This document shows, in pieces, positions 1-46,955 of a stretch of DNA of 46,955 nucleotides (positions are counted from its first letter, which is position 1; the number at the start of each line of letters is the position of its first letter). The position numbers were made by a program, and so were the translations under genes. Source of the DNA: a virus; IMG/VR virus record IMGVR_UViG_3300021178_000019, positions 1 to 46,955 of that record. The stretch is one strand, 5' to 3'. A model generated the notes under the pieces. It did no database searches and was not told the origin of the DNA. It saw nothing but the letters and a program-made list of their open reading frames with translations.

Positions 1-699
1 GCCAACACCGGCCCGGTGACGCTTACGCTCACCCTCGGGACGACAACCCTTCCCGCTCATGCGCTCGTGAAGTACGGCGGATCGGCGCTGAACGCGGACG
101 ATATCCCGGCGGCGGGCTTCCCCTGCCTTATCGTCTGGTCGGCCCTCCTGGGGGCCTACGTGCTCTGCAATCCGGCCTCCGGCACGGCGGGCAGCATCGC
201 GGGCGGCCTGGCGAACGATCTCCTCGTTCAGACCGCGCCGGGGACGACGGGATTCGTCCCGGCTCCGACCGTCGCGGGCTCCGTTCTCGCCTTCATCGGT
301 GGCGTGATCTCGTGGGCCGCCGCCGCCGTCACCAGCTTCAAGGGACGCTCCGGCGCCGTCGTTCCTCAGGCGGGCGACTACACGGCGGCGCAAGTGGGCG
401 CCATCGACGTCGCGGAATTCGCGCCCCCATACCTGGGCCTGGCGCAACCCGGATTCCAGGGCCTGCCGGGCTCCGGCGGAGCCGGAACGGGCCTCTACAT
501 CCAGGCCGGAACGCGCTCGATTTCCCCGAACACGGACACCTATCCGACCTTCCCTCACGCCTTCCCGAATGCGTGCCTGGCTGTCGTCGTGTCCTGCAAC
601 AATCAGGGCTCCGCTTTGAACGTGGATGGATTCACCACCGCGAACTTCCACGTCCGCGTGAACGCAAATCAAATTTCCTGGATCGCGGTCGGATACTAG
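1..699 (+). CDS. Tail fibre protein, 5' end cut by window edge
   Basis: The frame is open from base 1, so the true start lies outside the window; the visible part is 232 residues. The N-terminal visible stretch (NTGPVTLTL, then HALVKYGGSALNADDIPA and a YVLCNP strand) resembles the collar-like strand repeats common in phage tail fibres. The middle has a KGRSGAVVPQAGDYTAAQVGA segment typical of fibre shaft repeats, and the C-terminus is a beta-rich tip. It leads a run of fibre genes with a strong SD before the next gene. Probable receptor-binding or shaft component; the exact role cannot be read from sequence. Confidence 0.7.
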   Translation, partial: ANTGPVTLTLTLGTTTLPAHALVKYGGSALNADDIPAAGFPCLIVWSALLGAYVLCNPASGTAGSIAGGLANDLLVQTAPGTTGFVPAPTVAGSVLAFIGGVISWAAAAVTSFKGRSGAVVPQAGDYTAAQVGAIDVAEFAPPYLGLAQPGFQGLPGSGGAGTGLYIQAGTRSISPNTDTYPTFPHAFPNACLAVVVSCNNQGSALNVDGFTTANFHVRVNANQISWIAVGY

Positions 700-724
700 G
701 CCCTCACCCTCAAAAGGATCCATC

Positions 725-985
725 ATGGCAGTCAAAACGGGCCAGCAGGCCACCACCACCTCGGCCGCCGCACTTCCCTCGGTGGCCTTCTCTTACGGCC
801 CCGTCACGATGAAGGCGCCGAGCACGAACGCCGCACCCGTCGAGATCGGCCCTTCCGGCGTCACGGCGGGATCGGGCTTTGTTCTCGAACCTGGCGACTC
901 GGTGACGCTGGCCGCGCCGAACCTGAATCAGCTTTACCTGATCGGCGCGAACACCTCCGACAAAATCACCTGGATCGGCTTCTAA
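725..985 (+). CDS. Small tail/fibre-associated protein
   Basis: 86 residues, preceded by AAAGGATCC as SD 24 bases after the fibre stop. The C-terminal half (APVEIGPSGVTAGSGFVL, LNQLYLIGANTSDKITW) is a compact beta-rich pattern seen in small proteins next to phage tail fibres and capsid decoration proteins. No catalytic motif. Position between two fibre genes suggests a virion or fibre accessory protein; function is not known. Confidence 0.6.
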   Translation: MAVKTGQQATTTSAAALPSVAFSYGPVTMKAPSTNAAPVEIGPSGVTAGSGFVLEPGDSVTLAAPNLNQLYLIGANTSDKITWIGF

Positions 986-997
986 GCCGCGACAAGA

Positions 998-2101
998 ATG
1001 ACCGTCTACCTGTTCGCGAACAACGCGAAATCCACACTCGCCGCTCCGCTCGCCACCACGGACACGACCGTTATTCTGTCGGCGGGTACGGGCGCGCTGT
1101 TCCCGAACCCGACCGGCGGCGACTTGTTCACCCTGACGCTGACGGACGCGGCATCGGGAACGATCTACGAGATCCTGCATTGCACCGCACGGACGGCCGA
1201 CACGCTGACCGTGACGCGGGCGCAGGAGGGGACGACGGCCCTGAATTGGGCCGCTGGTGACTTCGCGAACAACTTTCTCACGGCCGGGACTGCGGCCCTG
1301 TTCGCTCAAGGATCCGGGGCCTTCGTGAACCCGATGACGGCGAAGGGCGACCTCATCGCGGGGGCGGCCGGCGGGACGCCTGCCCGCCTGGCCGTTGGCG
1401 CTGACGGGGATGTTCTGTCCGCCGACAGCACCCAGCCGGATGGCGTGAAGTGGGAGGTTCCGCCGTGGCTCGTGAGTCCGCTCACCACGAAGGGCGACCT
1501 GATCGCGGCGATCGCTGGAGGCGCGGCCTCGCGCCTAGCCGTTGGCACGGACGGCCAGGTTCTAGCCGCCAACAGCGGCGCGGCCGATGGTGTGTCCTGG
1601 GAGACTGCGCCCTGGCTGATCAGCCCCATCACGACGAAGGGCGACCTCATCGTGGGCGATGCGGGTGGCGCATCGGTTCGGATCCCTGTCGGAACGGACG
1701 GCTACGTTCTGATGGCGGACAGCACACAACCCGATGGCGTCAAGTGGGCGGCCGGAGGTGGTGGTGGTGGTGGAAGTCCGCCGGCCGTCAACCCGCAAAC
1801 CGGAACGTCATATTCGCTCGCGCTGACCGATGCCCCCACGGCGTCCAGCTCGCAGGGTATCGTGACGATGAACAACGCCGTTCCGAATGACGTTCTCGTC
1901 ACCAAGAGCGCGACCGTCGCCTGGCTCACCGGGACGATTATCCAGATCATCCAGCTCGGGGCCGGACAGACTACGCTGACTGCGGATACTGGCGTGACTC
2001 TCAACACGGCGGGAAGTCTATCCACGCGCGTGCAAAATTCGGCGATCATTCTGACGTACCTGGGTAGCGATCAATGGATGGTCGGAGGTGACACGGCATG
2101 A
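998..2101 (+). CDS. Tail fibre protein with three KGDL repeats
   Basis: 367 residues. Residues 1-105 form an N-terminal domain of the type found at the base of phage tail proteins (YLFANNAKSTL, VTRAQEGTTALNWAAGD). Residues 112-251 contain three copies of a 49-residue unit beginning P-x-T-x-KGDLI and containing LAVG-x-DG-x-VL and DGVKW. A run of seven glycines follows, then a beta-rich C-terminal domain. Stop overlaps the next start by 4 bases. Likely shaft or adhesin of the tail; the repeats probably form a repetitive trimeric rod. Confidence 0.75.
   Translation: MTVYLFANNAKSTLAAPLATTDTTVILSAGTGALFPNPTGGDLFTLTLTDAASGTIYEILHCTARTADTLTVTRAQEGTTALNWAAGDFANNFLTAGTAALFAQGSGAFVNPMTAKGDLIAGAAGGTPARLAVGADGDVLSADSTQPDGVKWEVPPWLVSPLTTKGDLIAAIAGGAASRLAVGTDGQVLAANSGAADGVSWETAPWLISPITTKGDLIVGDAGGASVRIPVGTDGYVLMADSTQPDGVKWAAGGGGGGGSPPAVNPQTGTSYSLALTDAPTASSSQGIVTMNNAVPNDVLVTKSATVAWLTGTIIQIIQLGAGQTTLTADTGVTLNTAGSLSTRVQNSAIILTYLGSDQWMVGGDTA
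1331..1751 (+). repeat. Three tandem coding repeats (147-bp unit)
   Basis: Units start at 1331, 1478 and 1625, each 147 bases except a shorter last copy. Each encodes KGDLI, a glycine/alanine patch, LAVGxDG, and DGVxW. The copies differ at many codons, so this is an old duplication rather than a fresh one. Confidence 0.8.
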
Positions 2102-2799
2102 TCATTCCCGGCATTCGATACAAGGGGGGCGGGGGGGTAGATCCATACTTCTCGGACGTGAGCCTTCTGCTTCACATGGATGGCGCGAGTGGGGCGACAG
2201 TCTTCCCGGACTCTAGTTCGAATGCATTCACGGTAACGCCAACCGGCTCCGCTCAGGTCGATACCTCGAATAAGGAATTCGGAACGGGCTCGCTTCTCAC
2301 AACCGGCTCCCCGGACAATCTATATGTGGAGCACAACGCGAAATTGGATTTGTCCGGCGTGGATTGCACGGTCGAATTCTGGATCTGGTTCACCGGCTCG
2401 CTGACGGGCGACGGCGCGCACGGAATCGTGTCCAAGCGCCAACCAACGGGCGATGATGGATGGTCGATCTACGTTGGCAACGGAACGACTCCGACAATCA
2501 ATTGGTATGCGTCCGGTCATGGTACGTTCAGCGCCGGCTCGATCACTGCGGACACGTGGCATTTCGTCGCGCTTACCATCGCCTCTGGAACGCTGCGGAT
2601 CTACGTCGATGGTGTCTTGGCAGGAACGAATGCCTTCGGCATGAACTCGAACACTTACCGGACTTACATCGCCTCATCGAGAGAGAACGGCGTCGAGTAT
2701 TTCCCGGGCAACCTCGATGACGTCCGAATCACCAAGGGTGTGGCCCGCTATGTGGGATCTACCTGCCCGGTGCCGAGTGCGCCCTTCCCGAATTCCTGA
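2098..2799 (+). CDS. LamG/concanavalin-like tail protein
   Basis: 233 residues. Most of the protein matches the LamG-like jelly-roll pattern: DVSLLLHMDG at the N-terminus, FGTGSLLT, YVEHNAKLDLSG, CTVEFWIWF, then W-x-F-V-A-L-T near 156, LRIYVDG, and a closing IDDVRITKGVARY-like motif (DDVRITKGVARY). Such domains bind sugars on cell surfaces. ATG overlaps the upstream stop. Likely part of the adsorption apparatus. Two G-runs near codons 9-12 make the 5' end prone to slippage. Confidence 0.75.
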   Translation: MIIPGIRYKGGGGVDPYFSDVSLLLHMDGASGATVFPDSSSNAFTVTPTGSAQVDTSNKEFGTGSLLTTGSPDNLYVEHNAKLDLSGVDCTVEFWIWFTGSLTGDGAHGIVSKRQPTGDDGWSIYVGNGTTPTINWYASGHGTFSAGSITADTWHFVALTIASGTLRIYVDGVLAGTNAFGMNSNTYRTYIASSRENGVEYFPGNLDDVRITKGVARYVGSTCPVPSAPFPNS

Positions 2800-2876
2800 A
2801 GAACACTCATTTCAATCGGACAATGCGGCCGGGTATCATCTGCGCAACTCAACGCGAGACGCGACAGGCGCCCGAC

Positions 2877-3212
2877 ATGATCGAAAAGGACGATGACGTG
2901 CAAGACAGCACCCGCGAGAGGCTGAACGAGGCCGCAAAGTCGAGCATCGTCCAGCTCGTCATGCCCGGCCTGATGGCGGTGGGCATGCTCTTTCTGGGGT
3001 ACGCCGTCAACCGGCTGTCCGACCACTTCGACCGCATCGACGCTCACCTGGCGGCCTCCGACACGTCCACCACCGTTCTGCGGCGCGACATGGACGAAGT
3101 GAAGACGCTGACGGCCGTTCAGGGCGCCCAGCTCAAGGAAGTCCAGAACGAGGCCGATCACACGGCATGGATCGTGGGCTCCATGCAGCACGATACCGGC
3201 GGGCGCCGCTGA
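2877..3212 (+). CDS. Single-pass membrane protein, lysis region
   Basis: 111 residues from ATG 2877. A hydrophobic segment at about residues 26-46 (IVQLVMPGLMAVGMLFLGYA) is followed by a charged, probably coiled-coil C-terminus. A GTG at 2898 with AAGGAC upstream is an alternative start. The neighbourhood (two more membrane proteins, lysozyme, spanins) suggests a holin or antiholin, but no family motif proves it. Confidence 0.55.
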   Translation: MIEKDDDVQDSTRERLNEAAKSSIVQLVMPGLMAVGMLFLGYAVNRLSDHFDRIDAHLAASDTSTTVLRRDMDEVKTLTAVQGAQLKEVQNEADHTAWIVGSMQHDTGGRR

Positions 3213-3379
3213 TGCGCGACACCGAGCCGCCGCCTCCGCCCTGGCGACCGCTCGGGCCGGCTATCCCGCGAGCCACGCCTGCACCTCCGAAGCCGACGAC
3301 GCCAGCCCGTGGAGAGTACGGGGTGACGACGGGGCCGGATGGGCGGCTGCAGACGACGAAGACGCCCCATAGCTCCTGA
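3212..3379 (+). CDS. Small proline-rich protein
   Basis: 55 residues, start overlapping the stop of the preceding gene (tgATG). One third of the N-terminal 30 residues are proline. No recognised domain. Its 3' two-thirds are covered on the opposite strand by the C-terminus of the HNH-like gene at 3261-3800, which seems to have extended into it. May be a small virion or lysis accessory protein; function unknown. Confidence 0.45.
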   Translation: MRDTEPPPPPWRPLGPAIPRATPAPPKPTTPARGEYGVTTGPDGRLQTTKTPHSS

Positions 3380-3800
3380 CGCGAGTGGTGAAGGTCTTCG
3401 CGACCGTCCAGCCACGTGACAGGCGCCGGAGCGCGGTGGGATGGCTGATCCCCAGCTCCTCGCACCACGCCGCCAGGCATTGCGTTCGGCCCTTGAATTT
3501 CAAGTTCTGATTGTCCCAGCGGTTGCGCCCTTGTTCCTTCTTCGTTGCCCAGCGGCAGTTATCTGCGTGGTAGCCCTCACCGTTGCGGATGCGCTCGACG
3601 GTCAAGCCCGGCGGTCGCGGCCCCATGTCGTCAATGAAATTCGCGAAGGTGTGCCAGCGCACGCAGACCCGGATTCCTGCTCCACCGTACCGCGCGTATG
3701 ATCCATTCCGAGGCTGGTAGCAGCGACTTAGCATTGCGCGCCAAGTGCTGTATTCGGACGGGTAGATCAGCCTCAGCGAGCCTGCATATGTCTTTGGCAT
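3261..3800 (-). CDS. Phage HNH-like endonuclease (homing type)
   Basis: 179 residues. Belongs to the widespread stand-alone phage family with W-x2-M-x2-RCY, YGGAGIRVC, W-x-F-NF-x2-DMGPRP, and NCRWATKKEQ motifs (residues 20-90), followed by a helix-turn-helix-like DNA-binding part (TQCLAAWCEELGISHPTALRRL). A paralogue lies at 6314-6760. The last ~36 residues (Ser/Ala/Pro-rich) have no counterpart in the paralogue and are antisense of the proline-rich gene. It is the only leftward gene in the lysis module, consistent with a mobile insertion. Nuclease activity is inferred from the family. Confidence 0.75.
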   Translation of the reverse strand: MPKTYAGSLRLIYPSEYSTWRAMLSRCYQPRNGSYARYGGAGIRVCVRWHTFANFIDDMGPRPPGLTVERIRNGEGYHADNCRWATKKEQGRNRWDNQNLKFKGRTQCLAAWCEELGISHPTALRRLSRGWTVAKTFTTRVRSYGASSSSAAAHPAPSSPRTLHGLASSASEVQAWLAG

Positions 3801-3821
3801 GTGAACCAGGGTTTATAGAAT
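3794..3821 (+). promoter_or_regulatory. Sigma70-like promoter for lysis genes
   Basis: TTGGCA at 3794-3799, 16-bp spacer, TAGAAT at 3816-3821. Predicted start near 3828, about 30 bases before the holin-like gene at 3859. The -35 overlaps the start codon of the leftward HNH-like gene. Host-type promoter by sequence only. Confidence 0.55.
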
Positions 3822-3858
3822 CGGACACACAGGCTACCACGAGTGGCCGATTTCACCT

Positions 3859-4077
3859 ATGAAATTGATCGACGACGCCGGCAAGCTCTGGCACAAGTTC
3901 TGGAGCGTTCGCCTCTCGGCCGTTGCCGTCCTGGCTTCCGCCGTCGATGCTGGATGGCAAGTCCACATGACGGGGCAGCCGCCGTATCTCGCGCTGGCGA
4001 GCGCTGCGATCTCGGCCGGCGCCGGCTTCTCGCGCCTGGTGGCACAGCCGAAAGCGCGAGCGGACTGCGATGGCTGA
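3859..4077 (+). CDS. Holin-like small membrane protein
   Basis: 72 residues beginning KLIDDAGKLWHKFWSVRLS, with hydrophobic stretches at about 18-34 and 44-60. This N-terminal pattern is common among short phage membrane proteins encoded directly before endolysins. The 3' end overlaps the lysozyme gene by 8 bases, so translation is probably coupled. Holin role is inferred from size, topology and position. Confidence 0.6.
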   Translation: MKLIDDAGKLWHKFWSVRLSAVAVLASAVDAGWQVHMTGQPPYLALASAAISAGAGFSRLVAQPKARADCDG

Positions 4078-4600
4078 GCGGATCCAGACCGCCTCACGCG
4101 CTGGCGCCCTATCGGGCCTCGCGCTGGCGGCCATCGCGGCGTGCACGACCATCGTCCGGCCGTTCGAGGGGACGGTGACGCACACCTATCCCGATGTCGT
4201 CTATGGCTGGAAGCTGCCGACCGCCTGCCGTGGGCACACCGGCACGTTCAACGGCGTCCCGCTCGCCCCAGGCCAGGACTTCACCCTAGCCGAATGCGAT
4301 GAAATGCAGGCGGCCGATCTCCGCAAGACCTATGACGCCGAAGCGGCGTGCATGGACGTTGGCAAGCTGAACGCGAATCAGCTCGGGGCGTTTCTGTCGC
4401 TGGGCTTCAACATCGGGACGGGCGCCGTCTGTCGGTCTTCAATCCCTCGCAAGGTGAGGGCGGGTCAGTTCGGCGCCGCCTGCGCTACCATTGCCGAGTT
4501 CGACAAGGCCAACGGCAAGGATTGCCACCTGGCATCGAGCAACTGCTACGGCATCATCCGGCGCCGTACTGCTGAAACCGCGCTCTGCGCTCAACACTGA
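4070..4600 (+). CDS. Endolysin, GH24 lysozyme with SAR-like N-terminus
   Basis: 176 residues. Cleaves peptidoglycan glycan strands. The catalytic triad of the T4/P21 lysozyme family is visible: E33 in PFEG, D42 in TYPD and T51 in TACRGHTG. Residues 11-28 are weakly hydrophobic and Ala/Gly-rich, as in signal-arrest-release endolysins that are exported by the host Sec system and held in the membrane until depolarisation. Three residues more than in P21 lie between D42 and T51. The conserved LGFNIG region follows near residue 127. Directly follows the holin-like gene. Confidence 0.85.
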   Translation: MAERIQTASRAGALSGLALAAIAACTTIVRPFEGTVTHTYPDVVYGWKLPTACRGHTGTFNGVPLAPGQDFTLAECDEMQAADLRKTYDAEAACMDVGKLNANQLGAFLSLGFNIGTGAVCRSSIPRKVRAGQFGAACATIAEFDKANGKDCHLASSNCYGIIRRRTAETALCAQH

Positions 4601-4611
4601 AGGAATCCCTC

Positions 4612-4938
4612 ATGGACTCGCTTTCCACGCCCCAAGTCATCGCCCTGTGCATCCTCGTCGGCGTGCTCGTCTGGGCGTTCGCCCACTACCACGCCAGCCA
4701 GAAAGTCTCGGCCATCGTCGCGACCGTGAAGGCCGAGGCCGCCACCGTCGAGAAACGCGTGGAGGACTATTCGGATTCGGAGATCGTCAAGCTGACCGGC
4801 GCGCTCGTGGCGCGCCTGGCCGACACGTCGGAACAGCTCCAGGCGAAGGCCGACGCGGACGCGACCATCGCGCGGAAGACCGCGCTCCTGGCGCGCATCC
4901 AGGCCGTATCCTCGGCCGCCAGCGTCAAGACGGCGTGA
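4612..4938 (+). CDS. Membrane-anchored coiled-coil protein
   Basis: 108 residues; SD AAGGA lies 8 bases before the ATG. One transmembrane helix at about 9-25 (VIALCILVGVLVWAFA), then a helical Ala/Lys/Glu-rich tail likely facing one compartment. Sits between endolysin and spanins. Could be an antiholin or second holin; no conserved motif identifies it. Confidence 0.55.
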   Translation: MDSLSTPQVIALCILVGVLVWAFAHYHASQKVSAIVATVKAEAATVEKRVEDYSDSEIVKLTGALVARLADTSEQLQAKADADATIARKTALLARIQAVSSAASVKTA

Positions 4939-4939
4939 C

Positions 4940-5467
4940 GTGCCCGCGCTCGGCATCACGCGCCTCGGCTGGGAGGTGATCGGCGTTCTGATCATTGTGG
5001 CCGCCGCGCTCATGTGGCTTGGCTTCCATGACGCGAAGATCGCCGATGACGCCCGCCAGGTCATCACCGCGAAGGTGGCGGCAGCCACTGCGGCCGCTGC
5101 AGCCTCCCAGGCCGCCCAGGACGCCACCATGCTCGCCGAACAGAAGGGGAATCTCCATGATGCCCAGCAACAAGTCCAAGCCACGGCCGCACAGGTGGCC
5201 GATCTGCGTTCTGCTATCGCTGGCGCTTACCGCCTGCGGGACGACTCAATTCGTCGCGCAGCCGCCGCGGGTCATCCCCAAGCTACCGCAAGCGGCGCGG
5301 CCGGAGGCGACACCGGAACCGGCATGGTGCAAGGGGGATTGCTTGGCGCAGCTCTCGACGCGCGTGCAGAAGCGGAATCAGACGCTGCTGACCTTGCTGC
5401 CTACGCCGCCGGCCTCCGCATCAGTGGCGGCCTCTGCAGCAGCGATTACGACGCCCTAAGCCATTGA
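4940..5467 (+). CDS. Rz: Rz-like inner-membrane spanin
   Basis: 175 residues from GTG, one base after the previous stop. N-terminal transmembrane helix (residues 11-29) followed by a long Ala/Gln-rich periplasmic coiled coil, the i-spanin layout. It pairs with the embedded lipoprotein Rz1 to fuse inner and outer membranes in the last step of Gram-negative lysis. Residues 73-173 are coded by DNA that also codes Rz1 in another frame. Confidence 0.8.
   Translation: MPALGITRLGWEVIGVLIIVAAALMWLGFHDAKIADDARQVITAKVAAATAAAAASQAAQDATMLAEQKGNLHDAQQQVQATAAQVADLRSAIAGAYRLRDDSIRRAAAAGHPQATASGAAGGDTGTGMVQGGLLGAALDARAEAESDAADLAAYAAGLRISGGLCSSDYDALSH
5157..5459 (+). CDS. Rz1: Rz1-like outer-membrane spanin lipoprotein
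   Basis: 100 residues, wholly inside Rz in the +2 frame. Begins MMPSNKSK, then a signal peptide ending in the lipobox LTAC (Cys at residue 26), and a proline-rich mature part (FVAQPPRVIPKLP). This is the classic embedded Rz1 arrangement. The second ATG at 5160 is equally possible. The lipobox and its position inside Rz make the assignment firm. Confidence 0.85.
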   Translation: MMPSNKSKPRPHRWPICVLLSLALTACGTTQFVAQPPRVIPKLPQAARPEATPEPAWCKGDCLAQLSTRVQKRNQTLLTLLPTPPASASVAASAAAITTP

Positions 5468-5482
5468 TCCTTACCGCACAAG

Positions 5483-5502
5483 AAAAATGCCCGCAATCGC
5501 GG
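5483..5502 (-). terminator. Weak leftward terminator candidate
   Basis: On the minus strand a 4-bp stem (CCGC, loop GATT, GCGG) is followed after three bases by TTTTT. It lies where the long leftward operon meets the lysis module. The stem is short, so this is tentative. Confidence 0.3.
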
Positions 5503-5577
5503 TCCTCGTTCATTCTGGCGCCTATCTCGCATAGATACTGCACTCGCAAGCCCTGCACGCAGGGCAAGCGGCTACGG

Positions 5578-5709
5578 TCAGAGAGTCGTCAGGCCGGTGG
5601 CCTTTGCGATAGCGTCACGCAGCGCAGGCGGCATGCGCTTCCACGGACCGGGATCGCAGCTGGTGAAGCGGTGGACGGCCTCCTGAGCGATGCCACGCTG
5701 GCCCTGCAC
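5578..5709 (-). CDS. Small unknown protein, possibly frameshifted 5' end
   Basis: 43 residues from GTG 5709 (GQRGIAQEAVHRF, WKRMPPALRDAIAKATG), with protein-like composition. No SD precedes this GTG. A good SD (GAGGG) and ATG exist at 5737 in another frame, separated by an (AC)5 tract. Adding or losing repeat units would fuse that start to this frame. Function unknown. Confidence 0.4.
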   Translation of the reverse strand: MQGQRGIAQEAVHRFTSCDPGPWKRMPPALRDAIAKATGLTTL

Positions 5710-5746
5710 TGCCGTCTTTGGGTGTGTGTGTTGTCATCGCAATCCC

Positions 5747-6049
5747 TCAGTAGTCGGGCGATTCGCCCAGGTTGTCGCCCGTGCCGTGCAAGTCGCGGTG
5801 GTCGCCGCTCTCAGAGCGATAGTGCGGCCGGCTGACACGATGCGGTTTCGGGGTCGGGGCCGGCGCGGGAGGCGCAACGATGGCGCGACCGGCATCCGTC
5901 ACGACCATGCCGTCCACAAACCCAGCGCGCCGCAGCGAAGTGAGCGTCATGTGATAGCCGCCATGCTGGCTCATCGTTGTGAAATGCTGAGTCGGATCGC
6001 GCCCCGCAATCAGCTCCTCCAAGACGCGCTTCTGTGCTTCGGATGCCAT
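5747..6049 (-). CDS. Unknown early protein, possible small winged helix
   Basis: 100 residues; GAAGGAATG upstream serves as SD. The first 60 residues (AQKRVLEELIAG, MTLTSLRRAGFVDGMVVTDAGRA) have the helix-helix-wing spacing of small winged-helix domains; the rest is Pro-rich then charged and looks disordered. Last-but-one gene of the leftward operon. DNA binding is a guess from pattern. Confidence 0.5.
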   Translation of the reverse strand: MASEAQKRVLEELIAGRDPTQHFTTMSQHGGYHMTLTSLRRAGFVDGMVVTDAGRAIVAPPAPAPTPKPHRVSRPHYRSESGDHRDLHGTGDNLGESPDY

Positions 6050-6110
6050 GTCATTCCTTCGTTGGTTGATCGCACTCGACAGCCCCGCACGCGAGGCTGA
6101 TCGGCTGGGA

Positions 6111-6236
6111 TCAATCCCGCGTCGAGATCATGAAACCACCTTCGTCCGTGCGGCTAAAGGTGTACGGGCGGCCGGCGTTGTATAGGGCTTGGGCGCAATC
6201 CAGGGCGCCCTCCTGGAATTCAAAGATCATGTCCAT
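6111..6236 (-). CDS. Short early protein after an internal operator
   Basis: 41 residues (MDMIFEFQEGALDCAQAL, GRPYTFSRTDEGG). I chose ATG 6236 because the predicted transcription start from the operator-promoter at 6274-6302 is near 6267; upstream in-frame codons lie inside the promoter. SD is weak (AGAGAA). No family recognised. It is the first gene of a separately promoted leftward unit. Confidence 0.55.
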   Translation of the reverse strand: MDMIFEFQEGALDCAQALYNAGRPYTFSRTDEGGFMISTRD

Positions 6237-6273
6237 GGTGTTCTCTAGGTGGTTGGTTCGTTTCAGTGCCTTC

Positions 6274-6302
6274 AGTATCGGATATCCGAGACTGTCGGTC
6301 AA
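6274..6302 (-). promoter_or_regulatory. Leftward promoter with Cro-type operator
   Basis: Minus strand TTGACC (6297-6302), 17-bp spacer, GATACT (6274-6279). Operator core CCGAGACTGTCGG at 6286-6298 and a second near-palindrome overlapping the -10. Transcript would begin with the shared box CACTGAAACGAAC (6256-6268). Confidence 0.8.
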
Positions 6303-6313
6303 GCGAGACTTTG

Positions 6314-6760
6314 CTATCTCCTTTTAAACGGCGTGGTCATTGTCTTTTCAACACTCCAACCACGAGCCATTCGACTCTCTAGGCAACCAGGCACGCAACC
6401 CAACTCCTTCTCCCATTGCCGAAGCGCCTGGGAACGCCCCATCCATTCGATGGGTTTTCTGGCCTTGGTTTTGAACGGTGCGCGATTCAGAACCTGTTCC
6501 GAGGCGGTGGCCCATCGGCAATTGCCTGGCTCGTAGTTGCCCCTCCCGTCTGGGAATCTGTCGATGGACGTTCCGGCCGGGCGAGGCCCCATGTCAGCCA
6601 GGAAATTCGCGAAGCTGTCCCATCGCGTGCATACGCGAATGCCGGCATCGTGATAGGCGGCGCGAATCTTTCCCTTGGAAGTCGGCCCGCAGCGATGCCT
6701 CATCGCGATCCAGGAGTTATAGGCGCCCGCAACCTCGGGGCTCAGATGATTCATCGGCAT
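6314..6760 (-). CDS. Phage HNH-like endonuclease (homing type), second copy
   Basis: 148 residues from ATG 6760, overlapping the upstream stop. Shares W-x-AMRHRC, AGIRVCTRW, FANFLADMGPRP, GNYEPGNCRWATASEQ and a C-terminal HTH-like region with the gene at 3261-3800, but ends normally at FKRR. Sits between the HNH gene at 6760-7203 and an operator-promoter. Likely selfish or recombination-stimulating; activity inferred from family. Confidence 0.75.
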   Translation of the reverse strand: MPMNHLSPEVAGAYNSWIAMRHRCGPTSKGKIRAAYHDAGIRVCTRWDSFANFLADMGPRPAGTSIDRFPDGRGNYEPGNCRWATASEQVLNRAPFKTKARKPIEWMGRSQALRQWEKELGCVPGCLESRMARGWSVEKTMTTPFKRR

Positions 6761-7203
6761 CAAAATTCCAATTCTTCTTCGGGCTCATAGAAATCCACGG
6801 ATGGGCGCGCGAGCGATCGCTGATAGTCCCGCTCCTTTCCGTTTCGGATGTTCTCCGATTGCGTACAGGGAATTAGGTGACTCGGTCGCCGGCATGATGG
6901 CTCATGACAAACGTGGTCGAGCTGCAGCCCGCTCGAACGAAATTCAATGTACGCTAAGTATAGATCATCCCGCTCCATCGGCCCCAGATGATCGAGGAGC
7001 CACGCCAGGATATGCGCGGAAAGCCGCTTCTGGCGGCCATCCAGCCCGCGAATCCGCAAGTCCAGGCGTCGATAGCCGTACCGGCATGCATAGCCGTCCT
7101 GGCCCATCCAGCAAGGCCCCAGCTTCTCGTCTCGGCCATACCATTGATCCGCCTCGATGGTTCCGGCCTTCAACGTCTCCGCAGTGATCGGCGCCGGCTT
7201 CAT
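6760..7203 (-). CDS. HNH endonuclease, small zinc type
   Basis: 147 residues from ATG 7203 (ATGA overlap with the gene before). The C-terminal half carries the HNH motif: LDH at 95-97, Cys at 99 and 104, PSHL near 107-110, and SENIRNG at 116-122, typical of the HNH_3-like phage nucleases. The N-terminal part (W-x-GYRRLDLRI) is likely its DNA-contacting region. Translationally coupled to a second HNH-like gene downstream. Confidence 0.8.
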   Translation of the reverse strand: MKPAPITAETLKAGTIEADQWYGRDEKLGPCWMGQDGYACRYGYRRLDLRIRGLDGRQKRLSAHILAWLLDHLGPMERDDLYLAYIEFRSSGLQLDHVCHEPSCRRPSHLIPCTQSENIRNGKERDYQRSLARPSVDFYEPEEELEF

Positions 7204-8465
7204 TCCGGATTGTTCCGATCCGATAGGGTGCCATTCCAAAATTCATCCACTGCAGCCCCTGAAGCAGCCTTCAGGGTGGCGATGCCGTGGTGTCGTTCGG
7301 CGAATCGGACGCCGGCCTCGAACCAATCGAACGGGTCTTCGGACTCGTAGCAAGGCCGGCTCAGCTCGTCGATCACCTCATCGGCGGTCAGCGGCTCCCT
7401 CGGCTCGACGGTCGCTGTAGGTGCAGCGGCGGCATCGATGTGCAGTCCTGGCGGCAGGAAGCCCAGCGCTGTCGTCAGACGCTGCGCAAGGTCTCGGGGG
7501 ATGCCGTGGCTCGCCTCCTCTCCCTTCGCGGGCACTGGAGGGGTGGACTCATGGTCGTCGAACGCCAGAAAATCTCGGTACGTTTTCGACTCCTCGCCCG
7601 CACGCGGCGGGTAGAGTGGCGTCGAATACTGCGCAGCGACGATCTTGCCCGGTTCCCCTTGGTGGTTGCGGGCATTCTCCATTTGGGCAGCCGAGAGAAC
7701 TCGCCCTTCACCGTCAGCCCAGGCCATCGGCTCCTCGCCCGCACGCGGTGCCACAGGAGCGGCGCGGACAACGGCATTGAACGCTTCGAGTGGTACGAGG
7801 GCGAATCCGCTGGGTGACTCACCGACGTTCGTCTCGTAGGCCATGTTCGCGATGGCGGCGGCGATGGCGCGCACGCCGGCCGCCACACCCTTGTGGTGGT
7901 TGCCGGGGCGCTCGCAAACAATGGCGGCGTCTTCCAGCGTTGCAGCATTGGGCGCCATCGGCTCTCCCACTGCCCGGGTTGCCACAGGAGTGCGAGACTG
8001 CTGATCGGCGACGAGCGCGGCCAATCCCTCTTCAACGCTGAGCTGCGATGCGAAGTCGTGTACGCCAACTGCCTGGGGTGCCGTGGAGGTGGGCGTCGAA
8101 AGCCACACGTCACGAATCACGAAACGATCTTTGAGGGTGGCTGGATCGGGCTCTGTTCCAGGGCCGTAGAACATCACGGGCTCTAGGCCGTCTTCGTCTT
8201 GTCGAAAAAGCACCTTTGCCACCGGCTCTCCCGGCACCGCATCGACAGGAGGCCGAGCAGCGAGAGAGTCGGCATTGGCGATGTCCCATTCGGTGATGCG
8301 ATTCCGAACGTCGGCAATCTCGGCGATCACCTTGGCGCGGTTGTCGTAAGGTGGAACGCCAGGGCCAAAGCGTTGCAGCTTGGTCAACGCCTGGATCAGC
8401 TCGGCGCATTCCTCGATAAGGTTCGTGGCAGGGTCGCCGATGTGGGCGAAGTCGGGATGGGTCAT
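7200..8465 (-). CDS. MazG-like domain fused to repetitive phage protein
   Basis: 421 residues. Residues 13-60 look like an all-alpha NTP pyrophosphohydrolase core: NLIEECAELIQALTK gives the EExxE motif and EIADVRNRI gives the ExxD motif that bind metal. The remainder has repeats of the type EEPMAWADGEG...YSTPLYPPRAGEE, found in Ea22/ead-like phage early proteins, and a C-terminal helical segment. Starts by ATGA overlap with the PP-loop gene. May hydrolyse abnormal or signalling nucleotides; only the motif supports this. Confidence 0.6.
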   Translation of the reverse strand: MTHPDFAHIGDPATNLIEECAELIQALTKLQRFGPGVPPYDNRAKVIAEIADVRNRITEWDIANADSLAARPPVDAVPGEPVAKVLFRQDEDGLEPVMFYGPGTEPDPATLKDRFVIRDVWLSTPTSTAPQAVGVHDFASQLSVEEGLAALVADQQSRTPVATRAVGEPMAPNAATLEDAAIVCERPGNHHKGVAAGVRAIAAAIANMAYETNVGESPSGFALVPLEAFNAVVRAAPVAPRAGEEPMAWADGEGRVLSAAQMENARNHQGEPGKIVAAQYSTPLYPPRAGEESKTYRDFLAFDDHESTPPVPAKGEEASHGIPRDLAQRLTTALGFLPPGLHIDAAAAPTATVEPREPLTADEVIDELSRPCYESEDPFDWFEAGVRFAERHHGIATLKAASGAAVDEFWNGTLSDRNNPE

Positions 8466-9271
8466 AGCGAGCATTCGTCGCACGCCGCAGCGCGCTCCTG
8501 TTCTTGGTGAATCTTCACGACCTTGCGTGCATCGGCCCACCAGCGCTGGGGCGAGACTTGCTCGGTCGCGGGGACGCCAGCGGCTTTCATCGTGGCGAAC
8601 TTCTCTTCCATGTCCTCCAGGAACACGGGGCCGCTTTCGTCGTGGTGGATGGCGTAGCCGATCGTCTCTTCAGCCCACTTGGCCTTGAGCCAAATGTCCG
8701 GCCTGGTGCAGTACACAATGTACCAGTGCTGCCAGCCAGCCTTGAGGCAGCCGACGCAGTTGCCGTGCTTGAACACTGCGTAGGTGTTGGGGCGGCGAAT
8801 GCCGATGTCCTCGGTGGCGAAGATCGTGCGCTGGCCCCAGAGCGCGACAGGGAAGTCCGTGCGGTAGCCCTGCGCGGCCATGATGCTGCTGCGCCGCTGG
8901 ATACGCTTCGTCTCATGGGGATCGAAGCCGTAGTAGAGGATGCACTCGCCCTGACTGGGCAACCACTTCATGAACGGCCCCGTCTTCAGCCGGTTTGTGC
9001 ACAACTCCGTACCGTTACCCACCTTGAACGCACCGGCCTCGACGCAGACATCAAACTGGTCGAACTCCGCGTTGTGGTGGTTGACGTAGGTCACCGGCAC
9101 GCCCAGGTAATCGGACACCTCCTGCTTGAAGCGCTTGATGTCCGCACCCTCGACGCTGAAATGGATGTCGTGGTTGACCAGGATGCAGTTCTCGGCCCCG
9201 AAACGACGCACGCCCTCGATGGCTGCGACGGCCGATGTGTGGCCGCCGCTGTAGCAGAAGATATGCTTCAC
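8462..9271 (-). CDS. PP-loop protein, PAPS reductase-like
   Basis: 269 residues from GTG 9271 (GTGA overlap, SD AGGGG). The adenylating PP-loop SGGHTS is at residues 8-13. TELCTNRLKTGPF, YYGFDPHE and GNCVGCLKAGWQHW add conserved Cys pairs seen in a phage subfamily of adenine nucleotide alpha hydrolases. Such enzymes activate a carbonyl or sulfate with ATP; in phages possible roles are DNA or tRNA modification. No dnd or queuosine partner genes are visible, so the substrate is unknown. Confidence 0.75.
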   Translation of the reverse strand: MKHIFCYSGGHTSAVAAIEGVRRFGAENCILVNHDIHFSVEGADIKRFKQEVSDYLGVPVTYVNHHNAEFDQFDVCVEAGAFKVGNGTELCTNRLKTGPFMKWLPSQGECILYYGFDPHETKRIQRRSSIMAAQGYRTDFPVALWGQRTIFATEDIGIRRPNTYAVFKHGNCVGCLKAGWQHWYIVYCTRPDIWLKAKWAEETIGYAIHHDESGPVFLEDMEEKFATMKAAGVPATEQVSPQRWWADARKVVKIHQEQERAAACDECSL

Positions 9272-9918
9272 GGCATCCACCCCTCGCCAGGGGTCTGCGC
9301 GGAGAGGGCGGCTTGCCAGACTTCCCAACTGTCACGCCAATGGGTGTCGGCGTATTCGCCTTCGAGGGGCGATCCGGGGCTGCACATACGTGGAGTCTCG
9401 CCGTAGCCTTTCCCAGACATCCACGTCTCGAAAGCCTCGCGCTCGCCCCGGCTCTGCTCCGCTCCCACAGCAGCCCTCGCCTGGGTTGCAGCCTCGCAGG
9501 CTTTCCAGCCCTCGACGTACTTCAGGCTCGCCTCGTGCGAATCGCGGCAAGACATCGGAATGTCCAGCCTCGCCTGGGTTGCGGCAGCGAGGCGGCCACG
9601 CGCTTGCCAGCCGCACCACGCGTTGTTCACGGCGCTGTTGCAGTAGTGCATGTTCTCGCCTCGGCCGAACGTGCTCAGGTCGCCGCAGTCCTTGCGGATG
9701 TACGCCTCAAATTGCTCCCGCTCGCTCGCCACGTCAGGGCTCGCAGCACTACGGGCGCGGTCTTGGATGATGGCGGCGCGGGCGTAGTCCTGCATTTCTT
9801 CGTCCGTGTAGTTGAGCGAATTGCCGCGAAAGTCGGTCGTTTGATCGCCGCATTGCGCGGATTCAGGCAGCTCAGGCAAGCTGATCGGCTCGCCCTGCGG
9901 GGTGGTGGTGTCAGACAT
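9268..9918 (-). CDS. Unknown early protein with duplicated Trp motif
   Basis: 216 residues; SD GGAGG six bases before ATG. Two similar segments are visible: EREQFEAYI...NNAWCGWQAR (about 66-108) and EREAFETWM...WRDSWEVWQAAL (about 158-207), a pattern common in accessory early proteins of temperate-type phages. No catalytic motif. Coupled to the genes on both sides. Confidence 0.6.
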   Translation of the reverse strand: MSDTTTPQGEPISLPELPESAQCGDQTTDFRGNSLNYTDEEMQDYARAAIIQDRARSAASPDVASEREQFEAYIRKDCGDLSTFGRGENMHYCNSAVNNAWCGWQARGRLAAATQARLDIPMSCRDSHEASLKYVEGWKACEAATQARAAVGAEQSRGEREAFETWMSGKGYGETPRMCSPGSPLEGEYADTHWRDSWEVWQAALSAQTPGEGWMP

Positions 9919-10144
9919 GGTTGGCCTCCGTCATGTCGTTCTTGCGTTGAAGCAGCCAAAGGTCGCGCTCACTGCGAATCTCGGCCATGATTTCGCTGTA
10001 GGACTTCGGTTCGCCGCGCACGTTCTTGTTGAACGGGTTGAGCGTCTGCATGAACTTGCGCGTCTCTTGGCGCGACTTGCCATCAGCGTCCTTCCAGCGG
10101 AAAACGCCTTTGACCGAGACTTCTTGGAAAACGTAGCGTGTCAT
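9911..10144 (-). CDS. Unknown small early protein
   Basis: 77 residues; SD AAGGAAG before the ATG. Basic N-terminal half (VSVKGVFRWKDADGKSRQETRKFMQTLNPF broken by no gaps) suggests a nucleic-acid-facing beta fold, but no family is recognised. Overlaps both neighbours by a few bases, part of one transcript. Confidence 0.55.
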   Translation of the reverse strand: MTRYVFQEVSVKGVFRWKDADGKSRQETRKFMQTLNPFNKNVRGEPKSYSEIMAEIRSERDLWLLQRKNDMTEANHV

Positions 10145-10413
10145 GTCGCTTCCTTGGTATTGATCGCAGCCCTCAGAGCTTCGATTGCTCGGACTGCGGG
10201 TTTTCGGGACTCACTGCCGCCGTGCTGATAGTGGTCGAGGACTTCGAGGGCGACCCCGGCCGCTGTCCTCAACGCATCCAGCTCGTCCAGCAGTGATCTA
10301 TCAGCCAGCGCCTCATCGATCAATCGAAGTGCATCATGTCGCTCTTGATAGGTGGGGGATCGCGCCAGGAGATCGCGCGCGGCCGTCAATGCTTTGCGGG
10401 TTCTGTCGGTCAT
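10141..10413 (-). CDS. Unknown small helical early protein
   Basis: 90 residues, nearly all alpha-helical (RKALTAARDLLAR, HDALRLIDEALAD, AVRAIEALRAAI). ATG overlaps the upstream stop and its own stop overlaps the next start. No motif. Confidence 0.55.
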   Translation of the reverse strand: MTDRTRKALTAARDLLARSPTYQERHDALRLIDEALADRSLLDELDALRTAAGVALEVLDHYQHGGSESRKPAVRAIEALRAAINTKEAT

Positions 10414-10700
10414 TTCGTGTCACTCGATGGTGTGAGCGAGTCGATCAAGTGTTGAACGCCTCGGCCCTGCAGTTTTGTATTTCGGACGATCCACAAGCCC
10501 GTGCCAGGCCAGAAATCGACAGTTCGGCCAAGCGCTCGAACGACAAGGTGTGCGCCAAAATTCTTCGTCTCGAACTTGAGGCCGGCGGCGAGCAGCATGG
10601 CGGCGTTGTCGATGCGATTGTTTGCGCGTTTCTGCTGGTGAGCTGCGCGCACGTCGCGCCAGAAGTCGCTCATATCGTCATCGTCGCCCTGGTCAGTCAC
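10410..10700 (-). CDS. Conserved-type phage early protein
   Basis: 96 residues from GTG 10700, chosen because GGAG lies 8 bases upstream and the GTG overlaps the preceding stop (GTGA); an internal ATG at 10673 lacks an SD. The core (NRIDNAAMLLAAGLKFETKN, GAHLVV, VDFWPGTGLW, RGVQHLI) is a pattern I know from small phage proteins of unknown function. Confidence 0.6.
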   Translation of the reverse strand: MTDQGDDDDMSDFWRDVRAAHQQKRANNRIDNAAMLLAAGLKFETKNFGAHLVVRALGRTVDFWPGTGLWIVRNTKLQGRGVQHLIDSLTPSSDTK

Positions 10701-10849
10701 TGAATCGTCTCCGGCGCCAGAGCTTCCTCGACAGCCTCGGGACTGATGCACAACTCACGAGCGACAGCCGCCACGGCGGCCTCGTGCGTCGGGTAGAGCG
10801 TCATGGCAGTGTCATAGGCGGCCTTCACGGCGTAGCGGGGATAAATCAT
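10697..10849 (-). CDS. 50-residue early protein, first gene after operator
   Basis: 50 residues (MIYPRYAVKAAYDTAM, THEAAVAAVARELCISPEAV), helical. The first gene after the operator-promoter at 10880-10908, with a leader whose last 17 bases match that of the Rad52-like gene. No recognised family; composition and tight overlap with the next gene support it as real. Confidence 0.6.
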   Translation of the reverse strand: MIYPRYAVKAAYDTAMTLYPTHEAAVAAVARELCISPEAVEEALAPETIQ

Positions 10850-10879
10850 GTCGTGTCCAGGTTGTGGGTCGGAAACCCG

Positions 10880-10908
10880 ATACTATCGGGCTTCCGATGT
10901 TTGTGCAA
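10880..10908 (-). promoter_or_regulatory. Leftward promoter with variant operator
   Basis: Minus strand TTGCAC (10903-10908), 17 bp, TAGTAT (10880-10885). The 15-bp palindrome CCCGATACTATCGGG (10876-10890) overlaps the -10 instead of the spacer, so repression geometry differs from the other sites. It lies at the very 3' end of the preceding gene. Confidence 0.65.
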
Positions 10909-11545
10909 GCGGGTGAATAGCGGATCCGGCCGTGAGTCCGACAATCATGGCCGTATCGCGGCGCGCCTTCTTCTGTTGCCAGTACCTGGCGTTCCGTTGC
11001 TTATCAGTCTCCAGCGGCGGGCGCTTTGCGTCACGAATGTCGCCCAGCATGTAAACGCGAGTCCGTGGCCCGAACTCAGGTTTCTCCCACTCGCTCACGT
11101 GGATCAGGCGCAGCTTCCGCATGTGCTTGACTAGGTTGTTTGCAGCCCCGTAGGTGAGGCCGCAAAGCTCGCAAACAGCCCGTACCGTCGCGCCCGATTC
11201 CAGGGCCTTCACCACCTGGCAGAACGTGAACAGCTCGGGCTTAAATTCGGGCTTGCGCGACTCGCGCACAAGGGGCCGCCCCGCCGCCGTCGTCGTCGGC
11301 CTGGGCGCGCTCGGGCCGCCTCCCATTTTCCAGCGCGCGGAGACGTGCTTTCCGGGCTCGCGGCGATGCCAGTCGTGGACGTGAGCGATTCCATGGATCG
11401 TCATCCGAACCATGATTCGGGCGGCCTCGAACTCGGTGACGCCGAGGTGACGGTGAATGTCCCAGGCCGAGGAGGGATAGACCCGGATCGCGGCCAGGAT
11501 CTCCGCGTACCCCTGCATTCCGCGAGCGGCATAGCGCTCGGCCAT
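10883..11545 (-). CDS. Putative DNA-binding protein with two winged helices
   Basis: 220 residues. Two helix-turn-helix stretches are visible: SSAWDIHRHLGVTEFEAARIM (about 25-46, interrupted by a normal turn) and ATVRAVCELCGLTYGAANNLV (about 116-136), each followed by a wing-like strand. A basic tail follows (RYWQQKKARRD). Could be an early regulator or replication accessory factor; target unknown. Confidence 0.5.
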   Translation of the reverse strand: MAERYAARGMQGYAEILAAIRVYPSSAWDIHRHLGVTEFEAARIMVRMTIHGIAHVHDWHRREPGKHVSARWKMGGGPSAPRPTTTAAGRPLVRESRKPEFKPELFTFCQVVKALESGATVRAVCELCGLTYGAANNLVKHMRKLRLIHVSEWEKPEFGPRTRVYMLGDIRDAKRPPLETDKQRNARYWQQKKARRDTAMIVGLTAGSAIHPLAQTSEAR

Positions 11546-11547
11546 CT

Positions 11548-11853
11548 TCAGCTCTCCAGGGCCGGCAGCGGCTCGGCCTGGTATTTCTTGAAGATCGCCA
11601 GGCTGATCGCCGCGCTGGTCAGAGATCCGGCCGTCTCGGGCGCGACGAACGTGGCGTACTGTTCCGGGCTGACCTCGGGGTAATGGTAGACCGGGGCCAG
11701 GAGGCCCGGCTTCGGCTTGAATTGAACGGCAAGCGTCCGGGTGATGGGGTCATAGCCCTGGGCGGCCACGCGCTCGGATTTGATGACCTGGAGAGCGATG
11801 GGAGGGCGGGGCGTCGTCTCGAACGCCTGGGCCTGAACGAAGGGGCGGGGCAT
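11548..11853 (-). CDS. KTSC-like domain protein
   Basis: 101 residues. Residues 23-80 match the KTSC pattern: S-x-R-V-x2-x-GYD, LAVQFKPKPG, YHYPEVSPEQYATFV. Related domains occur in phage and bacterial proteins of unknown role, sometimes next to RNA-binding proteins. The signature Lys-Thr-Ser-Cys itself is not intact here. Starts 15 bases after the previous stop. Confidence 0.6.
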   Translation of the reverse strand: MPRPFVQAQAFETTPRPPIALQVIKSERVAAQGYDPITRTLAVQFKPKPGLLAPVYHYPEVSPEQYATFVAPETAGSLTSAAISLAIFKKYQAEPLPALES

Positions 11854-11868
11854 GATGGCTCCTGAAGT

Positions 11869-12135
11869 TTAGAAGGGGTGTCCGTCGTCGCCATCGACGC
11901 GCGGGAGCATCGGGGCGGCCTCGACGGATGGGCGCGGCTCGCGCACACGAGGCGGGGCCGGCGGAACCTCGGGATCGGTAGTGAACGTCACCACCAGGCC
12001 AGCCGGATAGGTCTTCGTCGTGATCTTCGTGATTCGCGCGTCGTCGTCACCGAACAAGGCGGGCGCCTGGGCCTTCAGAAGTTCGCGAATCGCGTTCTCC
12101 GTCAGGGTGATTTCATTGTCACCGGGGAATTTCAT
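11869..12135 (-). CDS. Unknown protein downstream of exonuclease
   Basis: 88 residues (MKFPGDNEITLTENAIRELL...), a short alpha-beta start and a Pro-rich acidic tail ending DGDDGHPF. The acidic tail resembles SSB-type protein-interaction tails in a general way, though no OB fold can be read. Separated from the exonuclease gene by a 40-base gap with a GC-rich hairpin. Confidence 0.5.
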   Translation of the reverse strand: MKFPGDNEITLTENAIRELLKAQAPALFGDDDARITKITTKTYPAGLVVTFTTDPEVPPAPPRVREPRPSVEAAPMLPRVDGDDGHPF

Positions 12136-12153
12136 GATGGACTCTCGGGAAAC

Positions 12154-12170
12154 GGCGCCGGCCGGGCGCC
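12154..12170. other. GC-rich hairpin between exonuclease and next gene
   Basis: GGCGCC (12154-12159), 5-base loop, GGCGCC (12165-12170). No T-tract on either strand, so it is more likely an RNA processing, stability or attenuation element than a full terminator. Confidence 0.4.
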
Positions 12171-12175
12171 ACGGT

Positions 12176-14113
12176 TTAGAACGGGATGGGGCACGCCTGC
12201 TGGACGTGCTTGACGAGGGCGGCCTGGATCAGCTTGAAGTCCGATTCCGTCCAGAACTTCGCGGCCTTCTCGGTGCGGCGGAACGGGACGCCCAGCGTCT
12301 CCGTCACGAACTCGGCATCCAGTCGGAACCCGAACGCCTCGGCCATCTTGCCCAGGTTGATCCAGGCCCGCTCCTCCTGGGCCGTTGTTTCCGGCGTCAG
12401 GGTCTGTAGGGTGGCGGGCCTGCCGGCGCCAGGAAAGCCGGGAACGGCCAGCGGATCGCGCCTCGGAGACTCGAACGCTTCCAGGCTGGAGGAAACGATG
12501 GACTCGGCGACAGCGGACGCCACCGGGGCGCCGGCCTGGCCCAGCTCGCGAAGATCCTCCTCCGCGTGCTGGCGCTCGGCCTTCGACGCCTCGTCCTGGC
12601 GGCGGCGATCTTCGGCGGCCTGGATCTCGGCGGCCTGTTCACGTTCGGCGGCCTCGGCGCGCGCCTGGGCGGCGGCCTCCTCGTCGCGCTCGGCCTGGGC
12701 CGCGCGCTCCTGGCGCAGGATCTCGGCGGCCTGCTCACGCGCGGCGGCCTCGGCCTTTTCCTTCTCCTCGGCCGCGATCCTGGCGCGCGTGGCGTTCTCC
12801 TCGGCGGCCTTCGCCTCGCGATGATCGTGAATCCGCGTTCGGATGATCAGCGCCACCGTCTCGGCGTCCTTCTGGATCAGCGAGGCCGCGTCATTGAACA
12901 GAAACGCAAAGTCGGGTTCCGCCTCGATCAGGGCGCGACGGGCCTTCATCGCGCCCGCCGTCGTCGTCGCAATGATCTTGACGCGGGCCAGTTCCGTATT
13001 CACGGCCGATTGCATGGAGTCGAAAGAGCTTTTCCTGGCCGTCTGTCCGGCGAAGTCGGCGGGTATCGTGGGCAGGCTGTAGGGGGCCAGGCTGGCATTC
13101 AGCTCGGCGACGTGAGAATGGAACTCGGCCACGGCATCGCCGACAATCTCGGACTTGCGTTCGGCCTTGCGCTTGTCCACCAGCTTTTTCAGCTCCAGGC
13201 GACAGGTACGGGCCTCGGCCTGTACGTCATCCAGCGCCTTCAGCGCGTCGGCGATGCTGGTCGTTTGGGACAGGGTGTACTCGCGCGCCGTGTCGCAGTT
13301 GCTCTCCACCGTCTCGCACCACTTCAGCATATTCGCGGCGGTCGCGAAGTCCTGATCCGACGAAAGCTCGCGGTTCACGCTTCGAATAGCCTTCAGAGCC
13401 GTCTCCTTCCACGGCCCCAGGTTCGTTTCCGTCACGCGGCCCTCGACCACGACGAACAACGCCGGAAGGCTCTCCATGGTCTTCCCCACGGCCTTCGGCG
13501 CGGCCGGTGCCTTCGGGACGTAGTTCGCGAGATCGATGCGGAATTGCGCCCAGCCGGCGGCGATCTCCTCGCGCAATGCGAGATCCGGGAAGCACCAGGC
13601 GTGCCTTGCGTCCAGGAGCTGATCACCGTTCCACTTCGACGCAGTGAACAGCGTTTCCTGTGCGTCAGTGACCATAAATTGGTGTTCGATCTGGACACGG
13701 TGGTACTTCGGAAGATCCGCGCCCGCATTGAACTCGGACGGCATCACGGCCAGAAGCTCGGCGTTCAGTCGCTTGTGTTCCCAGGACTTCCGGCCGTCGA
13801 AGGACAGGCCGTCGAGCGAGGCGGAAAGCGTGCCGTAACTCATGGTGACGGGAAACAGGCTTTCGCCCATGATCTCCTCGGCCAGCTCGCGCGCCAGGGC
13901 CTCAAATGCGTGGCCTGGATCCAGGACGATCTCCTGGACGTACTGGCTGAAGTCGCGGCCCATGCCCAGGTAATACTCGGCCAGAAGCTCGTCGCGAGTC
14001 TTGTGCGGGCTGCAACCCAGCATCGCGGCGGCATCGCTCGCGTTTTCATGCTGGTATCGGTGGGCGTACCACTCGGGCGATTTCTGGACGATGTTGTGTG
14101 TGATGCGTTCCAT
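12176..14113 (-). CDS. YqaJ/lambda-type exonuclease with long coiled-coil extension
   Basis: 645 residues; typical YqaJ-type nucleases are about 200-350. Residues 10-170 carry the PD-(D/E)XK fold: E71 in GHAFEALAR, D101 in ASLDG, E112-x-K114 in WEHKR, and Q141/Q145 in RVQIEHQ. It should degrade one strand of double-stranded DNA ends for recombination. A middle region with many helices follows, then a strong Ala/Glu/Arg coiled coil at about 430-525 and a small C-terminal domain (600-645). Works with the Rad52-like annealing protein encoded just upstream. Has its own operator-promoter. Confidence 0.8.
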   Translation of the reverse strand: MERITHNIVQKSPEWYAHRYQHENASDAAAMLGCSPHKTRDELLAEYYLGMGRDFSQYVQEIVLDPGHAFEALARELAEEIMGESLFPVTMSYGTLSASLDGLSFDGRKSWEHKRLNAELLAVMPSEFNAGADLPKYHRVQIEHQFMVTDAQETLFTASKWNGDQLLDARHAWCFPDLALREEIAAGWAQFRIDLANYVPKAPAAPKAVGKTMESLPALFVVVEGRVTETNLGPWKETALKAIRSVNRELSSDQDFATAANMLKWCETVESNCDTAREYTLSQTTSIADALKALDDVQAEARTCRLELKKLVDKRKAERKSEIVGDAVAEFHSHVAELNASLAPYSLPTIPADFAGQTARKSSFDSMQSAVNTELARVKIIATTTAGAMKARRALIEAEPDFAFLFNDAASLIQKDAETVALIIRTRIHDHREAKAAEENATRARIAAEEKEKAEAAAREQAAEILRQERAAQAERDEEAAAQARAEAAEREQAAEIQAAEDRRRQDEASKAERQHAEEDLRELGQAGAPVASAVAESIVSSSLEAFESPRRDPLAVPGFPGAGRPATLQTLTPETTAQEERAWINLGKMAEAFGFRLDAEFVTETLGVPFRRTEKAAKFWTESDFKLIQAALVKHVQQACPIPF

Positions 14114-14138
14114 GGTGTTCTGTCAGGTTGAAAACTAC

Positions 14139-14167
14139 AGTATCGCCTGTCCGAGACTATCGGACAA
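14139..14167 (-). promoter_or_regulatory. Leftward promoter with operator, before exonuclease
   Basis: Minus strand TTGTCC (14162-14167), 17 bp, GATACT (14139-14144); operator core CCGAGACTATCGG at 14151-14163. Directs the exonuclease gene starting at 14113. Confidence 0.75.
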
Positions 14168-14176
14168 GCGATATCT

Positions 14177-14935
14177 TTACTTCGCCTTGCGAAGGGCCTC
14201 GATCTTCGCTTTCTGAACCGGGTTAAGCGTTCCCTTCGTTCCGACCATCGCGAGCACCTGGGCTGCAGTCTTCGTGCCCGCCTCCACGGCGGCCTTCCAG
14301 CTCGGAAAGTCCGCCTCGAAACGGTCTTTCGGATAGGGGGCCAGCTCGCCATTCCTGGAGGCCGGGGGCGGCGGCGGGGTCGCGTCCTGGCGCTCGCGAA
14401 CGTCGGCCGGGTGGCCGTCGAATGGGGGATCGCCTTCGGGATCGGGCGGGACGTCCGGGCCGTGAAGGTCGCCCTTGTGCCACATTTCGAGGCCGGCGCC
14501 GAACCGCATGGCCGCATTGCGGATTGCGTCTCCGATCACTTCTTTCTCGCGCGAGCCAGCGTCCGCCATGGCCTTTTTGTCGGCGTTTCCGTAGCCCAGG
14601 CGCGTCACCCCGCACACGGTCAGCCTGATCCACATTCCGCCGATGGGATCGAACTTCGGTTCGCCCTGATCCGTCCAGGCCACGGGCTCCCAATTCCAGG
14701 AGGGATCAGCGTCCAGGAGGCGATCCGTCGCGGCGGCGTGGCCCACATAGTCCAGGTGAACGGCATTCTTGTGATGCCAGCCCTTGCAGATCGGGCAATT
14801 GAACCCGAGGTTCCGGTTCTGCTCGCGCTCCTCGCGCTGCTTCTTCGACTCCTTCGGGAGCTTGCCGATCTGGTTAGGTGCGAACGGCTCGCGCATCTTC
14901 AGGAGGCCGGCGGGCGTGGTTGTCTTGTCGCTCAT
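14177..14935 (-). CDS. Rad52-family single-strand annealing protein
   Basis: 252 residues. The core at about 60-155 matches the phage Rad52/Sak-like pattern: HLDYVGHAAATDRLLDADP, WNWEPVAW, GGMWIRLTVCGVTRLGYG, EVIGDAIRNAAMRFGAGLEMW. N-terminal Cys/His residues (CPICKGWHH, 47-55) may hold zinc. It anneals complementary strands made by the exonuclease, giving recombination and concatemer formation without RecA. The C-terminal 90 residues are Pro-rich then helical. Own operator-promoter upstream. Confidence 0.85.
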   Translation of the reverse strand: MSDKTTTPAGLLKMREPFAPNQIGKLPKESKKQREEREQNRNLGFNCPICKGWHHKNAVHLDYVGHAAATDRLLDADPSWNWEPVAWTDQGEPKFDPIGGMWIRLTVCGVTRLGYGNADKKAMADAGSREKEVIGDAIRNAAMRFGAGLEMWHKGDLHGPDVPPDPEGDPPFDGHPADVRERQDATPPPPPASRNGELAPYPKDRFEADFPSWKAAVEAGTKTAAQVLAMVGTKGTLNPVQKAKIEALRKAK

Positions 14936-14960
14936 GTCGTGTCCAGGTTATGAAGTCAAG

Positions 14961-14989
14961 AGTGTCGCAGATCCGAGACTATCGGACAA
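14961..14989 (-). promoter_or_regulatory. Leftward promoter with operator, before Rad52-like gene
   Basis: Minus strand TTGTCC (14984-14989), 17 bp, GACACT (14961-14966); core CCGAGACTATCGG at 14973-14985. The leader ends in AACCTGGACACGAC, identical to the leader before 10849. Confidence 0.75.
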
Positions 14990-14996
14990 GCGATAT

Positions 14997-15143
14997 TCAG
15001 TGTCCGCAGAACCAGACCAGGAGCCGGCGCCAGAAGCCCGATGGAATGCTGATCGGATCGGCCGGCCAGCGCTGGCAAGTCGAGCGGGGAGCCCTGCCAG
15101 TCCAGGCGCTGGATTGCCACCTGTAATTTCGTGCGTTGTTCAT
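14997..15143 (-). CDS. 48-residue unknown protein
   Basis: Codes MNNARNYRWQSSAWTG... ending FWRRLLVWFCGH; Trp- and Arg-rich with a hydrophobic C-terminus. Begins 9 bases after the preceding stop. Its stop abuts the Rad52 promoter. Weak SD. Reported because frame and position fit the operon; function unknown. Confidence 0.45.
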   Translation of the reverse strand: MNNARNYRWQSSAWTGRAPRSTCQRWPADPISIPSGFWRRLLVWFCGH

Positions 15144-15152
15144 GTGCGTCTT

Positions 15153-15509
15153 TCAGGAGTAGGACTTGCCCAGGGCCTTCAGCACCTGGAACAAAAGCCA
15201 GCCCAGGAGAAGGCCGGTCGAAGCAAAGGAGACAACGAACGCGATGATCCCCGGGGCATGGCTCGCATGGTGAGCCACCGGGCCGAACGTGCGGTTCGCG
15301 TCGGGAGGGATAGCGTTCGCCACTTCGGACTCGGAGGAGTCCACCACGTAGAGGACATGCCCGTTCGCGTCATAGGCGACTGACGTGACGCCGAACCTAT
15401 CCACCAGCTCGGCCAGCGTCGTCTCCCCCTCGCGGGATTCGCTCCAGCCGTGCTCCAGTCGGCCGGCGGGCCGGGGCTGTCCTGCGTCAATCACAAACGG
15501 ACTTGTCAT
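15153..15509 (-). CDS. Single-pass membrane early protein
   Basis: 118 residues from ATG 15509 (GGAG six bases upstream; the frame stays open further up but overlaps the previous gene). A soluble domain (TLAELVDRFGVTSVAYD, HVLYVVDSSES) is followed by a transmembrane helix at about 88-110. Early membrane proteins of phages often act in superinfection exclusion or host takeover; here that is only a possibility. Confidence 0.55.
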   Translation of the reverse strand: MTSPFVIDAGQPRPAGRLEHGWSESREGETTLAELVDRFGVTSVAYDANGHVLYVVDSSESEVANAIPPDANRTFGPVAHHASHAPGIIAFVVSFASTGLLLGWLLFQVLKALGKSYS

Positions 15510-15525
15510 TTCGGGCTCCAATTGT

Positions 15526-15783
15526 TTAGAAGGGGTCGGCGACGTAGGTGAGCATTTCGCACCAGTCGAGCGCATCGTGGGGGCCTTCTACCTCACCTTC
15601 CCAATCGGTGCAAAGGCTGGCGGCGGCGCAGCGGCCGGCATGGGTGGCGGCGGCGCGCATCGCCTGAATGTCGTTCGGGCCGAGGACTTCGCCTCGGGCG
15701 GCGCGGTCGGTGATGCCCAGGAGTTTGTCCAGGGCCTCGCGGATCGCGGCGTGGTCGGTGGTTCGAATGGTTTGCATGTTCAT
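15526..15783 (-). CDS. Unknown early protein
   Basis: 85 residues, helical (HAAIREALDKLLGITDRA, PNDIQAMRAAATHAGRCAAA) with an acidic C-terminus (DALDWCEMLTYVADPF). No family recognised. Confidence 0.5.
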   Translation of the reverse strand: MNMQTIRTTDHAAIREALDKLLGITDRAARGEVLGPNDIQAMRAAATHAGRCAAASLCTDWEGEVEGPHDALDWCEMLTYVADPF

Positions 15784-15814
15784 GGCCTGTAGAGTGGCGC
15801 CGGTATGGCCCCAC

Positions 15815-15857
15815 GCGCTAGGGTGCCCCTAGCGCCTGGAGCCGGCCTTGCGGCCGG
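15815..15857. other. Two tandem perfect hairpins between early genes
   Basis: GCGCTAGGG-tgc-CCCTAGCGC at 15815-15835 (9-bp stem, 3-base loop), then CCGGCC-ttgc-GGCCGG at 15842-15857. No T-tract on either strand. They fill most of an 80-base gap in the leftward operon, so they may set mRNA ends or translation of the flanking genes. Confidence 0.6.
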
Positions 15858-15863
15858 TCAAAA

Positions 15864-16241
15864 TCAGGCGGAGAAATTCTTTTTCGCGCGAGCCTCGGAG
15901 TCCTTCAGGTACTTGTCGATTTCCGCCTGGCGCTGGGCTTCCGTGGTGCAGTAATGCCAGTCCTGGCCGGGGCCGTAGCACTCACCCGCGCGGGTTGCGC
16001 GACCCAGCCAAACGTAATAGGTGCCGTCCGGATGGTACGTGCGGACGTGGCCGTGGCAGCTCGAAGCCTTCCAGACTTTGGAGCCGGGCTGGAGTCCGCC
16101 AACGATCACGAACACGGCGCGAGCGATCTGGCATCCAACGGCCTTCTTCGCCTTCGTCTTGTCGTGCAGGCCGAAATCGTAGCGCTCGACGCCTTCATTG
16201 ATCTGGGTGGACTCGGTGACTTCGATTTGCGTGGTGGTCAT
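15864..16241 (-). CDS. Unknown early protein behind operator
   Basis: 125 residues; SD CGGAG seven bases before ATG. N-terminal acidic beta region, then a Cys-containing middle (SSCHGHVRTYHPDGTYYVW, GECYGPGQDWHYC) and a Lys-rich C-terminal helix. No family recognised. Served by the operator-promoter at 16278-16306. Confidence 0.55.
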   Translation of the reverse strand: MTTTQIEVTESTQINEGVERYDFGLHDKTKAKKAVGCQIARAVFVIVGGLQPGSKVWKASSCHGHVRTYHPDGTYYVWLGRATRAGECYGPGQDWHYCTTEAQRQAEIDKYLKDSEARAKKNFSA

Positions 16242-16277
16242 GTTCTGCTCCGGTGGGTTGTTTGCTTCAGTGAACGT

Positions 16278-16306
16278 AGTATCGGATATCCGAGACTATC
16301 GGGCAA
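16278..16306 (-). promoter_or_regulatory. Leftward promoter with operator
   Basis: Minus strand TTGCCC (16301-16306), 17 bp, GATACT (16278-16283); core CCGAGACTATCGG at 16290-16302; transcript starts with box CACTGAAGCAAAC (16260-16272). Confidence 0.8.
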
Positions 16307-16338
16307 GCGATATTTGCGACTGTTACACCTTCAGTCGA

Positions 16339-16677
16339 TCAGCAGGAGAGATAGCCCTGACCGAAGACGCCGGGCGACAGGCGAAGGGACTCGGCGATGG
16401 CGCGGCGGAGGTTCGCGAGGAGCGGGTGGCCGACCTCGAACATGGTTCCGAAACAGGTGGATCGGCGAACGCACAGCTCGCCATCGGCATCGATCCTGAT
16501 TTGCTGCTTGCCGAAGACGTTGGCGCCCATGATCGCGCGCTGGGTGGCCGCGTCGAGGCGAATCCATTGCCCCTCCAGGCCAGCCAGGGCGATGCACTCA
16601 AACAGGGCCAGGGAGTCCGGCGTGGTGGGCAGAGTCCATGCGGGGATGGCGTTGAACTTGACGGGGTTGGCGTTCAT
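16339..16677 (-). CDS. First leftward early protein, unknown
   Basis: 112 residues; SD AGGA eight bases upstream. Contains LALFECIALAGLEGQWI and RAIMGANVFGKQQIRID; two Cys near 70-75. No family recognised. Being first under the main leftward promoter it should be among the earliest and most abundant transcripts, making a host-takeover or regulatory role plausible. Confidence 0.6.
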   Translation of the reverse strand: MNANPVKFNAIPAWTLPTTPDSLALFECIALAGLEGQWIRLDAATQRAIMGANVFGKQQIRIDADGELCVRRSTCFGTMFEVGHPLLANLRRAIAESLRLSPGVFGQGYLSC

Positions 16678-16711
16678 GGTGTCGTCCTAGGTGGTTCGCT
16701 TCAGTGACTCT

Positions 16712-16740
16712 AGTATCGGATATCCGATACTGTCGGTCAA
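16712..16740 (-). promoter_or_regulatory. Main leftward promoter with perfect 20-bp palindrome
   Basis: Minus strand TTGACC (16735-16740), 17 bp, GATACT (16712-16717). AGTATCGGATATCCGATACT at 16712-16731 is a perfect palindrome over the -10, next to core CCGATACTGTCGG (16724-16736). Transcript starts with box CACTGAAGCGAAC (16694-16706). Confidence 0.85.
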
Positions 16741-16763
16741 GCGATTTATGAAAGGAAATTCGC

Positions 16764-16792
16764 TTGACCGATACTGTCGGAGCGCCGATACT
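16764..16792 (+). promoter_or_regulatory. Rightward promoter with operator for cro-like gene
   Basis: TTGACC (16764-16769), 17 bp, GATACT (16787-16792); core CCGATACTGTCGG at 16768-16780. Expected start about 16799, which is the A of the cro-like ATG, so the mRNA should be leaderless. Confidence 0.85.
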
Positions 16793-16798
16793 CGGAGC

Positions 16799-17050
16799 AT
16801 GACCAAAGACGAAGCCCTATCCCACTACTTGACCACGCGAGCCCTCGCGCGGGCGCTGGACATGCGGGAGAACACGGTGAGCGAGTGGAAAGTGATTCCG
16901 CACGTTCACCAGCTCCGGCTCGAATCGATCACGGGCGGAACGCTCCGCGCGGATGATGAAGCCTGGCACCCCGCGAGCCCACGCTACTCCGTGGAGTGCT
17001 ACTCGACCACCGGCCGCCGCAAACCCTACATGGCGGCGGCCAAACCATGA
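16799..17050 (+). CDS. Cro-like repressor
   Basis: 83 residues. The N-terminal 55 residues match the P22 Cro-like HTH family: MTKDEALSHYLTTRALARAL, DMRENTVSEWKVIPHVHQLRLE, ITGGTLRADDE. It should bind the palindromic sites of the divergent control region and shut down early transcription. I chose ATG 16799 because the upstream in-frame extension runs through the promoter. The predicted transcript starts at the ATG; the GGAG directly before it is too close to act as SD. No CI-type partner is visible. Confidence 0.8.
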   Translation: MTKDEALSHYLTTRALARALDMRENTVSEWKVIPHVHQLRLESITGGTLRADDEAWHPASPRYSVECYSTTGRRKPYMAAAKP

Positions 17051-17064
17051 AAGGAGGGACTGAA

Positions 17065-17274
17065 ATGCGTTTCTTGACTGAAGACCAGATCCGCGACATT
17101 GCGACGGAAATGATGGCCGGGGAGATCGCCGACCAGGCGAGCGCATTGCAGTCCGTCGCCCACTCCGCCGGCCTCGTGCTGGAAGTCCACAACGTGGCCG
17201 ACGTGTTCGGCGTCGTCGTGGTTCGTCCGCGCGACCCGCACGCGATGGCGAAGCGCCTGGCGGTTCCGGCATGA
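17065..17274 (+). CDS. Unknown small early protein
   Basis: 69 residues from ATG 17065, chosen because AGGAGG lies 7 bases upstream (17053-17058); an ATG at 17047 would precede that SD. Helix (EDQIRDIATEMMAGEIADQASAL) then strands (LVLEVHNVADVFGVVVV). No family recognised; follows cro directly. Confidence 0.55.
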   Translation: MRFLTEDQIRDIATEMMAGEIADQASALQSVAHSAGLVLEVHNVADVFGVVVVRPRDPHAMAKRLAVPA

Positions 17275-17501
17275 GCGCCGAGCGCCCGAGCCTGGAGGCA
17301 CAGGCCGCCCGCTGGCACGAGCTGAACACCTCGGGCCATGCCCACTACCTTCGTCGCCAGGTGGATAACCTGGTTTCGACGGCTCGACAGCTCGGGCTCC
17401 GAATCGAAGTCACTCAAGCGAGTCACGCCTGCAGCATGGGCGCGACTCACGAGATCGTCACCGTCACGCCCTCGCGTGAAGGCTATCAATCCACCACCTG
17501 A
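17271..17501 (+). CDS. Unknown small early protein
   Basis: 76 residues, ATG overlapping the stop before it. Helical N-terminus and a strand-rich C-terminus (GLRIEVTQASHAC, HEIVTVTPSR), a layout like the gene upstream (LVLEVHNVAD...VVVVRP). The two may be distant duplicates. No known family. Confidence 0.5.
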   Translation: MSAERPSLEAQAARWHELNTSGHAHYLRRQVDNLVSTARQLGLRIEVTQASHACSMGATHEIVTVTPSREGYQSTT

Positions 17502-17510
17502 AAGAACCAC

Positions 17511-18398
17511 ATGGGACGCTCGTCCAAAGAAGTCTACGGGGCTGACGGCTCCACGAACCTCCTGAGCTTCGCGCCGGAGAAGCTGAAGATCATCACCGAC
17601 AAGTCGCATCCGCTCTACGACGAGCGCCACGCGCTTCCCGTCGATGACGCGACCGTTCGGAACATGATGGCCTTCGGCGTGCTGGAGCCCATCATTGTCA
17701 CGCTCGACACCGAATCCGGCGAGGTTCTGGTGGTCGATGGCCGCCAGCGCGTGAAGAACGCGGCCGAGGCGAACCGCCGCCTCCATGCCGAGGGTCGCCC
17801 CACGCTCCTCGTTCCCGCGACGACGCGCAAGGGCGACAACGCGGCCACGCTGTTCGGCGTCATGGTGGCGACGAACGAGCTTCGCCAGTCCGACCCGCCG
17901 CTGATCCGCGCCGCCAAGATGCAGCGCCTGAAGAACCTGGGCCAGGACGACGACGCCGTGGCCCTGGCGTTCGGCGTGAACAAGCTGACGGTGAAGAACA
18001 CCCTGGCCCTGCTGGACTGCGGAAAGACCGTCCAGAAGGCCGTGGAGGCGGGCTATATCGGCATCACGGACTCGCTCTACCTGTCGCGCCTCACGCCGAG
18101 CCAGCAGACCGCCAAGGTGGAGGAGATCATCCGCGCGACCGCGGGCAAGACCGGCCACGCCAAGGCGAAGGCGAAGCGCGAGGTGGTCAAGGGCAAGAGC
18201 GAAGCCCCGAAGATGAAGACGCGCGCTCAAGTTCTCGCGCGCTACGCCGACTTCCGAAAAGAGCAGTGGGATCAAGCCTTCGGCGATGGATTCGGCGCAG
18301 CTCTGGAGTGGGTGCTGGGCGGCGCCCCGGCCGAGCCCGAGAAGGATACGAAGACTCGCGATCTCGTGGACGAGCTGGCCCAGGCGCCCGCCGGCTGA
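17511..18398 (+). CDS. ParB-like protein
   Basis: 295 residues. Residues 40-110 show the ParB/sulfiredoxin-type N-terminal fold: PVDDATVRNMMAFGVLEPI, VLVVDGRQRVKNAAEANRRL, and residues 150-185 a helix-turn-helix (DAVALAFGVNKLTVKNTLAL). Known family members bind DNA and CTP or act as regulators/nucleases. No ParA ATPase or clear parS cluster is present, so plasmid-type partition is unlikely to be the role. Basic linker (KAKAKREVVKGKS) near 205-220. Followed by a strong terminator. Confidence 0.75.
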   Translation: MGRSSKEVYGADGSTNLLSFAPEKLKIITDKSHPLYDERHALPVDDATVRNMMAFGVLEPIIVTLDTESGEVLVVDGRQRVKNAAEANRRLHAEGRPTLLVPATTRKGDNAATLFGVMVATNELRQSDPPLIRAAKMQRLKNLGQDDDAVALAFGVNKLTVKNTLALLDCGKTVQKAVEAGYIGITDSLYLSRLTPSQQTAKVEEIIRATAGKTGHAKAKAKREVVKGKSEAPKMKTRAQVLARYADFRKEQWDQAFGDGFGAALEWVLGGAPAEPEKDTKTRDLVDELAQAPAG

Positions 18399-18430
18399 TC
18401 AGTTTCCTCCCTCCCGGCCTCGGCCGGTTT

Positions 18431-18466
18431 GCCCGCACTCGCCCCAAGCGTCTGCGGGCTCTTTTC
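18431..18466 (+). terminator. Intrinsic terminator after ParB-like gene
   Basis: GCCCGCA (18431-18437) pairs with TGCGGGC (18453-18459), followed by TCTTTTC. Ends the immediate-early rightward unit; genes from 18661 need readthrough or another promoter. Confidence 0.75.
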
Positions 18467-18578
18467 GTGTGCGCTACCGCACCTTATGTGGGGTAACGCA
18501 CGGAAATTCGATCTAGAAAAAATTGCGATATAGCAGGTGACGTTCCCGAATTGTCGTGCGAAACTAGGTGCGCGCGGC

Positions 18579-18616
18579 AAGGGGGGCACCCCTGACCGGG
18601 GTTCATCGCCCGGTCA
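18579..18616 (+). other. Nested inverted repeats before HNH gene
   Basis: AGGGG-ggca-CCCCT type hairpin (18579-18592) is followed at once by TGACCGGG (18593-18600), 8-base loop, CCCGGTCA (18609-18616). The 262-base gap before the HNH gene also holds an AT-rich patch at 18505-18535 but no convincing promoter. May be an operator or RNA structure controlling the downstream unit. Confidence 0.5.
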
Positions 18617-18660
18617 CGCCGTCGCACCCAAACGATGACCTGCCGATGGAGGTGCCCACT

Positions 18661-19197
18661 GTGGCGACAAAGCGCAAAGCGCTCAGCAAGAAAACCCGCT
18701 TCGACGTGTTCAAGCGGGACAAGTTCACTTGCCAATATTGCGGAGCTGTTCCGCCTACTGTCCTGCTCCACGTCGATCATGTTCATCCGGTAGTCGAGGG
18801 CGGCGAGAACGACCAGGACAACCTCGTGACGGCCTGCGAGCCATGCAACCTTGGGAAGGGTGGCCGGCTGCTTTCCAGCGTCCCGCAAAGCCTTTCCAGC
18901 AAGGCTCGCGAGACGGTGGAACGAGAGGCGCAGCTTCTTGGCTATCAGGCCATCCTGAATGCGAAGCGAGAGAGGATCGAGGACGAGACATGGCGCGTCA
19001 TCCAAACCCTATGGCCGGGAAAAGACAACGTGTCTTCGGCCGATTTCAAGTCCGTGAGGGTGTTCGTCGAACGCCTGGGACTCTATCCCGTCATGGAAGC
19101 GGCCGATATCGCGCGTGCGTCCCGCGCACCGTCATACAGGCTGTTCCGGTACTTCTGTGGCGTGTGCTGGAGCAAGATTCGAGAGGCGAACGAGTAA
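18661..19197 (+). CDS. HNH endonuclease
   Basis: 178 residues from GTG 18661; GGAGG eight bases upstream decides the start. Classic HNH/McrA core: C24-x2-C27 (FTCQYCG), HVDHVHP with D39-H40, N54 (QDNLVTAC), C59-x2-C62, NLGKGG. A helical C-terminal half follows. Such phage nucleases cut host DNA, aid packaging, or home. Position at the head of the replication block argues for a host-degrading or homing role. Confidence 0.85.
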   Translation: MATKRKALSKKTRFDVFKRDKFTCQYCGAVPPTVLLHVDHVHPVVEGGENDQDNLVTACEPCNLGKGGRLLSSVPQSLSSKARETVEREAQLLGYQAILNAKRERIEDETWRVIQTLWPGKDNVSSADFKSVRVFVERLGLYPVMEAADIARASRAPSYRLFRYFCGVCWSKIREANE

Positions 19198-20021
19198 TGG
19201 CCCGCATCAGGACGATCAAGCCGGAGTTTCCGCAGTCCGAAAGCATGGGTCGCGTGAGTCGCGATGCACGCTTGTGTTTTATTCAATTGTGGACGCTCGC
19301 CGACGATGAGGGGAGGCTTCGAGGAAATTCGCGAATGCTCGCGAGCCTTCTTTTCCCATACGACGACGACGCTCCGGCGCTGATCGACGGATGGCTTTCT
19401 GAACTGGAGGCGCAGGCATCGATTCGGCGCTATCAGATCGAGGGAACGAGCTATGTTCAAGTCACCGAATGGACGAAACATCAGAAGATCGACAAGCCTT
19501 CTCCCTCGAAGATCCCCCCGATTCCGGTTGATTTCGAGCCTGTGGTCAAGCCTCCATTCGATGAGGCCTCGATAATCCTCGCGAAGGCTCGCGAAGCGTC
19601 GTCGGAGGATCAAGGATCTGGATCAAGGATCAAGGATCTGGATCAAGGAAAGGATCAGGGATCGAAGAAGGCCACGCCTGCGCCGTGGCTCACCGTCGAT
19701 GACTTGATCGCTTCCGGCCTCACGTCGGAAACGGCCCAGGGCTTCATCGATCACCGTCGAGCGAAGAAGGCGAAGCTCACGGCGCTTGCGTGGAAGGGCT
19801 TCGTCGCGGAGGTCGAGAAGGCGACGGGCTGGACGCTGGAAGCCGCCGCGCTCAAGGCCATTGCACGCAACTGGATTTCCGTCGAGGCCGCCTGGCTCCT
19901 GGGCTCGGGCAGCACCAGCAGCGGCGCCGGCCACATGAATCGCCAGAAGGCCGTCGAGGACAGCAATCGCGCAGTCGGCCGCGCCTGGGCATCGAAGGGG
20001 GCCGATCATGCAGGCCAGTGA
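19197..20021 (+). CDS. Phage replication initiator-like protein (O-like)
   Basis: 274 residues, TAATG overlap with HNH gene. N-terminal 110 residues (MARIRTIKPEFPQSES, ARLCFIQLWTLADDEGRLRG, LLFPYDDDA, YVQVTEWTKHQKIDKPSPS) are the winged-helix start common to phage replication/DnaT-like proteins. A Gln/Asp/Lys linker at about 137-158 is encoded by tandem GGATC repeats. The C-terminus (WLTVDDLIASGLT, LEAAALKAIARNW) is a helical domain of the type that contacts the helicase or loader. Works with the P-like gene next. Confidence 0.75.
   Translation: MARIRTIKPEFPQSESMGRVSRDARLCFIQLWTLADDEGRLRGNSRMLASLLFPYDDDAPALIDGWLSELEAQASIRRYQIEGTSYVQVTEWTKHQKIDKPSPSKIPPIPVDFEPVVKPPFDEASIILAKAREASSEDQGSGSRIKDLDQGKDQGSKKATPAPWLTVDDLIASGLTSETAQGFIDHRRAKKAKLTALAWKGFVAEVEKATGWTLEAAALKAIARNWISVEAAWLLGSGSTSSGAGHMNRQKAVEDSNRAVGRAWASKGADHAGQ
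19607..19646 (+). repeat. Two perfect 20-bp direct repeats in O-like gene, possible origin
   Basis: GGATCAAGGATCTGGATCAA occurs twice back to back (19607-19626, 19627-19646), followed by a degenerate partial copy to about 19663; eight GATC sites fall in about 58 bases. Just upstream CTCGCGAAG is repeated twice (19579-19597). Lambda carries its origin iterons inside gene O, so an origin here is a reasonable inference. Confidence 0.5.
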
Positions 20022-20565
20022 AAAAGCCGAGTTCGCCGAACTCATGACCCAGGCCCTGGCCTTCTGGCGAAAGGATGTCACCGACTTCACGCTGTCGGTG
20101 TGGTGGACGGCCTGCCAGCCCTTCAGCCTCGAACAGGTGAACAAGGCGCTGCAGGCCCACGCGATGCACCCGGAGCGGAGCAGCTTCGCGCCGATGCCTG
20201 GCGACTTCGTGCGCGAGCTACAGGGCACGCACACGGATCGGGCACTCCTGGCCTGGGGTCGCGTCACGCGCGCCATGTCGGAGGTCGGGGCGTATGCGAC
20301 GGTGGATTTCGGGGATCCCGTCATCCACGCCACCGTTCGCGAGCTTGGCGGCTGGGCGGCGATCTGCCGCGCACCGAACGACGAACAGCAGTTCCTCCAG
20401 AAACGGTTCTGCGACTTCTTCCGCACCTACACAACTCGCGGCGTGGCCGAGGCGCCGCTGGCGCTTCAGGGCGATCACGACACCGTAAACGCCTCTGTCT
20501 CGCTGGAGTCGCCCGACCAGGTGCGCCGCCTGGCTGAGCCCGCGCCCGTCCGCCGGATCCAGTGA
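20008..20565 (+). CDS. Helicase-loader-like replication protein (P-like)
   Basis: 185 residues, overlapping the O-like gene by 14 bases. N-terminal helices (FAELMTQALAFWRKDVTDFTLSVWW split by no gap, then FSLEQVNKALQAHAMHPERSSFAPMPGDF) and a C-terminal segment (DPVIHATVRELGGWAAICRA, FLQKRFCDFFRTY) match the DUF6475 type of phage proteins found after replication initiators. The proposed role is recruiting host DnaB; no catalytic motif expected. Confidence 0.65.
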   Translation: MQASEKAEFAELMTQALAFWRKDVTDFTLSVWWTACQPFSLEQVNKALQAHAMHPERSSFAPMPGDFVRELQGTHTDRALLAWGRVTRAMSEVGAYATVDFGDPVIHATVRELGGWAAICRAPNDEQQFLQKRFCDFFRTYTTRGVAEAPLALQGDHDTVNASVSLESPDQVRRLAEPAPVRRIQ

Positions 20566-20567
20566 CC

Positions 20568-20783
20568 ATGCCGCGCCGCACGAAAGCCGACCGCGAGCGC
20601 GCCGAGCGCTGCCGTCATCCCGGGTGTGAGGCGCGATGGATCACGACATTCAGCCCCATCGGCCCAACGTGCTTCAAGCATAAGCCGCAGCCCAACCCGC
20701 ATCAGACCCAGCAAGTACCCACCGCGCCCGCGGCGAAGCCGTGGAGCGAACCCGACAAGGATTCCGATGCCGAAGAAATTTGA
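20568..20783 (+). CDS. Small basic protein with Cys/His
   Basis: 71 residues (MPRRTKADRERAERC...). C-x4-C and C-x-H pairs (CRHPGCEARW, PTCFKHKPQ) suggest a small zinc-binding fold; the rest is Pro/Gln-rich. GTG 20562 overlapping the stop before is an equally good start. Unknown function. Confidence 0.5.
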   Translation: MPRRTKADRERAERCRHPGCEARWITTFSPIGPTCFKHKPQPNPHQTQQVPTAPAAKPWSEPDKDSDAEEI

Positions 20784-21054
20784 CCCCAGCAATCAAGCGC
20801 GCCGAGACACCGTCGCCGAGATCATCGCCGCGCTCATGTGGGAACCGAAGACCGTTGACCAAATCGTGGAAATAACGGGCTGCGCGGTGTCTTCCGCTCG
20901 TGGCTGGATCAATGCCTTCCATGATTCCGGCTTGGTGCGGATTTCTGCTCGATTGCCACGCGAGAAGTTCGAGGGGGCGCAACAGTATGGCCGTCGTCGG
21001 ATTCTCTGGGCTTGGCAGGCGAAGCCATTCGATCAGGAGGACGCTGCATCATGA
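20767..21054 (+). CDS. Winged-helix DNA-binding protein
   Basis: 95 residues. A clear helix-turn-helix (KTVDQIVEITGCAVSSARGWI) with a wing (GLVRISARLPREK, GRRRILWAW). Overlaps the genes on both sides. Likely a small transcriptional or replication accessory regulator of the middle genes. Confidence 0.6.
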   Translation: MPKKFDPSNQARRDTVAEIIAALMWEPKTVDQIVEITGCAVSSARGWINAFHDSGLVRISARLPREKFEGAQQYGRRRILWAWQAKPFDQEDAAS

Positions 21055-21320
21055 AGAATGGTTCACCAACGAAGGTAGTTTTGCTGAACGGCCAAGTGAC
21101 GGATACATGGTCGAACGAATGGCGTGATGAGTGCGTGGCTAGGAAACCGCTCGTGGACAAGGTCTTGAGCATGCTCGGCAAACACAACCGAACGGCCCGA
21201 GACGCCTACTACCAGTGGATTGGTGCCATGTACGGCCCCGAGCAGGAAAAGCGCGTGCGCGAGGCTGTCTCGCGCGTGTGGAAGCTGGAAGGCGACCGCA
21301 TCAAGGAAACCACGAAATGA
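21051..21320 (+). CDS. Unknown middle-gene protein
   Basis: 89 residues from ATG 21051 (ATGA overlap; AGGAGG ten bases upstream). Helical, with WSNEWRDECVARKPLVDKVL and AYYQWIGAMYGPEQEKRVRE. No family recognised. Confidence 0.5.
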   Translation: MKNGSPTKVVLLNGQVTDTWSNEWRDECVARKPLVDKVLSMLGKHNRTARDAYYQWIGAMYGPEQEKRVREAVSRVWKLEGDRIKETTK

Positions 21321-21613
21321 CACCGCAGGAATTCGTTGAAACGCTCGATCCGCCCGAGACCCTGCGCCACGTGGCAATCGTCGCGAGCATGCCACTCTAT
21401 GCCGTGTCTCAGTGGATGGCGGCCGTTCGTCACCATGCGGGGATCAAGTTCGACAGCTACGCTTTTCGCATCAACCCGATGCGCCTACATGGCTTCATTG
21501 ATGGCGTGGCAGAGCCGCGTCTGGCGATCACATATCACGATCCGATGGAAGGACAGCGACCGGATAATGTTCCATCGGCGTCAGCCATCATCATCACGGA
21601 GATCCAGCTTTGA
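21317..21613 (+). CDS. Unknown middle-gene protein
   Basis: 98 residues, ATGA overlap. PQEFVETLDPPETLRHVAIVASMP then strands. No motif or family recognised. Tight overlaps on both sides indicate one translational unit. Confidence 0.5.
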   Translation: MTPQEFVETLDPPETLRHVAIVASMPLYAVSQWMAAVRHHAGIKFDSYAFRINPMRLHGFIDGVAEPRLAITYHDPMEGQRPDNVPSASAIIITEIQL

Positions 21614-22188
21614 TCGAAGAGACGCCTGTCGAGCGCAAGCGCCGAATCGAACGTGCGCGATATCACGCCAACAAAGAGGCGCGCAAAGCCCAAGTAGCTG
21701 CCTACAGGGCCGCGAACCCTGATAAATGCAAGGCCCTGCGTGAAAAGTGGCGTCACGAGAATCCTGAAAAGTGGGATGCGTTCCACAAGCAATATCGCGA
21801 TGAGAATCAGGAGAAGCATCGGATCTATTGCCGCGAATGGCGTCAGAAAAATAGAGAGCGCGCGGACGCGAAGATCGCCGAATGGCATGCGGCACATCCG
21901 GAGTGGAAGCGGATAAAGGTTCAGAATCGGCGCGCGCGAAAGATGGCGAGCGGCGGACGACTCTCCCGTGGTCTTGTCCCAAAGCTACTGGAGGCGCAGG
22001 GATGGCGCTGCATTGGCTGCGCATGCGATTTGCGGAAGAGTGGCTACCATCTAGATCACCAAATGCCCCTGGCTCGCGGAGGCGCGCACGCCGACGAGAA
22101 TATGCAAATGCTATGCCCCCATTGCAACTGCACCAAGGGCGCGCGAGATCCCGTTGAGTGGGAGCGGGAAATGGGCCTGAGGCCATGA
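21610..22188 (+). CDS. HNH endonuclease with N-terminal helical repeats
   Basis: 192 residues from TTG 21610, accepted because GGAG sits 8 bases upstream and TTGA overlaps the stop. Residues 15-100 repeat a charged helix about every 15-20 residues (YRAANPDKCKALREKW, YRDENQEKHRIYCREW, WHAAHPEWKRIK). Residues 130-175 are an HNH core: C134-x2-C137, LDHQMP with D149-H150, N164, C169-x2-C172, NCTKG. The repeats likely form a DNA-clamping helix array. Confidence 0.8.
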   Translation: MIEETPVERKRRIERARYHANKEARKAQVAAYRAANPDKCKALREKWRHENPEKWDAFHKQYRDENQEKHRIYCREWRQKNRERADAKIAEWHAAHPEWKRIKVQNRRARKMASGGRLSRGLVPKLLEAQGWRCIGCACDLRKSGYHLDHQMPLARGGAHADENMQMLCPHCNCTKGARDPVEWEREMGLRP

Positions 22189-22580
22189 AGAGATTCATTC
22201 TTGCGAATGCCCAAGTACGAAAGCGTGCTGCCGGTTATGTGTTCCGTGACGCGCTCGACGGACAGGTGGTCGAGATAAAAGACCCGACGCGCAACAGCGA
22301 GCAGAATGCGAAGTTTCATGCTTGCTGCAGCGATATCGCCAAGAGCGGATTGACCTGGATGGGAAAGAGGCGGACGGTGCTCCAGTGGAAGATCCTTCTG
22401 GTTTCAGGCCACGCCGTCGCGACGAAAGAGGAACATGACCTGGTGCCTGGGCTTGAAGGGGAGTTCGTCAACCTGCGTGAAAGCACGGCTCTCATGAGCG
22501 TAAAACGAAGTTCCAGCCTGATCGAATACACCGTATGCTTCATGGCGCAAAACGGCGTCGAATCTAGCGGGGGGGGGTGA
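22185..22580 (+). CDS. ninB: NinB (Orf) recombination protein
   Basis: 131 residues. Matches the NinB family: KRFILANAQVRKRAA, NSEQNAKFHACCSDIAKS, VLQWKILLVSGHAVAT, LVPGLEGEFVNLRESTA, EYTVCFMAQNGV. Lambda Orf binds single-stranded DNA/SSB and supports RecFOR-independent recombination. Fits with the exonuclease and Rad52-like protein of the leftward operon. Ends in a G-run. Confidence 0.9.
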   Translation: MKRFILANAQVRKRAAGYVFRDALDGQVVEIKDPTRNSEQNAKFHACCSDIAKSGLTWMGKRRTVLQWKILLVSGHAVATKEEHDLVPGLEGEFVNLRESTALMSVKRSSSLIEYTVCFMAQNGVESSGGG

Positions 22581-22583
22581 CGA

Positions 22584-23045
22584 ATGACGTGGAAACGCCC
22601 TCCTGCGCGGCCGGCAAAGCAGATTGACGGCGACATAGCACCTCGCCCCACGGCGCGCTCCATCGGCCTGGCCGCGGCGCTCGCCGTCGTGATGCCGGCC
22701 GCGGCGCCCGCGCGTATTCCGAAGTCGCCGCACTCGGTCGACGCGATGGGCCGCAAGATCCGCGAAAGCGCGCGCGGCGAGGACTGTGACATCCGAATCC
22801 CAGGTGGCTGCAATTTCGACAACGCCACCACCGTCTGGTCGCACTTCCCCGGCCTGGCCGGAGGTCGAGGGATGGGCCTCAAGAGCTTTGATCCGTGCGG
22901 CGTCTATGCGTGCTCATCGTGCCATGACATCGTGGATGATCGCGCGCCAGCGCCGGACGGAATGACGCGACAGGACGTAATGCTGTGCTGGCATGAAGGG
23001 CACCTCCGTTCGCTGATCAAGCTGCATCATAAGGGCCTGATTTAG
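22584..23045 (+). CDS. DUF1364-type putative nuclease
   Basis: 153 residues. Residues 58-150 follow the DUF1364 pattern: GRKIRESARGEDCDIRIPG-C, TVWSHFPG, GRGMGLKSFD, YACSSCHDIVDDR, WHEGHLRSLIKL. Conserved Cys/His suggest a treble-clef HNH-related fold often next to NinB. A G-rich run at 22569-22578 supplies its SD. N-terminal 50 residues are Ala/Pro-rich. Confidence 0.75.
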   Translation: MTWKRPPARPAKQIDGDIAPRPTARSIGLAAALAVVMPAAAPARIPKSPHSVDAMGRKIRESARGEDCDIRIPGGCNFDNATTVWSHFPGLAGGRGMGLKSFDPCGVYACSSCHDIVDDRAPAPDGMTRQDVMLCWHEGHLRSLIKLHHKGLI

Positions 23046-23078
23046 GCCACAATCCACCCTTCACAGGAGATCCAATCC

Positions 23079-23336
23079 ATGAAGTACGTTTTCAACATCC
23101 GCGCGGCCACAAAGGACGAAGCGAAGGCCGCCATCGCGGCGGAGTTCGATGAGATCACGTCCACGTCAGCGCCGGCCGACTGGAGCGTGCCCCAGGCCGC
23201 GGCGGATGCGCTGATCGACGCGCTGGAGGATGTCGCGAGCCTGGAGATCGTCGCCACCGTTTCGGGCGAAGTCATGTTCATCGGAGACGCCACACACCAC
23301 GTCACGTTCGCCTTCTCGGCGATGCTGTCCGACTGA
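23079..23336 (+). CDS. Unknown small protein
   Basis: 85 residues; AGGAG nine bases upstream. Regular alternation of helix and strand (KYVFNIRAATKDEAKAAI, ASLEIVATVSGEV, HHVTFAFSAML). Last gene before the structured region. No family recognised. Confidence 0.55.
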   Translation: MKYVFNIRAATKDEAKAAIAAEFDEITSTSAPADWSVPQAAADALIDALEDVASLEIVATVSGEVMFIGDATHHVTFAFSAMLSD

Positions 23337-23350
23337 TCGTCAGATATCGC

Positions 23351-23379
23351 TTGACCGAGACTGTCGGAACACCGATACT
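23351..23379 (+). promoter_or_regulatory. Rightward promoter with operator before structured region
   Basis: TTGACC (23351-23356), 17 bp, GATACT (23374-23379); core CCGAGACTGTCGG at 23355-23367. Start expected near 23386. No long gene follows for about 600 bases. Confidence 0.8.
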
Positions 23380-23385
23380 AGATTC

Positions 23386-23820
23386 AACGGACGAAAGAGG
23401 TCGGCGCTTTGCACCCTGCGAAGGTGGGCGCCGGAAGTCGCAGGTTCCTCATAGTCCAGCATGAGCATTGACGATCAGGCGGATTCGATTTCCGCTCGCT
23501 TGCCGAGATTTGGAGAAGGACGAGGTTCGATCCCTCGACTGGTCGAAAGACCTTCGGTAGTTCCCTGACGGGCAGGGCGGCATGGCGGCCCGGAAAGACG
23601 GGCATTTAACAACTGAGAGAGCGAAATGAATGGTGGTCGCTGGTGCAGACTGACGATTGCATCGGCGCATAGCTGGCAACACGATCCGCCCGAACCCAGG
23701 GCGCCAGCGGTGGAGGCGAAAGCCTGTGAGGCGAAGTGATCGAGGAACAACGAGCGGTATGTGACTGTCAATCCTCGCTCGGGACGCCCTTGAAGATCCG
23801 GCTTTGGCCGGGCCTTCAAG
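23386..23820 (+). ncRNA. Candidate structured RNA under Cro-type promoter
   Basis: No convincing long reading frame. Perfect or near-perfect hairpins in series: 23402-23433 (CGGCGC/GCGCCG enclosing CACC/GGTG), 23479-23495 (GCGGA/TCCGC), 23521-23537 (CGAGG/CCTCG), 23541-23552 (GGTC-GAAA-GACC), 23588-23603 (GCCCG/CGGGC) and the strong 23789-23820 stem. Could be a regulatory RNA or a very long leader of the gene at 23986. Known RNA families not recognised. Confidence 0.5.
23626..23739 (+). CDS. Possible 37-residue peptide inside structured region
   Basis: ATG 23626 with GAGAG six bases upstream; codes MNGGRWCRLTIASAHSW... ending AKACEAK. It could be a leader peptide or chance. No family. Confidence 0.3.
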   Translation: MNGGRWCRLTIASAHSWQHDPPEPRAPAVEAKACEAK

Positions 23821-23954
23821 TCTGGAACTCTAGACGGTCACTCCCATGCAAACGTCGGCGGCGCCAGCCGACATAGCGGGTAGCACCGAGACGAAGGCGA
23901 ACGCGCGTTCTCCGTGGATGGCGGCGCGCACCGGCTGGGCTCCAGACTTGAAGG
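23789..23954 (+). promoter_or_regulatory. Alternative-pairing RNA element (switch candidate)
   Basis: CTTCAAG at 23814-23820 can pair with CTTGAAG at 23789-23795 (closing a second CCGGC/GCCGG stem), or, as part of the 14-base CCTTCAAGTCTGGA (23813-23826), with TCCAGACTTGAAGG (23941-23954). The two pairings exclude each other. GTCGGC/GCCGAC (23854-23872) nests between. Lies just before the SD of the gene at 23986. Confidence 0.5.
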
Positions 23955-23985
23955 AAATTCCCCCACCCCTCCAACAGGAGAAACC

Positions 23986-24309
23986 ATGTCCCAAGTCCGT
24001 ATCATCATCGCCGCCGCTCTGTCGGCCATCGCTTCCGGCGCCGCCTCGGCCGGTTTCGTCGTCACCCTCACCGACGCCAGCGGCGCCACCCAATCCCAGG
24101 ATCTGCCCGTGGAAACCTTTCCCTCCCCCGCCGCCGATGGCACGTTCACCGTGGAAGCGGATTTCGGTGGTGTCGGGAGCGGCGCCTTCTCGGGCACCGT
24201 GCAATCCATCGATCCGAACCGCCAGCCGCTGGGCTCGGCCGTGTCCTTCAGCGGCACGGCCTCGAACCTGCAGCCCGTCCCGGTGAGCGTGACGGTCGCG
24301 TTCTCCTGA
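23986..24309 (+). CDS. Unknown protein with signal-like N-terminus
   Basis: 107 residues; AGGAG (23976-23980) makes a strong SD. N-terminal MSQVRIIIAAALSAIASGAASAGF resembles a weak signal peptide but also fits a beta strand and loop; the rest is beta-rich, Thr/Ser/Gly-rich (VTLTDASGATQSQD, TFTVEADFGGVGSG, PVPVSVTVAFS), like an Ig-type or decoration fold. Isolated between two structured regions. Could be a secreted, cell-surface or virion decoration protein. Confidence 0.55.
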   Translation: MSQVRIIIAAALSAIASGAASAGFVVTLTDASGATQSQDLPVETFPSPAADGTFTVEADFGGVGSGAFSGTVQSIDPNRQPLGSAVSFSGTASNLQPVPVSVTVAFS

Positions 24310-24315
24310 TCCATC

Positions 24316-24548
24316 GGCCGGCGCTGACCGGCCACGCATGAGCTAGACTGTTCCCTGCCGGGCCTTTGGGCTGGTGCAACCCCGAGAAGTCCCTGGGCTT
24401 TGCAGGGTGTGGGAGGGGGAAAGCTCCTGCATGTTTCATGCGTGTACGCGGATCGCACGGCAAAGCACGATCCGCAACAGGCAGGCCGCCAGCCGTGCGC
24501 AAGACGGGCACGGTAAGGGCGAGAGCTACGGCTGGCGGGGACACCCCG
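24316..24548 (+). ncRNA. Second candidate structured RNA
   Basis: Perfect helices: GGCCGG/CCGGCC (24316-24333), CCCTG/CAGGG (24391-24407), GCATG-ttt-CATGC (24429-24441), GCGGATCG/CGATCCGC (24448-24475), an 11-bp CCGCCAGCCGT/ACGGCTGGCGG (24486-24496 with 24528-24538) and CGGGG-aca-CCCCG (24536-24548). CCGTGC/GCACGG (24493-24513) competes with the 11-bp helix. No reading frame explains it. It precedes the gene at 24600, which lacks an SD. Confidence 0.5.
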
Positions 24549-24599
24549 TCCGCCGCCTCATGGTGGCCGCTCCTTCCTTCAACCCGACCAGACCACGCC

Positions 24600-24908
24600 A
24601 TGACCGATCAACCCTCTCCCCAGGGCGACAGCCTGCCGTCTCCTCCGATGGCTCCCGACTGGCAGCAAATCGCGCTCCTGCTTCTGTGGAAGCTCCTTCC
24701 CGCCGGGCAGCGCTCCGTGACGATCCGCCGCGAGGACTTCGCCGACGTCATGGATTCCTACCACGGCCAGCCCGTGATCACGTTCCGCCCCGGGCCGGAG
24801 GCCACCGAGATCGGCCTGGCGACCGTCGAGGAGGCGCAAGCCCAGGCCGCCGCCCATGACGCCAGCCTTCCCCAGCCGAACGCCCCCGCCTCGGACGCGC
24901 TGCAATGA
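24600..24908 (+). CDS. Unknown protein
   Basis: 102 residues; no visible SD. PDWQQIALLLLWKLLPAGQRSV, then VTIRREDFADVMDSYHGQPVITFRPG looks like a compact alpha-beta domain; acidic Ala-rich tail. Follows the second structured region, which may control its translation. No family recognised. Confidence 0.5.
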   Translation: MTDQPSPQGDSLPSPPMAPDWQQIALLLLWKLLPAGQRSVTIRREDFADVMDSYHGQPVITFRPGPEATEIGLATVEEAQAQAAAHDASLPQPNAPASDALQ

Positions 24909-25216
24909 CCCGCGCCACCATGGGCGGCCCGGCGATCCTCCCGCCGGGACAGATCGCCGATCCGAACAACCCGCGCCACAAGAACGTCCACGCCTCCCAG
25001 GCGCCCGGCCAGGAGTCGCGCTCGCGCATCGTGACGCGCCGCACCCCCACGAACTTCGGCGTCGTGTGCTTGATCGATCTCCTGCAGCGTGAGAGCGCCG
25101 CCAGGATGTTCTCCCCGCCTCCCGCCTACGATGACGACGAGGCCGAGGAGGCGCGCCGCGAGGAGGCCCAGGCCATCGCGGACACGCGCCGCCACCAGCA
25201 CCCGCTCGGGGGCTGA
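24905..25216 (+). CDS. Unknown protein
   Basis: 103 residues, ATGA overlap. Pro/Asn-rich N-terminal half, central LIDLLQRESAARMF, and a strongly acidic coiled C-terminus (DDDEAEEARREEAQAI). No motif. Confidence 0.5.
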   Translation: MTRATMGGPAILPPGQIADPNNPRHKNVHASQAPGQESRSRIVTRRTPTNFGVVCLIDLLQRESAARMFSPPPAYDDDEAEEARREEAQAIADTRRHQHPLGG

Positions 25217-25218
25217 CC

Positions 25219-25596
25219 ATGGCCGAGCGAATCCGAATCGGAGGCCGTCAGCATGGAAAGAGCTGGGCCGCCGCGACCCGCCTGGGCCTGTCCATGGACG
25301 AGTATCGCGAAATGATGCGCAAGCAACACGAAGGACTCGCTCGGGCTCGTGAGCTGACGCCCATTCCGCCGCCCCGGGACTTCTTCCGCATGTTGTGGGA
25401 CGAGGCCAGCCGTCCGCACGTCGGACAGTCCGATTTCATGCGCGAATACCTGTGCGAGTTCACCCTGGAGCCCGAGCGCCCCGAGCTGTGCGGCCCGCCG
25501 TTCCCGACCTATGAGCAGTGGGAACGGAGCCAGCGCGAGACGGCGGAGATCGAGCGCCGTGGGGGTGGCTGGCGCTTCAACTGGTCGGGGATCTGA
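25219..25596 (+). CDS. Unknown protein before packaging genes
   Basis: 125 residues, starting 2 bases after the previous stop. Basic N-terminus (MAERIRIGGRQHGKS) and a helical body (MDEYREMMRKQHEGLARARE, YEQWERSQRETAEIERR). GRQHGKS superficially resembles a P-loop, but the spacing is wrong (no GxxxxGK[ST]). Function unknown. Confidence 0.5.
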   Translation: MAERIRIGGRQHGKSWAAATRLGLSMDEYREMMRKQHEGLARARELTPIPPPRDFFRMLWDEASRPHVGQSDFMREYLCEFTLEPERPELCGPPFPTYEQWERSQRETAEIERRGGGWRFNWSGI

Positions 25597-25599
25597 CCC

Positions 25600-25881
25600 A
25601 TGGCGAACAATCGCAAGGCCGGCCAGCCCGGTAGGTTCCACAAGGGCGACGACGCCCTGGCGATCCAGATATTCGCCCGCTGCACCAGGGCGCAAAAGGC
25701 GGCCTACCTCGCGGCCGGTGGCGCCGGCTGGCTCCGCGCCCAGCTCGACGCCGAGATTGTTAGACAACGGTTAGCGCCGACGCCAACGGCTCATAACCCG
25801 TTCCCGCCCGCCAGGTTCACCGTCACCGATGCGAAGACCGGCGAGCCCGTCCCGCATACCGTCACCGTTCGGGAGTTCTGA
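25600..25881 (+). CDS. Unknown basic small protein
   Basis: 93 residues (MANNRKAGQPGRFHKGDDAL, CTRAQKAAYLAAGGAGWLRAQL). Opening NRKAGQPGRF-K-G resembles short basic phage proteins. No family. Part of the same tightly packed unit. Confidence 0.5.
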   Translation: MANNRKAGQPGRFHKGDDALAIQIFARCTRAQKAAYLAAGGAGWLRAQLDAEIVRQRLAPTPTAHNPFPPARFTVTDAKTGEPVPHTVTVREF

Positions 25882-25883
25882 TC

Positions 25884-26153
25884 ATGCAAGCCTTGTCCGA
25901 GTTCGTCCGCCTGGCCGTCGCCTATCCTTTCGGCCTGACTGCCGCTGTCCTGATCACCATCCTGGCCGGCCTGTTCATCCTGGAGGCTCTGCGATTCGGA
26001 TGGGGCGGCGCCGCCGATCTGGCTGGGGCATTCCGGGATAGCCCCTTCGCAACGCTCGCGCTCGCCTTCGTGGCCGGCGCTATCGTGTTCCTGGTGCTGT
26101 CCCTCCTGGCCGGCGCCGCTGGCTGGTTCCTGGCTGTCGCCTGTCACCCATGA
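25884..26153 (+). CDS. Two-helix membrane protein
   Basis: 89 residues with two strong hydrophobic segments at about 10-34 and 54-86. GGGAG nine bases upstream. A holin-like topology but far from the lysis genes and inside a pre-terminase block, so membrane remodelling or exclusion is as likely. No family recognised. Confidence 0.55.
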   Translation: MQALSEFVRLAVAYPFGLTAAVLITILAGLFILEALRFGWGGAADLAGAFRDSPFATLALAFVAGAIVFLVLSLLAGAAGWFLAVACHP

Positions 26154-26332
26154 ACCTCCGCCAGCAAAAGCGCCGGGCCTGCGCCGGCATGGCCGCCCGA
26201 TGCCTCCGGCGCGGCCACATGCGTCCCAGGTGGCGCCCTGTGCTCCTCTGGCAGTTGACCCGCGCCATCCCGACCAGGCGCGGCCGGGGCGCCTGGATCT
26301 GCATGGACTGCGCCGGACACGCTCCCCGCTGA
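26150..26332 (+). CDS. Small Arg/Cys-rich protein
   Basis: 60 residues, ATGA overlap. About a quarter Arg; Cys at several positions (RACAGMAARCLRRG, WICMDCAGHA) including CxxC. Possible nucleic-acid-binding zinc peptide. Small size makes the call tentative. Confidence 0.4.
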   Translation: MNLRQQKRRACAGMAARCLRRGHMRPRWRPVLLWQLTRAIPTRRGRGAWICMDCAGHAPR

Positions 26333-26334
26333 TC

Positions 26335-26718
26335 GTGCTTCCCTGCCCCCGCCCCGACTTCTCGACGGAGCTGACCCGCCGCCACAAGTGGGCGACGGGT
26401 GGCTGGCCGCCCATGGCCCGGCAGTGCCTCAACTGCCTCCAGACCCGCGCCGAGGTTCAGAGGCAGGAGGACGCCCGCTCCATGCGCCCCTGCCCCGTGG
26501 AGCGCCTGCAAGCCGGCTGGGCGGGCCGCCAGGGCTTCACCACCACCTCCCACGCCTGGGAAGGCAAGGGCGCCCAGGGACGGTGCATCCACTGCCACCA
26601 GACCCGAGACGAGGCCAGCCGGCCCGAGGAAAGTGCCAAAACGGCACAGGAGCCGTGGAGGGCCATCGTCGGCGGCCCCTGGGCCTGCGTGACGCGCCGC
26701 CTGTCCAGTAGCCCATAG
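26335..26718 (+). CDS. Double CxxC zinc-ribbon-like protein
   Basis: 127 residues from GTG 26335 (no SD; ATG 26413 is an alternative). Two similar knuckles: QCLNCLQTRAEVQRQ and RCIHCHQTRDEASR, about 60 residues apart, suggest one four-Cys zinc site or a duplicated knuckle. Lies directly before terminase, where small DNA-binding or HNH-like packaging cofactors often sit, but no HNH histidine is seen. Confidence 0.5.
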   Translation: MLPCPRPDFSTELTRRHKWATGGWPPMARQCLNCLQTRAEVQRQEDARSMRPCPVERLQAGWAGRQGFTTTSHAWEGKGAQGRCIHCHQTRDEASRPEESAKTAQEPWRAIVGGPWACVTRRLSSSP

Positions 26719-26727
26719 AATCGAACC

Positions 26728-27261
26728 ATGGGACGTCCGCGCAAGCTCACAGAAGAACACCTCCAGCGACTCATGGAGCGCCACATTGCGGGCGAGTCGA
26801 TCCGCAAGCTGGCGGCCGAGATCCCGATGGCGGAGAGCAGCCTGCGCGCTTTGATTTCCGCGCAATCCGCGCAGATAAAAACCGTTGCAAATCAAATGGT
26901 TAACGCGGAAAGGGCGTTTCAGAAACTGCCCCTTTCCGCGCAGATCACGACGAAAACCATCGCCGCGCGCCTGATGCGGATGATGGACAACATGGCGTCC
27001 GGCGCGGAGCTGGCGTCCGGCTCCTACATGCGCCTGATGATGGCGCACAACGCCATGGCGGCGAAGGTGGACGAGGCCGAGCCGATGACGGCCAAAGGCT
27101 CGGCCGAGGCCCTGGTGGCGATGGCGGCCATCGGCAAGATCGCGAACCAGGCGGCCGAGATCCCCATTCGATTCGTCGCGGCCATGAAGGACGGGATAGC
27201 GGGCGAGGAGGACGAGGAGGGCGGAACCGTGATCCGAGTGGTCGGCGGCCTGCCGGACTGA
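26728..27261 (+). CDS. Terminase small subunit
   Basis: 177 residues. N-terminal HTH (GRPRKLTEEHLQRLMERHIA, SIRKLAAEIPMAESSLRALI) followed by a helical oligomerisation region, the usual small terminase plan. It recognises packaging DNA and feeds it to the large subunit, whose start overlaps its last base. TAGAAT lies 6 bases before the ATG, so a leaderless transcript is possible. Confidence 0.75.
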   Translation: MGRPRKLTEEHLQRLMERHIAGESIRKLAAEIPMAESSLRALISAQSAQIKTVANQMVNAERAFQKLPLSAQITTKTIAARLMRMMDNMASGAELASGSYMRLMMAHNAMAAKVDEAEPMTAKGSAEALVAMAAIGKIANQAAEIPIRFVAAMKDGIAGEEDEEGGTVIRVVGGLPD

Positions 27262-28595
27262 TGTTCGCCTTCAAGCGCTCGAACGCCCTCGCCACGGAGA
27301 TCCACCTTCCGATCTGGCACCCAGGCCAGGTGCGGGTATGGAACGACCGGGGGCGCTTCAACGTCGTCCGGTGCGGCCGGCGCTGGGGCAAATCGAAAAT
27401 GCTGATCACCCTGGCCGCCGATACGGCCATGAAGGGGAAGGTGTCCGGCATCTTCACGCCCGAGGCGAAGCAGTGGCGCGAGCCGTATGACGAGCTGAAG
27501 GAGCGCCTGGAGGCCATCACCAGGCAGTCCGACGCGAACAAGGGCCGGATTCGCCTGACCACGCGCGGCCCGGACAAGACCGGCGGCAAGATCGATTGCT
27601 GGCACACGGACGACAACTCCCTGGCGGGTCGCGGCCCTTCGTACCACCGGATCCTCGGGGATGAAACGGCGTTCGCGAAGACCGGGCAAATGGTCAGCGT
27701 GTGGAACAAGAATCTCCGACCGACGCTCCTGACCACGCGCGGGGAAGCCTGGTTCTTCTCGACGCCCTACGGCGACGATCCTGATAATTTCTTCTGGCAG
27801 ATTTGCAACGATCCGGCGCTGGGCTTCACGCACCATCACGCCCCGTCGTCGGACAGCCCCTACTGTCCGCCCGACGAGCTGGAGCTGATCCGCCTGGGGA
27901 CTCACCCGCTGGTCTTCAAGCAGGAATACCTCGCCGAGTTCGTATCCTGGAAGGATGCCGCGTTCTTCAAGCTGGACTATTTCCTGGGCGCCGATGGCCT
28001 GCCTGTGGGGATGCCGACGAAGTGTGATCTGGTCTTCGCGGTCATGGACTGCGCCGTGAAGTCGGGCACCGACAACGATGGGACGGGCGTCCTGTATTGC
28101 GCCTATACGGCTGTCGGCCGCGAGCATAAGCTGGTATGGCTGGACTACGAGCTGCACTCCATCAACGCGGCGAACCTGGAGTACCTGGCCCCCAAGGTTC
28201 TCGCCAGGTGCGAGGAGCTGGCGCGCGAGTGTGGCGCCCGCCAGGGCTCGGCCGGCGTCCAGGTCGAGGACGCGGCCGGCGGCGCCGTTCTCCTGCAGAA
28301 GGCCACGGCCGAGGGCTGGCCCATGTACGCGATCCCGTCCGACCTCATGGCGAAGGGGAAGGACGAGCGCGCCATGATCGCGGGAGGCCCGGCCTACAAG
28401 GGCGATTGCAAGATCAGCGAGCCCTGTTTTAACAAGGTGATCGAGTGGAAGGGGCGGAGCGCGAACCACCTCGTCCACCAGCTCACGAGCTTCCGCATTG
28501 CCGACAAAGACGCCTACAAGCGCGCCGACGATTTGCTGGACTGCGCTACATACTCCATCGCTCTATCCCTGGCCGACGCCCGCGCGCTCGGATAG
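27261..28595 (+). CDS. Terminase large subunit
   Basis: 444 residues. ATPase: Walker A-like GRRWGKS (39-45), Walker B ILGDE (131-135), coupling motif FFSTPYGD (165-172). RNase H-like nuclease: D263 in FAVMDCAVK, VEDAAGG near 330, and D428-429 in RADDLLD. It pumps and cuts DNA at the portal. Length is at the short end for the family. Neighbours (small terminase, portal) confirm the assignment. Confidence 0.9.
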   Translation: MFAFKRSNALATEIHLPIWHPGQVRVWNDRGRFNVVRCGRRWGKSKMLITLAADTAMKGKVSGIFTPEAKQWREPYDELKERLEAITRQSDANKGRIRLTTRGPDKTGGKIDCWHTDDNSLAGRGPSYHRILGDETAFAKTGQMVSVWNKNLRPTLLTTRGEAWFFSTPYGDDPDNFFWQICNDPALGFTHHHAPSSDSPYCPPDELELIRLGTHPLVFKQEYLAEFVSWKDAAFFKLDYFLGADGLPVGMPTKCDLVFAVMDCAVKSGTDNDGTGVLYCAYTAVGREHKLVWLDYELHSINAANLEYLAPKVLARCEELARECGARQGSAGVQVEDAAGGAVLLQKATAEGWPMYAIPSDLMAKGKDERAMIAGGPAYKGDCKISEPCFNKVIEWKGRSANHLVHQLTSFRIADKDAYKRADDLLDCATYSIALSLADARALG

Positions 28596-28628
28596 CATCA
28601 CGGCCGAGCACTCTGAGAGAATCCACCC

Positions 28629-30071
28629 ATGAGCACCATCGAAGTATCCGGTTCCACCGTCCCCTCGGGCCTCCAGGAAATCCTCTGCGCCGAGCAGATC
28701 GTTCCCGGCTCCCCGGTGAGCTACGGCCTGTGCAAACAGCTATGGGCGCTGCATCCGTTGGCCGGGAAGATCGTGGAGAAACCGATTTCCCTGGCCCTCG
28801 GGAAAAAGCGGATCATCAATGTCCCGTGCGCAATCGAGGATCGCCTGGTGAAGGCGTTCGAGAAGGAATGGAAGGCAATCCGGGCCACGCGCTACATCCG
28901 CGACCTCGCGCACATTTCGCGGGTCTATGGCGTGGGCGCGCTGGTCTACGGCGCCCCGGGCAAGCGCACCGATGAACCGATCCCGCCGAACGAGCTGTAC
29001 CTGATCCCGGATCTGTACATCAACATCCTCGACCCGCTGAACACCTCGGGCTCCATGGTGACGAACCAGGATCCGAACGCGCCGGACTACCAGAAGCAGT
29101 ACATGAGCATTACTGCCAACGGCCAGCCCTACCACAAGTCCCGGACGATCACGCTGTTCAACGGCACGCCCATTTATCTCGACTATCAGGGCTCCAGCTT
29201 CAGCTTCTCGGGCCGCTCCGTGTTCCTGCGCGCGCTGTTCCCGCTGAAGTCCTTCATCCAGACCATGATCGTCAATGACATGGTGTCGCTGAAAGCCGGC
29301 CTCCTGATCGCGAAGATGAAGCAGGGCGGATCCGTGCTGAATCGGATGATGGAGAAGGCCAGCGCCTGGAAGCGCAACCTCCTCCAGGAGGGCAGGACGA
29401 ACAACGTCCTCACCATCGACACCGAGGAATCAATCGAGACGATTGACCTGACCAACGTGGACGGCCCCATGACGGCTTCGCGCGACAACATCATTTCCGA
29501 CTGCGCGGCGGCCACCGATACCCCGGCGATCCTCCTGAAAGATGAGAGCTTCGCGAAGGGCCTGGCGAGCGGGGATCAGGACATGCTCGCGGTGGTTCAG
29601 CACATCGACAACATTCGCGAGGAGCTGGAGCCGGCGCACGAGTTTTTCGACCGCCTCGTGATGCATCGTGCGTGGAACCCCGAGTTCTATGCGGCCCTCC
29701 AGAAGGAGATCCCCGAGCTGGCCGGCAAGTCCTATGACGCCTGGTTTTACGAGGTGCGCGACCTGTTCACCTACAAGTGGCCGAACCTGATCCAGGAGCC
29801 CGAGTCGGAGACGGTCAAGCGCAACGCCGAGAAGCTGAAGGCGATGGTGGAAGTCCTGAAGGCGCTTCTGGCCGAGCTGGATCCGCCGAACCGCGCCCGC
29901 CTGGTGGACTGGTTCGTCCAGGCGTGCAACGACATGCCCGAATTCTTCACGACGACGATGGAGTTCGATCCGGGCACGCTGGCGACCTACGAGAAGCCCC
30001 AGCCCACGGGGCCGGGCGCGCCTGGCGAGGGTGACGGCGGCGAGTCCGAGGGCTCGGGCGATGGCGAATAA
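28629..30071 (+). CDS. Portal protein, DUF1073-like
   Basis: 480 residues. Matches the DUF1073/anti-CBASS-region portal type: YGLCKQLWALHPLAGKIVEKP, HISRVYGVGALVYG, FSGRSVFLRALFPLKSFIQTM, and DTPAILLKDESFAKGLASGDQD in the second half. Forms the dodecameric DNA port at one capsid vertex. Acidic Gly/Glu tail. The MuF-like gene starts inside its 3' end. Confidence 0.85.
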   Translation: MSTIEVSGSTVPSGLQEILCAEQIVPGSPVSYGLCKQLWALHPLAGKIVEKPISLALGKKRIINVPCAIEDRLVKAFEKEWKAIRATRYIRDLAHISRVYGVGALVYGAPGKRTDEPIPPNELYLIPDLYINILDPLNTSGSMVTNQDPNAPDYQKQYMSITANGQPYHKSRTITLFNGTPIYLDYQGSSFSFSGRSVFLRALFPLKSFIQTMIVNDMVSLKAGLLIAKMKQGGSVLNRMMEKASAWKRNLLQEGRTNNVLTIDTEESIETIDLTNVDGPMTASRDNIISDCAAATDTPAILLKDESFAKGLASGDQDMLAVVQHIDNIREELEPAHEFFDRLVMHRAWNPEFYAALQKEIPELAGKSYDAWFYEVRDLFTYKWPNLIQEPESETVKRNAEKLKAMVEVLKALLAELDPPNRARLVDWFVQACNDMPEFFTTTMEFDPGTLATYEKPQPTGPGAPGEGDGGESEGSGDGE

Positions 30072-30873
30072 AACCACGTTCTTCTCGGAGGTGACGGAGG
30101 CCGTCAACCACTTCCGACAGTACGGTTTCAGCTCGCAAACGGAGCTGGATGACTGGATCGCCAGAATCCGCCGCTCTGCCCTCCTGCAGCTCAAGACGCC
30201 GGCCGAAACCGAGGCGCTACTGGCGAAGGCGCTGGTGTCTCGATACGACGCGCTCGTGACGCGAAACGGCGTGCTCCGCAACATGCCCGAGGTGGGCCGC
30301 GTGCGCCTGGACAAGGTGAAGCCAAAGCTCCGGGCGGAGCTGGATCGCCGCATCATGGCGAGCGCGAACCTGATCAAGCTGAACCGCGAAGCTGCCATCG
30401 ACACCACGTTGCGGCGCTTCCAGGGCTGGGCCACGTCGATCCATCCCGGCGGATCCCGCGCCGTGGACGTCGTGGACACGAAGGACGATATCCGCAAGGC
30501 CCTCGGCTCCATGGACTTCATCGAGCGCCGGGTGGTGATCGACCAGACCCACAAGCTCGCGGCGACGATCAATGACATTGTGGCCGTGGACAATGGCGCG
30601 CTCGCGGTCGAGTGGCACTCACCCTGGAGGCGCCCCGGCTATGACTTCCGCAAGGATCACAAGGAACGCGATTTGAAGGTGTACGCGATCCGGGGCAATT
30701 GGGCGCTCGAACAACGCAAGATGAAAGCCGGGCCGGCGGGGTATTACGACGAGATCACGCACGTCGGCGAGGAGGTGTTTTGTTCGTGTACGGCGCGCTT
30801 CATCTTCGCCCTGCGAAAGCTCCCGCCCGACATGCTCACGAAGGCCGGAATGTATGCGCTCCCGTCGCGTTGA
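30061..30873 (+). CDS. MuF-like minor head protein
   Basis: 270 residues from ATG 30061, overlapping the portal stop by 11 bases. C-terminal part has the head-morphogenesis look: HSPWRRPGYDFRKDHKERD, KVYAIRGNWA, EVFCSCTARF. In related phages this protein is ejected or aids head assembly with the portal. N-terminal half helical. Confidence 0.65.
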   Translation: MANKTTFFSEVTEAVNHFRQYGFSSQTELDDWIARIRRSALLQLKTPAETEALLAKALVSRYDALVTRNGVLRNMPEVGRVRLDKVKPKLRAELDRRIMASANLIKLNREAAIDTTLRRFQGWATSIHPGGSRAVDVVDTKDDIRKALGSMDFIERRVVIDQTHKLAATINDIVAVDNGALAVEWHSPWRRPGYDFRKDHKERDLKVYAIRGNWALEQRKMKAGPAGYYDEITHVGEEVFCSCTARFIFALRKLPPDMLTKAGMYALPSR

Positions 30874-30888
30874 CGCATAATCGCGCCC

Positions 30889-32691
30889 ATGCCCGCAGTC
30901 TCCGCCGCTCAAGAACGACTCATGCAAGCCGCCGCCCATACTCCGGGCGGATACGGTGGTGTCTCCCAGGCCGTGGGGAAGGAGTTCGTGGGCGACACCA
31001 GCTCCGAACCCGGCGAGGCGCCCATTTCTCCGCACGCAGGCCCGGCGGGTCGCGCGGCCGGAATCCTGTTCCTGACGCCCGAGGGTGAAACGCTCCTGCT
31101 TCGCCGGGGCGATGGCGGCGACTTCCCGCGCACGTTCGGACTGCCGGGCGGCCACGTCGAGGAGGGTGAAACCGATGAAGAAGCAGCCCGCCGCGAAGCC
31201 CTGGAAGAAACCGGCTTCAAGTACGAAGGCCCCATCACGCGCCTTTGCAGCGATGGTCAGTTCGTTACTTTCATCGCACGTGACGTGGAAAAGTTCGCTG
31301 TCACGCTCTGCGACGAGTCCACCGGCTTCGCCTGGTGCAGGCCCGACCAGGCGCCCGAGCCGCTGCACCCCGGCCTGACCGTGGCCTTCAGCGTGGCCGC
31401 CGCGCATACGGAGCTGGACGTGTGCCGACTGATCCGCGACGGCGCGCTGCCCTCGCCTCAGGTCTTCGGAAACTCCATGTACTTCGCGCTCCGAGTGACA
31501 GGCACGGGCCAGGCGTACCGGACGAAGCTGGACGAGTTCGTCCACCGTGACGAATCGATTTGCCTGAACCCGGAATTCCTGGAGCGCTGCAACGGCCTCC
31601 CGGTGGTGTGGATGCACCCCGAGAAGAATGTTCTGGATACGGTCAGCTATGCCGAATCGAATATCGGGACGGTCGTCCTCCCCTATATCCAGGGCGGCGA
31701 CGTGTGGGCTATCGCTCGCGTCCTCGATATGGTGGCCGCGTCCGAAATGGCGAAACCCGGAGCGGAATGGAGCACTTCCCCCGGAGTAGTATTTGACGAA
31801 CGCAGTGGGAATGTTAAAGTCCCGCTCGACGATGGGACTTCGATTCTGATCGAAGGAACGCCCTTCCTGATCGACCACCTGGCAATCTGCGAGCGTGGCG
31901 TTTGGGATAAGGACGGCCCGATTGAAGGTGTACAAATTGATCAACCAATCGAGGTGCAAATGACCGAAGAAGAACGGGCGAAGCTCGCCGCCGAACAGAA
32001 GGCGAAGGCCGACGCGGAAGCGCAGGCCCGCGCCGACGCCCAGCCTTCCCTCGCCGATATCATGAACGCGGTGAAGGGCATGGCCTCGCGTCTCGATTCG
32101 GTCGAAAAGAACATGCCGGCGCCGACGCTCAACAGCGCCGCCGACGCCCGCAAGGATGCCGAAGAAGCGAAGGCGAAGGCCGACGCCGAGGCGAAGGCGA
32201 AATGCGATGCCGAGGAAAAGGCGAAGGCCGACGCCGCCGAAATGGAAGCGAAGGCGAAGGCCGACGCGGAAATGGAGGAGAAGGAGTCCGAGGCCGCCGC
32301 CGACGAGCAGGCCAAAGCGGATTCGGTCTACCAGCTCCACGGCAAGCAGGCCCCCCGCAAGATGGCCGGCGAGAACCTGCTGGGCTATCGCCGCCGCCTC
32401 CTGCGCGGCCTGCAGCCCCATTCGGCCGCCTGGAAGGGTGCGGATCTCGGCGCCATCGGCGACTCGACCGCCCTGGGCATCGCCGCCGCCGCGATCTACG
32501 CCGACGCCGCCGCCGCCTCGCGCGCCCCCATCACGGACAGCAACGCCCCGCGTATGCCCCGCCCGATGACGCGCCGCAGCCCGAGCGGCCACAACGTCAC
32601 GGAGTTCTCCGGCCCGGTCGGTGGCTGGATGGACGACTTCCGCTATCCCGTGCGCGGCCTCCTCCACATCAACAAGGGTGACAAGCAATGA
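30889..32691 (+). CDS. Nudix-protease(DUF2213)-scaffold fusion head protein
   Basis: 600 residues. Residues 1-33: short MPAVSAAQERLM motif seen on other phage proteins. 52-170: Nudix hydrolase with the full box (G88, E94, R102-E103, E106-E107, G109). 205-352: DUF2213, prohead protease-like (DEFVHRDESICLNPEFL, VVWMHPEKN, DHLAICERGVW). 358-500: Ala/Lys/Glu coiled coil like a scaffold. 500-600: basic C-terminus that may bind capsid. Position before the capsid genes fits a maturation protease carrying its own scaffold; the Nudix part is an extra with unknown substrate. Confidence 0.8.
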   Translation: MPAVSAAQERLMQAAAHTPGGYGGVSQAVGKEFVGDTSSEPGEAPISPHAGPAGRAAGILFLTPEGETLLLRRGDGGDFPRTFGLPGGHVEEGETDEEAARREALEETGFKYEGPITRLCSDGQFVTFIARDVEKFAVTLCDESTGFAWCRPDQAPEPLHPGLTVAFSVAAAHTELDVCRLIRDGALPSPQVFGNSMYFALRVTGTGQAYRTKLDEFVHRDESICLNPEFLERCNGLPVVWMHPEKNVLDTVSYAESNIGTVVLPYIQGGDVWAIARVLDMVAASEMAKPGAEWSTSPGVVFDERSGNVKVPLDDGTSILIEGTPFLIDHLAICERGVWDKDGPIEGVQIDQPIEVQMTEEERAKLAAEQKAKADAEAQARADAQPSLADIMNAVKGMASRLDSVEKNMPAPTLNSAADARKDAEEAKAKADAEAKAKCDAEEKAKADAAEMEAKAKADAEMEEKESEAAADEQAKADSVYQLHGKQAPRKMAGENLLGYRRRLLRGLQPHSAAWKGADLGAIGDSTALGIAAAAIYADAAAASRAPITDSNAPRMPRPMTRRSPSGHNVTEFSGPVGGWMDDFRYPVRGLLHINKGDKQ

Positions 32692-33290
32692 GCGCCACCA
32701 GCATCGCCTTCAACCCCTACGCGACCACGAACGCGGCGGGCCTGTTCCTGACCCAGGCCGCCGGCCTGGTTCAGGGCACCTACATGGACGATCCGGCCAC
32801 GCGCTACCAGCTCGCGGGTGGTGTCCTGGCGTCCTCGGAAACGCTGCCCATGTTCGGCGGCATCGGCATTTTCGAGAACATCGCGACCGCCGGTTTCGAC
32901 CCGCGTGGCAACCAGGTCGGCCGCGCCGCCGACTTCGCGCACCTCACGGGCTTCTCGGTGTTCAACCAGAACGGCGCCGCCCTCAACTCGCCGCAGTCCC
33001 CCGTCCCGCAGGTGCTCTCCGGCGGCCAGGTCAATTTCTTCCGCTTCGGTTCGGGCGCGGAGATCGTCCTGGCAATCGATCCGGCCCTGGTGTCGGACGA
33101 TGGCGGCCTGATCACGCAGCAAGTCTCCTGGGACTTCACGAACCAGAAGATCGTCGCGTTCTCGGTGAACGCCCTGCCGATCAAGCTCCTCTCCATCCAG
33201 ACCTCGCAGGTCATGACCGTCGCCTTCGACGGCGTGAACGCCGCGACCTGGACGCGCACGGGCAACGCCGCCGCCCGCGTGATCATCTGA
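32688..33290 (+). CDS. Head structural protein, possible decoration
   Basis: 200 residues, beta-rich with many Gly/Ala/Asn, TNAAGLFLTQAAGLVQGTYMDD at the start. Sits between the protease-scaffold and major capsid genes, the usual place of cement or decoration proteins. No enzymatic motif. Confidence 0.65.
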   Translation: MSATSIAFNPYATTNAAGLFLTQAAGLVQGTYMDDPATRYQLAGGVLASSETLPMFGGIGIFENIATAGFDPRGNQVGRAADFAHLTGFSVFNQNGAALNSPQSPVPQVLSGGQVNFFRFGSGAEIVLAIDPALVSDDGGLITQQVSWDFTNQKIVAFSVNALPIKLLSIQTSQVMTVAFDGVNAATWTRTGNAAARVII

Positions 33291-33324
33291 CCCGCGCCGC
33301 ACACACTCAAAAGGAGTTCACAAA

Positions 33325-34341
33325 ATGAACGTGTTCCCGTCCTACGTCCAGGCGCATCCGAATTTCATGATGCCGGAAATCGTCCTGCAGTATCAGCAGG
33401 CGTCCGGCTTCACGGAATCGCTGGCCGGCGGCGAAGTCCAGCCCCGCCTCGGCGAGGGTGATCTGGCTGTCTACGCGAAGACCCTGCAGCTCCGCACGCA
33501 AGTCGCGGGCGGCCAGGTCGCGTACAACAAGCTGCCGAGCGTGTCCCTGGTCGCGGGCCAGGTGTCCACCCCGACCTATCTCTGGCGCATCCGTGCCGAG
33601 TACGACCACCACGACACGCAACAGGCGAGCGTGTGGGGCGTGGCCCTGTCGGAAGCCCAGCGCATGGGGATGCGTCAAGGCATCTTCCAGCAGGTTCGCA
33701 CGACGGCCCTGTTCGGCTCGGGCGCCTCGGGCGAGGGCCTGCTGAACACGGCCGGCGCGACCGCCGTGAACCTGCCGGCCGACTCCGGCGGCAACACCAC
33801 CATTTCGACCTACGACAATGGTCAAATGGCGCTGTTCCTCCTGGGCCAGATCGGCACGCTGAAGACGCGCGTCAACCTGGTCGGCAAGGGTTGCCGCATC
33901 AACATCCTGGCGCCCCAGCGCGTGATCCAGTCCTGGGATTACCAGGGCGTCGTCCAGCTCACGCAATACCAGCGCGCGGGCGCGGGCGTGGCGACCACGG
34001 CCGAAATGGTGGCCGAGGTGGCGAAGCGCCAGGGCGACATGGTGACGTTCACGTGTGATGACACGCTGATCGGCGCCGGCTCGGGCGGCGGCGATGCCAT
34101 CATCATCAACATGCCCGAGGTGCAGAAGCCGGCCAGCCAGAACCGGATCGACACCAACGTGTTCGCGAACCTGACCCCGGGTCAGACCGCCGCCGCGCTG
34201 CAGCTCTGCGACATGGTGGCTCCGCGCGAGATCACGACTCCGCTTCCCGGCGGCGCGACCGACGTCGTTTCCGAGCTGCGCGCGACCTCGGGCTGGGGCC
34301 TGCGCCCGGAAACGATCACCATCGTCTCGGCGCAATACTGA
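33325..34341 (+). CDS. Major capsid protein, DUF2184-like
   Basis: 338 residues; AAAAGGAG gives the strongest SD in the window. HK97-fold capsid of the DUF2184 type by pattern (YLWRIRAEYDHHDTQ, EAQRMGMRQGIFQQVRTTAL, INILAPQRVIQSWDYQG) and by position after DUF2213 and before the terminator. No obvious cleaved scaffold segment of its own, consistent with a separate scaffold gene. Confidence 0.85.
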   Translation: MNVFPSYVQAHPNFMMPEIVLQYQQASGFTESLAGGEVQPRLGEGDLAVYAKTLQLRTQVAGGQVAYNKLPSVSLVAGQVSTPTYLWRIRAEYDHHDTQQASVWGVALSEAQRMGMRQGIFQQVRTTALFGSGASGEGLLNTAGATAVNLPADSGGNTTISTYDNGQMALFLLGQIGTLKTRVNLVGKGCRINILAPQRVIQSWDYQGVVQLTQYQRAGAGVATTAEMVAEVAKRQGDMVTFTCDDTLIGAGSGGGDAIIINMPEVQKPASQNRIDTNVFANLTPGQTAAALQLCDMVAPREITTPLPGGATDVVSELRATSGWGLRPETITIVSAQY

Positions 34342-34384
34342 TCCAGTTGTCTCCGTCCGCCTCGCGACACCGGGGCGGGTTTCG

Positions 34385-34418
34385 ACGCCCCGGGGCTACC
34401 ACCACCGGGGCGTTTTTT
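34385..34418 (+). terminator. Strong intrinsic terminator after capsid gene
   Basis: ACGCCCCGG (34385-34393), 11-base loop, CCGGGGCGT (34405-34413), then six T. Limits readthrough from the capsid gene into the neck genes, allowing high capsid expression. Confidence 0.85.
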
Positions 34419-34469
34419 CGTGTGTCTGGTGATAGGATCGAGCCTTCATCAACCCGACAGGACTGCCCC

Positions 34470-35009
34470 ATGGCTGACACCCTCTACATCGCGAACGCAA
34501 CGACCCGGAATCTGGATTTCCACTACCGGATTCCCGAGGTGGAACGCCTGTTCAATCAGGAGATCCCGGCCGGCCAGCAATGGCAGCTCCCGGAGAGCCA
34601 TCGCGGCCCCGAGGCCATCGCCGCCGTGATCGGCGAGCTGGAGCGCTTCGGCGCCATCCCGCGCGCCCAGGTGGGCCGGAACAAGAAGTTCTCCGGCATC
34701 ATCTTCGACCACAAGCCCGTCAGCATCGACTCGATTCGCCAGGGATTCGCCGACGTGGAACAGGCCGCCATCGACAAGGCGCTGGAGGAGCGGACGAAAT
34801 CCGTGATCGCGGCGGACGATGGTGTCGCCAAGCTTGCGCAGGAGGCCGGCACGGGTGTCGGCTCCGTGGAGCTGGAGGTGATCCAGGAAATGAAGCCCGG
34901 CGACGACATGAGCGAGCAACAGCGCAACCTGATCCAGGTGGCGCGCGAGGGCCGCCCGGTGTCGAAGCGCTCCCAGGAAAAGGCCGCTCGCGCCGAACGC
35001 GGGGGCTGA
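34470..35009 (+). CDS. Neck/head-tail protein, unknown type
   Basis: 179 residues; AGGA eight bases upstream decides ATG 34470. Begins with a beta region (YIANATTRNLDFHYRIPEVE) and has an acidic helical C-terminal half. First gene after the terminator, with TAGGAT 33 bases upstream as a possible -10. Located where head-completion genes sit. Confidence 0.6.
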   Translation: MADTLYIANATTRNLDFHYRIPEVERLFNQEIPAGQQWQLPESHRGPEAIAAVIGELERFGAIPRAQVGRNKKFSGIIFDHKPVSIDSIRQGFADVEQAAIDKALEERTKSVIAADDGVAKLAQEAGTGVGSVELEVIQEMKPGDDMSEQQRNLIQVAREGRPVSKRSQEKAARAERGG

Positions 35010-35014
35010 TCGAC

Positions 35015-35461
35015 ATGGACACCACTCCGACGCTCGCCGGGTTCGTCACGTTCTGCCGCACCGTCGCGGGCATCAATTCGACTGTGATGCCCGACAATGA
35101 TCCGGGCTTTGATCGTGCGTTCACGCTGGCGCAGGAGTGGATTCCGTGCGAGCTGGCGCAGATCAGCGCCATCTTCTTCACGGACTGCACCTACTCGTGG
35201 GGGGTGTCCATCATCCTCCAGCAACAGCTCGACCAGACCGGGCAAACCTTCTTCGCGGACATGCGCGCGGCCTACGGGGTGAACAACCTTGTCCCGGGCG
35301 TGATCACGTCGGATGCGGACGAATCGACTTCGACCACGCTGACCACCGGCAAGTCACTTTCGAACCTGAGCCTCACGGATCTCCAGCGGATCAAGGATCC
35401 GTTTGGCCGCCAGGCTATCGCGTACCTGATGGACATGGGAACCCTGTGGGGGCTTTCGTGA
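35015..35461 (+). CDS. Head-tail adaptor-like protein
   Basis: 148 residues. TPTLAGFVTFCRTVAGINSTV and ISAIFFTDCTYSWGV are followed by helices; size and position (between capsid and tail completion genes) resemble DUF4054-like adaptor proteins. Family call is by context rather than clear motif. Confidence 0.6.
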   Translation: MDTTPTLAGFVTFCRTVAGINSTVMPDNDPGFDRAFTLAQEWIPCELAQISAIFFTDCTYSWGVSIILQQQLDQTGQTFFADMRAAYGVNNLVPGVITSDADESTSTTLTTGKSLSNLSLTDLQRIKDPFGRQAIAYLMDMGTLWGLS

Positions 35462-35895
35462 GCGTTCTACACCTCGGCGTTCTGGATCTGCCGCACCCCG
35501 GCGGCGGGAAGGCGGAGCTGACGACGGGCGGCCTGGCCGAGATCCTGGAGGCGAAATACGGCCTGTATTCGGTGTTCCTCGACGCGAACCTGGAGAAGAT
35601 CGCCGAGGACATTTCGGAGAGCCTGGGGGACGCAATCGACAACATCCTGGCCGGCGGCCCGGTGCCTGAAAATCCCTTCGCCGATGCGGAGCAACAGGTG
35701 GCCGCCGACTTCGTGACGTTCCTGGATACCTCCGAGATCGAGAAGATCGGCGTCCGGGGCACTCCGACCGAGGCCGCGCTGATGGGCGTGAACCACCGGC
35801 TCAAGATCAACAAAGGCGCGCGCCGCCCGTCGTTCATCGACACCGGCACGCTTCGCGCCGCGACCACGGCCTGGGTCGAGAAGGTGGGCGACTGA
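35458..35895 (+). CDS. Tail completion/neck protein
   Basis: 145 residues from GTG 35458 (GTGA overlap; G-rich SD). C-terminal part RPSFIDTGTLRAATTAWVE matches the end of gpS/gp10-like virion morphogenesis proteins that cap the neck. Ends with TGATG coupling to the next gene. Confidence 0.6.
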   Translation: MSVLHLGVLDLPHPGGGKAELTTGGLAEILEAKYGLYSVFLDANLEKIAEDISESLGDAIDNILAGGPVPENPFADAEQQVAADFVTFLDTSEIEKIGVRGTPTEAALMGVNHRLKINKGARRPSFIDTGTLRAATTAWVEKVGD

Positions 35896-36851
35896 TGGCG
35901 ACCCTTCTGGAAGGCTCCACGGGCCAGAATGCCGGCATGGGCGCGAGCCTCCAGGCCGGAGTCGCGCAGCTCTCCGCCGATCAGCAATTCACGTTCACGC
36001 TGTACTCGCGCACGGTGCTCCCGGCTGACGGATTCGTCTTCTACGTCCTCGCCTCGGCCGCGAACCCGCCGCCGGTCGATCCGACGCCCGTGGAGCTGGC
36101 CGCGTACTCCTTCACGGAGAACGGGAGCCTCCACGTCTCCCAGCGCGTGGATCAGCGCGAGGCGGACACGACTTCGCTTCAGGATGTTGTGTTCACGACG
36201 AAACGCAAGATCACCGAGTTCTCGGACATGGCCCCGGGCTCGGTCTTCGTCATGACGCTCCCGAACGGCTCGCTCATCGCGTTCAACGCCCAGCGGGGCC
36301 GATACGACCAGGCCGGGATCTGGCACTACTCCGGGCGCGCGCTGTACCCCTACGAGGCCACGCAGATCGTCAACAGCCCGAGCGACGTGGGGACGGAGCA
36401 GATCGTTTCGAATTCGCTTCCGATCTGGATGGCGATGGGGACGATGGATCTCCCGGTGTTCCCGTCGTTCCTCGTGGCGCAGAACTACCTCCCGCCCTAC
36501 GTGGTGGCCGACATTCAGGGGACGTCCGGCATCGGTCAAACGCCGCTGGAAGGCCCCGACAGCTCGCAAAGCCAGCTCGCCATGGAAACCGTCCGCTTCA
36601 CGTTCTACGGCCTGCGAAATGGCGCCGTGCTCGACTTCCAGCGCGAGGTACTGCAAAATTCGCTCGGCGGGGAATACGGCATCATGAACATGCCCGTCCC
36701 CGTGGACGGCAAGGCCACGCAATCCGAATTCGGGATCATTGCCCAACAAAAGACGATGGACGTGCAAGTGAACTACTACCAGGCGCGAGCCCGGGAGATC
36801 GCTCGCAAGCTCATTTTGTCCGCATTCATCACCATCACCGCAGAAGGATAG
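35895..36851 (+). CDS. Structural protein upstream of sheath
   Basis: 318 residues, beta-rich, no enzymatic motif (FTFTLYSRTVLPADGFVFYV; YGIMNMPVPVDGKATQSEFG). Similar-size proteins before the sheath gene in related phages are virion components such as tail terminators or neck parts. Family unrecognised by motif. Confidence 0.6.
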   Translation: MATLLEGSTGQNAGMGASLQAGVAQLSADQQFTFTLYSRTVLPADGFVFYVLASAANPPPVDPTPVELAAYSFTENGSLHVSQRVDQREADTTSLQDVVFTTKRKITEFSDMAPGSVFVMTLPNGSLIAFNAQRGRYDQAGIWHYSGRALYPYEATQIVNSPSDVGTEQIVSNSLPIWMAMGTMDLPVFPSFLVAQNYLPPYVVADIQGTSGIGQTPLEGPDSSQSQLAMETVRFTFYGLRNGAVLDFQREVLQNSLGGEYGIMNMPVPVDGKATQSEFGIIAQQKTMDVQVNYYQARAREIARKLILSAFITITAEG

Positions 36852-36855
36852 AACC

Positions 36856-37149
36856 ATGCCCCAATCGCCGATCCAGACCACGAACGTCGTCGTCAGCAAA
36901 CGCCAATTGAACATCACCGCCGCGACGGTGGTGAAGGCCGCGCCGGGCCGCCTGTTCAAGGCCGTCGTTATCGTCGCGGGCGCCGCCGGCACGATCAACG
37001 ATTGCACCACCACGGGCGCCGCCGCCGCCGCGAACGAGCTGGCCGCGCTGCCCGCCGTCGTCGGCCCTATCGAGCTGAACGTGGCGTTTCAGAACGGCCT
37101 GACCATCACCCCGGGCGCCGGTCAGACGGTCGCGGTCTACTTCAACTGA
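36856..37149 (+). CDS. Small structural protein
   Basis: 97 residues, Ala/Gly/Thr-rich beta pattern (NVVVSKRQLNITAATVVKAA, AGQTVAVYFN). Resembles small decoration or tail-adjacent proteins. Function unknown. Confidence 0.55.
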   Translation: MPQSPIQTTNVVVSKRQLNITAATVVKAAPGRLFKAVVIVAGAAGTINDCTTTGAAAAANELAALPAVVGPIELNVAFQNGLTITPGAGQTVAVYFN

Positions 37150-37162
37150 GCCGGAGGGCTGC

Positions 37163-38467
37163 ATGTCGAACAATATCGTCGTCGTGAACGTCTCGCAACA
37201 GGTGGCCTCCGCGCCGAGCCTGTTGCAGCGTACCGGCGCATTCGTCTCGCAAGGCGCGACGACGCTGACGGCTGGCACGACGGCGCTGATCACGTCGCTG
37301 TCCGACCTGACGGCCATCCTGAAGACGCCGCTGGCGATTTCGACCATCGCCTGGGCCTCGTCCGTCGTGACGGTCGGCCTGGCGGCGGCGCACGGCATCC
37401 CGGTCGGCGCGACCGTCCAGGGCCAGATCATCGGCGCGATCCCTTCGGCCTACTCGGGCACGTTCCCGGTGACGGCCACGGGCGCCAACACGTTCACCTA
37501 TCCGCTGGCCTCGAACCCGGGCGCCGAGACGACGCTGGGCACGTTCCAACTGGAGGCCGTGGCCGAGATCCTGGCCGCCGGGGATACGTTCTTCGCGCAG
37601 GGCTCGACGCAATCGGTCTACGTGCTGGAGCTGGGCGCCGACACCACGGCGAACGGCGTGACGGCCCTGGGCACGTACCTCGCGAACCCGTCGATCAGGT
37701 TCTACAGCTACCTGATCCCGAAGGCGTGGGACACCGAGGCGTCCGCGCCCACGCTGTTCCGCCAGTACGACAACCCCACGGCCTCGGTGTACTTCTATGT
37801 CACCACGACGCCGGGCACGTACACCGCCTGGACGACGATCAAGACGAAATCGGCATTCCTCACCGTCGAAGCGCCGTCGATCCCGGCCACCGAGTTCTCG
37901 GCCGCCGCGATCTTCTACGCGACCCTGGTGAACGATCCCGGCCCGGTCAGCCTGGTCGCGCCCATGTCGTTCCGCTACGTGTACGGCGTGACGCCCTACG
38001 CGCCGTCCCCGTCGCTGTTCACCACGCTGAAGGCCGCCGGCCTCAACTGGATCGGCACGGGCGCGGAAGGCGGGATCTCGAACACGCTGATCGTGAACGG
38101 CCAGTTCGGCGACCTGAACCCGTGGAACTACTGGTATTCCGTGGACTGGTTCATCATCAATGAAGACCTCGCGCTGTCCGGGGCGGTCATCAACGGCTCG
38201 AACAACCCCACGAACCCGCTGTACTTCAACCAGGCCGGTATCAACCGCCTCCAGAAGGTCGCGCAGGCTGTCTATAACGACGGCGTGGCGTTCGGCCTGG
38301 CCCTGGCCGGCGGAACCGTCACGGCCATCCCGTTCGCGACCTACGTGGCCGAGGAGCCCGGGGATTACGCCATCGGCAAGTATGCCGGCCTGGCGCTGTC
38401 CATCACCCCGGCGCGTGGCTTCCAACAAATCGTCATCGGACTGACGGTTTCCAACATCGCGCAGTGA
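37163..38467 (+). CDS. Tail sheath protein
   Basis: 434 residues. The C-terminal region (DYAIGKYAGLALSITPARGFQQIVI) and the middle (IYFYV-type strands, FRYVYGVTPY) fit the contractile sheath fold, in which C-terminal and N-terminal strands interlock neighbours. An inserted beta domain around 60-130 (VTVGLAAAHGIPVGATV, FTYPLASNP) is an add-on often seen in phage sheaths. Next gene is the tube protein. Confidence 0.85.
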   Translation: MSNNIVVVNVSQQVASAPSLLQRTGAFVSQGATTLTAGTTALITSLSDLTAILKTPLAISTIAWASSVVTVGLAAAHGIPVGATVQGQIIGAIPSAYSGTFPVTATGANTFTYPLASNPGAETTLGTFQLEAVAEILAAGDTFFAQGSTQSVYVLELGADTTANGVTALGTYLANPSIRFYSYLIPKAWDTEASAPTLFRQYDNPTASVYFYVTTTPGTYTAWTTIKTKSAFLTVEAPSIPATEFSAAAIFYATLVNDPGPVSLVAPMSFRYVYGVTPYAPSPSLFTTLKAAGLNWIGTGAEGGISNTLIVNGQFGDLNPWNYWYSVDWFIINEDLALSGAVINGSNNPTNPLYFNQAGINRLQKVAQAVYNDGVAFGLALAGGTVTAIPFATYVAEEPGDYAIGKYAGLALSITPARGFQQIVIGLTVSNIAQ

Positions 38468-38477
38468 GGATCACGCA

Positions 38478-38918
38478 ATGACCGTTCCAATTTCGCAAGG
38501 CACCCTCAACAGGCTCCGGGGCTCCGTCGTCTTCGCGACTCACCCGGAGCTGACGGTGACGGCGGCCTATCTGGCAAAGGAGGCGATCACCCTGAACTTC
38601 GAAGGCGATGCCGCGCAGAAGCTGCCGACGATGACGGGCGCCGTGGACTCGCCCGAGCCCTACGTGATGGCGACCATCGAGATCCACGTTCTCCGCTCGC
38701 AGGCGCTCTCCAGCGCCTTCAAAGCGCAGATCGAGGCCAATACCTCGGTGGGCTCCATCAACGTGATCACCGATTCGGACACGCTGGAGAACTACCAGAT
38801 CGAGCAATGCGTTCTCATGGGCACGAGCGGCATGAACTTCGACGGCAACAGCCCGAACTTCACGATCCGACTGCGTGGCGTGTACTACGTCAATTCCCAG
38901 CTTTGGGCCTCGACCTGA
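38478..38918 (+). CDS. Tail tube protein
   Basis: 146 residues directly after the sheath gene; beta-barrel pattern (ITLNFEGDAAQKLPTMTGAV, YVMATIEIHVLRSQ, IEANTSVGSINVITDS). Matches phage tube proteins of contractile tails (gpFII/gp19-like size). Followed by a terminator. Confidence 0.8.
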   Translation: MTVPISQGTLNRLRGSVVFATHPELTVTAAYLAKEAITLNFEGDAAQKLPTMTGAVDSPEPYVMATIEIHVLRSQALSSAFKAQIEANTSVGSINVITDSDTLENYQIEQCVLMGTSGMNFDGNSPNFTIRLRGVYYVNSQLWAST

Positions 38919-38941
38919 TCGGCCCGATCTGCGCGACAATG

Positions 38942-38966
38942 AAAGCCTCCGCCCTCGGGGGCTTTT
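38942..38966 (+). terminator. Intrinsic terminator after tail tube gene
   Basis: AAAGCCTCCG (38942-38951) pairs with CGGGGGCTTT (38956-38965) with one G-T pair, loop CCCT, T-tract. Separates the abundant tube protein from the chaperone. Confidence 0.75.
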
Positions 38967-38981
38967 CTCATTCTGGACGCC

Positions 38982-39569
38982 ATGAAAATCACGAAAGACA
39001 CCCGCCTGTCCTTCAGCATCGACTCCGACAAGTACGGGACGATCCTGGTTCACAGCCTGCCGATTGGTCGCGACACGTTCGAGCTGTACTTTGCCGAGCT
39101 GGCCGCCGTGTTCCATGCCTGCTACGCGAACGACGACGAGGCGCGCCACCTGGCGCTCGTCGGCCCGCGAATCGCATTCGCCGCCCTGAAGTCCGCCGCG
39201 CTCGCGCGTGGCACCTGGAAGACGCCTTCCGGCGTCGAGGCTGGCCTGATCAATGAGCTGGTGCGCCTCACGCAGATCGCCTATGTCCCCGAGGGCGGCC
39301 AGGGCTGGCAGACCCTGCCCATGGCGACGGCCACGAGCCGCGAGATCCTGGGCGAGGAGGACGTGGAGGAGGTGCTGAACAGCCTTGTTTTTTTTACGGC
39401 GGCCTGCAAGGCCGGGCCGCGCAAGCTCGTCTCGGCGATGATGCCGGTGATCGGGGAATCCATCGGCTGGGAGTTTTCCTTCTCGACGCTTACGGCGTTC
39501 ATCGATTCCTTGGAGAGATCGACGCAGGACGAACCTTCGACGGCGATTCCATCATCGATCATTGCTTGA
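38982..39569 (+). CDS. Tail assembly chaperone, zero-frame product
   Basis: 195 residues. Lies between tube and tape measure, where the G-type chaperone is expected. Mostly helical. Codons 136-138 read GTT TTT TTT, giving the heptamer T TTT TTT in frame. The -1 frame is open from 39257 to 39691, well past the zero-frame stop. Confidence 0.75.
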   Translation: MKITKDTRLSFSIDSDKYGTILVHSLPIGRDTFELYFAELAAVFHACYANDDEARHLALVGPRIAFAALKSAALARGTWKTPSGVEAGLINELVRLTQIAYVPEGGQGWQTLPMATATSREILGEEDVEEVLNSLVFFTAACKAGPRKLVSAMMPVIGESIGWEFSFSTLTAFIDSLERSTQDEPSTAIPSSIIA

Positions 39570-39691
39570 GCCAGCTATCCGGCCCGTGGTTTAAGGAATT
39601 GACCGACACGGGCGCGGTGGGGTTCGAGGACGCCCAGCAATATCGACAGCGCCACCTGATCCGGGCGCTGGCCCGCAAGCCCCTAGCCTGA
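39395..39691 (+). CDS. Chaperone -1 frame extension (G-T), programmed frameshift candidate
   Basis: If ribosomes slip at 39389-39395, decoding continues in the -1 frame from 39395 and ends at 39689-39691, giving a 236-residue fusion. The end of this frame (SGPWFKELTDTG, FEDAQQYRQRHLIRALARK) looks protein-like and is uncovered by any other gene. An alternative is reinitiation at TTG 39566 overlapping the stop, giving 41 residues. Confidence 0.5.
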   Translation, partial: YGGLQGRAAQARLGDDAGDRGIHRLGVFLLDAYGVHRFLGEIDAGRTFDGDSIIDHCLSQLSGPWFKELTDTGAVGFEDAQQYRQRHLIRALARKPLA

Positions 39692-39704
39692 GAGAATCGC
39701 GGCC

Positions 39705-41405
39705 ATGGCAAACAAGAAATCAGTTGTCGAGATCGACATTCAGGATTCGAAGTGGAAAACCTTCGTCTCCGAGTTCGCGAAATTCAAGATCGACAACGGC
39801 AAGATTGCCGAGGATCTGGCCGCGTCCGCCGCCGCTCAAGCGAAGCTCAACGCTGAGAAGAAGAAGGGCGCCGAGGCGCAGAAGGCCACGGGCAAGGCCG
39901 GCAAGGCGGAGGCCCAGGCCGAGGCGAAGGAAGCGCAAAAAGCCTACGAGGCCGAGCGGAAGAAGCACGCCCTCCAGGCGAAGGCCGTCGAGGATCGGAA
40001 GAAGCAGCGCGCGGAGGACATGAAGGCCCTTCGCGACTCCGCCAAGTGGACGGCCGACGTCGCCCGCAATGTCGCGAGCGCTGCCCTTTCCGCTGCCAAG
40101 TGGGCCGCGTTCTCGGCCATCGCCTCGGGCTTCGGGCTGGGCGGCCTGGGCGCCTCCGCCTCGACCGTCCGCCGCACCTCTCAGGGCCTGGGGATCAAGG
40201 CTGGCGAGCTGCGGGCAGCGAACGTGAATTTCGGCAAGTACATCGATCCCGAGGCGGCGCTGGGCAACATCGCGGGCGCACAGTCCGACCTGTCGAAGCG
40301 CTGGATTTTCAACGCCCTCGGCGAGAACACGGCCGGCAAGGATGCCGCGCAGATCCTGCCCGAGATCCTGCCGAAGATCATCCAGGCATTCAAAGCCGGC
40401 GGAAGCACGACGCAGGGCGCCCAGGCGCGCGGCCTGGATCAGCTCGTGGGGATCGAAGACCTACGCCGCCTGTCGGTGCTCACCGAGGAGGAGCTGTCGA
40501 AGACCATCGACGCATACAAAAAGGATCGCGAGGCCCTGGAGGAGGGTGACTCGACGGGCCGCGCCTGGCAGGACTTCATGGTGGCCCTGCATCGCGCGGG
40601 CGATCAAATCGAGGTGTCCCTACTTCGCGGCCTGACCAAGCTGACGCCCTACCTGGAGGCGTTCGCCAACGGCATCGCGAAGGCCATCGATTCCTTCGTG
40701 TCCAGTGGCGGCCTCCAGGAGTGGATCGAGAAGGTCGGGACGGCCCTGCAGCGCCTCGGGAGCTATCTCGGGAGCAAAGAGTTCGCGACCGACGTGGAGT
40801 CCTTCATGTCGGCGATGCACACGATGGCGCAATTCCTCGGCAAGCTGTTTCCGAAGTCCCAGGTGGCCGCCGAAGTCGCGCAGGGCACCGTCTCCACCAT
40901 GCCGGCGCCTGGCGCGCCTCCTGCGACGTTTTGGGACAAGCTGAGGGCCGCCGGGCATGTCTACGGCGCGGCCTGGGATCACATCACGGGGAACACGCCG
41001 CTCTCCGTGCGCAACCACAACCCCGGGAATCTGCGCGTCCCCGGCAGTACCTCGGCCTTCCAGACCTTCGCGAACGACGATCAGGGAATCCAGGCGCTCG
41101 CGCGCCAGCTCCAGCTCTACGAGAACCGCGACCACCTCACGACGATCCGAGGCATCCTGAACAAGTATTCGCCGGGCAATGAGAACGACACGGCGGCCCT
41201 GATCGCGAACGCCTCGAAACGAACCGGATTCGGCGCTGATCAGCAGCTCGATCCGAAGTCCATGGATCAGCTCGTGAAGCTGGTGGTGGCGATCACGAAG
41301 CAGGAGAACGGCTCCAGCAACTTCACAGAGGGCGGGGTTCGCGTCCTCATCGAAAACCAGACGGGGGGCAGCGCCCAAGCCACCGTCGCAGCCCTGGCGC
41401 ATTGA
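39705..41405 (+). CDS. Tape measure protein with C-terminal muralytic domain
   Basis: 566 residues. Residues 25-125 are coiled coil (EAKEAQKAYEAERKKHALQ), 140-160 hydrophobic, the middle helical. Residues 430-530 are a cell-wall-degrading-type domain: LSVRNHNPGNLRVPGS, FQTFANDDQGIQALARQL, SPGNENDTAALIANASKRTG. Such domains on tape measures open peptidoglycan for DNA entry. Short for a tape measure, predicting a short tail if the usual length rule holds. Confidence 0.8.
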   Translation: MANKKSVVEIDIQDSKWKTFVSEFAKFKIDNGKIAEDLAASAAAQAKLNAEKKKGAEAQKATGKAGKAEAQAEAKEAQKAYEAERKKHALQAKAVEDRKKQRAEDMKALRDSAKWTADVARNVASAALSAAKWAAFSAIASGFGLGGLGASASTVRRTSQGLGIKAGELRAANVNFGKYIDPEAALGNIAGAQSDLSKRWIFNALGENTAGKDAAQILPEILPKIIQAFKAGGSTTQGAQARGLDQLVGIEDLRRLSVLTEEELSKTIDAYKKDREALEEGDSTGRAWQDFMVALHRAGDQIEVSLLRGLTKLTPYLEAFANGIAKAIDSFVSSGGLQEWIEKVGTALQRLGSYLGSKEFATDVESFMSAMHTMAQFLGKLFPKSQVAAEVAQGTVSTMPAPGAPPATFWDKLRAAGHVYGAAWDHITGNTPLSVRNHNPGNLRVPGSTSAFQTFANDDQGIQALARQLQLYENRDHLTTIRGILNKYSPGNENDTAALIANASKRTGFGADQQLDPKSMDQLVKLVVAITKQENGSSNFTEGGVRVLIENQTGGSAQATVAALAH

Positions 41406-41409
41406 CACC

Positions 41410-42078
41410 ATGTCCATGCAAGAATTCAAACGGGCCTATCAGCTCGCGCCGATCCTCATGGTCGGCGGCATCGCGGCGAACCTTCCGAACGGCCAGCAAA
41501 CCGTCCTCACGCTGACCGAGGGGAGCGATTCGGTCATCTATCCCGATGACTCGCAGTATTTCGCCCACTTCAAGCCCCTCCCGGGCGGGACGCTCGTGGA
41601 CTTCTCGGCGGCGGAGTATCCCTTTGCCTCCATGAACATGGCCGCGAACGCGATGCTTCAGAACGCGCTGAAGGTCAGCCTGTCCATGACATGCCCCGCG
41701 CGCACGGGCTCGAACAGCTACCCCTCCATCCTCGCGATCATCACGCGCATTCGCCAGCAGCTCACCGCGCACATTCTGGCCGGCGGGACGTTCACGGTCG
41801 CAACCCCGGGCAACATTTATGAGAATTGCCTTCTCCTGGCCCTGCGTGACGTCAGCAGCGCCGGAGACAAGAAAGTCCAGGGTGCTTTCCAATGGGATTT
41901 CGTTCAACCCCTGATCACCCAGCAGGCGGCCACGAAGTCCTTCAACGCGCTGTATAACAAGCTGGCAAACGGCCTTCCCACGGGCGACCCGCCGAAAAAT
42001 AGCGGAGTGTCCACGGTGATCGGAAACGCGGCGACGAATCAGCCGGCCAGCCCCATAACGACGCCCACGGTGAACTAA
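41410..42078 (+). CDS. Baseplate or tail-tip protein
   Basis: 222 residues following the tape measure. Central PFASMNMAANAMLQNALKVSLSMTCPAR and FQWDFVQPLITQQAATKSFN are a pattern of baseplate-hub-adjacent phage proteins. Exact homologue in T4 terms not assignable. Stop and next ATG are adjacent. Confidence 0.6.
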   Translation: MSMQEFKRAYQLAPILMVGGIAANLPNGQQTVLTLTEGSDSVIYPDDSQYFAHFKPLPGGTLVDFSAAEYPFASMNMAANAMLQNALKVSLSMTCPARTGSNSYPSILAIITRIRQQLTAHILAGGTFTVATPGNIYENCLLLALRDVSSAGDKKVQGAFQWDFVQPLITQQAATKSFNALYNKLANGLPTGDPPKNSGVSTVIGNAATNQPASPITTPTVN

Positions 42079-43290
42079 ATGGCCGATCAACAGATCATCC
42101 CGTTCAACCCGTCCCCGGCCGCAAACTTTCAGTTTCAGGCGACCCTCGACGGGAGTCCTTATAACGTCGTTTGCACGTTCAATGCATACGCTCAGAGGTA
42201 TTACTTCAGCGTGTACGACTTGTCTGGAAACCTGATCGTTTCCAGGCCCGTCGTCGCGTCCCCGTCGTTCTTCAACACGAACCTTTTGGCGGGGTACTTC
42301 ACGACGTCGATGATCTATCGCGATTCGAGCCAAGAGTTCGAGATTCCCGGCCTTCCCGCGATTCCGCTTCAGCGCCCGAGCAAGCCTCCGCCGGACGCCC
42401 CCTATCCGCTGGATCCGATCTCCATCCGGCCGGCCGTGGCGTTCTCGACGCGGCGCCTCCTGACCTCATACACGGGGCCGGCGCTCCGCGTGCGCCGAGA
42501 CTCTGACGGCCACGAGAAGGACATTCTTTTCTTTGCTGGAGTGCTCGATACGAAGTCCATGCTGGACTTCGTGGGCTCCGGTGTCGGAACCGTCTCCATC
42601 TGGTATGACCAAAGCGGAAACGCGAACAACGCAACGCAGAGTCTCGTGAGCGCCCAGCCGGTGATCGCATCGGGCGGCGACGTGATAATTTCCGAGGGAT
42701 TCCCGGCGCTGTACGTCCACCTTGGAAACCTCACGTTTAATAACCTGACGGCGGCGCAAAACGATTTCACCATTAGCTCGGTGTTCTCGACCACTCAGGC
42801 AAACGGCGTGAGCGATCCGAACCAGGGTTATGCAATGTGCGGATTCATCTATGGCGACATTGGTGGAAATTCATATGATCTCGGGTTCGGAAACCTCGGG
42901 AATAGGATGACTTTTTGGGGCGGGGGATCGGGTGGCGAAATTGGCGTTCAAGGCGTCAAGTCGATCATTGACGGGAAAAACCACGTTGCAATTGTTGCCC
43001 GAACCTCCTTCACCGGATCGGTGGCGATCTATGTGGACGGATCGCTGGACGGGTCGGGTATTGGCCCCATCGGTCAAAGGTATCAATCGACAACCCTTCA
43101 GGTGGGATCGGGTGGCATCAATTCGGCCCCCACTGACGGATCGAGCAGCCCCGCCGTATTCTTCACGCCGGAGAGCGTGATATATGCGTCGAGGCTGACC
43201 AGTTCGAACCTCGCGCTCCTGCATCAAGCGCAGGCAACTTACGGGGCGCCTGATGCGTGCATATTTCATAAGGATCAGCTCCCCGACTAG
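42079..43290 (+). CDS. Baseplate plug-like protein fused to carbohydrate-type domain
   Basis: 403 residues. Residues 1-100 (IIPFNPSPAANFQFQATLDG, YYFSVYDLSGNLIVSRP) match the short plug-like baseplate protein, normally about 100 residues alone. From 112 on the protein carries a concanavalin-like domain resembling the AbfB arabinofuranosidase catalytic fold (AFSTRRLLTSYTGPALRVRR, DFVGSGVGTVSIWYDQSGN, NATQS). Likely adds cell-surface glycan contact to the baseplate. Catalytic residues cannot be confirmed. Confidence 0.7.
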   Translation: MADQQIIPFNPSPAANFQFQATLDGSPYNVVCTFNAYAQRYYFSVYDLSGNLIVSRPVVASPSFFNTNLLAGYFTTSMIYRDSSQEFEIPGLPAIPLQRPSKPPPDAPYPLDPISIRPAVAFSTRRLLTSYTGPALRVRRDSDGHEKDILFFAGVLDTKSMLDFVGSGVGTVSIWYDQSGNANNATQSLVSAQPVIASGGDVIISEGFPALYVHLGNLTFNNLTAAQNDFTISSVFSTTQANGVSDPNQGYAMCGFIYGDIGGNSYDLGFGNLGNRMTFWGGGSGGEIGVQGVKSIIDGKNHVAIVARTSFTGSVAIYVDGSLDGSGIGPIGQRYQSTTLQVGSGGINSAPTDGSSSPAVFFTPESVIYASRLTSSNLALLHQAQATYGAPDACIFHKDQLPD

Positions 43291-44203
43291 CGGGAATGTG
43301 CTTGCCCTTTACACCAGCTTCAACCCGGACGGATCCACCAATGGATCGGCCCTGAAAGTCGAGTTCGATATTCCCGTGTACGCCTACGGGGATCCGGCCG
43401 GGAATGCATACGTGAAAATCTCTGGCGTGAACTTCGCGGACATTCGCTCGGCGAATAATCTGAACGATGCGGATATCGTGATCTATGGGGGCATGGCGAA
43501 GGGCCTTCCGCTCGCGAATCCGCTCCAGGCTGGCGTCCTCCTGAAGGGCTCGGTGTTCCAATGCTTTGGCAACTGGCAAGGCGTGAATTCTTCGCTGGAG
43601 CTGATGGTGACGGCAAAGGCCGGAACGGTCGCGAAGCCGGTGAACCTGGCGTACACCTGGCGCAAGGGAACCACGCTTCAGGATGCAGTCACGCAGGCCC
43701 TGAAAATCGCATACCCGGGCACTGTGGTGACGGGATCGTTCTCCTCGTCGCTGGTCTACACCGAAGATCAGCCCTTCGCTTACCAGACGCTCGCTCAGTT
43801 CTCGCGATGGGTCGCGGACACCAGCCACGCCATCAACCCCGATCCGAAATACAGGGGTGCTCAGATCGTTCAGACACCGGGCGGGTTCAATCTCTACGAT
43901 GGCACCGACACCACGCAGAAATCGAAGGAGATCAGCTTTCTCGACCTCATCGGACAGCCCACATGGCTCGACGCCGGGACGATGCAGTTCAAGAACGTTT
44001 TGCGGGCCGATCTCAACGTGGGCGACTTCATCACAATGCCCCAGGGCGTGAACGTGATCAACACGGTCAACAGCTTCGCAAGGTTCCGCGACACCACGTC
44101 CTTCCAGGGGAAATTCCAGATCCGCAACATCCGACACCTCGGGGACAGCCGGCAACCATCGGCCGACTCGTGGTGTACGGTGGTGGACACCTACACGGCG
44201 TGA
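43253..44203 (+). CDS. Baseplate hub-like protein
   Basis: 316 residues, ATG 43253 inside the end of the previous gene (38-base overlap). FIRISSPTSGNVLALYTSF at the start and FWLDAGTMQFKN-type segments later (LIGQPTWLDAGTMQFKNVL) fit gp44/gpD-like hub proteins encoded before the spike. Central spike attachment role inferred from order. Confidence 0.65.
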   Translation: MRAYFIRISSPTSGNVLALYTSFNPDGSTNGSALKVEFDIPVYAYGDPAGNAYVKISGVNFADIRSANNLNDADIVIYGGMAKGLPLANPLQAGVLLKGSVFQCFGNWQGVNSSLELMVTAKAGTVAKPVNLAYTWRKGTTLQDAVTQALKIAYPGTVVTGSFSSSLVYTEDQPFAYQTLAQFSRWVADTSHAINPDPKYRGAQIVQTPGGFNLYDGTDTTQKSKEISFLDLIGQPTWLDAGTMQFKNVLRADLNVGDFITMPQGVNVINTVNSFARFRDTTSFQGKFQIRNIRHLGDSRQPSADSWCTVVDTYTA

Positions 44204-44207
44204 CGAC

Positions 44208-44999
44208 ATGAGCAGCATTGCGCAGAAGAAACAGCTATCCCTGAACCTGCCGCGCGTGCTTCGCGGAGCCGTCGCTGACGGAAAGCAGATCGAGGGCCAG
44301 GCGTGGCCCTGCCACGTCGTAGCCGTGGATGGCGCCATCGTCACCATCGCCTTCGACGTCGGTGGCGATTTCACGCTGCCCCAGGTAACGTGCCCAATCG
44401 CCGAATCGCGCTATGTGCGACTCCCCATCCAGATCGGGGACACGGGCTATGTGACGGCGGCGAGCGCGCGCCTGGGTGGCGTCACGGATCTCGGCGCGGG
44501 CGTGGCCCCGATGGTTCTCCCCTCGAATCTCGGCGGCCTGGTGTTCATTCCGCTCGGGCGCAAGTCCTGGAACACCATCGACGCGAATGCCGTGGTGATC
44601 CAGGCCCCGAACGGTTCGAAGATCCTGACCGATGACGGCGCGTCCGAGATCATCGTGGACACGGGCCAGGTGAAGATCACGCAGGGAGGAATCACGGTCG
44701 AAATCACCGGGGGCGTCGTCACCGTCACGGCCGATCATGTCGTGGTCAATGCTGGGGATTCGACATTCAATGGAGACGTGATCGTGAACGGGAATCTCAC
44801 CGTGTCCGAGAACGTCACGGTCGGCGGATCCGTTGTAGTGGCGGGAGGCGTCACGGCGGCCACGCTCACCATCGCCGGCCTCGCCGCCGTGGGATCGCTC
44901 ACCATCGGAGGCCACCCCTACGCGAGCCACAACCACCTCCCGGGGACGTACCATATCGGAAGCAGCAACGTCGCGGGCAATTCGGGGAACGTGGTATGA
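44208..44999 (+). CDS. Baseplate central spike, gp138-like
   Basis: 263 residues. N-terminal OB-like domain (IEGQAWPCHVVAVDGAIVT; CPIAESRYVRLPIQIGDTGYV) matches the gp138/gpV family. A beta-helix follows (repeats of ITVEITGGVVTVTADHVVVN type). The tip holds SHNH near residue 245, the HxH used by gpV/gp138 spikes to bind iron. Punctures the outer membrane. Confidence 0.85.
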   Translation: MSSIAQKKQLSLNLPRVLRGAVADGKQIEGQAWPCHVVAVDGAIVTIAFDVGGDFTLPQVTCPIAESRYVRLPIQIGDTGYVTAASARLGGVTDLGAGVAPMVLPSNLGGLVFIPLGRKSWNTIDANAVVIQAPNGSKILTDDGASEIIVDTGQVKITQGGITVEITGGVVTVTADHVVVNAGDSTFNGDVIVNGNLTVSENVTVGGSVVVAGGVTAATLTIAGLAAVGSLTIGGHPYASHNHLPGTYHIGSSNVAGNSGNVV

Positions 45000-45316
45000 G
45001 GACTTACGGGCGAGACAAGAATGGAACCTGGTTCCGAATCACGGAAACGAGTCACGTGTGGCTCGCAACCCTGGTGCAGACCCTTCGCCTCGGCCAGGGC
45101 GAAAGCCCGTTCTTCGGGAACTACGGGATCCCCGCGCAGCAATCGGTGATCACGCAGATCGCACCGGACGCCGCCGTCGCGCGCACGCAGGCGCAGTACG
45201 CGCCATATTTTGCAATGCTGACCGTGACGAAAGACAATGCCGCACGCCAGCCGACTTATGCCGTGGAATGCGTCTTTCAAGACGGAACCCTGGTCAATGA
45301 CAAGGTGTACACCTAA
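44996..45316 (+). CDS. Baseplate protein, W/gp25 position
   Basis: 106 residues between spike and J, where gpW/gp25 usually sits. Contains WLATLVQTLRLGQGESPFFG and PYFAMLTVTKDNAAR. The typical gp25 signature is not clear, so this may be a different small wedge protein. Overlaps both neighbours. Confidence 0.6.
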   Translation: MRTYGRDKNGTWFRITETSHVWLATLVQTLRLGQGESPFFGNYGIPAQQSVITQIAPDAAVARTQAQYAPYFAMLTVTKDNAARQPTYAVECVFQDGTLVNDKVYT

Positions 45317-46512
45317 TGCCGCTCATCACCTCCTCCGGGGCCACCTCGGCGACCCTCGAAAACCTGAACGCCGAGCTTCTGGCTTTCGCGATTGGCCTGG
45401 CGCCCGGCTTGACGGCCGATCTCCCGGGATCGCTCGTGGAGGATATGTCCAGCACCGCGACCGGCGCGCTGGCCGTGCAAGACCAGGCCGCCGTCGATCT
45501 GATCAATTCGATCTCCCCGCTCACGGCCAATGAGTTCATCCTTCGCCAGCTCGGCGAGGTGTATGGGGTGCGCCCGGGGGTTGGCTCGAACACCAGCGTT
45601 TTCGTCACCTTCAGCGGATCGCCTGGGTTCGTCGTGAACATCGGGTTCATCGTCGGCGACGGAACGCATCAATACATCGTGCAAGACCCGGCCATCATTT
45701 CCGGCCCCGGCCCCATCGGTTCGAGCGCGCCGACGTTCTGCCTGGCCGTTGACTCGGGGACGTGGGCTGTCCCGCCGAACACCGTGACGGTGCCGATCAC
45801 GAGTGTCCCCGCCGGCTTCACGCTGGCGTGTACGAATGCCTCTACCGGCGTGCCTGGCGGCGATCCTCAGACCCTGGCGGAGTATCAGGCCCAGGTGATC
45901 CAAGCCGGCCAGGCTGTCTCCACGGGCGTCTCGACGCTGGTGAAGACTGCGCTCCAGAACGTCTCCGGCGTTCAGGCGCGCCTAATCGCTTTCAGGCAGA
46001 CCGGCGGAGGCTGGCAAGTCATCGTCGGCGGAGGCGATCCCTACCAAGTGGCGAACGCGATTTTTCAATCGATGTTCAACATCCTCGACCTCGTGGGCGC
46101 GGCAACCGTGGGCGCCACGGAAACCATCGCCATCAACGATTTTCCGGACACCTACGAAGTGGTCTATGTCGTTCCGGCCCAGGCCACGGTCGGCGTCGTG
46201 TGCCACTGGCAGACCGTCTCCACGGCGAACTTCGTTTCTCCGGCCATCGTCTCCGCGCTCGCCCAGCCTGCAATCGTCGCGTACATCAACAGCATCGCTG
46301 TGGGCCAGCCGATCAGCCTCCTCCAGCTTCAAGACGTCTTCATCAACGCGGTAAAGGACTCGATCCCTGAAGGGGCGATCTCGGTTCTTTCCTTCGTCGT
46401 CACGATCAATTCCACCATCGTGACTCCGCCGACTGGTGGCGTCCTGATCTCGGGCGATCCTGAAGCGTTCTTCTTCACTTCTTCGGCGGACGTGTCCATC
46501 GTCCAGGGCTAA
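45316..46512 (+). CDS. Baseplate J-like wedge protein
   Basis: 398 residues. N-terminal LPGSLVEDMSSTATGALAVQD and the middle (GGDPQTLAEYQAQVIQAGQAV, VKTALQNVSGVQARLIAF) are typical of gpJ/gp6-like proteins that join the wedge to the central hub. Beta-rich insertion around 95-165. Confidence 0.85.
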   Translation: MPLITSSGATSATLENLNAELLAFAIGLAPGLTADLPGSLVEDMSSTATGALAVQDQAAVDLINSISPLTANEFILRQLGEVYGVRPGVGSNTSVFVTFSGSPGFVVNIGFIVGDGTHQYIVQDPAIISGPGPIGSSAPTFCLAVDSGTWAVPPNTVTVPITSVPAGFTLACTNASTGVPGGDPQTLAEYQAQVIQAGQAVSTGVSTLVKTALQNVSGVQARLIAFRQTGGGWQVIVGGGDPYQVANAIFQSMFNILDLVGAATVGATETIAINDFPDTYEVVYVVPAQATVGVVCHWQTVSTANFVSPAIVSALAQPAIVAYINSIAVGQPISLLQLQDVFINAVKDSIPEGAISVLSFVVTINSTIVTPPTGGVLISGDPEAFFFTSSADVSIVQG

Positions 46513-46515
46513 ATC

Positions 46516-46955
46516 GTGAACATCACCACGACAATCCCGAGCTACGTTTATCGTCAATATTCCGATGACGCCAACGTCTCGGCATTCTTCGCGGCCTATA
46601 ACCATTTCAGCCAGGCGAACCTCGACGCGATCAACGGCTACCAGCTCCCGATCTATCTCCAGCAGACCGGAAACCTTCTCGAATGGGCCGCGTCGAGTAT
46701 CTATGGCGTATTCAGGCCCAGCCTGTCCTCCGGTGGCCCGCGCAGTATCGGCCCGCTCAACACGTTCGAAATGAACGCGGAGGAGTTCAACGGGTTCGCC
46801 TTCGTCAACAGCTCCACGAACTTCATTGCCGACGATCTGACCTATCAGCGGATCATCCAGTGGAACACCTTCAAGGGTGACGGATTCCAGTTCACGATCC
46901 GATGGCTGAAGCGCCGCGTGGAGCGATTCCTTCGCGGGGCGATCTTTCCCGATCA
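46516..46955 (+). CDS. Baseplate/tail protein I-like (DUF2612 type), 3' end cut
   Basis: Begins GTG 46516, three bases after the J-like stop, and runs out of the window after 146 codons. FAAYNHFSQANLDAINGYQLP, WAASSIYGV and NTFKGDGFQFTIRWLKRRVERFL match the proteins encoded after J that link the baseplate to fibres. Should lie upstream of the fibre gene truncated at base 1. Confidence 0.7.
   Translation, partial: MNITTTIPSYVYRQYSDDANVSAFFAAYNHFSQANLDAINGYQLPIYLQQTGNLLEWAASSIYGVFRPSLSSGGPRSIGPLNTFEMNAEEFNGFAFVNSSTNFIADDLTYQRIIQWNTFKGDGFQFTIRWLKRRVERFLRGAIFPD

Follow-up and report, generated by a model that had tools for sequence, protein, structure and literature searches.

The 46,955-base virus contig analyzed here (the whole record, hereafter the window) was found to carry eight dispersed sites which are probably operators of the phage's own P22-type Cro, and this protein would repress a scattered early regulon by itself. 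The sequence CCGAKACTRTCGG occurs in eight exact copies in the whole record (starting at 6286, 10877, 14151, 14973, 16290, 16724, 16768, and 23355), the reversed-pattern control giving none, and 20 matches with at most two mismatches were seen compared with 5.2 expected. The initial annotation had reported a 13-bp operator core at these eight coordinates, six sites facing left and two facing right; both the positions and the orientations were reproduced, and scanning was extended to relatives, where the elements were also found. The eight 35-bp elements scored 31.7–57.7 with a 35-bp matrix, the best scores in shuffled sequences (five shuffles per genome) being 5–11; this margin is indicative only as the matrix was trained on the window sites, and independent support is provided by the relatives. 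The sites, the cro gene and two further genes of interest are as follows.

6274..6309, minus strand: composite promoter-operator with two 20-bp units, axes 17 bp apart (-35 TTGACC, -10 GATACT), ahead of a 41-aa gene (6236-6111)
10866..10908, minus strand: composite promoter-operator in a second register, ahead of a conserved 50-aa gene (10849-10697)
10883-11545, minus strand: 220-aa protein with weak winged-helix/MarR-like matches
14139..14174, minus strand: composite promoter-operator ahead of a RecE-like gene (14113-12176); same position in relative G004 (8235)
14961..14996, minus strand: composite promoter-operator with -10 GACACT, ahead of a single-strand-annealing protein gene (14935-14177); same position in G004 (7408)
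16278..16313, minus strand: composite promoter-operator ahead of a 125-aa gene (16241-15864)
16712..16747, minus strand: composite promoter-operator, left-facing half of the divergent control region, ahead of a 112-aa gene (16677-16339)
16757..16792, plus strand: composite promoter-operator of cro, its -10 ending 6 nt before the cro ATG
16799..17050, plus strand: Cro-like putative repressor of 83 aa (PF14549, P22_Cro), nearest solved structure P22 Cro (1rzs)
17511-18398: ParB-like protein
23344..23379, plus strand: composite promoter-operator ahead of a gene-poor stretch of ~600 nt (23386-23985)

Leftward genes behind the sites encode the 112-aa and 125-aa proteins of unknown function, the single-strand-annealing protein, the RecE-like exonuclease, and the 50-aa and 41-aa proteins. 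Rightward, cro is followed by the ParB-like, HNH and replication genes, with the promoter at 23.4 kb in addition. Farther left, past the 50-aa gene, a gene at 8462-9271 (minus strand) matches phage phosphoadenosine phosphosulfate reductase families (phrog_424, E 1e-22).

Each element of ~35 bp is made up of two abutting, even-centred palindromes of 18–20 bp, the axes of which lie exactly 17 bp apart. The unit has the consensus AGTMTCGG-NNNN-CCGATACT with a 4-bp centre, its 20-bp sequence being AGTATCGGATATCCGATACT. When aligned by promoter direction the eight elements read TATCGC-TTGN-CCGANAG/C-TNTCGG-ANNN-CCGATACT, that is, four copies of one half-site paired into two palindromes. Unit (a) lies around the -35 box with TTGN as its 4-bp centre, unit (b) lies between the -35 and -10 boxes and extends into the latter, and the 13-bp core is the junction of the two. 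The ATCGC described previously as preceding the core is present, though as the outer arm of this larger dyad. Units were then defined as half-sites with CGA and a 4-bp gap matching at 11 or more of 12 positions, and 15 of the 16 hits in the window and 13 of the 15 in G004 fell inside these promoters, paired at 17 bp wherever both units qualify; other gap lengths gave 0–5 hits in the window and G004. The element ahead of the RecE-like gene (14141-14173, minus strand) is a nearly perfect 33-base inverted repeat and was also picked up as terminator-like, with 14 pairs before CTGTAGTTTT, a call which is probably a by-product of operator symmetry.

All eight sites are palindromic and all lie on promoter-like sequences. 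A scan of 19.8 kb for the sigma-70 consensus identified four promoters, every one of them among these elements. The initial annotation's TTGNCC-17-GATACT-type promoter was recovered at seven of the eight sites (with GACACT at 14973), but the site at 10877 has neither box in the common register. Its promoter is read on the minus strand as TTGCAC (10908-10903)-17-TAGTAT (10885-10880), which puts unit (a) in the spacer, while unit (b) covers the -10 box and start. Equivalent promoters, TTGCGC-17-TAGTAT and TTGCAT-17-TATAGT, were found in two relatives, G004 (11623) and G001 (27947), ahead of the same 50-aa gene. From this second register it follows that a unit between the -35 and -10 boxes is the constant feature, present in every promoter, with the second unit on either side of it (over the -35 in seven promoters and over the start region at 10877).

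It is highly improbable that the elements chiefly represent a conserved type of promoter, recognized by a host sigma factor or host regulator, instead of operators for a phage repressor. One promoter architecture is indeed common to seven elements, promoter constraints account for part of the motif at -35 and -10, and the palindrome may in some measure be due to the promoter, since the -10 box forms part of a half-site. However, the dyad symmetry reaches beyond both hexamers, and a -10 box starting with G is unusual for sigma-70. The same dyad is also kept in the other register (10877 and its two equivalents) and with an offset -10 box at the cro promoter of the distant phage G005, which argues against an origin from promoter constraints alone.

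The operator reading was extended through four site-bearing phages (the window, G001, G004, and G005), all of whose records may be incomplete. Only two close relatives were found, G004 (34,988 b) and G001 (50,104 b), with Cro proteins 63–65% identical to that of the window; no close named phage or plasmid was identified by DNA for the window stretches searched. The only hit of a Cro search in bacterial genomes, L023, was rejected as a related locus, having no matching site and no P22_Cro match. A site is located at the cro promoter in all four phages. G004 has six double elements and one single unit left of cro, G001 has the double form at cro and mostly single units at its other sites, and three promoters (RecE, annealing-protein and 50-aa) are common to the window and G004 or G001. 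The more distant G005 (35.7 kb) yielded only two unit hits, both perfect (12/12) and both in promoters. One, AATATCGG-CGTT-GCGATATT, lies in its cro promoter; the other, AGTATCGG-TTGG-CCGATACT, is in a left-facing promoter close to the opposite end of the contig, which on a circular contig would put it ~600 bp from the first.

These partial sites bear on the nature of the binding unit, which the initial annotation had taken to be the 13-bp core. This core, CCGANANTNTCGG, is itself near-palindromic and exact at all eight window sites, and it could be proposed as an odd-centred Cro dimer site with the outer arms as a by-product of the promoter boxes. Such an arrangement is very unlikely. Five standard promoters of the relatives have kept unit (b) but no intact core (G004 6230; G001 24766, 18026, 33444, and 24047), the 10877-type promoter of G001 has likewise kept unit (a) with the core broken, and G005 has the unit without the core. 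Moreover, the outer upstream arm TATCGC falls outside any promoter box. The 13-bp core was accordingly rejected as the unit and is probably not what is bound, being the junction of two operators of P22 geometry.

The assignment of the sites to Cro is based on the 83-aa protein and the operators of its family. The protein matches PF14549 (P22_Cro) at 40.1 bits, above the curated cut-off of 30.2, and the solved P22 Cro (1rzs) with an E-value of 3.5e-10. A palindrome with a 4-bp gap was present in all 12 of the control regions examined upstream of P22_Cro genes (eight from named phages, P22-like phages included, and one from each of the four site-bearing contigs), with ~2 expected from shuffles. 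Gaps of 2 and 6, which are co-centred, track the gap of 4, and the odd gaps of 1, 3, and 5 are near background, which again speaks against an odd-centred site. The annotated phage-21 operators (e.g., ATTTAAG-TGTT-CTTTAAT) have the same 4-bp-centre layout as the window units. No simple one-to-one rule between PF14549 recognition helices and half-sites was apparent in the few cases seen. Its sequence and the geometry of the operators place the 83-aa protein in the P22_Cro family. In all four phages (the window, G001, G004, and G005) the -10 box is followed 6 nt later by the cro ATG, so that a leaderless mRNA is predicted, and cro is thus probably translated from such a transcript.

Another phage protein might be suggested to bind the sites, either the ParB-like protein (the sites then being centromere-like) or the 220-aa protein with its weak winged-helix matches. 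Both look DNA-binding and are conserved in the window, G001, and G004, and the 220-aa gene ends within the 10877 element. This is nevertheless unlikely, since G005 carries its two perfect promoter units with no tblastn match to either protein. Phage G003 (42.8 kb) has a ParB-like protein 62% identical to that of the window and no core at up to one mismatch, although it also lacks a P22_Cro match and its contig starts within parB, so that cro may be missing from the record. Among candidate regulators, P22_Cro alone was found in each of the four site-bearing phages. Homologs of the 220-aa protein in G001 and G004 are ~28% identical to it, and the protein is a possible second regulator.

No match to HTH_3 or Peptidase_S24, or to tyrosine (PF00589) or serine (PF00239) recombinases, was detected in the window, G001, or G004; in G005 an HTH_3 (CI-like) protein and an integrase (PF00589) are present. 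The early region of the window is contiguous with late genes on both flanks, which makes it unlikely that a CI is hidden in a gap of that region (the records are not certified complete). Neither a CI divergent from cro nor an integrase was thus found in the window, G001, or G004, and as far as these records show the system does not appear to be a lambdoid CI/Cro switch. It would instead resemble such a switch stripped of all but Cro and distributed across the early genome.

The initial annotation had proposed that one Cro-like protein controls scattered early units, and this is still the best reading, given the PF14549 match, the presence of cro and sites in four phages, and the site at cro in each; we infer Cro binding, double occupancy, repression and timing from the sequences. 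On entry, host sigma-70 polymerase would open all eight early promoters, giving transcripts of the recombination genes, of the small genes to the left and of the rightward cro-ParB-replication operon, as well as the 23.4-kb transcript. Translated probably from leaderless mRNA, Cro would then build up and occupy all sites, its own promoter included, turning the early programme down. Simultaneous occupancy of both units is uncertain, the 17-bp spacing being tighter than the 23–25 bp of the P22-like control region.

No clear gene lies behind the right-facing element at 23344-23379. The gene-poor ~600 nt that follow (23386-23985) contain a conserved element, CCTTCAAGTCTGGAACTCTAGACGG ... TCCAGACTTGA, with a long closing stem, which is also present in six stretches of IMG/VR contigs and which in G001 and contig L052 likewise comes after an operator-bearing promoter, in the same order. 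Rfam gave no family match in the window. The element is possibly structured, judging by the stem, though the stem is nearly invariant and covariation therefore supports a structure little.

There is perhaps an even chance that a fuller account holds, in which the lineage lost the CI/integrase half of a lambdoid system and its P22-type Cro became a global early repressor, acting through composite promoter-operators of 35 bp that each hold two abutting dimer sites, with a leaderless, autorepressed cro and one promoter driving a conserved, possibly structured non-coding RNA. Cro is usually one half of a lysis-lysogeny switch and acts on two or three control regions. A Cro seemingly alone on eight scattered promoters would offer a natural system for Cro function without CI, and its dispersed sites a way to ask how a repressor regulon comes to extend across a genome. 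From the sites one can also read the likely DNA specificity of a new P22-type Cro subfamily, together with a simple operator sequence. No direct precedent for dispersed Cro operators was found in the open literature, and one may exist elsewhere.

Among known systems, P22 and phage 21 share with the window a homologous Cro, even-centred operators of ~18 bp with a 4-bp centre, and a divergent control region from which cro is read to the right. They differ in the half-site (CTTAAAT as against CCGATACT in the window), in the placing of the operators in two control regions (OL/OR) and not at eight dispersed promoters, and in having three operators ~23–25 bp apart where the window has two units 17 bp apart. 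Unlike these phages, the window has no CI that could be found and its cro is predicted to be leaderless. Phage P1 C1 provides a case of one phage repressor serving many dispersed operators, with 22 of them over the genome, each an asymmetric 17-mer (PMC8546580). C1 is however a lysogeny repressor, whereas the putative regulator in the window is a Cro with symmetric, even-centred sites in a record with no lysogeny gene detected, and the window sites are not asymmetric 17-bp operators of the C1 type. Mycobacteriophages of the L5 type likewise have many repressor sites scattered over the genome, and the initial annotation had compared the window to the stoperator layouts of some mycobacteriophages. 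This comparison was not sustained, since each L5-type site is an asymmetric 13-mer to which a monomeric two-domain repressor binds; these sites follow the direction of transcription and some lie outside promoters (PMC9283540), while those of the window are symmetric and all on promoters. In the telomere phage PY54 the cro mRNA is leaderless as mapped by RACE, and its Cro, which has one operator only, is considered not to repress itself (PMC4488713). A leaderless cro would be common to both phages, being predicted from promoter position in the window, but unlike PY54 the window carries a site at every mapped early promoter, that of cro included.

Follow-up and report, generated by a model that had tools for sequence, protein, structure and literature searches.

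Modular structured RNAs downstream of an operator-like promoter in a lambda-like phage genome

One locus of a phage genome carries at least four predicted structured RNA modules which are supported by covariation, have no counterpart in Rfam and have not been described so far. The genome is the 46,955-base IMG/VR phage record that was analysed over its whole length (hereafter, the window), and the modules, termed D1, T, D3 and RNA-2, follow a sigma-70-type promoter in the order promoter-D1-T-X-D3-ORF107-RNA-2, where X is a hairpin and ORF107 an ORF of 107 aa. They represent new RNA families of a broad kind, the large structured phage RNAs, that is already known, while their cassette-like shuffling looks unusual. 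To our knowledge, few RNAs of this kind are on record, and what they do is unknown. No description of the RNAs of this locus was found in the open-access literature, subscription papers and preprints being outside the search. A preliminary description had singled out positions 23386–23985 as a single 600-base element, possibly a non-coding RNA or else a large leader with a regulatory function, of a class not yet known. This assignment is supported by the compensating changes seen in homologues, by the lack of an Rfam match and by a recurrent operator-promoter. The notion of a single element could not be maintained: there are several modules instead, and the whole feature is larger than this interval, reaching RNA-2, a further strong domain outside it at 24333–24573.

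Promoter, operator and the structured interval

The gene order of the window is lambda-like. A RecE-like exonuclease and an annealing protein are encoded leftward; divergent promoters near 16.7 kb (16712/16763) are followed by ParB-like and replication proteins; NinB, a YbcO-type HNH protein and an 85-aa ORF stand before the structured stretch, then come small ORFs, and TerL (27261–28595) is followed by portal and capsid proteins. The locus shares its map position, after the nin-like genes (here NinB and the YbcO-type HNH protein) and before the terminase genes, with the lambda-type late leader (pR′ region, with 6S RNA between Q and the late genes). The lambda late leader is short and untranslated. 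Here, in contrast, no Q gene was found, the promoter is operator-like, and the leader is strongly structured, modular and several times as long. The window also has several mutually unrelated HNH-type endonuclease genes (3261–3800 and 6760–7239 on the minus strand, 21610–22188 and 22584–23045 on the plus strand) and, at 8462–9328 on the minus strand, a gene of the auxiliary metabolic or host-takeover type for a protein resembling phosphoadenosine phosphosulfate reductase (PHROG 424).

The promoter lies on the plus strand at 23351–23379 and consists of TTGACC (23351–23356), a 17-base spacer and GATACT (23374–23379). It is one of two promoter-like matches between 23000 and 28600 and the sole convincing one nearby on the plus strand. 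A similar promoter is found at the equivalent place in all eight relative types, with weaker hexamers in G004, G003 and L051. Between the −35 and −10 hexamers is the operator-like palindrome CCGAGACTGTCGG (23355–23367, strand not assigned), which has counterparts at five other promoter-like sites, namely 6274(−), 14139(−), 16278(−), 16712(−) and 16763(+); the operator-promoter family CCGANACTNTCGGA..CCGATACT is accordingly present at six window sites (6274, 14139, 16278, 16712, 16763 and 23350), and its 16763(+) member drives a transcriptional regulator of PHROG 409. The operator-promoter noted in the preliminary description is real and its motif recurs at five other promoter-like sites of the phage, with repression remaining an inference. 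We read the six sites, the RNA promoter among them, as one putative regulon under a common repressor, whose gene was not identified. Because the operator is common to other phage promoters, this promoter would probably be silent in the lysogen and become active upon induction or infection.

The interval 23386–23985, which stops one base short of an ORF led by a Shine-Dalgarno sequence (23986–24309), is nearly free of genes, as had been claimed: apart from a 46-codon GTG frame, it holds no plus-strand ORF of at least about 40 codons with a plausible ribosome site. The hairpins reported there were also recovered, for instance GGTC-GAAA-GACC within 23538–23558 and a 33-base double stem, CCTTGAAGATCCGG..CCGGGCCTTCAAG, at 23788–23820. 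Taken alone, this single-sequence evidence is weak and only mildly above chance, amounting to no more than a "perhaps". Eight perfect hairpins are present against a mean of 3.9 in shuffled sequences (P = 0.027), as many are found in 18 of 155 sliding 600-base windows of the same phage, and the folding z-score against shuffles is −2.2 on the plus and −1.35 on the minus strand. The decisive evidence for the predicted hairpins, and what makes them convincing, is the comparison with relatives.

Pieces of the stretch were found in seven distinct relative types in IMG/VR, all of them metagenomic phage contigs. Through the upstream 85-aa ORF we reached L002 (contig 3300029951_000040, G004). Its leader differs from that of the window apart from one stretch of 250 bases, lying outside the interval, that shares 75% identity with window 24332–24585. 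Short conserved words then gave G001 (3300030020_000105; L004, L045) and G003 (3300032261_000399; L007), as well as L048, L050, L062, L065, L049, L051 and L073, and the modules were recovered separately by BLAST and covariance models. The covariation controls were made without phylogeny correction and the sets are small, from 2 to 8 sequences. Compensating changes in homologues and an Infernal search of Rfam had been proposed as checks. The former are present in D1, T, D3 and RNA-2; as for the latter, the whole window has no match to any Rfam 15 family at the gathering threshold, and at E ≤ 10 the window, G001, G003 and L050 give only sub-threshold matches at chance level.

Searches further afield added nothing to this set. 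GenBank phages and plasmids gave no useful match by near or distant DNA similarity. An 18-base word of D3 had seven scattered matches in genome contigs, none with more of the RNA, and these were judged to be due to chance. The RNA-2 model found no match among sampled bacterial genomes, 399 from the phylum of G005 and 369 from the class of G045, a weak result as there was no positive control among them. Neither RNA-2 nor D1 was detected in those terminase relatives at 42–48% identity (L008–L039), and the Yersinia phage, that were scanned, and many of these contigs stop short of the locus. The annotation of Rac-SA53 (L044), which infects E. coli and whose terminase is related, lists toxin genes, and its locus was excluded.

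Structure and covariation of the modules

D1 (23389–23457, plus strand) is a predicted pseudoknot domain at the start of the transcript. It is composed of P1 (GGAC/GTCC, 23389–23392/23454–23457), P2 (TCGGCGC/GCGCCGG, 23401–23407/23428–23434) and P3 (CTGCG/CGCAG, about 23416–23420/23439–23443). P1 and P3 covary in the alignment. Furthermore, a helix of 7–9 bp joining the P3 loop to the segment that precedes P3 occurs at corresponding places in all six distinct D1 sequences (P between 0.0005 and 0.06 each against shuffles), which indicates that P2 and P3 form an H-type pseudoknot. Changes on both sides affect 10 of the 15 pseudoknot pairs, using hand-assembled arms, and none of 500 shuffles scored as high. 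The figure of 100% paired is inflated because the arms were picked for complementarity; the both-sided changes are not explained by arm selection alone. The minimum-free-energy fold of the single sequence proved wrong in this 5′ domain, since the relatives show GGCGC/GGCGCC and CTGCG/CGCAG paired at the same time, in a pseudoknot.

The D1 model scores 75–88 bits at ten loci, every one at the promoter. All nine records searched whole contain one D1 at this place, starting about ten bases past the −10 hexamer in eight of them, while the copy in the ninth, L049, is a 17-bit stub. The core is identical in the window and L073, phages whose proteins are 20–35% different and whose operators differ. 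A type III toxin-antitoxin RNA, for which tandem pseudoknot repeats beside a toxin gene are expected, was rejected in view of the single D1 per genome and of the search with defence-system models described below.

This arrangement recalls the put RNAs of phage HK022. Termination is suppressed in HK022 by put RNA bound to the β′ zinc-binding domain, and an untranslated RNA of 600 nt is otherwise expected to be exposed to Rho. The leader could be mainly a cis antitermination device in which D1 binds the elongating polymerase that has just synthesised it, allowing transcription of the late genes without Q, the other modules being passengers or elements in the path of the polymerase; we consider this a possible, though doubtful, explanation. 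D1, 70–90 nt long and beginning some ten bases past the promoter, resembles in place and size putL, which measures about 70 nt, consists of two stem-loops and is located just downstream of PL (PMC9378689). Like the put RNAs, D1 is a structured element directly downstream of a phage promoter under repressor control (inferred for D1), and no antiterminator protein was found. Each genome has one D1, always at this promoter. Neither Q family (PF06530, PF03589) scored above the cut-off in the window, G004, G755, G756 or G001 with controls that worked, a single sub-threshold match of 12.5 bits being seen in G001. However, the D1 model has no match in the HK022 genome and there is no sequence relation; D1 is a single-copy pseudoknot at a late-gene-facing promoter, whereas HK022 carries put, with its two stem-loops, on both early promoters. 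Moreover, our promoter/terminator scan found no plus-strand intrinsic terminator downstream, L049 has only the stub, and why T, D3 and RNA-2 are conserved would be left unexplained.

The T module (23472–23604, plus strand) comprises two hairpins resembling tRNA T-arms, GCGGA-TTCGATT-TCCGC (23479–23495) and CGAGG-TTCGATC-CCTCG (23521–23537), a GNRA-capped stem (23538–23558) and two further hairpins (23563–23577 and 23588–23603). Window 23472–23617 is 86% identical to L050 1379–1523, of which L048, L062 and L065 have near-copies, so that only two distinct T sequences are available. Of 15 substitutions in the structured core, ten make up five compensatory pairs and no pair is broken; none of 200,000 random placements gave as many double hits. 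The GAAA loop of the capped stem is GCAA in the relative, retaining the GNRA type. T was also considered as a coding sequence and rejected, as by inspection the substitutions preserve the structure yet alter the encoded residues of the open frame. A tRNA or tmRNA was likewise dismissed, since ARAGORN found none in the window nor at the T module of L050 or L048. The alignments to tRNA-Sec are weak (20.6 and 16.6 bits, where 47 would be needed against the 20.6). Genes for tRNA-Gln, tRNA-Tyr and tRNA-Leu are located at L050 3260–3556, about 1.7 kb downstream of its T module.

Hairpin X (23752–23780, plus strand; GAGCG..CTGTCAA..CGCTC) lies directly 5′ of D3 and has look-alikes in L049, L051 and L007, noted by eye without statistics. 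D3 itself (23785–23956, plus strand) contains the double stem at 23788–23820, a long-range stem pairing 23813–23830 with 23937–23954, and the conserved core GACATAGCGGGTAGCACCGAGACGAAG (23870–23896), and is present in every relative but G004. Its long-range stem shows compensatory changes in 5 of 18 pairs over five distinct sequence types. This count was made on hand-extracted arms; the MAFFT alignment, in which one relative is gapped, yields almost no covariation. The CTTCAAG strand can pair either upstream, in the 23788–23820 hairpin, or downstream, in the long stem, and this potential is retained in most relatives, which suggests a possible switch or strand exchange. D3 is not called an attenuator because no terminator follows. 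Between D3 and RNA-2 lies ORF107 (23986–24309, plus strand), preceded by the Shine-Dalgarno sequence AGGAG. It has homologues at the equivalent place in L007 and L049, the other relatives having different ORFs or none, and it has no PHROG match and no above-threshold Pfam match.

RNA-2 (24333–24573, plus strand) is a multi-helix domain of about 240 nt, with a closing stem (24333–24341/24436–24444), a second stem (24484–24491/24561–24568) and hairpins at 24391–24407, 24408–24431 and 24448–24475; helices 2 and 3 are weak and were left out of the claim. Seven distinct sequences score 150–253 bits with a model built from the same sequences, and RNA-2 occurs as a single copy per record in 7 of 11 records. 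Changes on both sides are found in 25 of 68 pairs, a level that none of 500 shuffles reaches, and 90.6% of the cells are paired as compared with 33–41% when the partners are slid by 1–3 columns. The cells, which are not independent, include 47 G-U and 7 A-C, an A-C being a G-U on the opposite strand; this excess points to a plus-strand RNA rather than a DNA cruciform.

These results bear on the simplest explanation, that the locus is nothing special: a decayed tRNA or gene relic with chance hairpins, or a site acting at the DNA level (cos, pac or origin). The T-arm-like hairpins, the weak tRNA-Sec alignments and a single-sequence hairpin count barely above chance could be taken in this sense. 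It is contradicted by the compensatory changes with their slid and shuffled controls, by the G-U bias to one strand, unexpected for a DNA cruciform, and by the absence of a tRNA in the ARAGORN search, and we regard it as very improbable.

Mosaic arrangement among related phages

The modules are added, lost or re-ordered from phage to phage, with differing small ORFs between them. In G001 the order is promoter-D1-M2-D3-RNA-2 with no ORF between; in G004, promoter-D1-short ORF-RNA-2; in G003 and L073, promoter-D1-D3-ORF-RNA-2; in the L050 type, promoter-D1-M2-repeat-rich ORF-D3-T; in L049, promoter-stub-ORF-D3-ORF-RNA-2; and in L051, promoter-D1-ORF-D3-shortened RNA-2. RNA-2 is absent from some phages, and T, located between D1 and D3 in the window, is found 3′ of D3 in L050, L048 and L065, at the usual place of RNA-2. 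The repeat-rich ORF between M2 and D3 (L050 401–1105; also in L048 and, on the minus strand, L065) encodes a long series of Ala alternating with Asp/Asn/Tyr (DADAYANA..) from a GACGCC/TACGCC/AACGCC repeat whose length and letters vary among near-identical phages.

The alternation of modules with short ORFs in one operon raises the question of whether the modules are ordinary leaders, each controlling the next small ORF in cis, in a riboswitch-like manner or at the level of translation. The two alternative, attenuator-like CTTCAAG pairings of D3 would fit, as would the finding that T (in L050) and RNA-2 (in G001 and L051) precede the related ORFs MNKQQSQAFASV.. and MNKKSAQAFAAV... By inspection, however, the ORFs that come after RNA-2 fall into at least three unrelated families across phages, so that the constant association with one downstream gene family that marks a riboswitch is not met for RNA-2; D3 precedes different ORFs or, in G001, none, no terminator follows its putative switch, and the Shine-Dalgarno sequence of the ORF at 23986 lies outside the conserved stems. 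We therefore find such a role quite unlikely. Rather, the variety of the ORFs following RNA-2 implies that the RNA modules act as cassettes in their own right.

The modules could also jointly form one large ornate RNA comparable to GOLLD or ROOL, an RNA-only complex of the lytic cycle. The length is similar (about 570 nt without and 1.2 kb with RNA-2), T-loop-like and GNRA motifs are present, the origin is phage, and the modules of G001 are contiguous with no ORF between. GOLLD (RF01998) is a large structured phage or prophage RNA, ROOL (RF03087) a pseudoknot-containing phage RNA of about 600 nt with unknown function. Both are often found near tRNA islands (PMC12286853), and one relative, L050, has its three tRNA genes 1.7 kb downstream. 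GOLLD has a conserved 3′ and a more variable 5′ part, and its linkers may hold other genes such as tRNAs (PMC12286853). Neither family is matched here, even at E ≤ 10. Cage assembly is a feature of GOLLD, and ROOL has one universally conserved fold, whereas the present locus is a mosaic with modules missing, occurring apart or in differing order, and with small protein ORFs, having their own ribosome sites, interrupting the chain, which is hard to fit to one fold. Because the modules come and go, a single molecule of this type is less likely than put-like antitermination, and we hold it to be unlikely.

Proposed role of the leader

We favour, with confidence that is evenly balanced in the absence of transcript data, an untranslated leader of a rightward transcript which yields stable structured RNAs and whose 5′ pseudoknot acts in cis. 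The stretch would be the untranslated 5′ part of a phage transcript that probably runs toward the terminase and structural genes, transcription from the 23351 promoter being inferred. The RNA would be built from the exchangeable modules D1, T, D3 and RNA-2, with the small ORFs as extra cassettes. D1 probably works in cis, by protecting the 5′ end or by helping polymerase through the long untranslated stretch; this, too, is an inference. T, D3 and RNA-2 are most likely stable trans-acting RNAs, retained in the leader or cut from it, since the neighbouring gene varies among phages while the RNA persists; both the trans role and the processing are inferred, and no cut site has been shown. A more speculative proposal, offered only tentatively, is that of a mosaic RNA locus of temperate phages in which independently inherited structured RNA cassettes, exchanged in the manner of morons, ride on a repressor-controlled leader whose 5′ pseudoknot replaces Q as a protein-free antiterminator of late transcription. 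Should D1 antiterminate, RNA-only antitermination would have a second, unrelated example in phages, and the expression of late genes in the absence of Q would be accounted for. As natural variants delete, replace and re-order the modules, function can be tested one module at a time.

As for the proteins of the locus, defence-system models gave no match for four window ORFs, of which two belong to the region and two lie just downstream, nor for two of three relatives' ORFs; one weak ZorA-like match (E = 0.005) was obtained in this search of window and relatives' ORFs. Finally, long leader repeats of the GGCTACGGCGACGGC type occur at L049 1060–1314 and L051 3103–3342 (minus strand), where one frame reads (GYGDGS)n and an ORF beginning MKQIIIAQRGW.. 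lies ahead.
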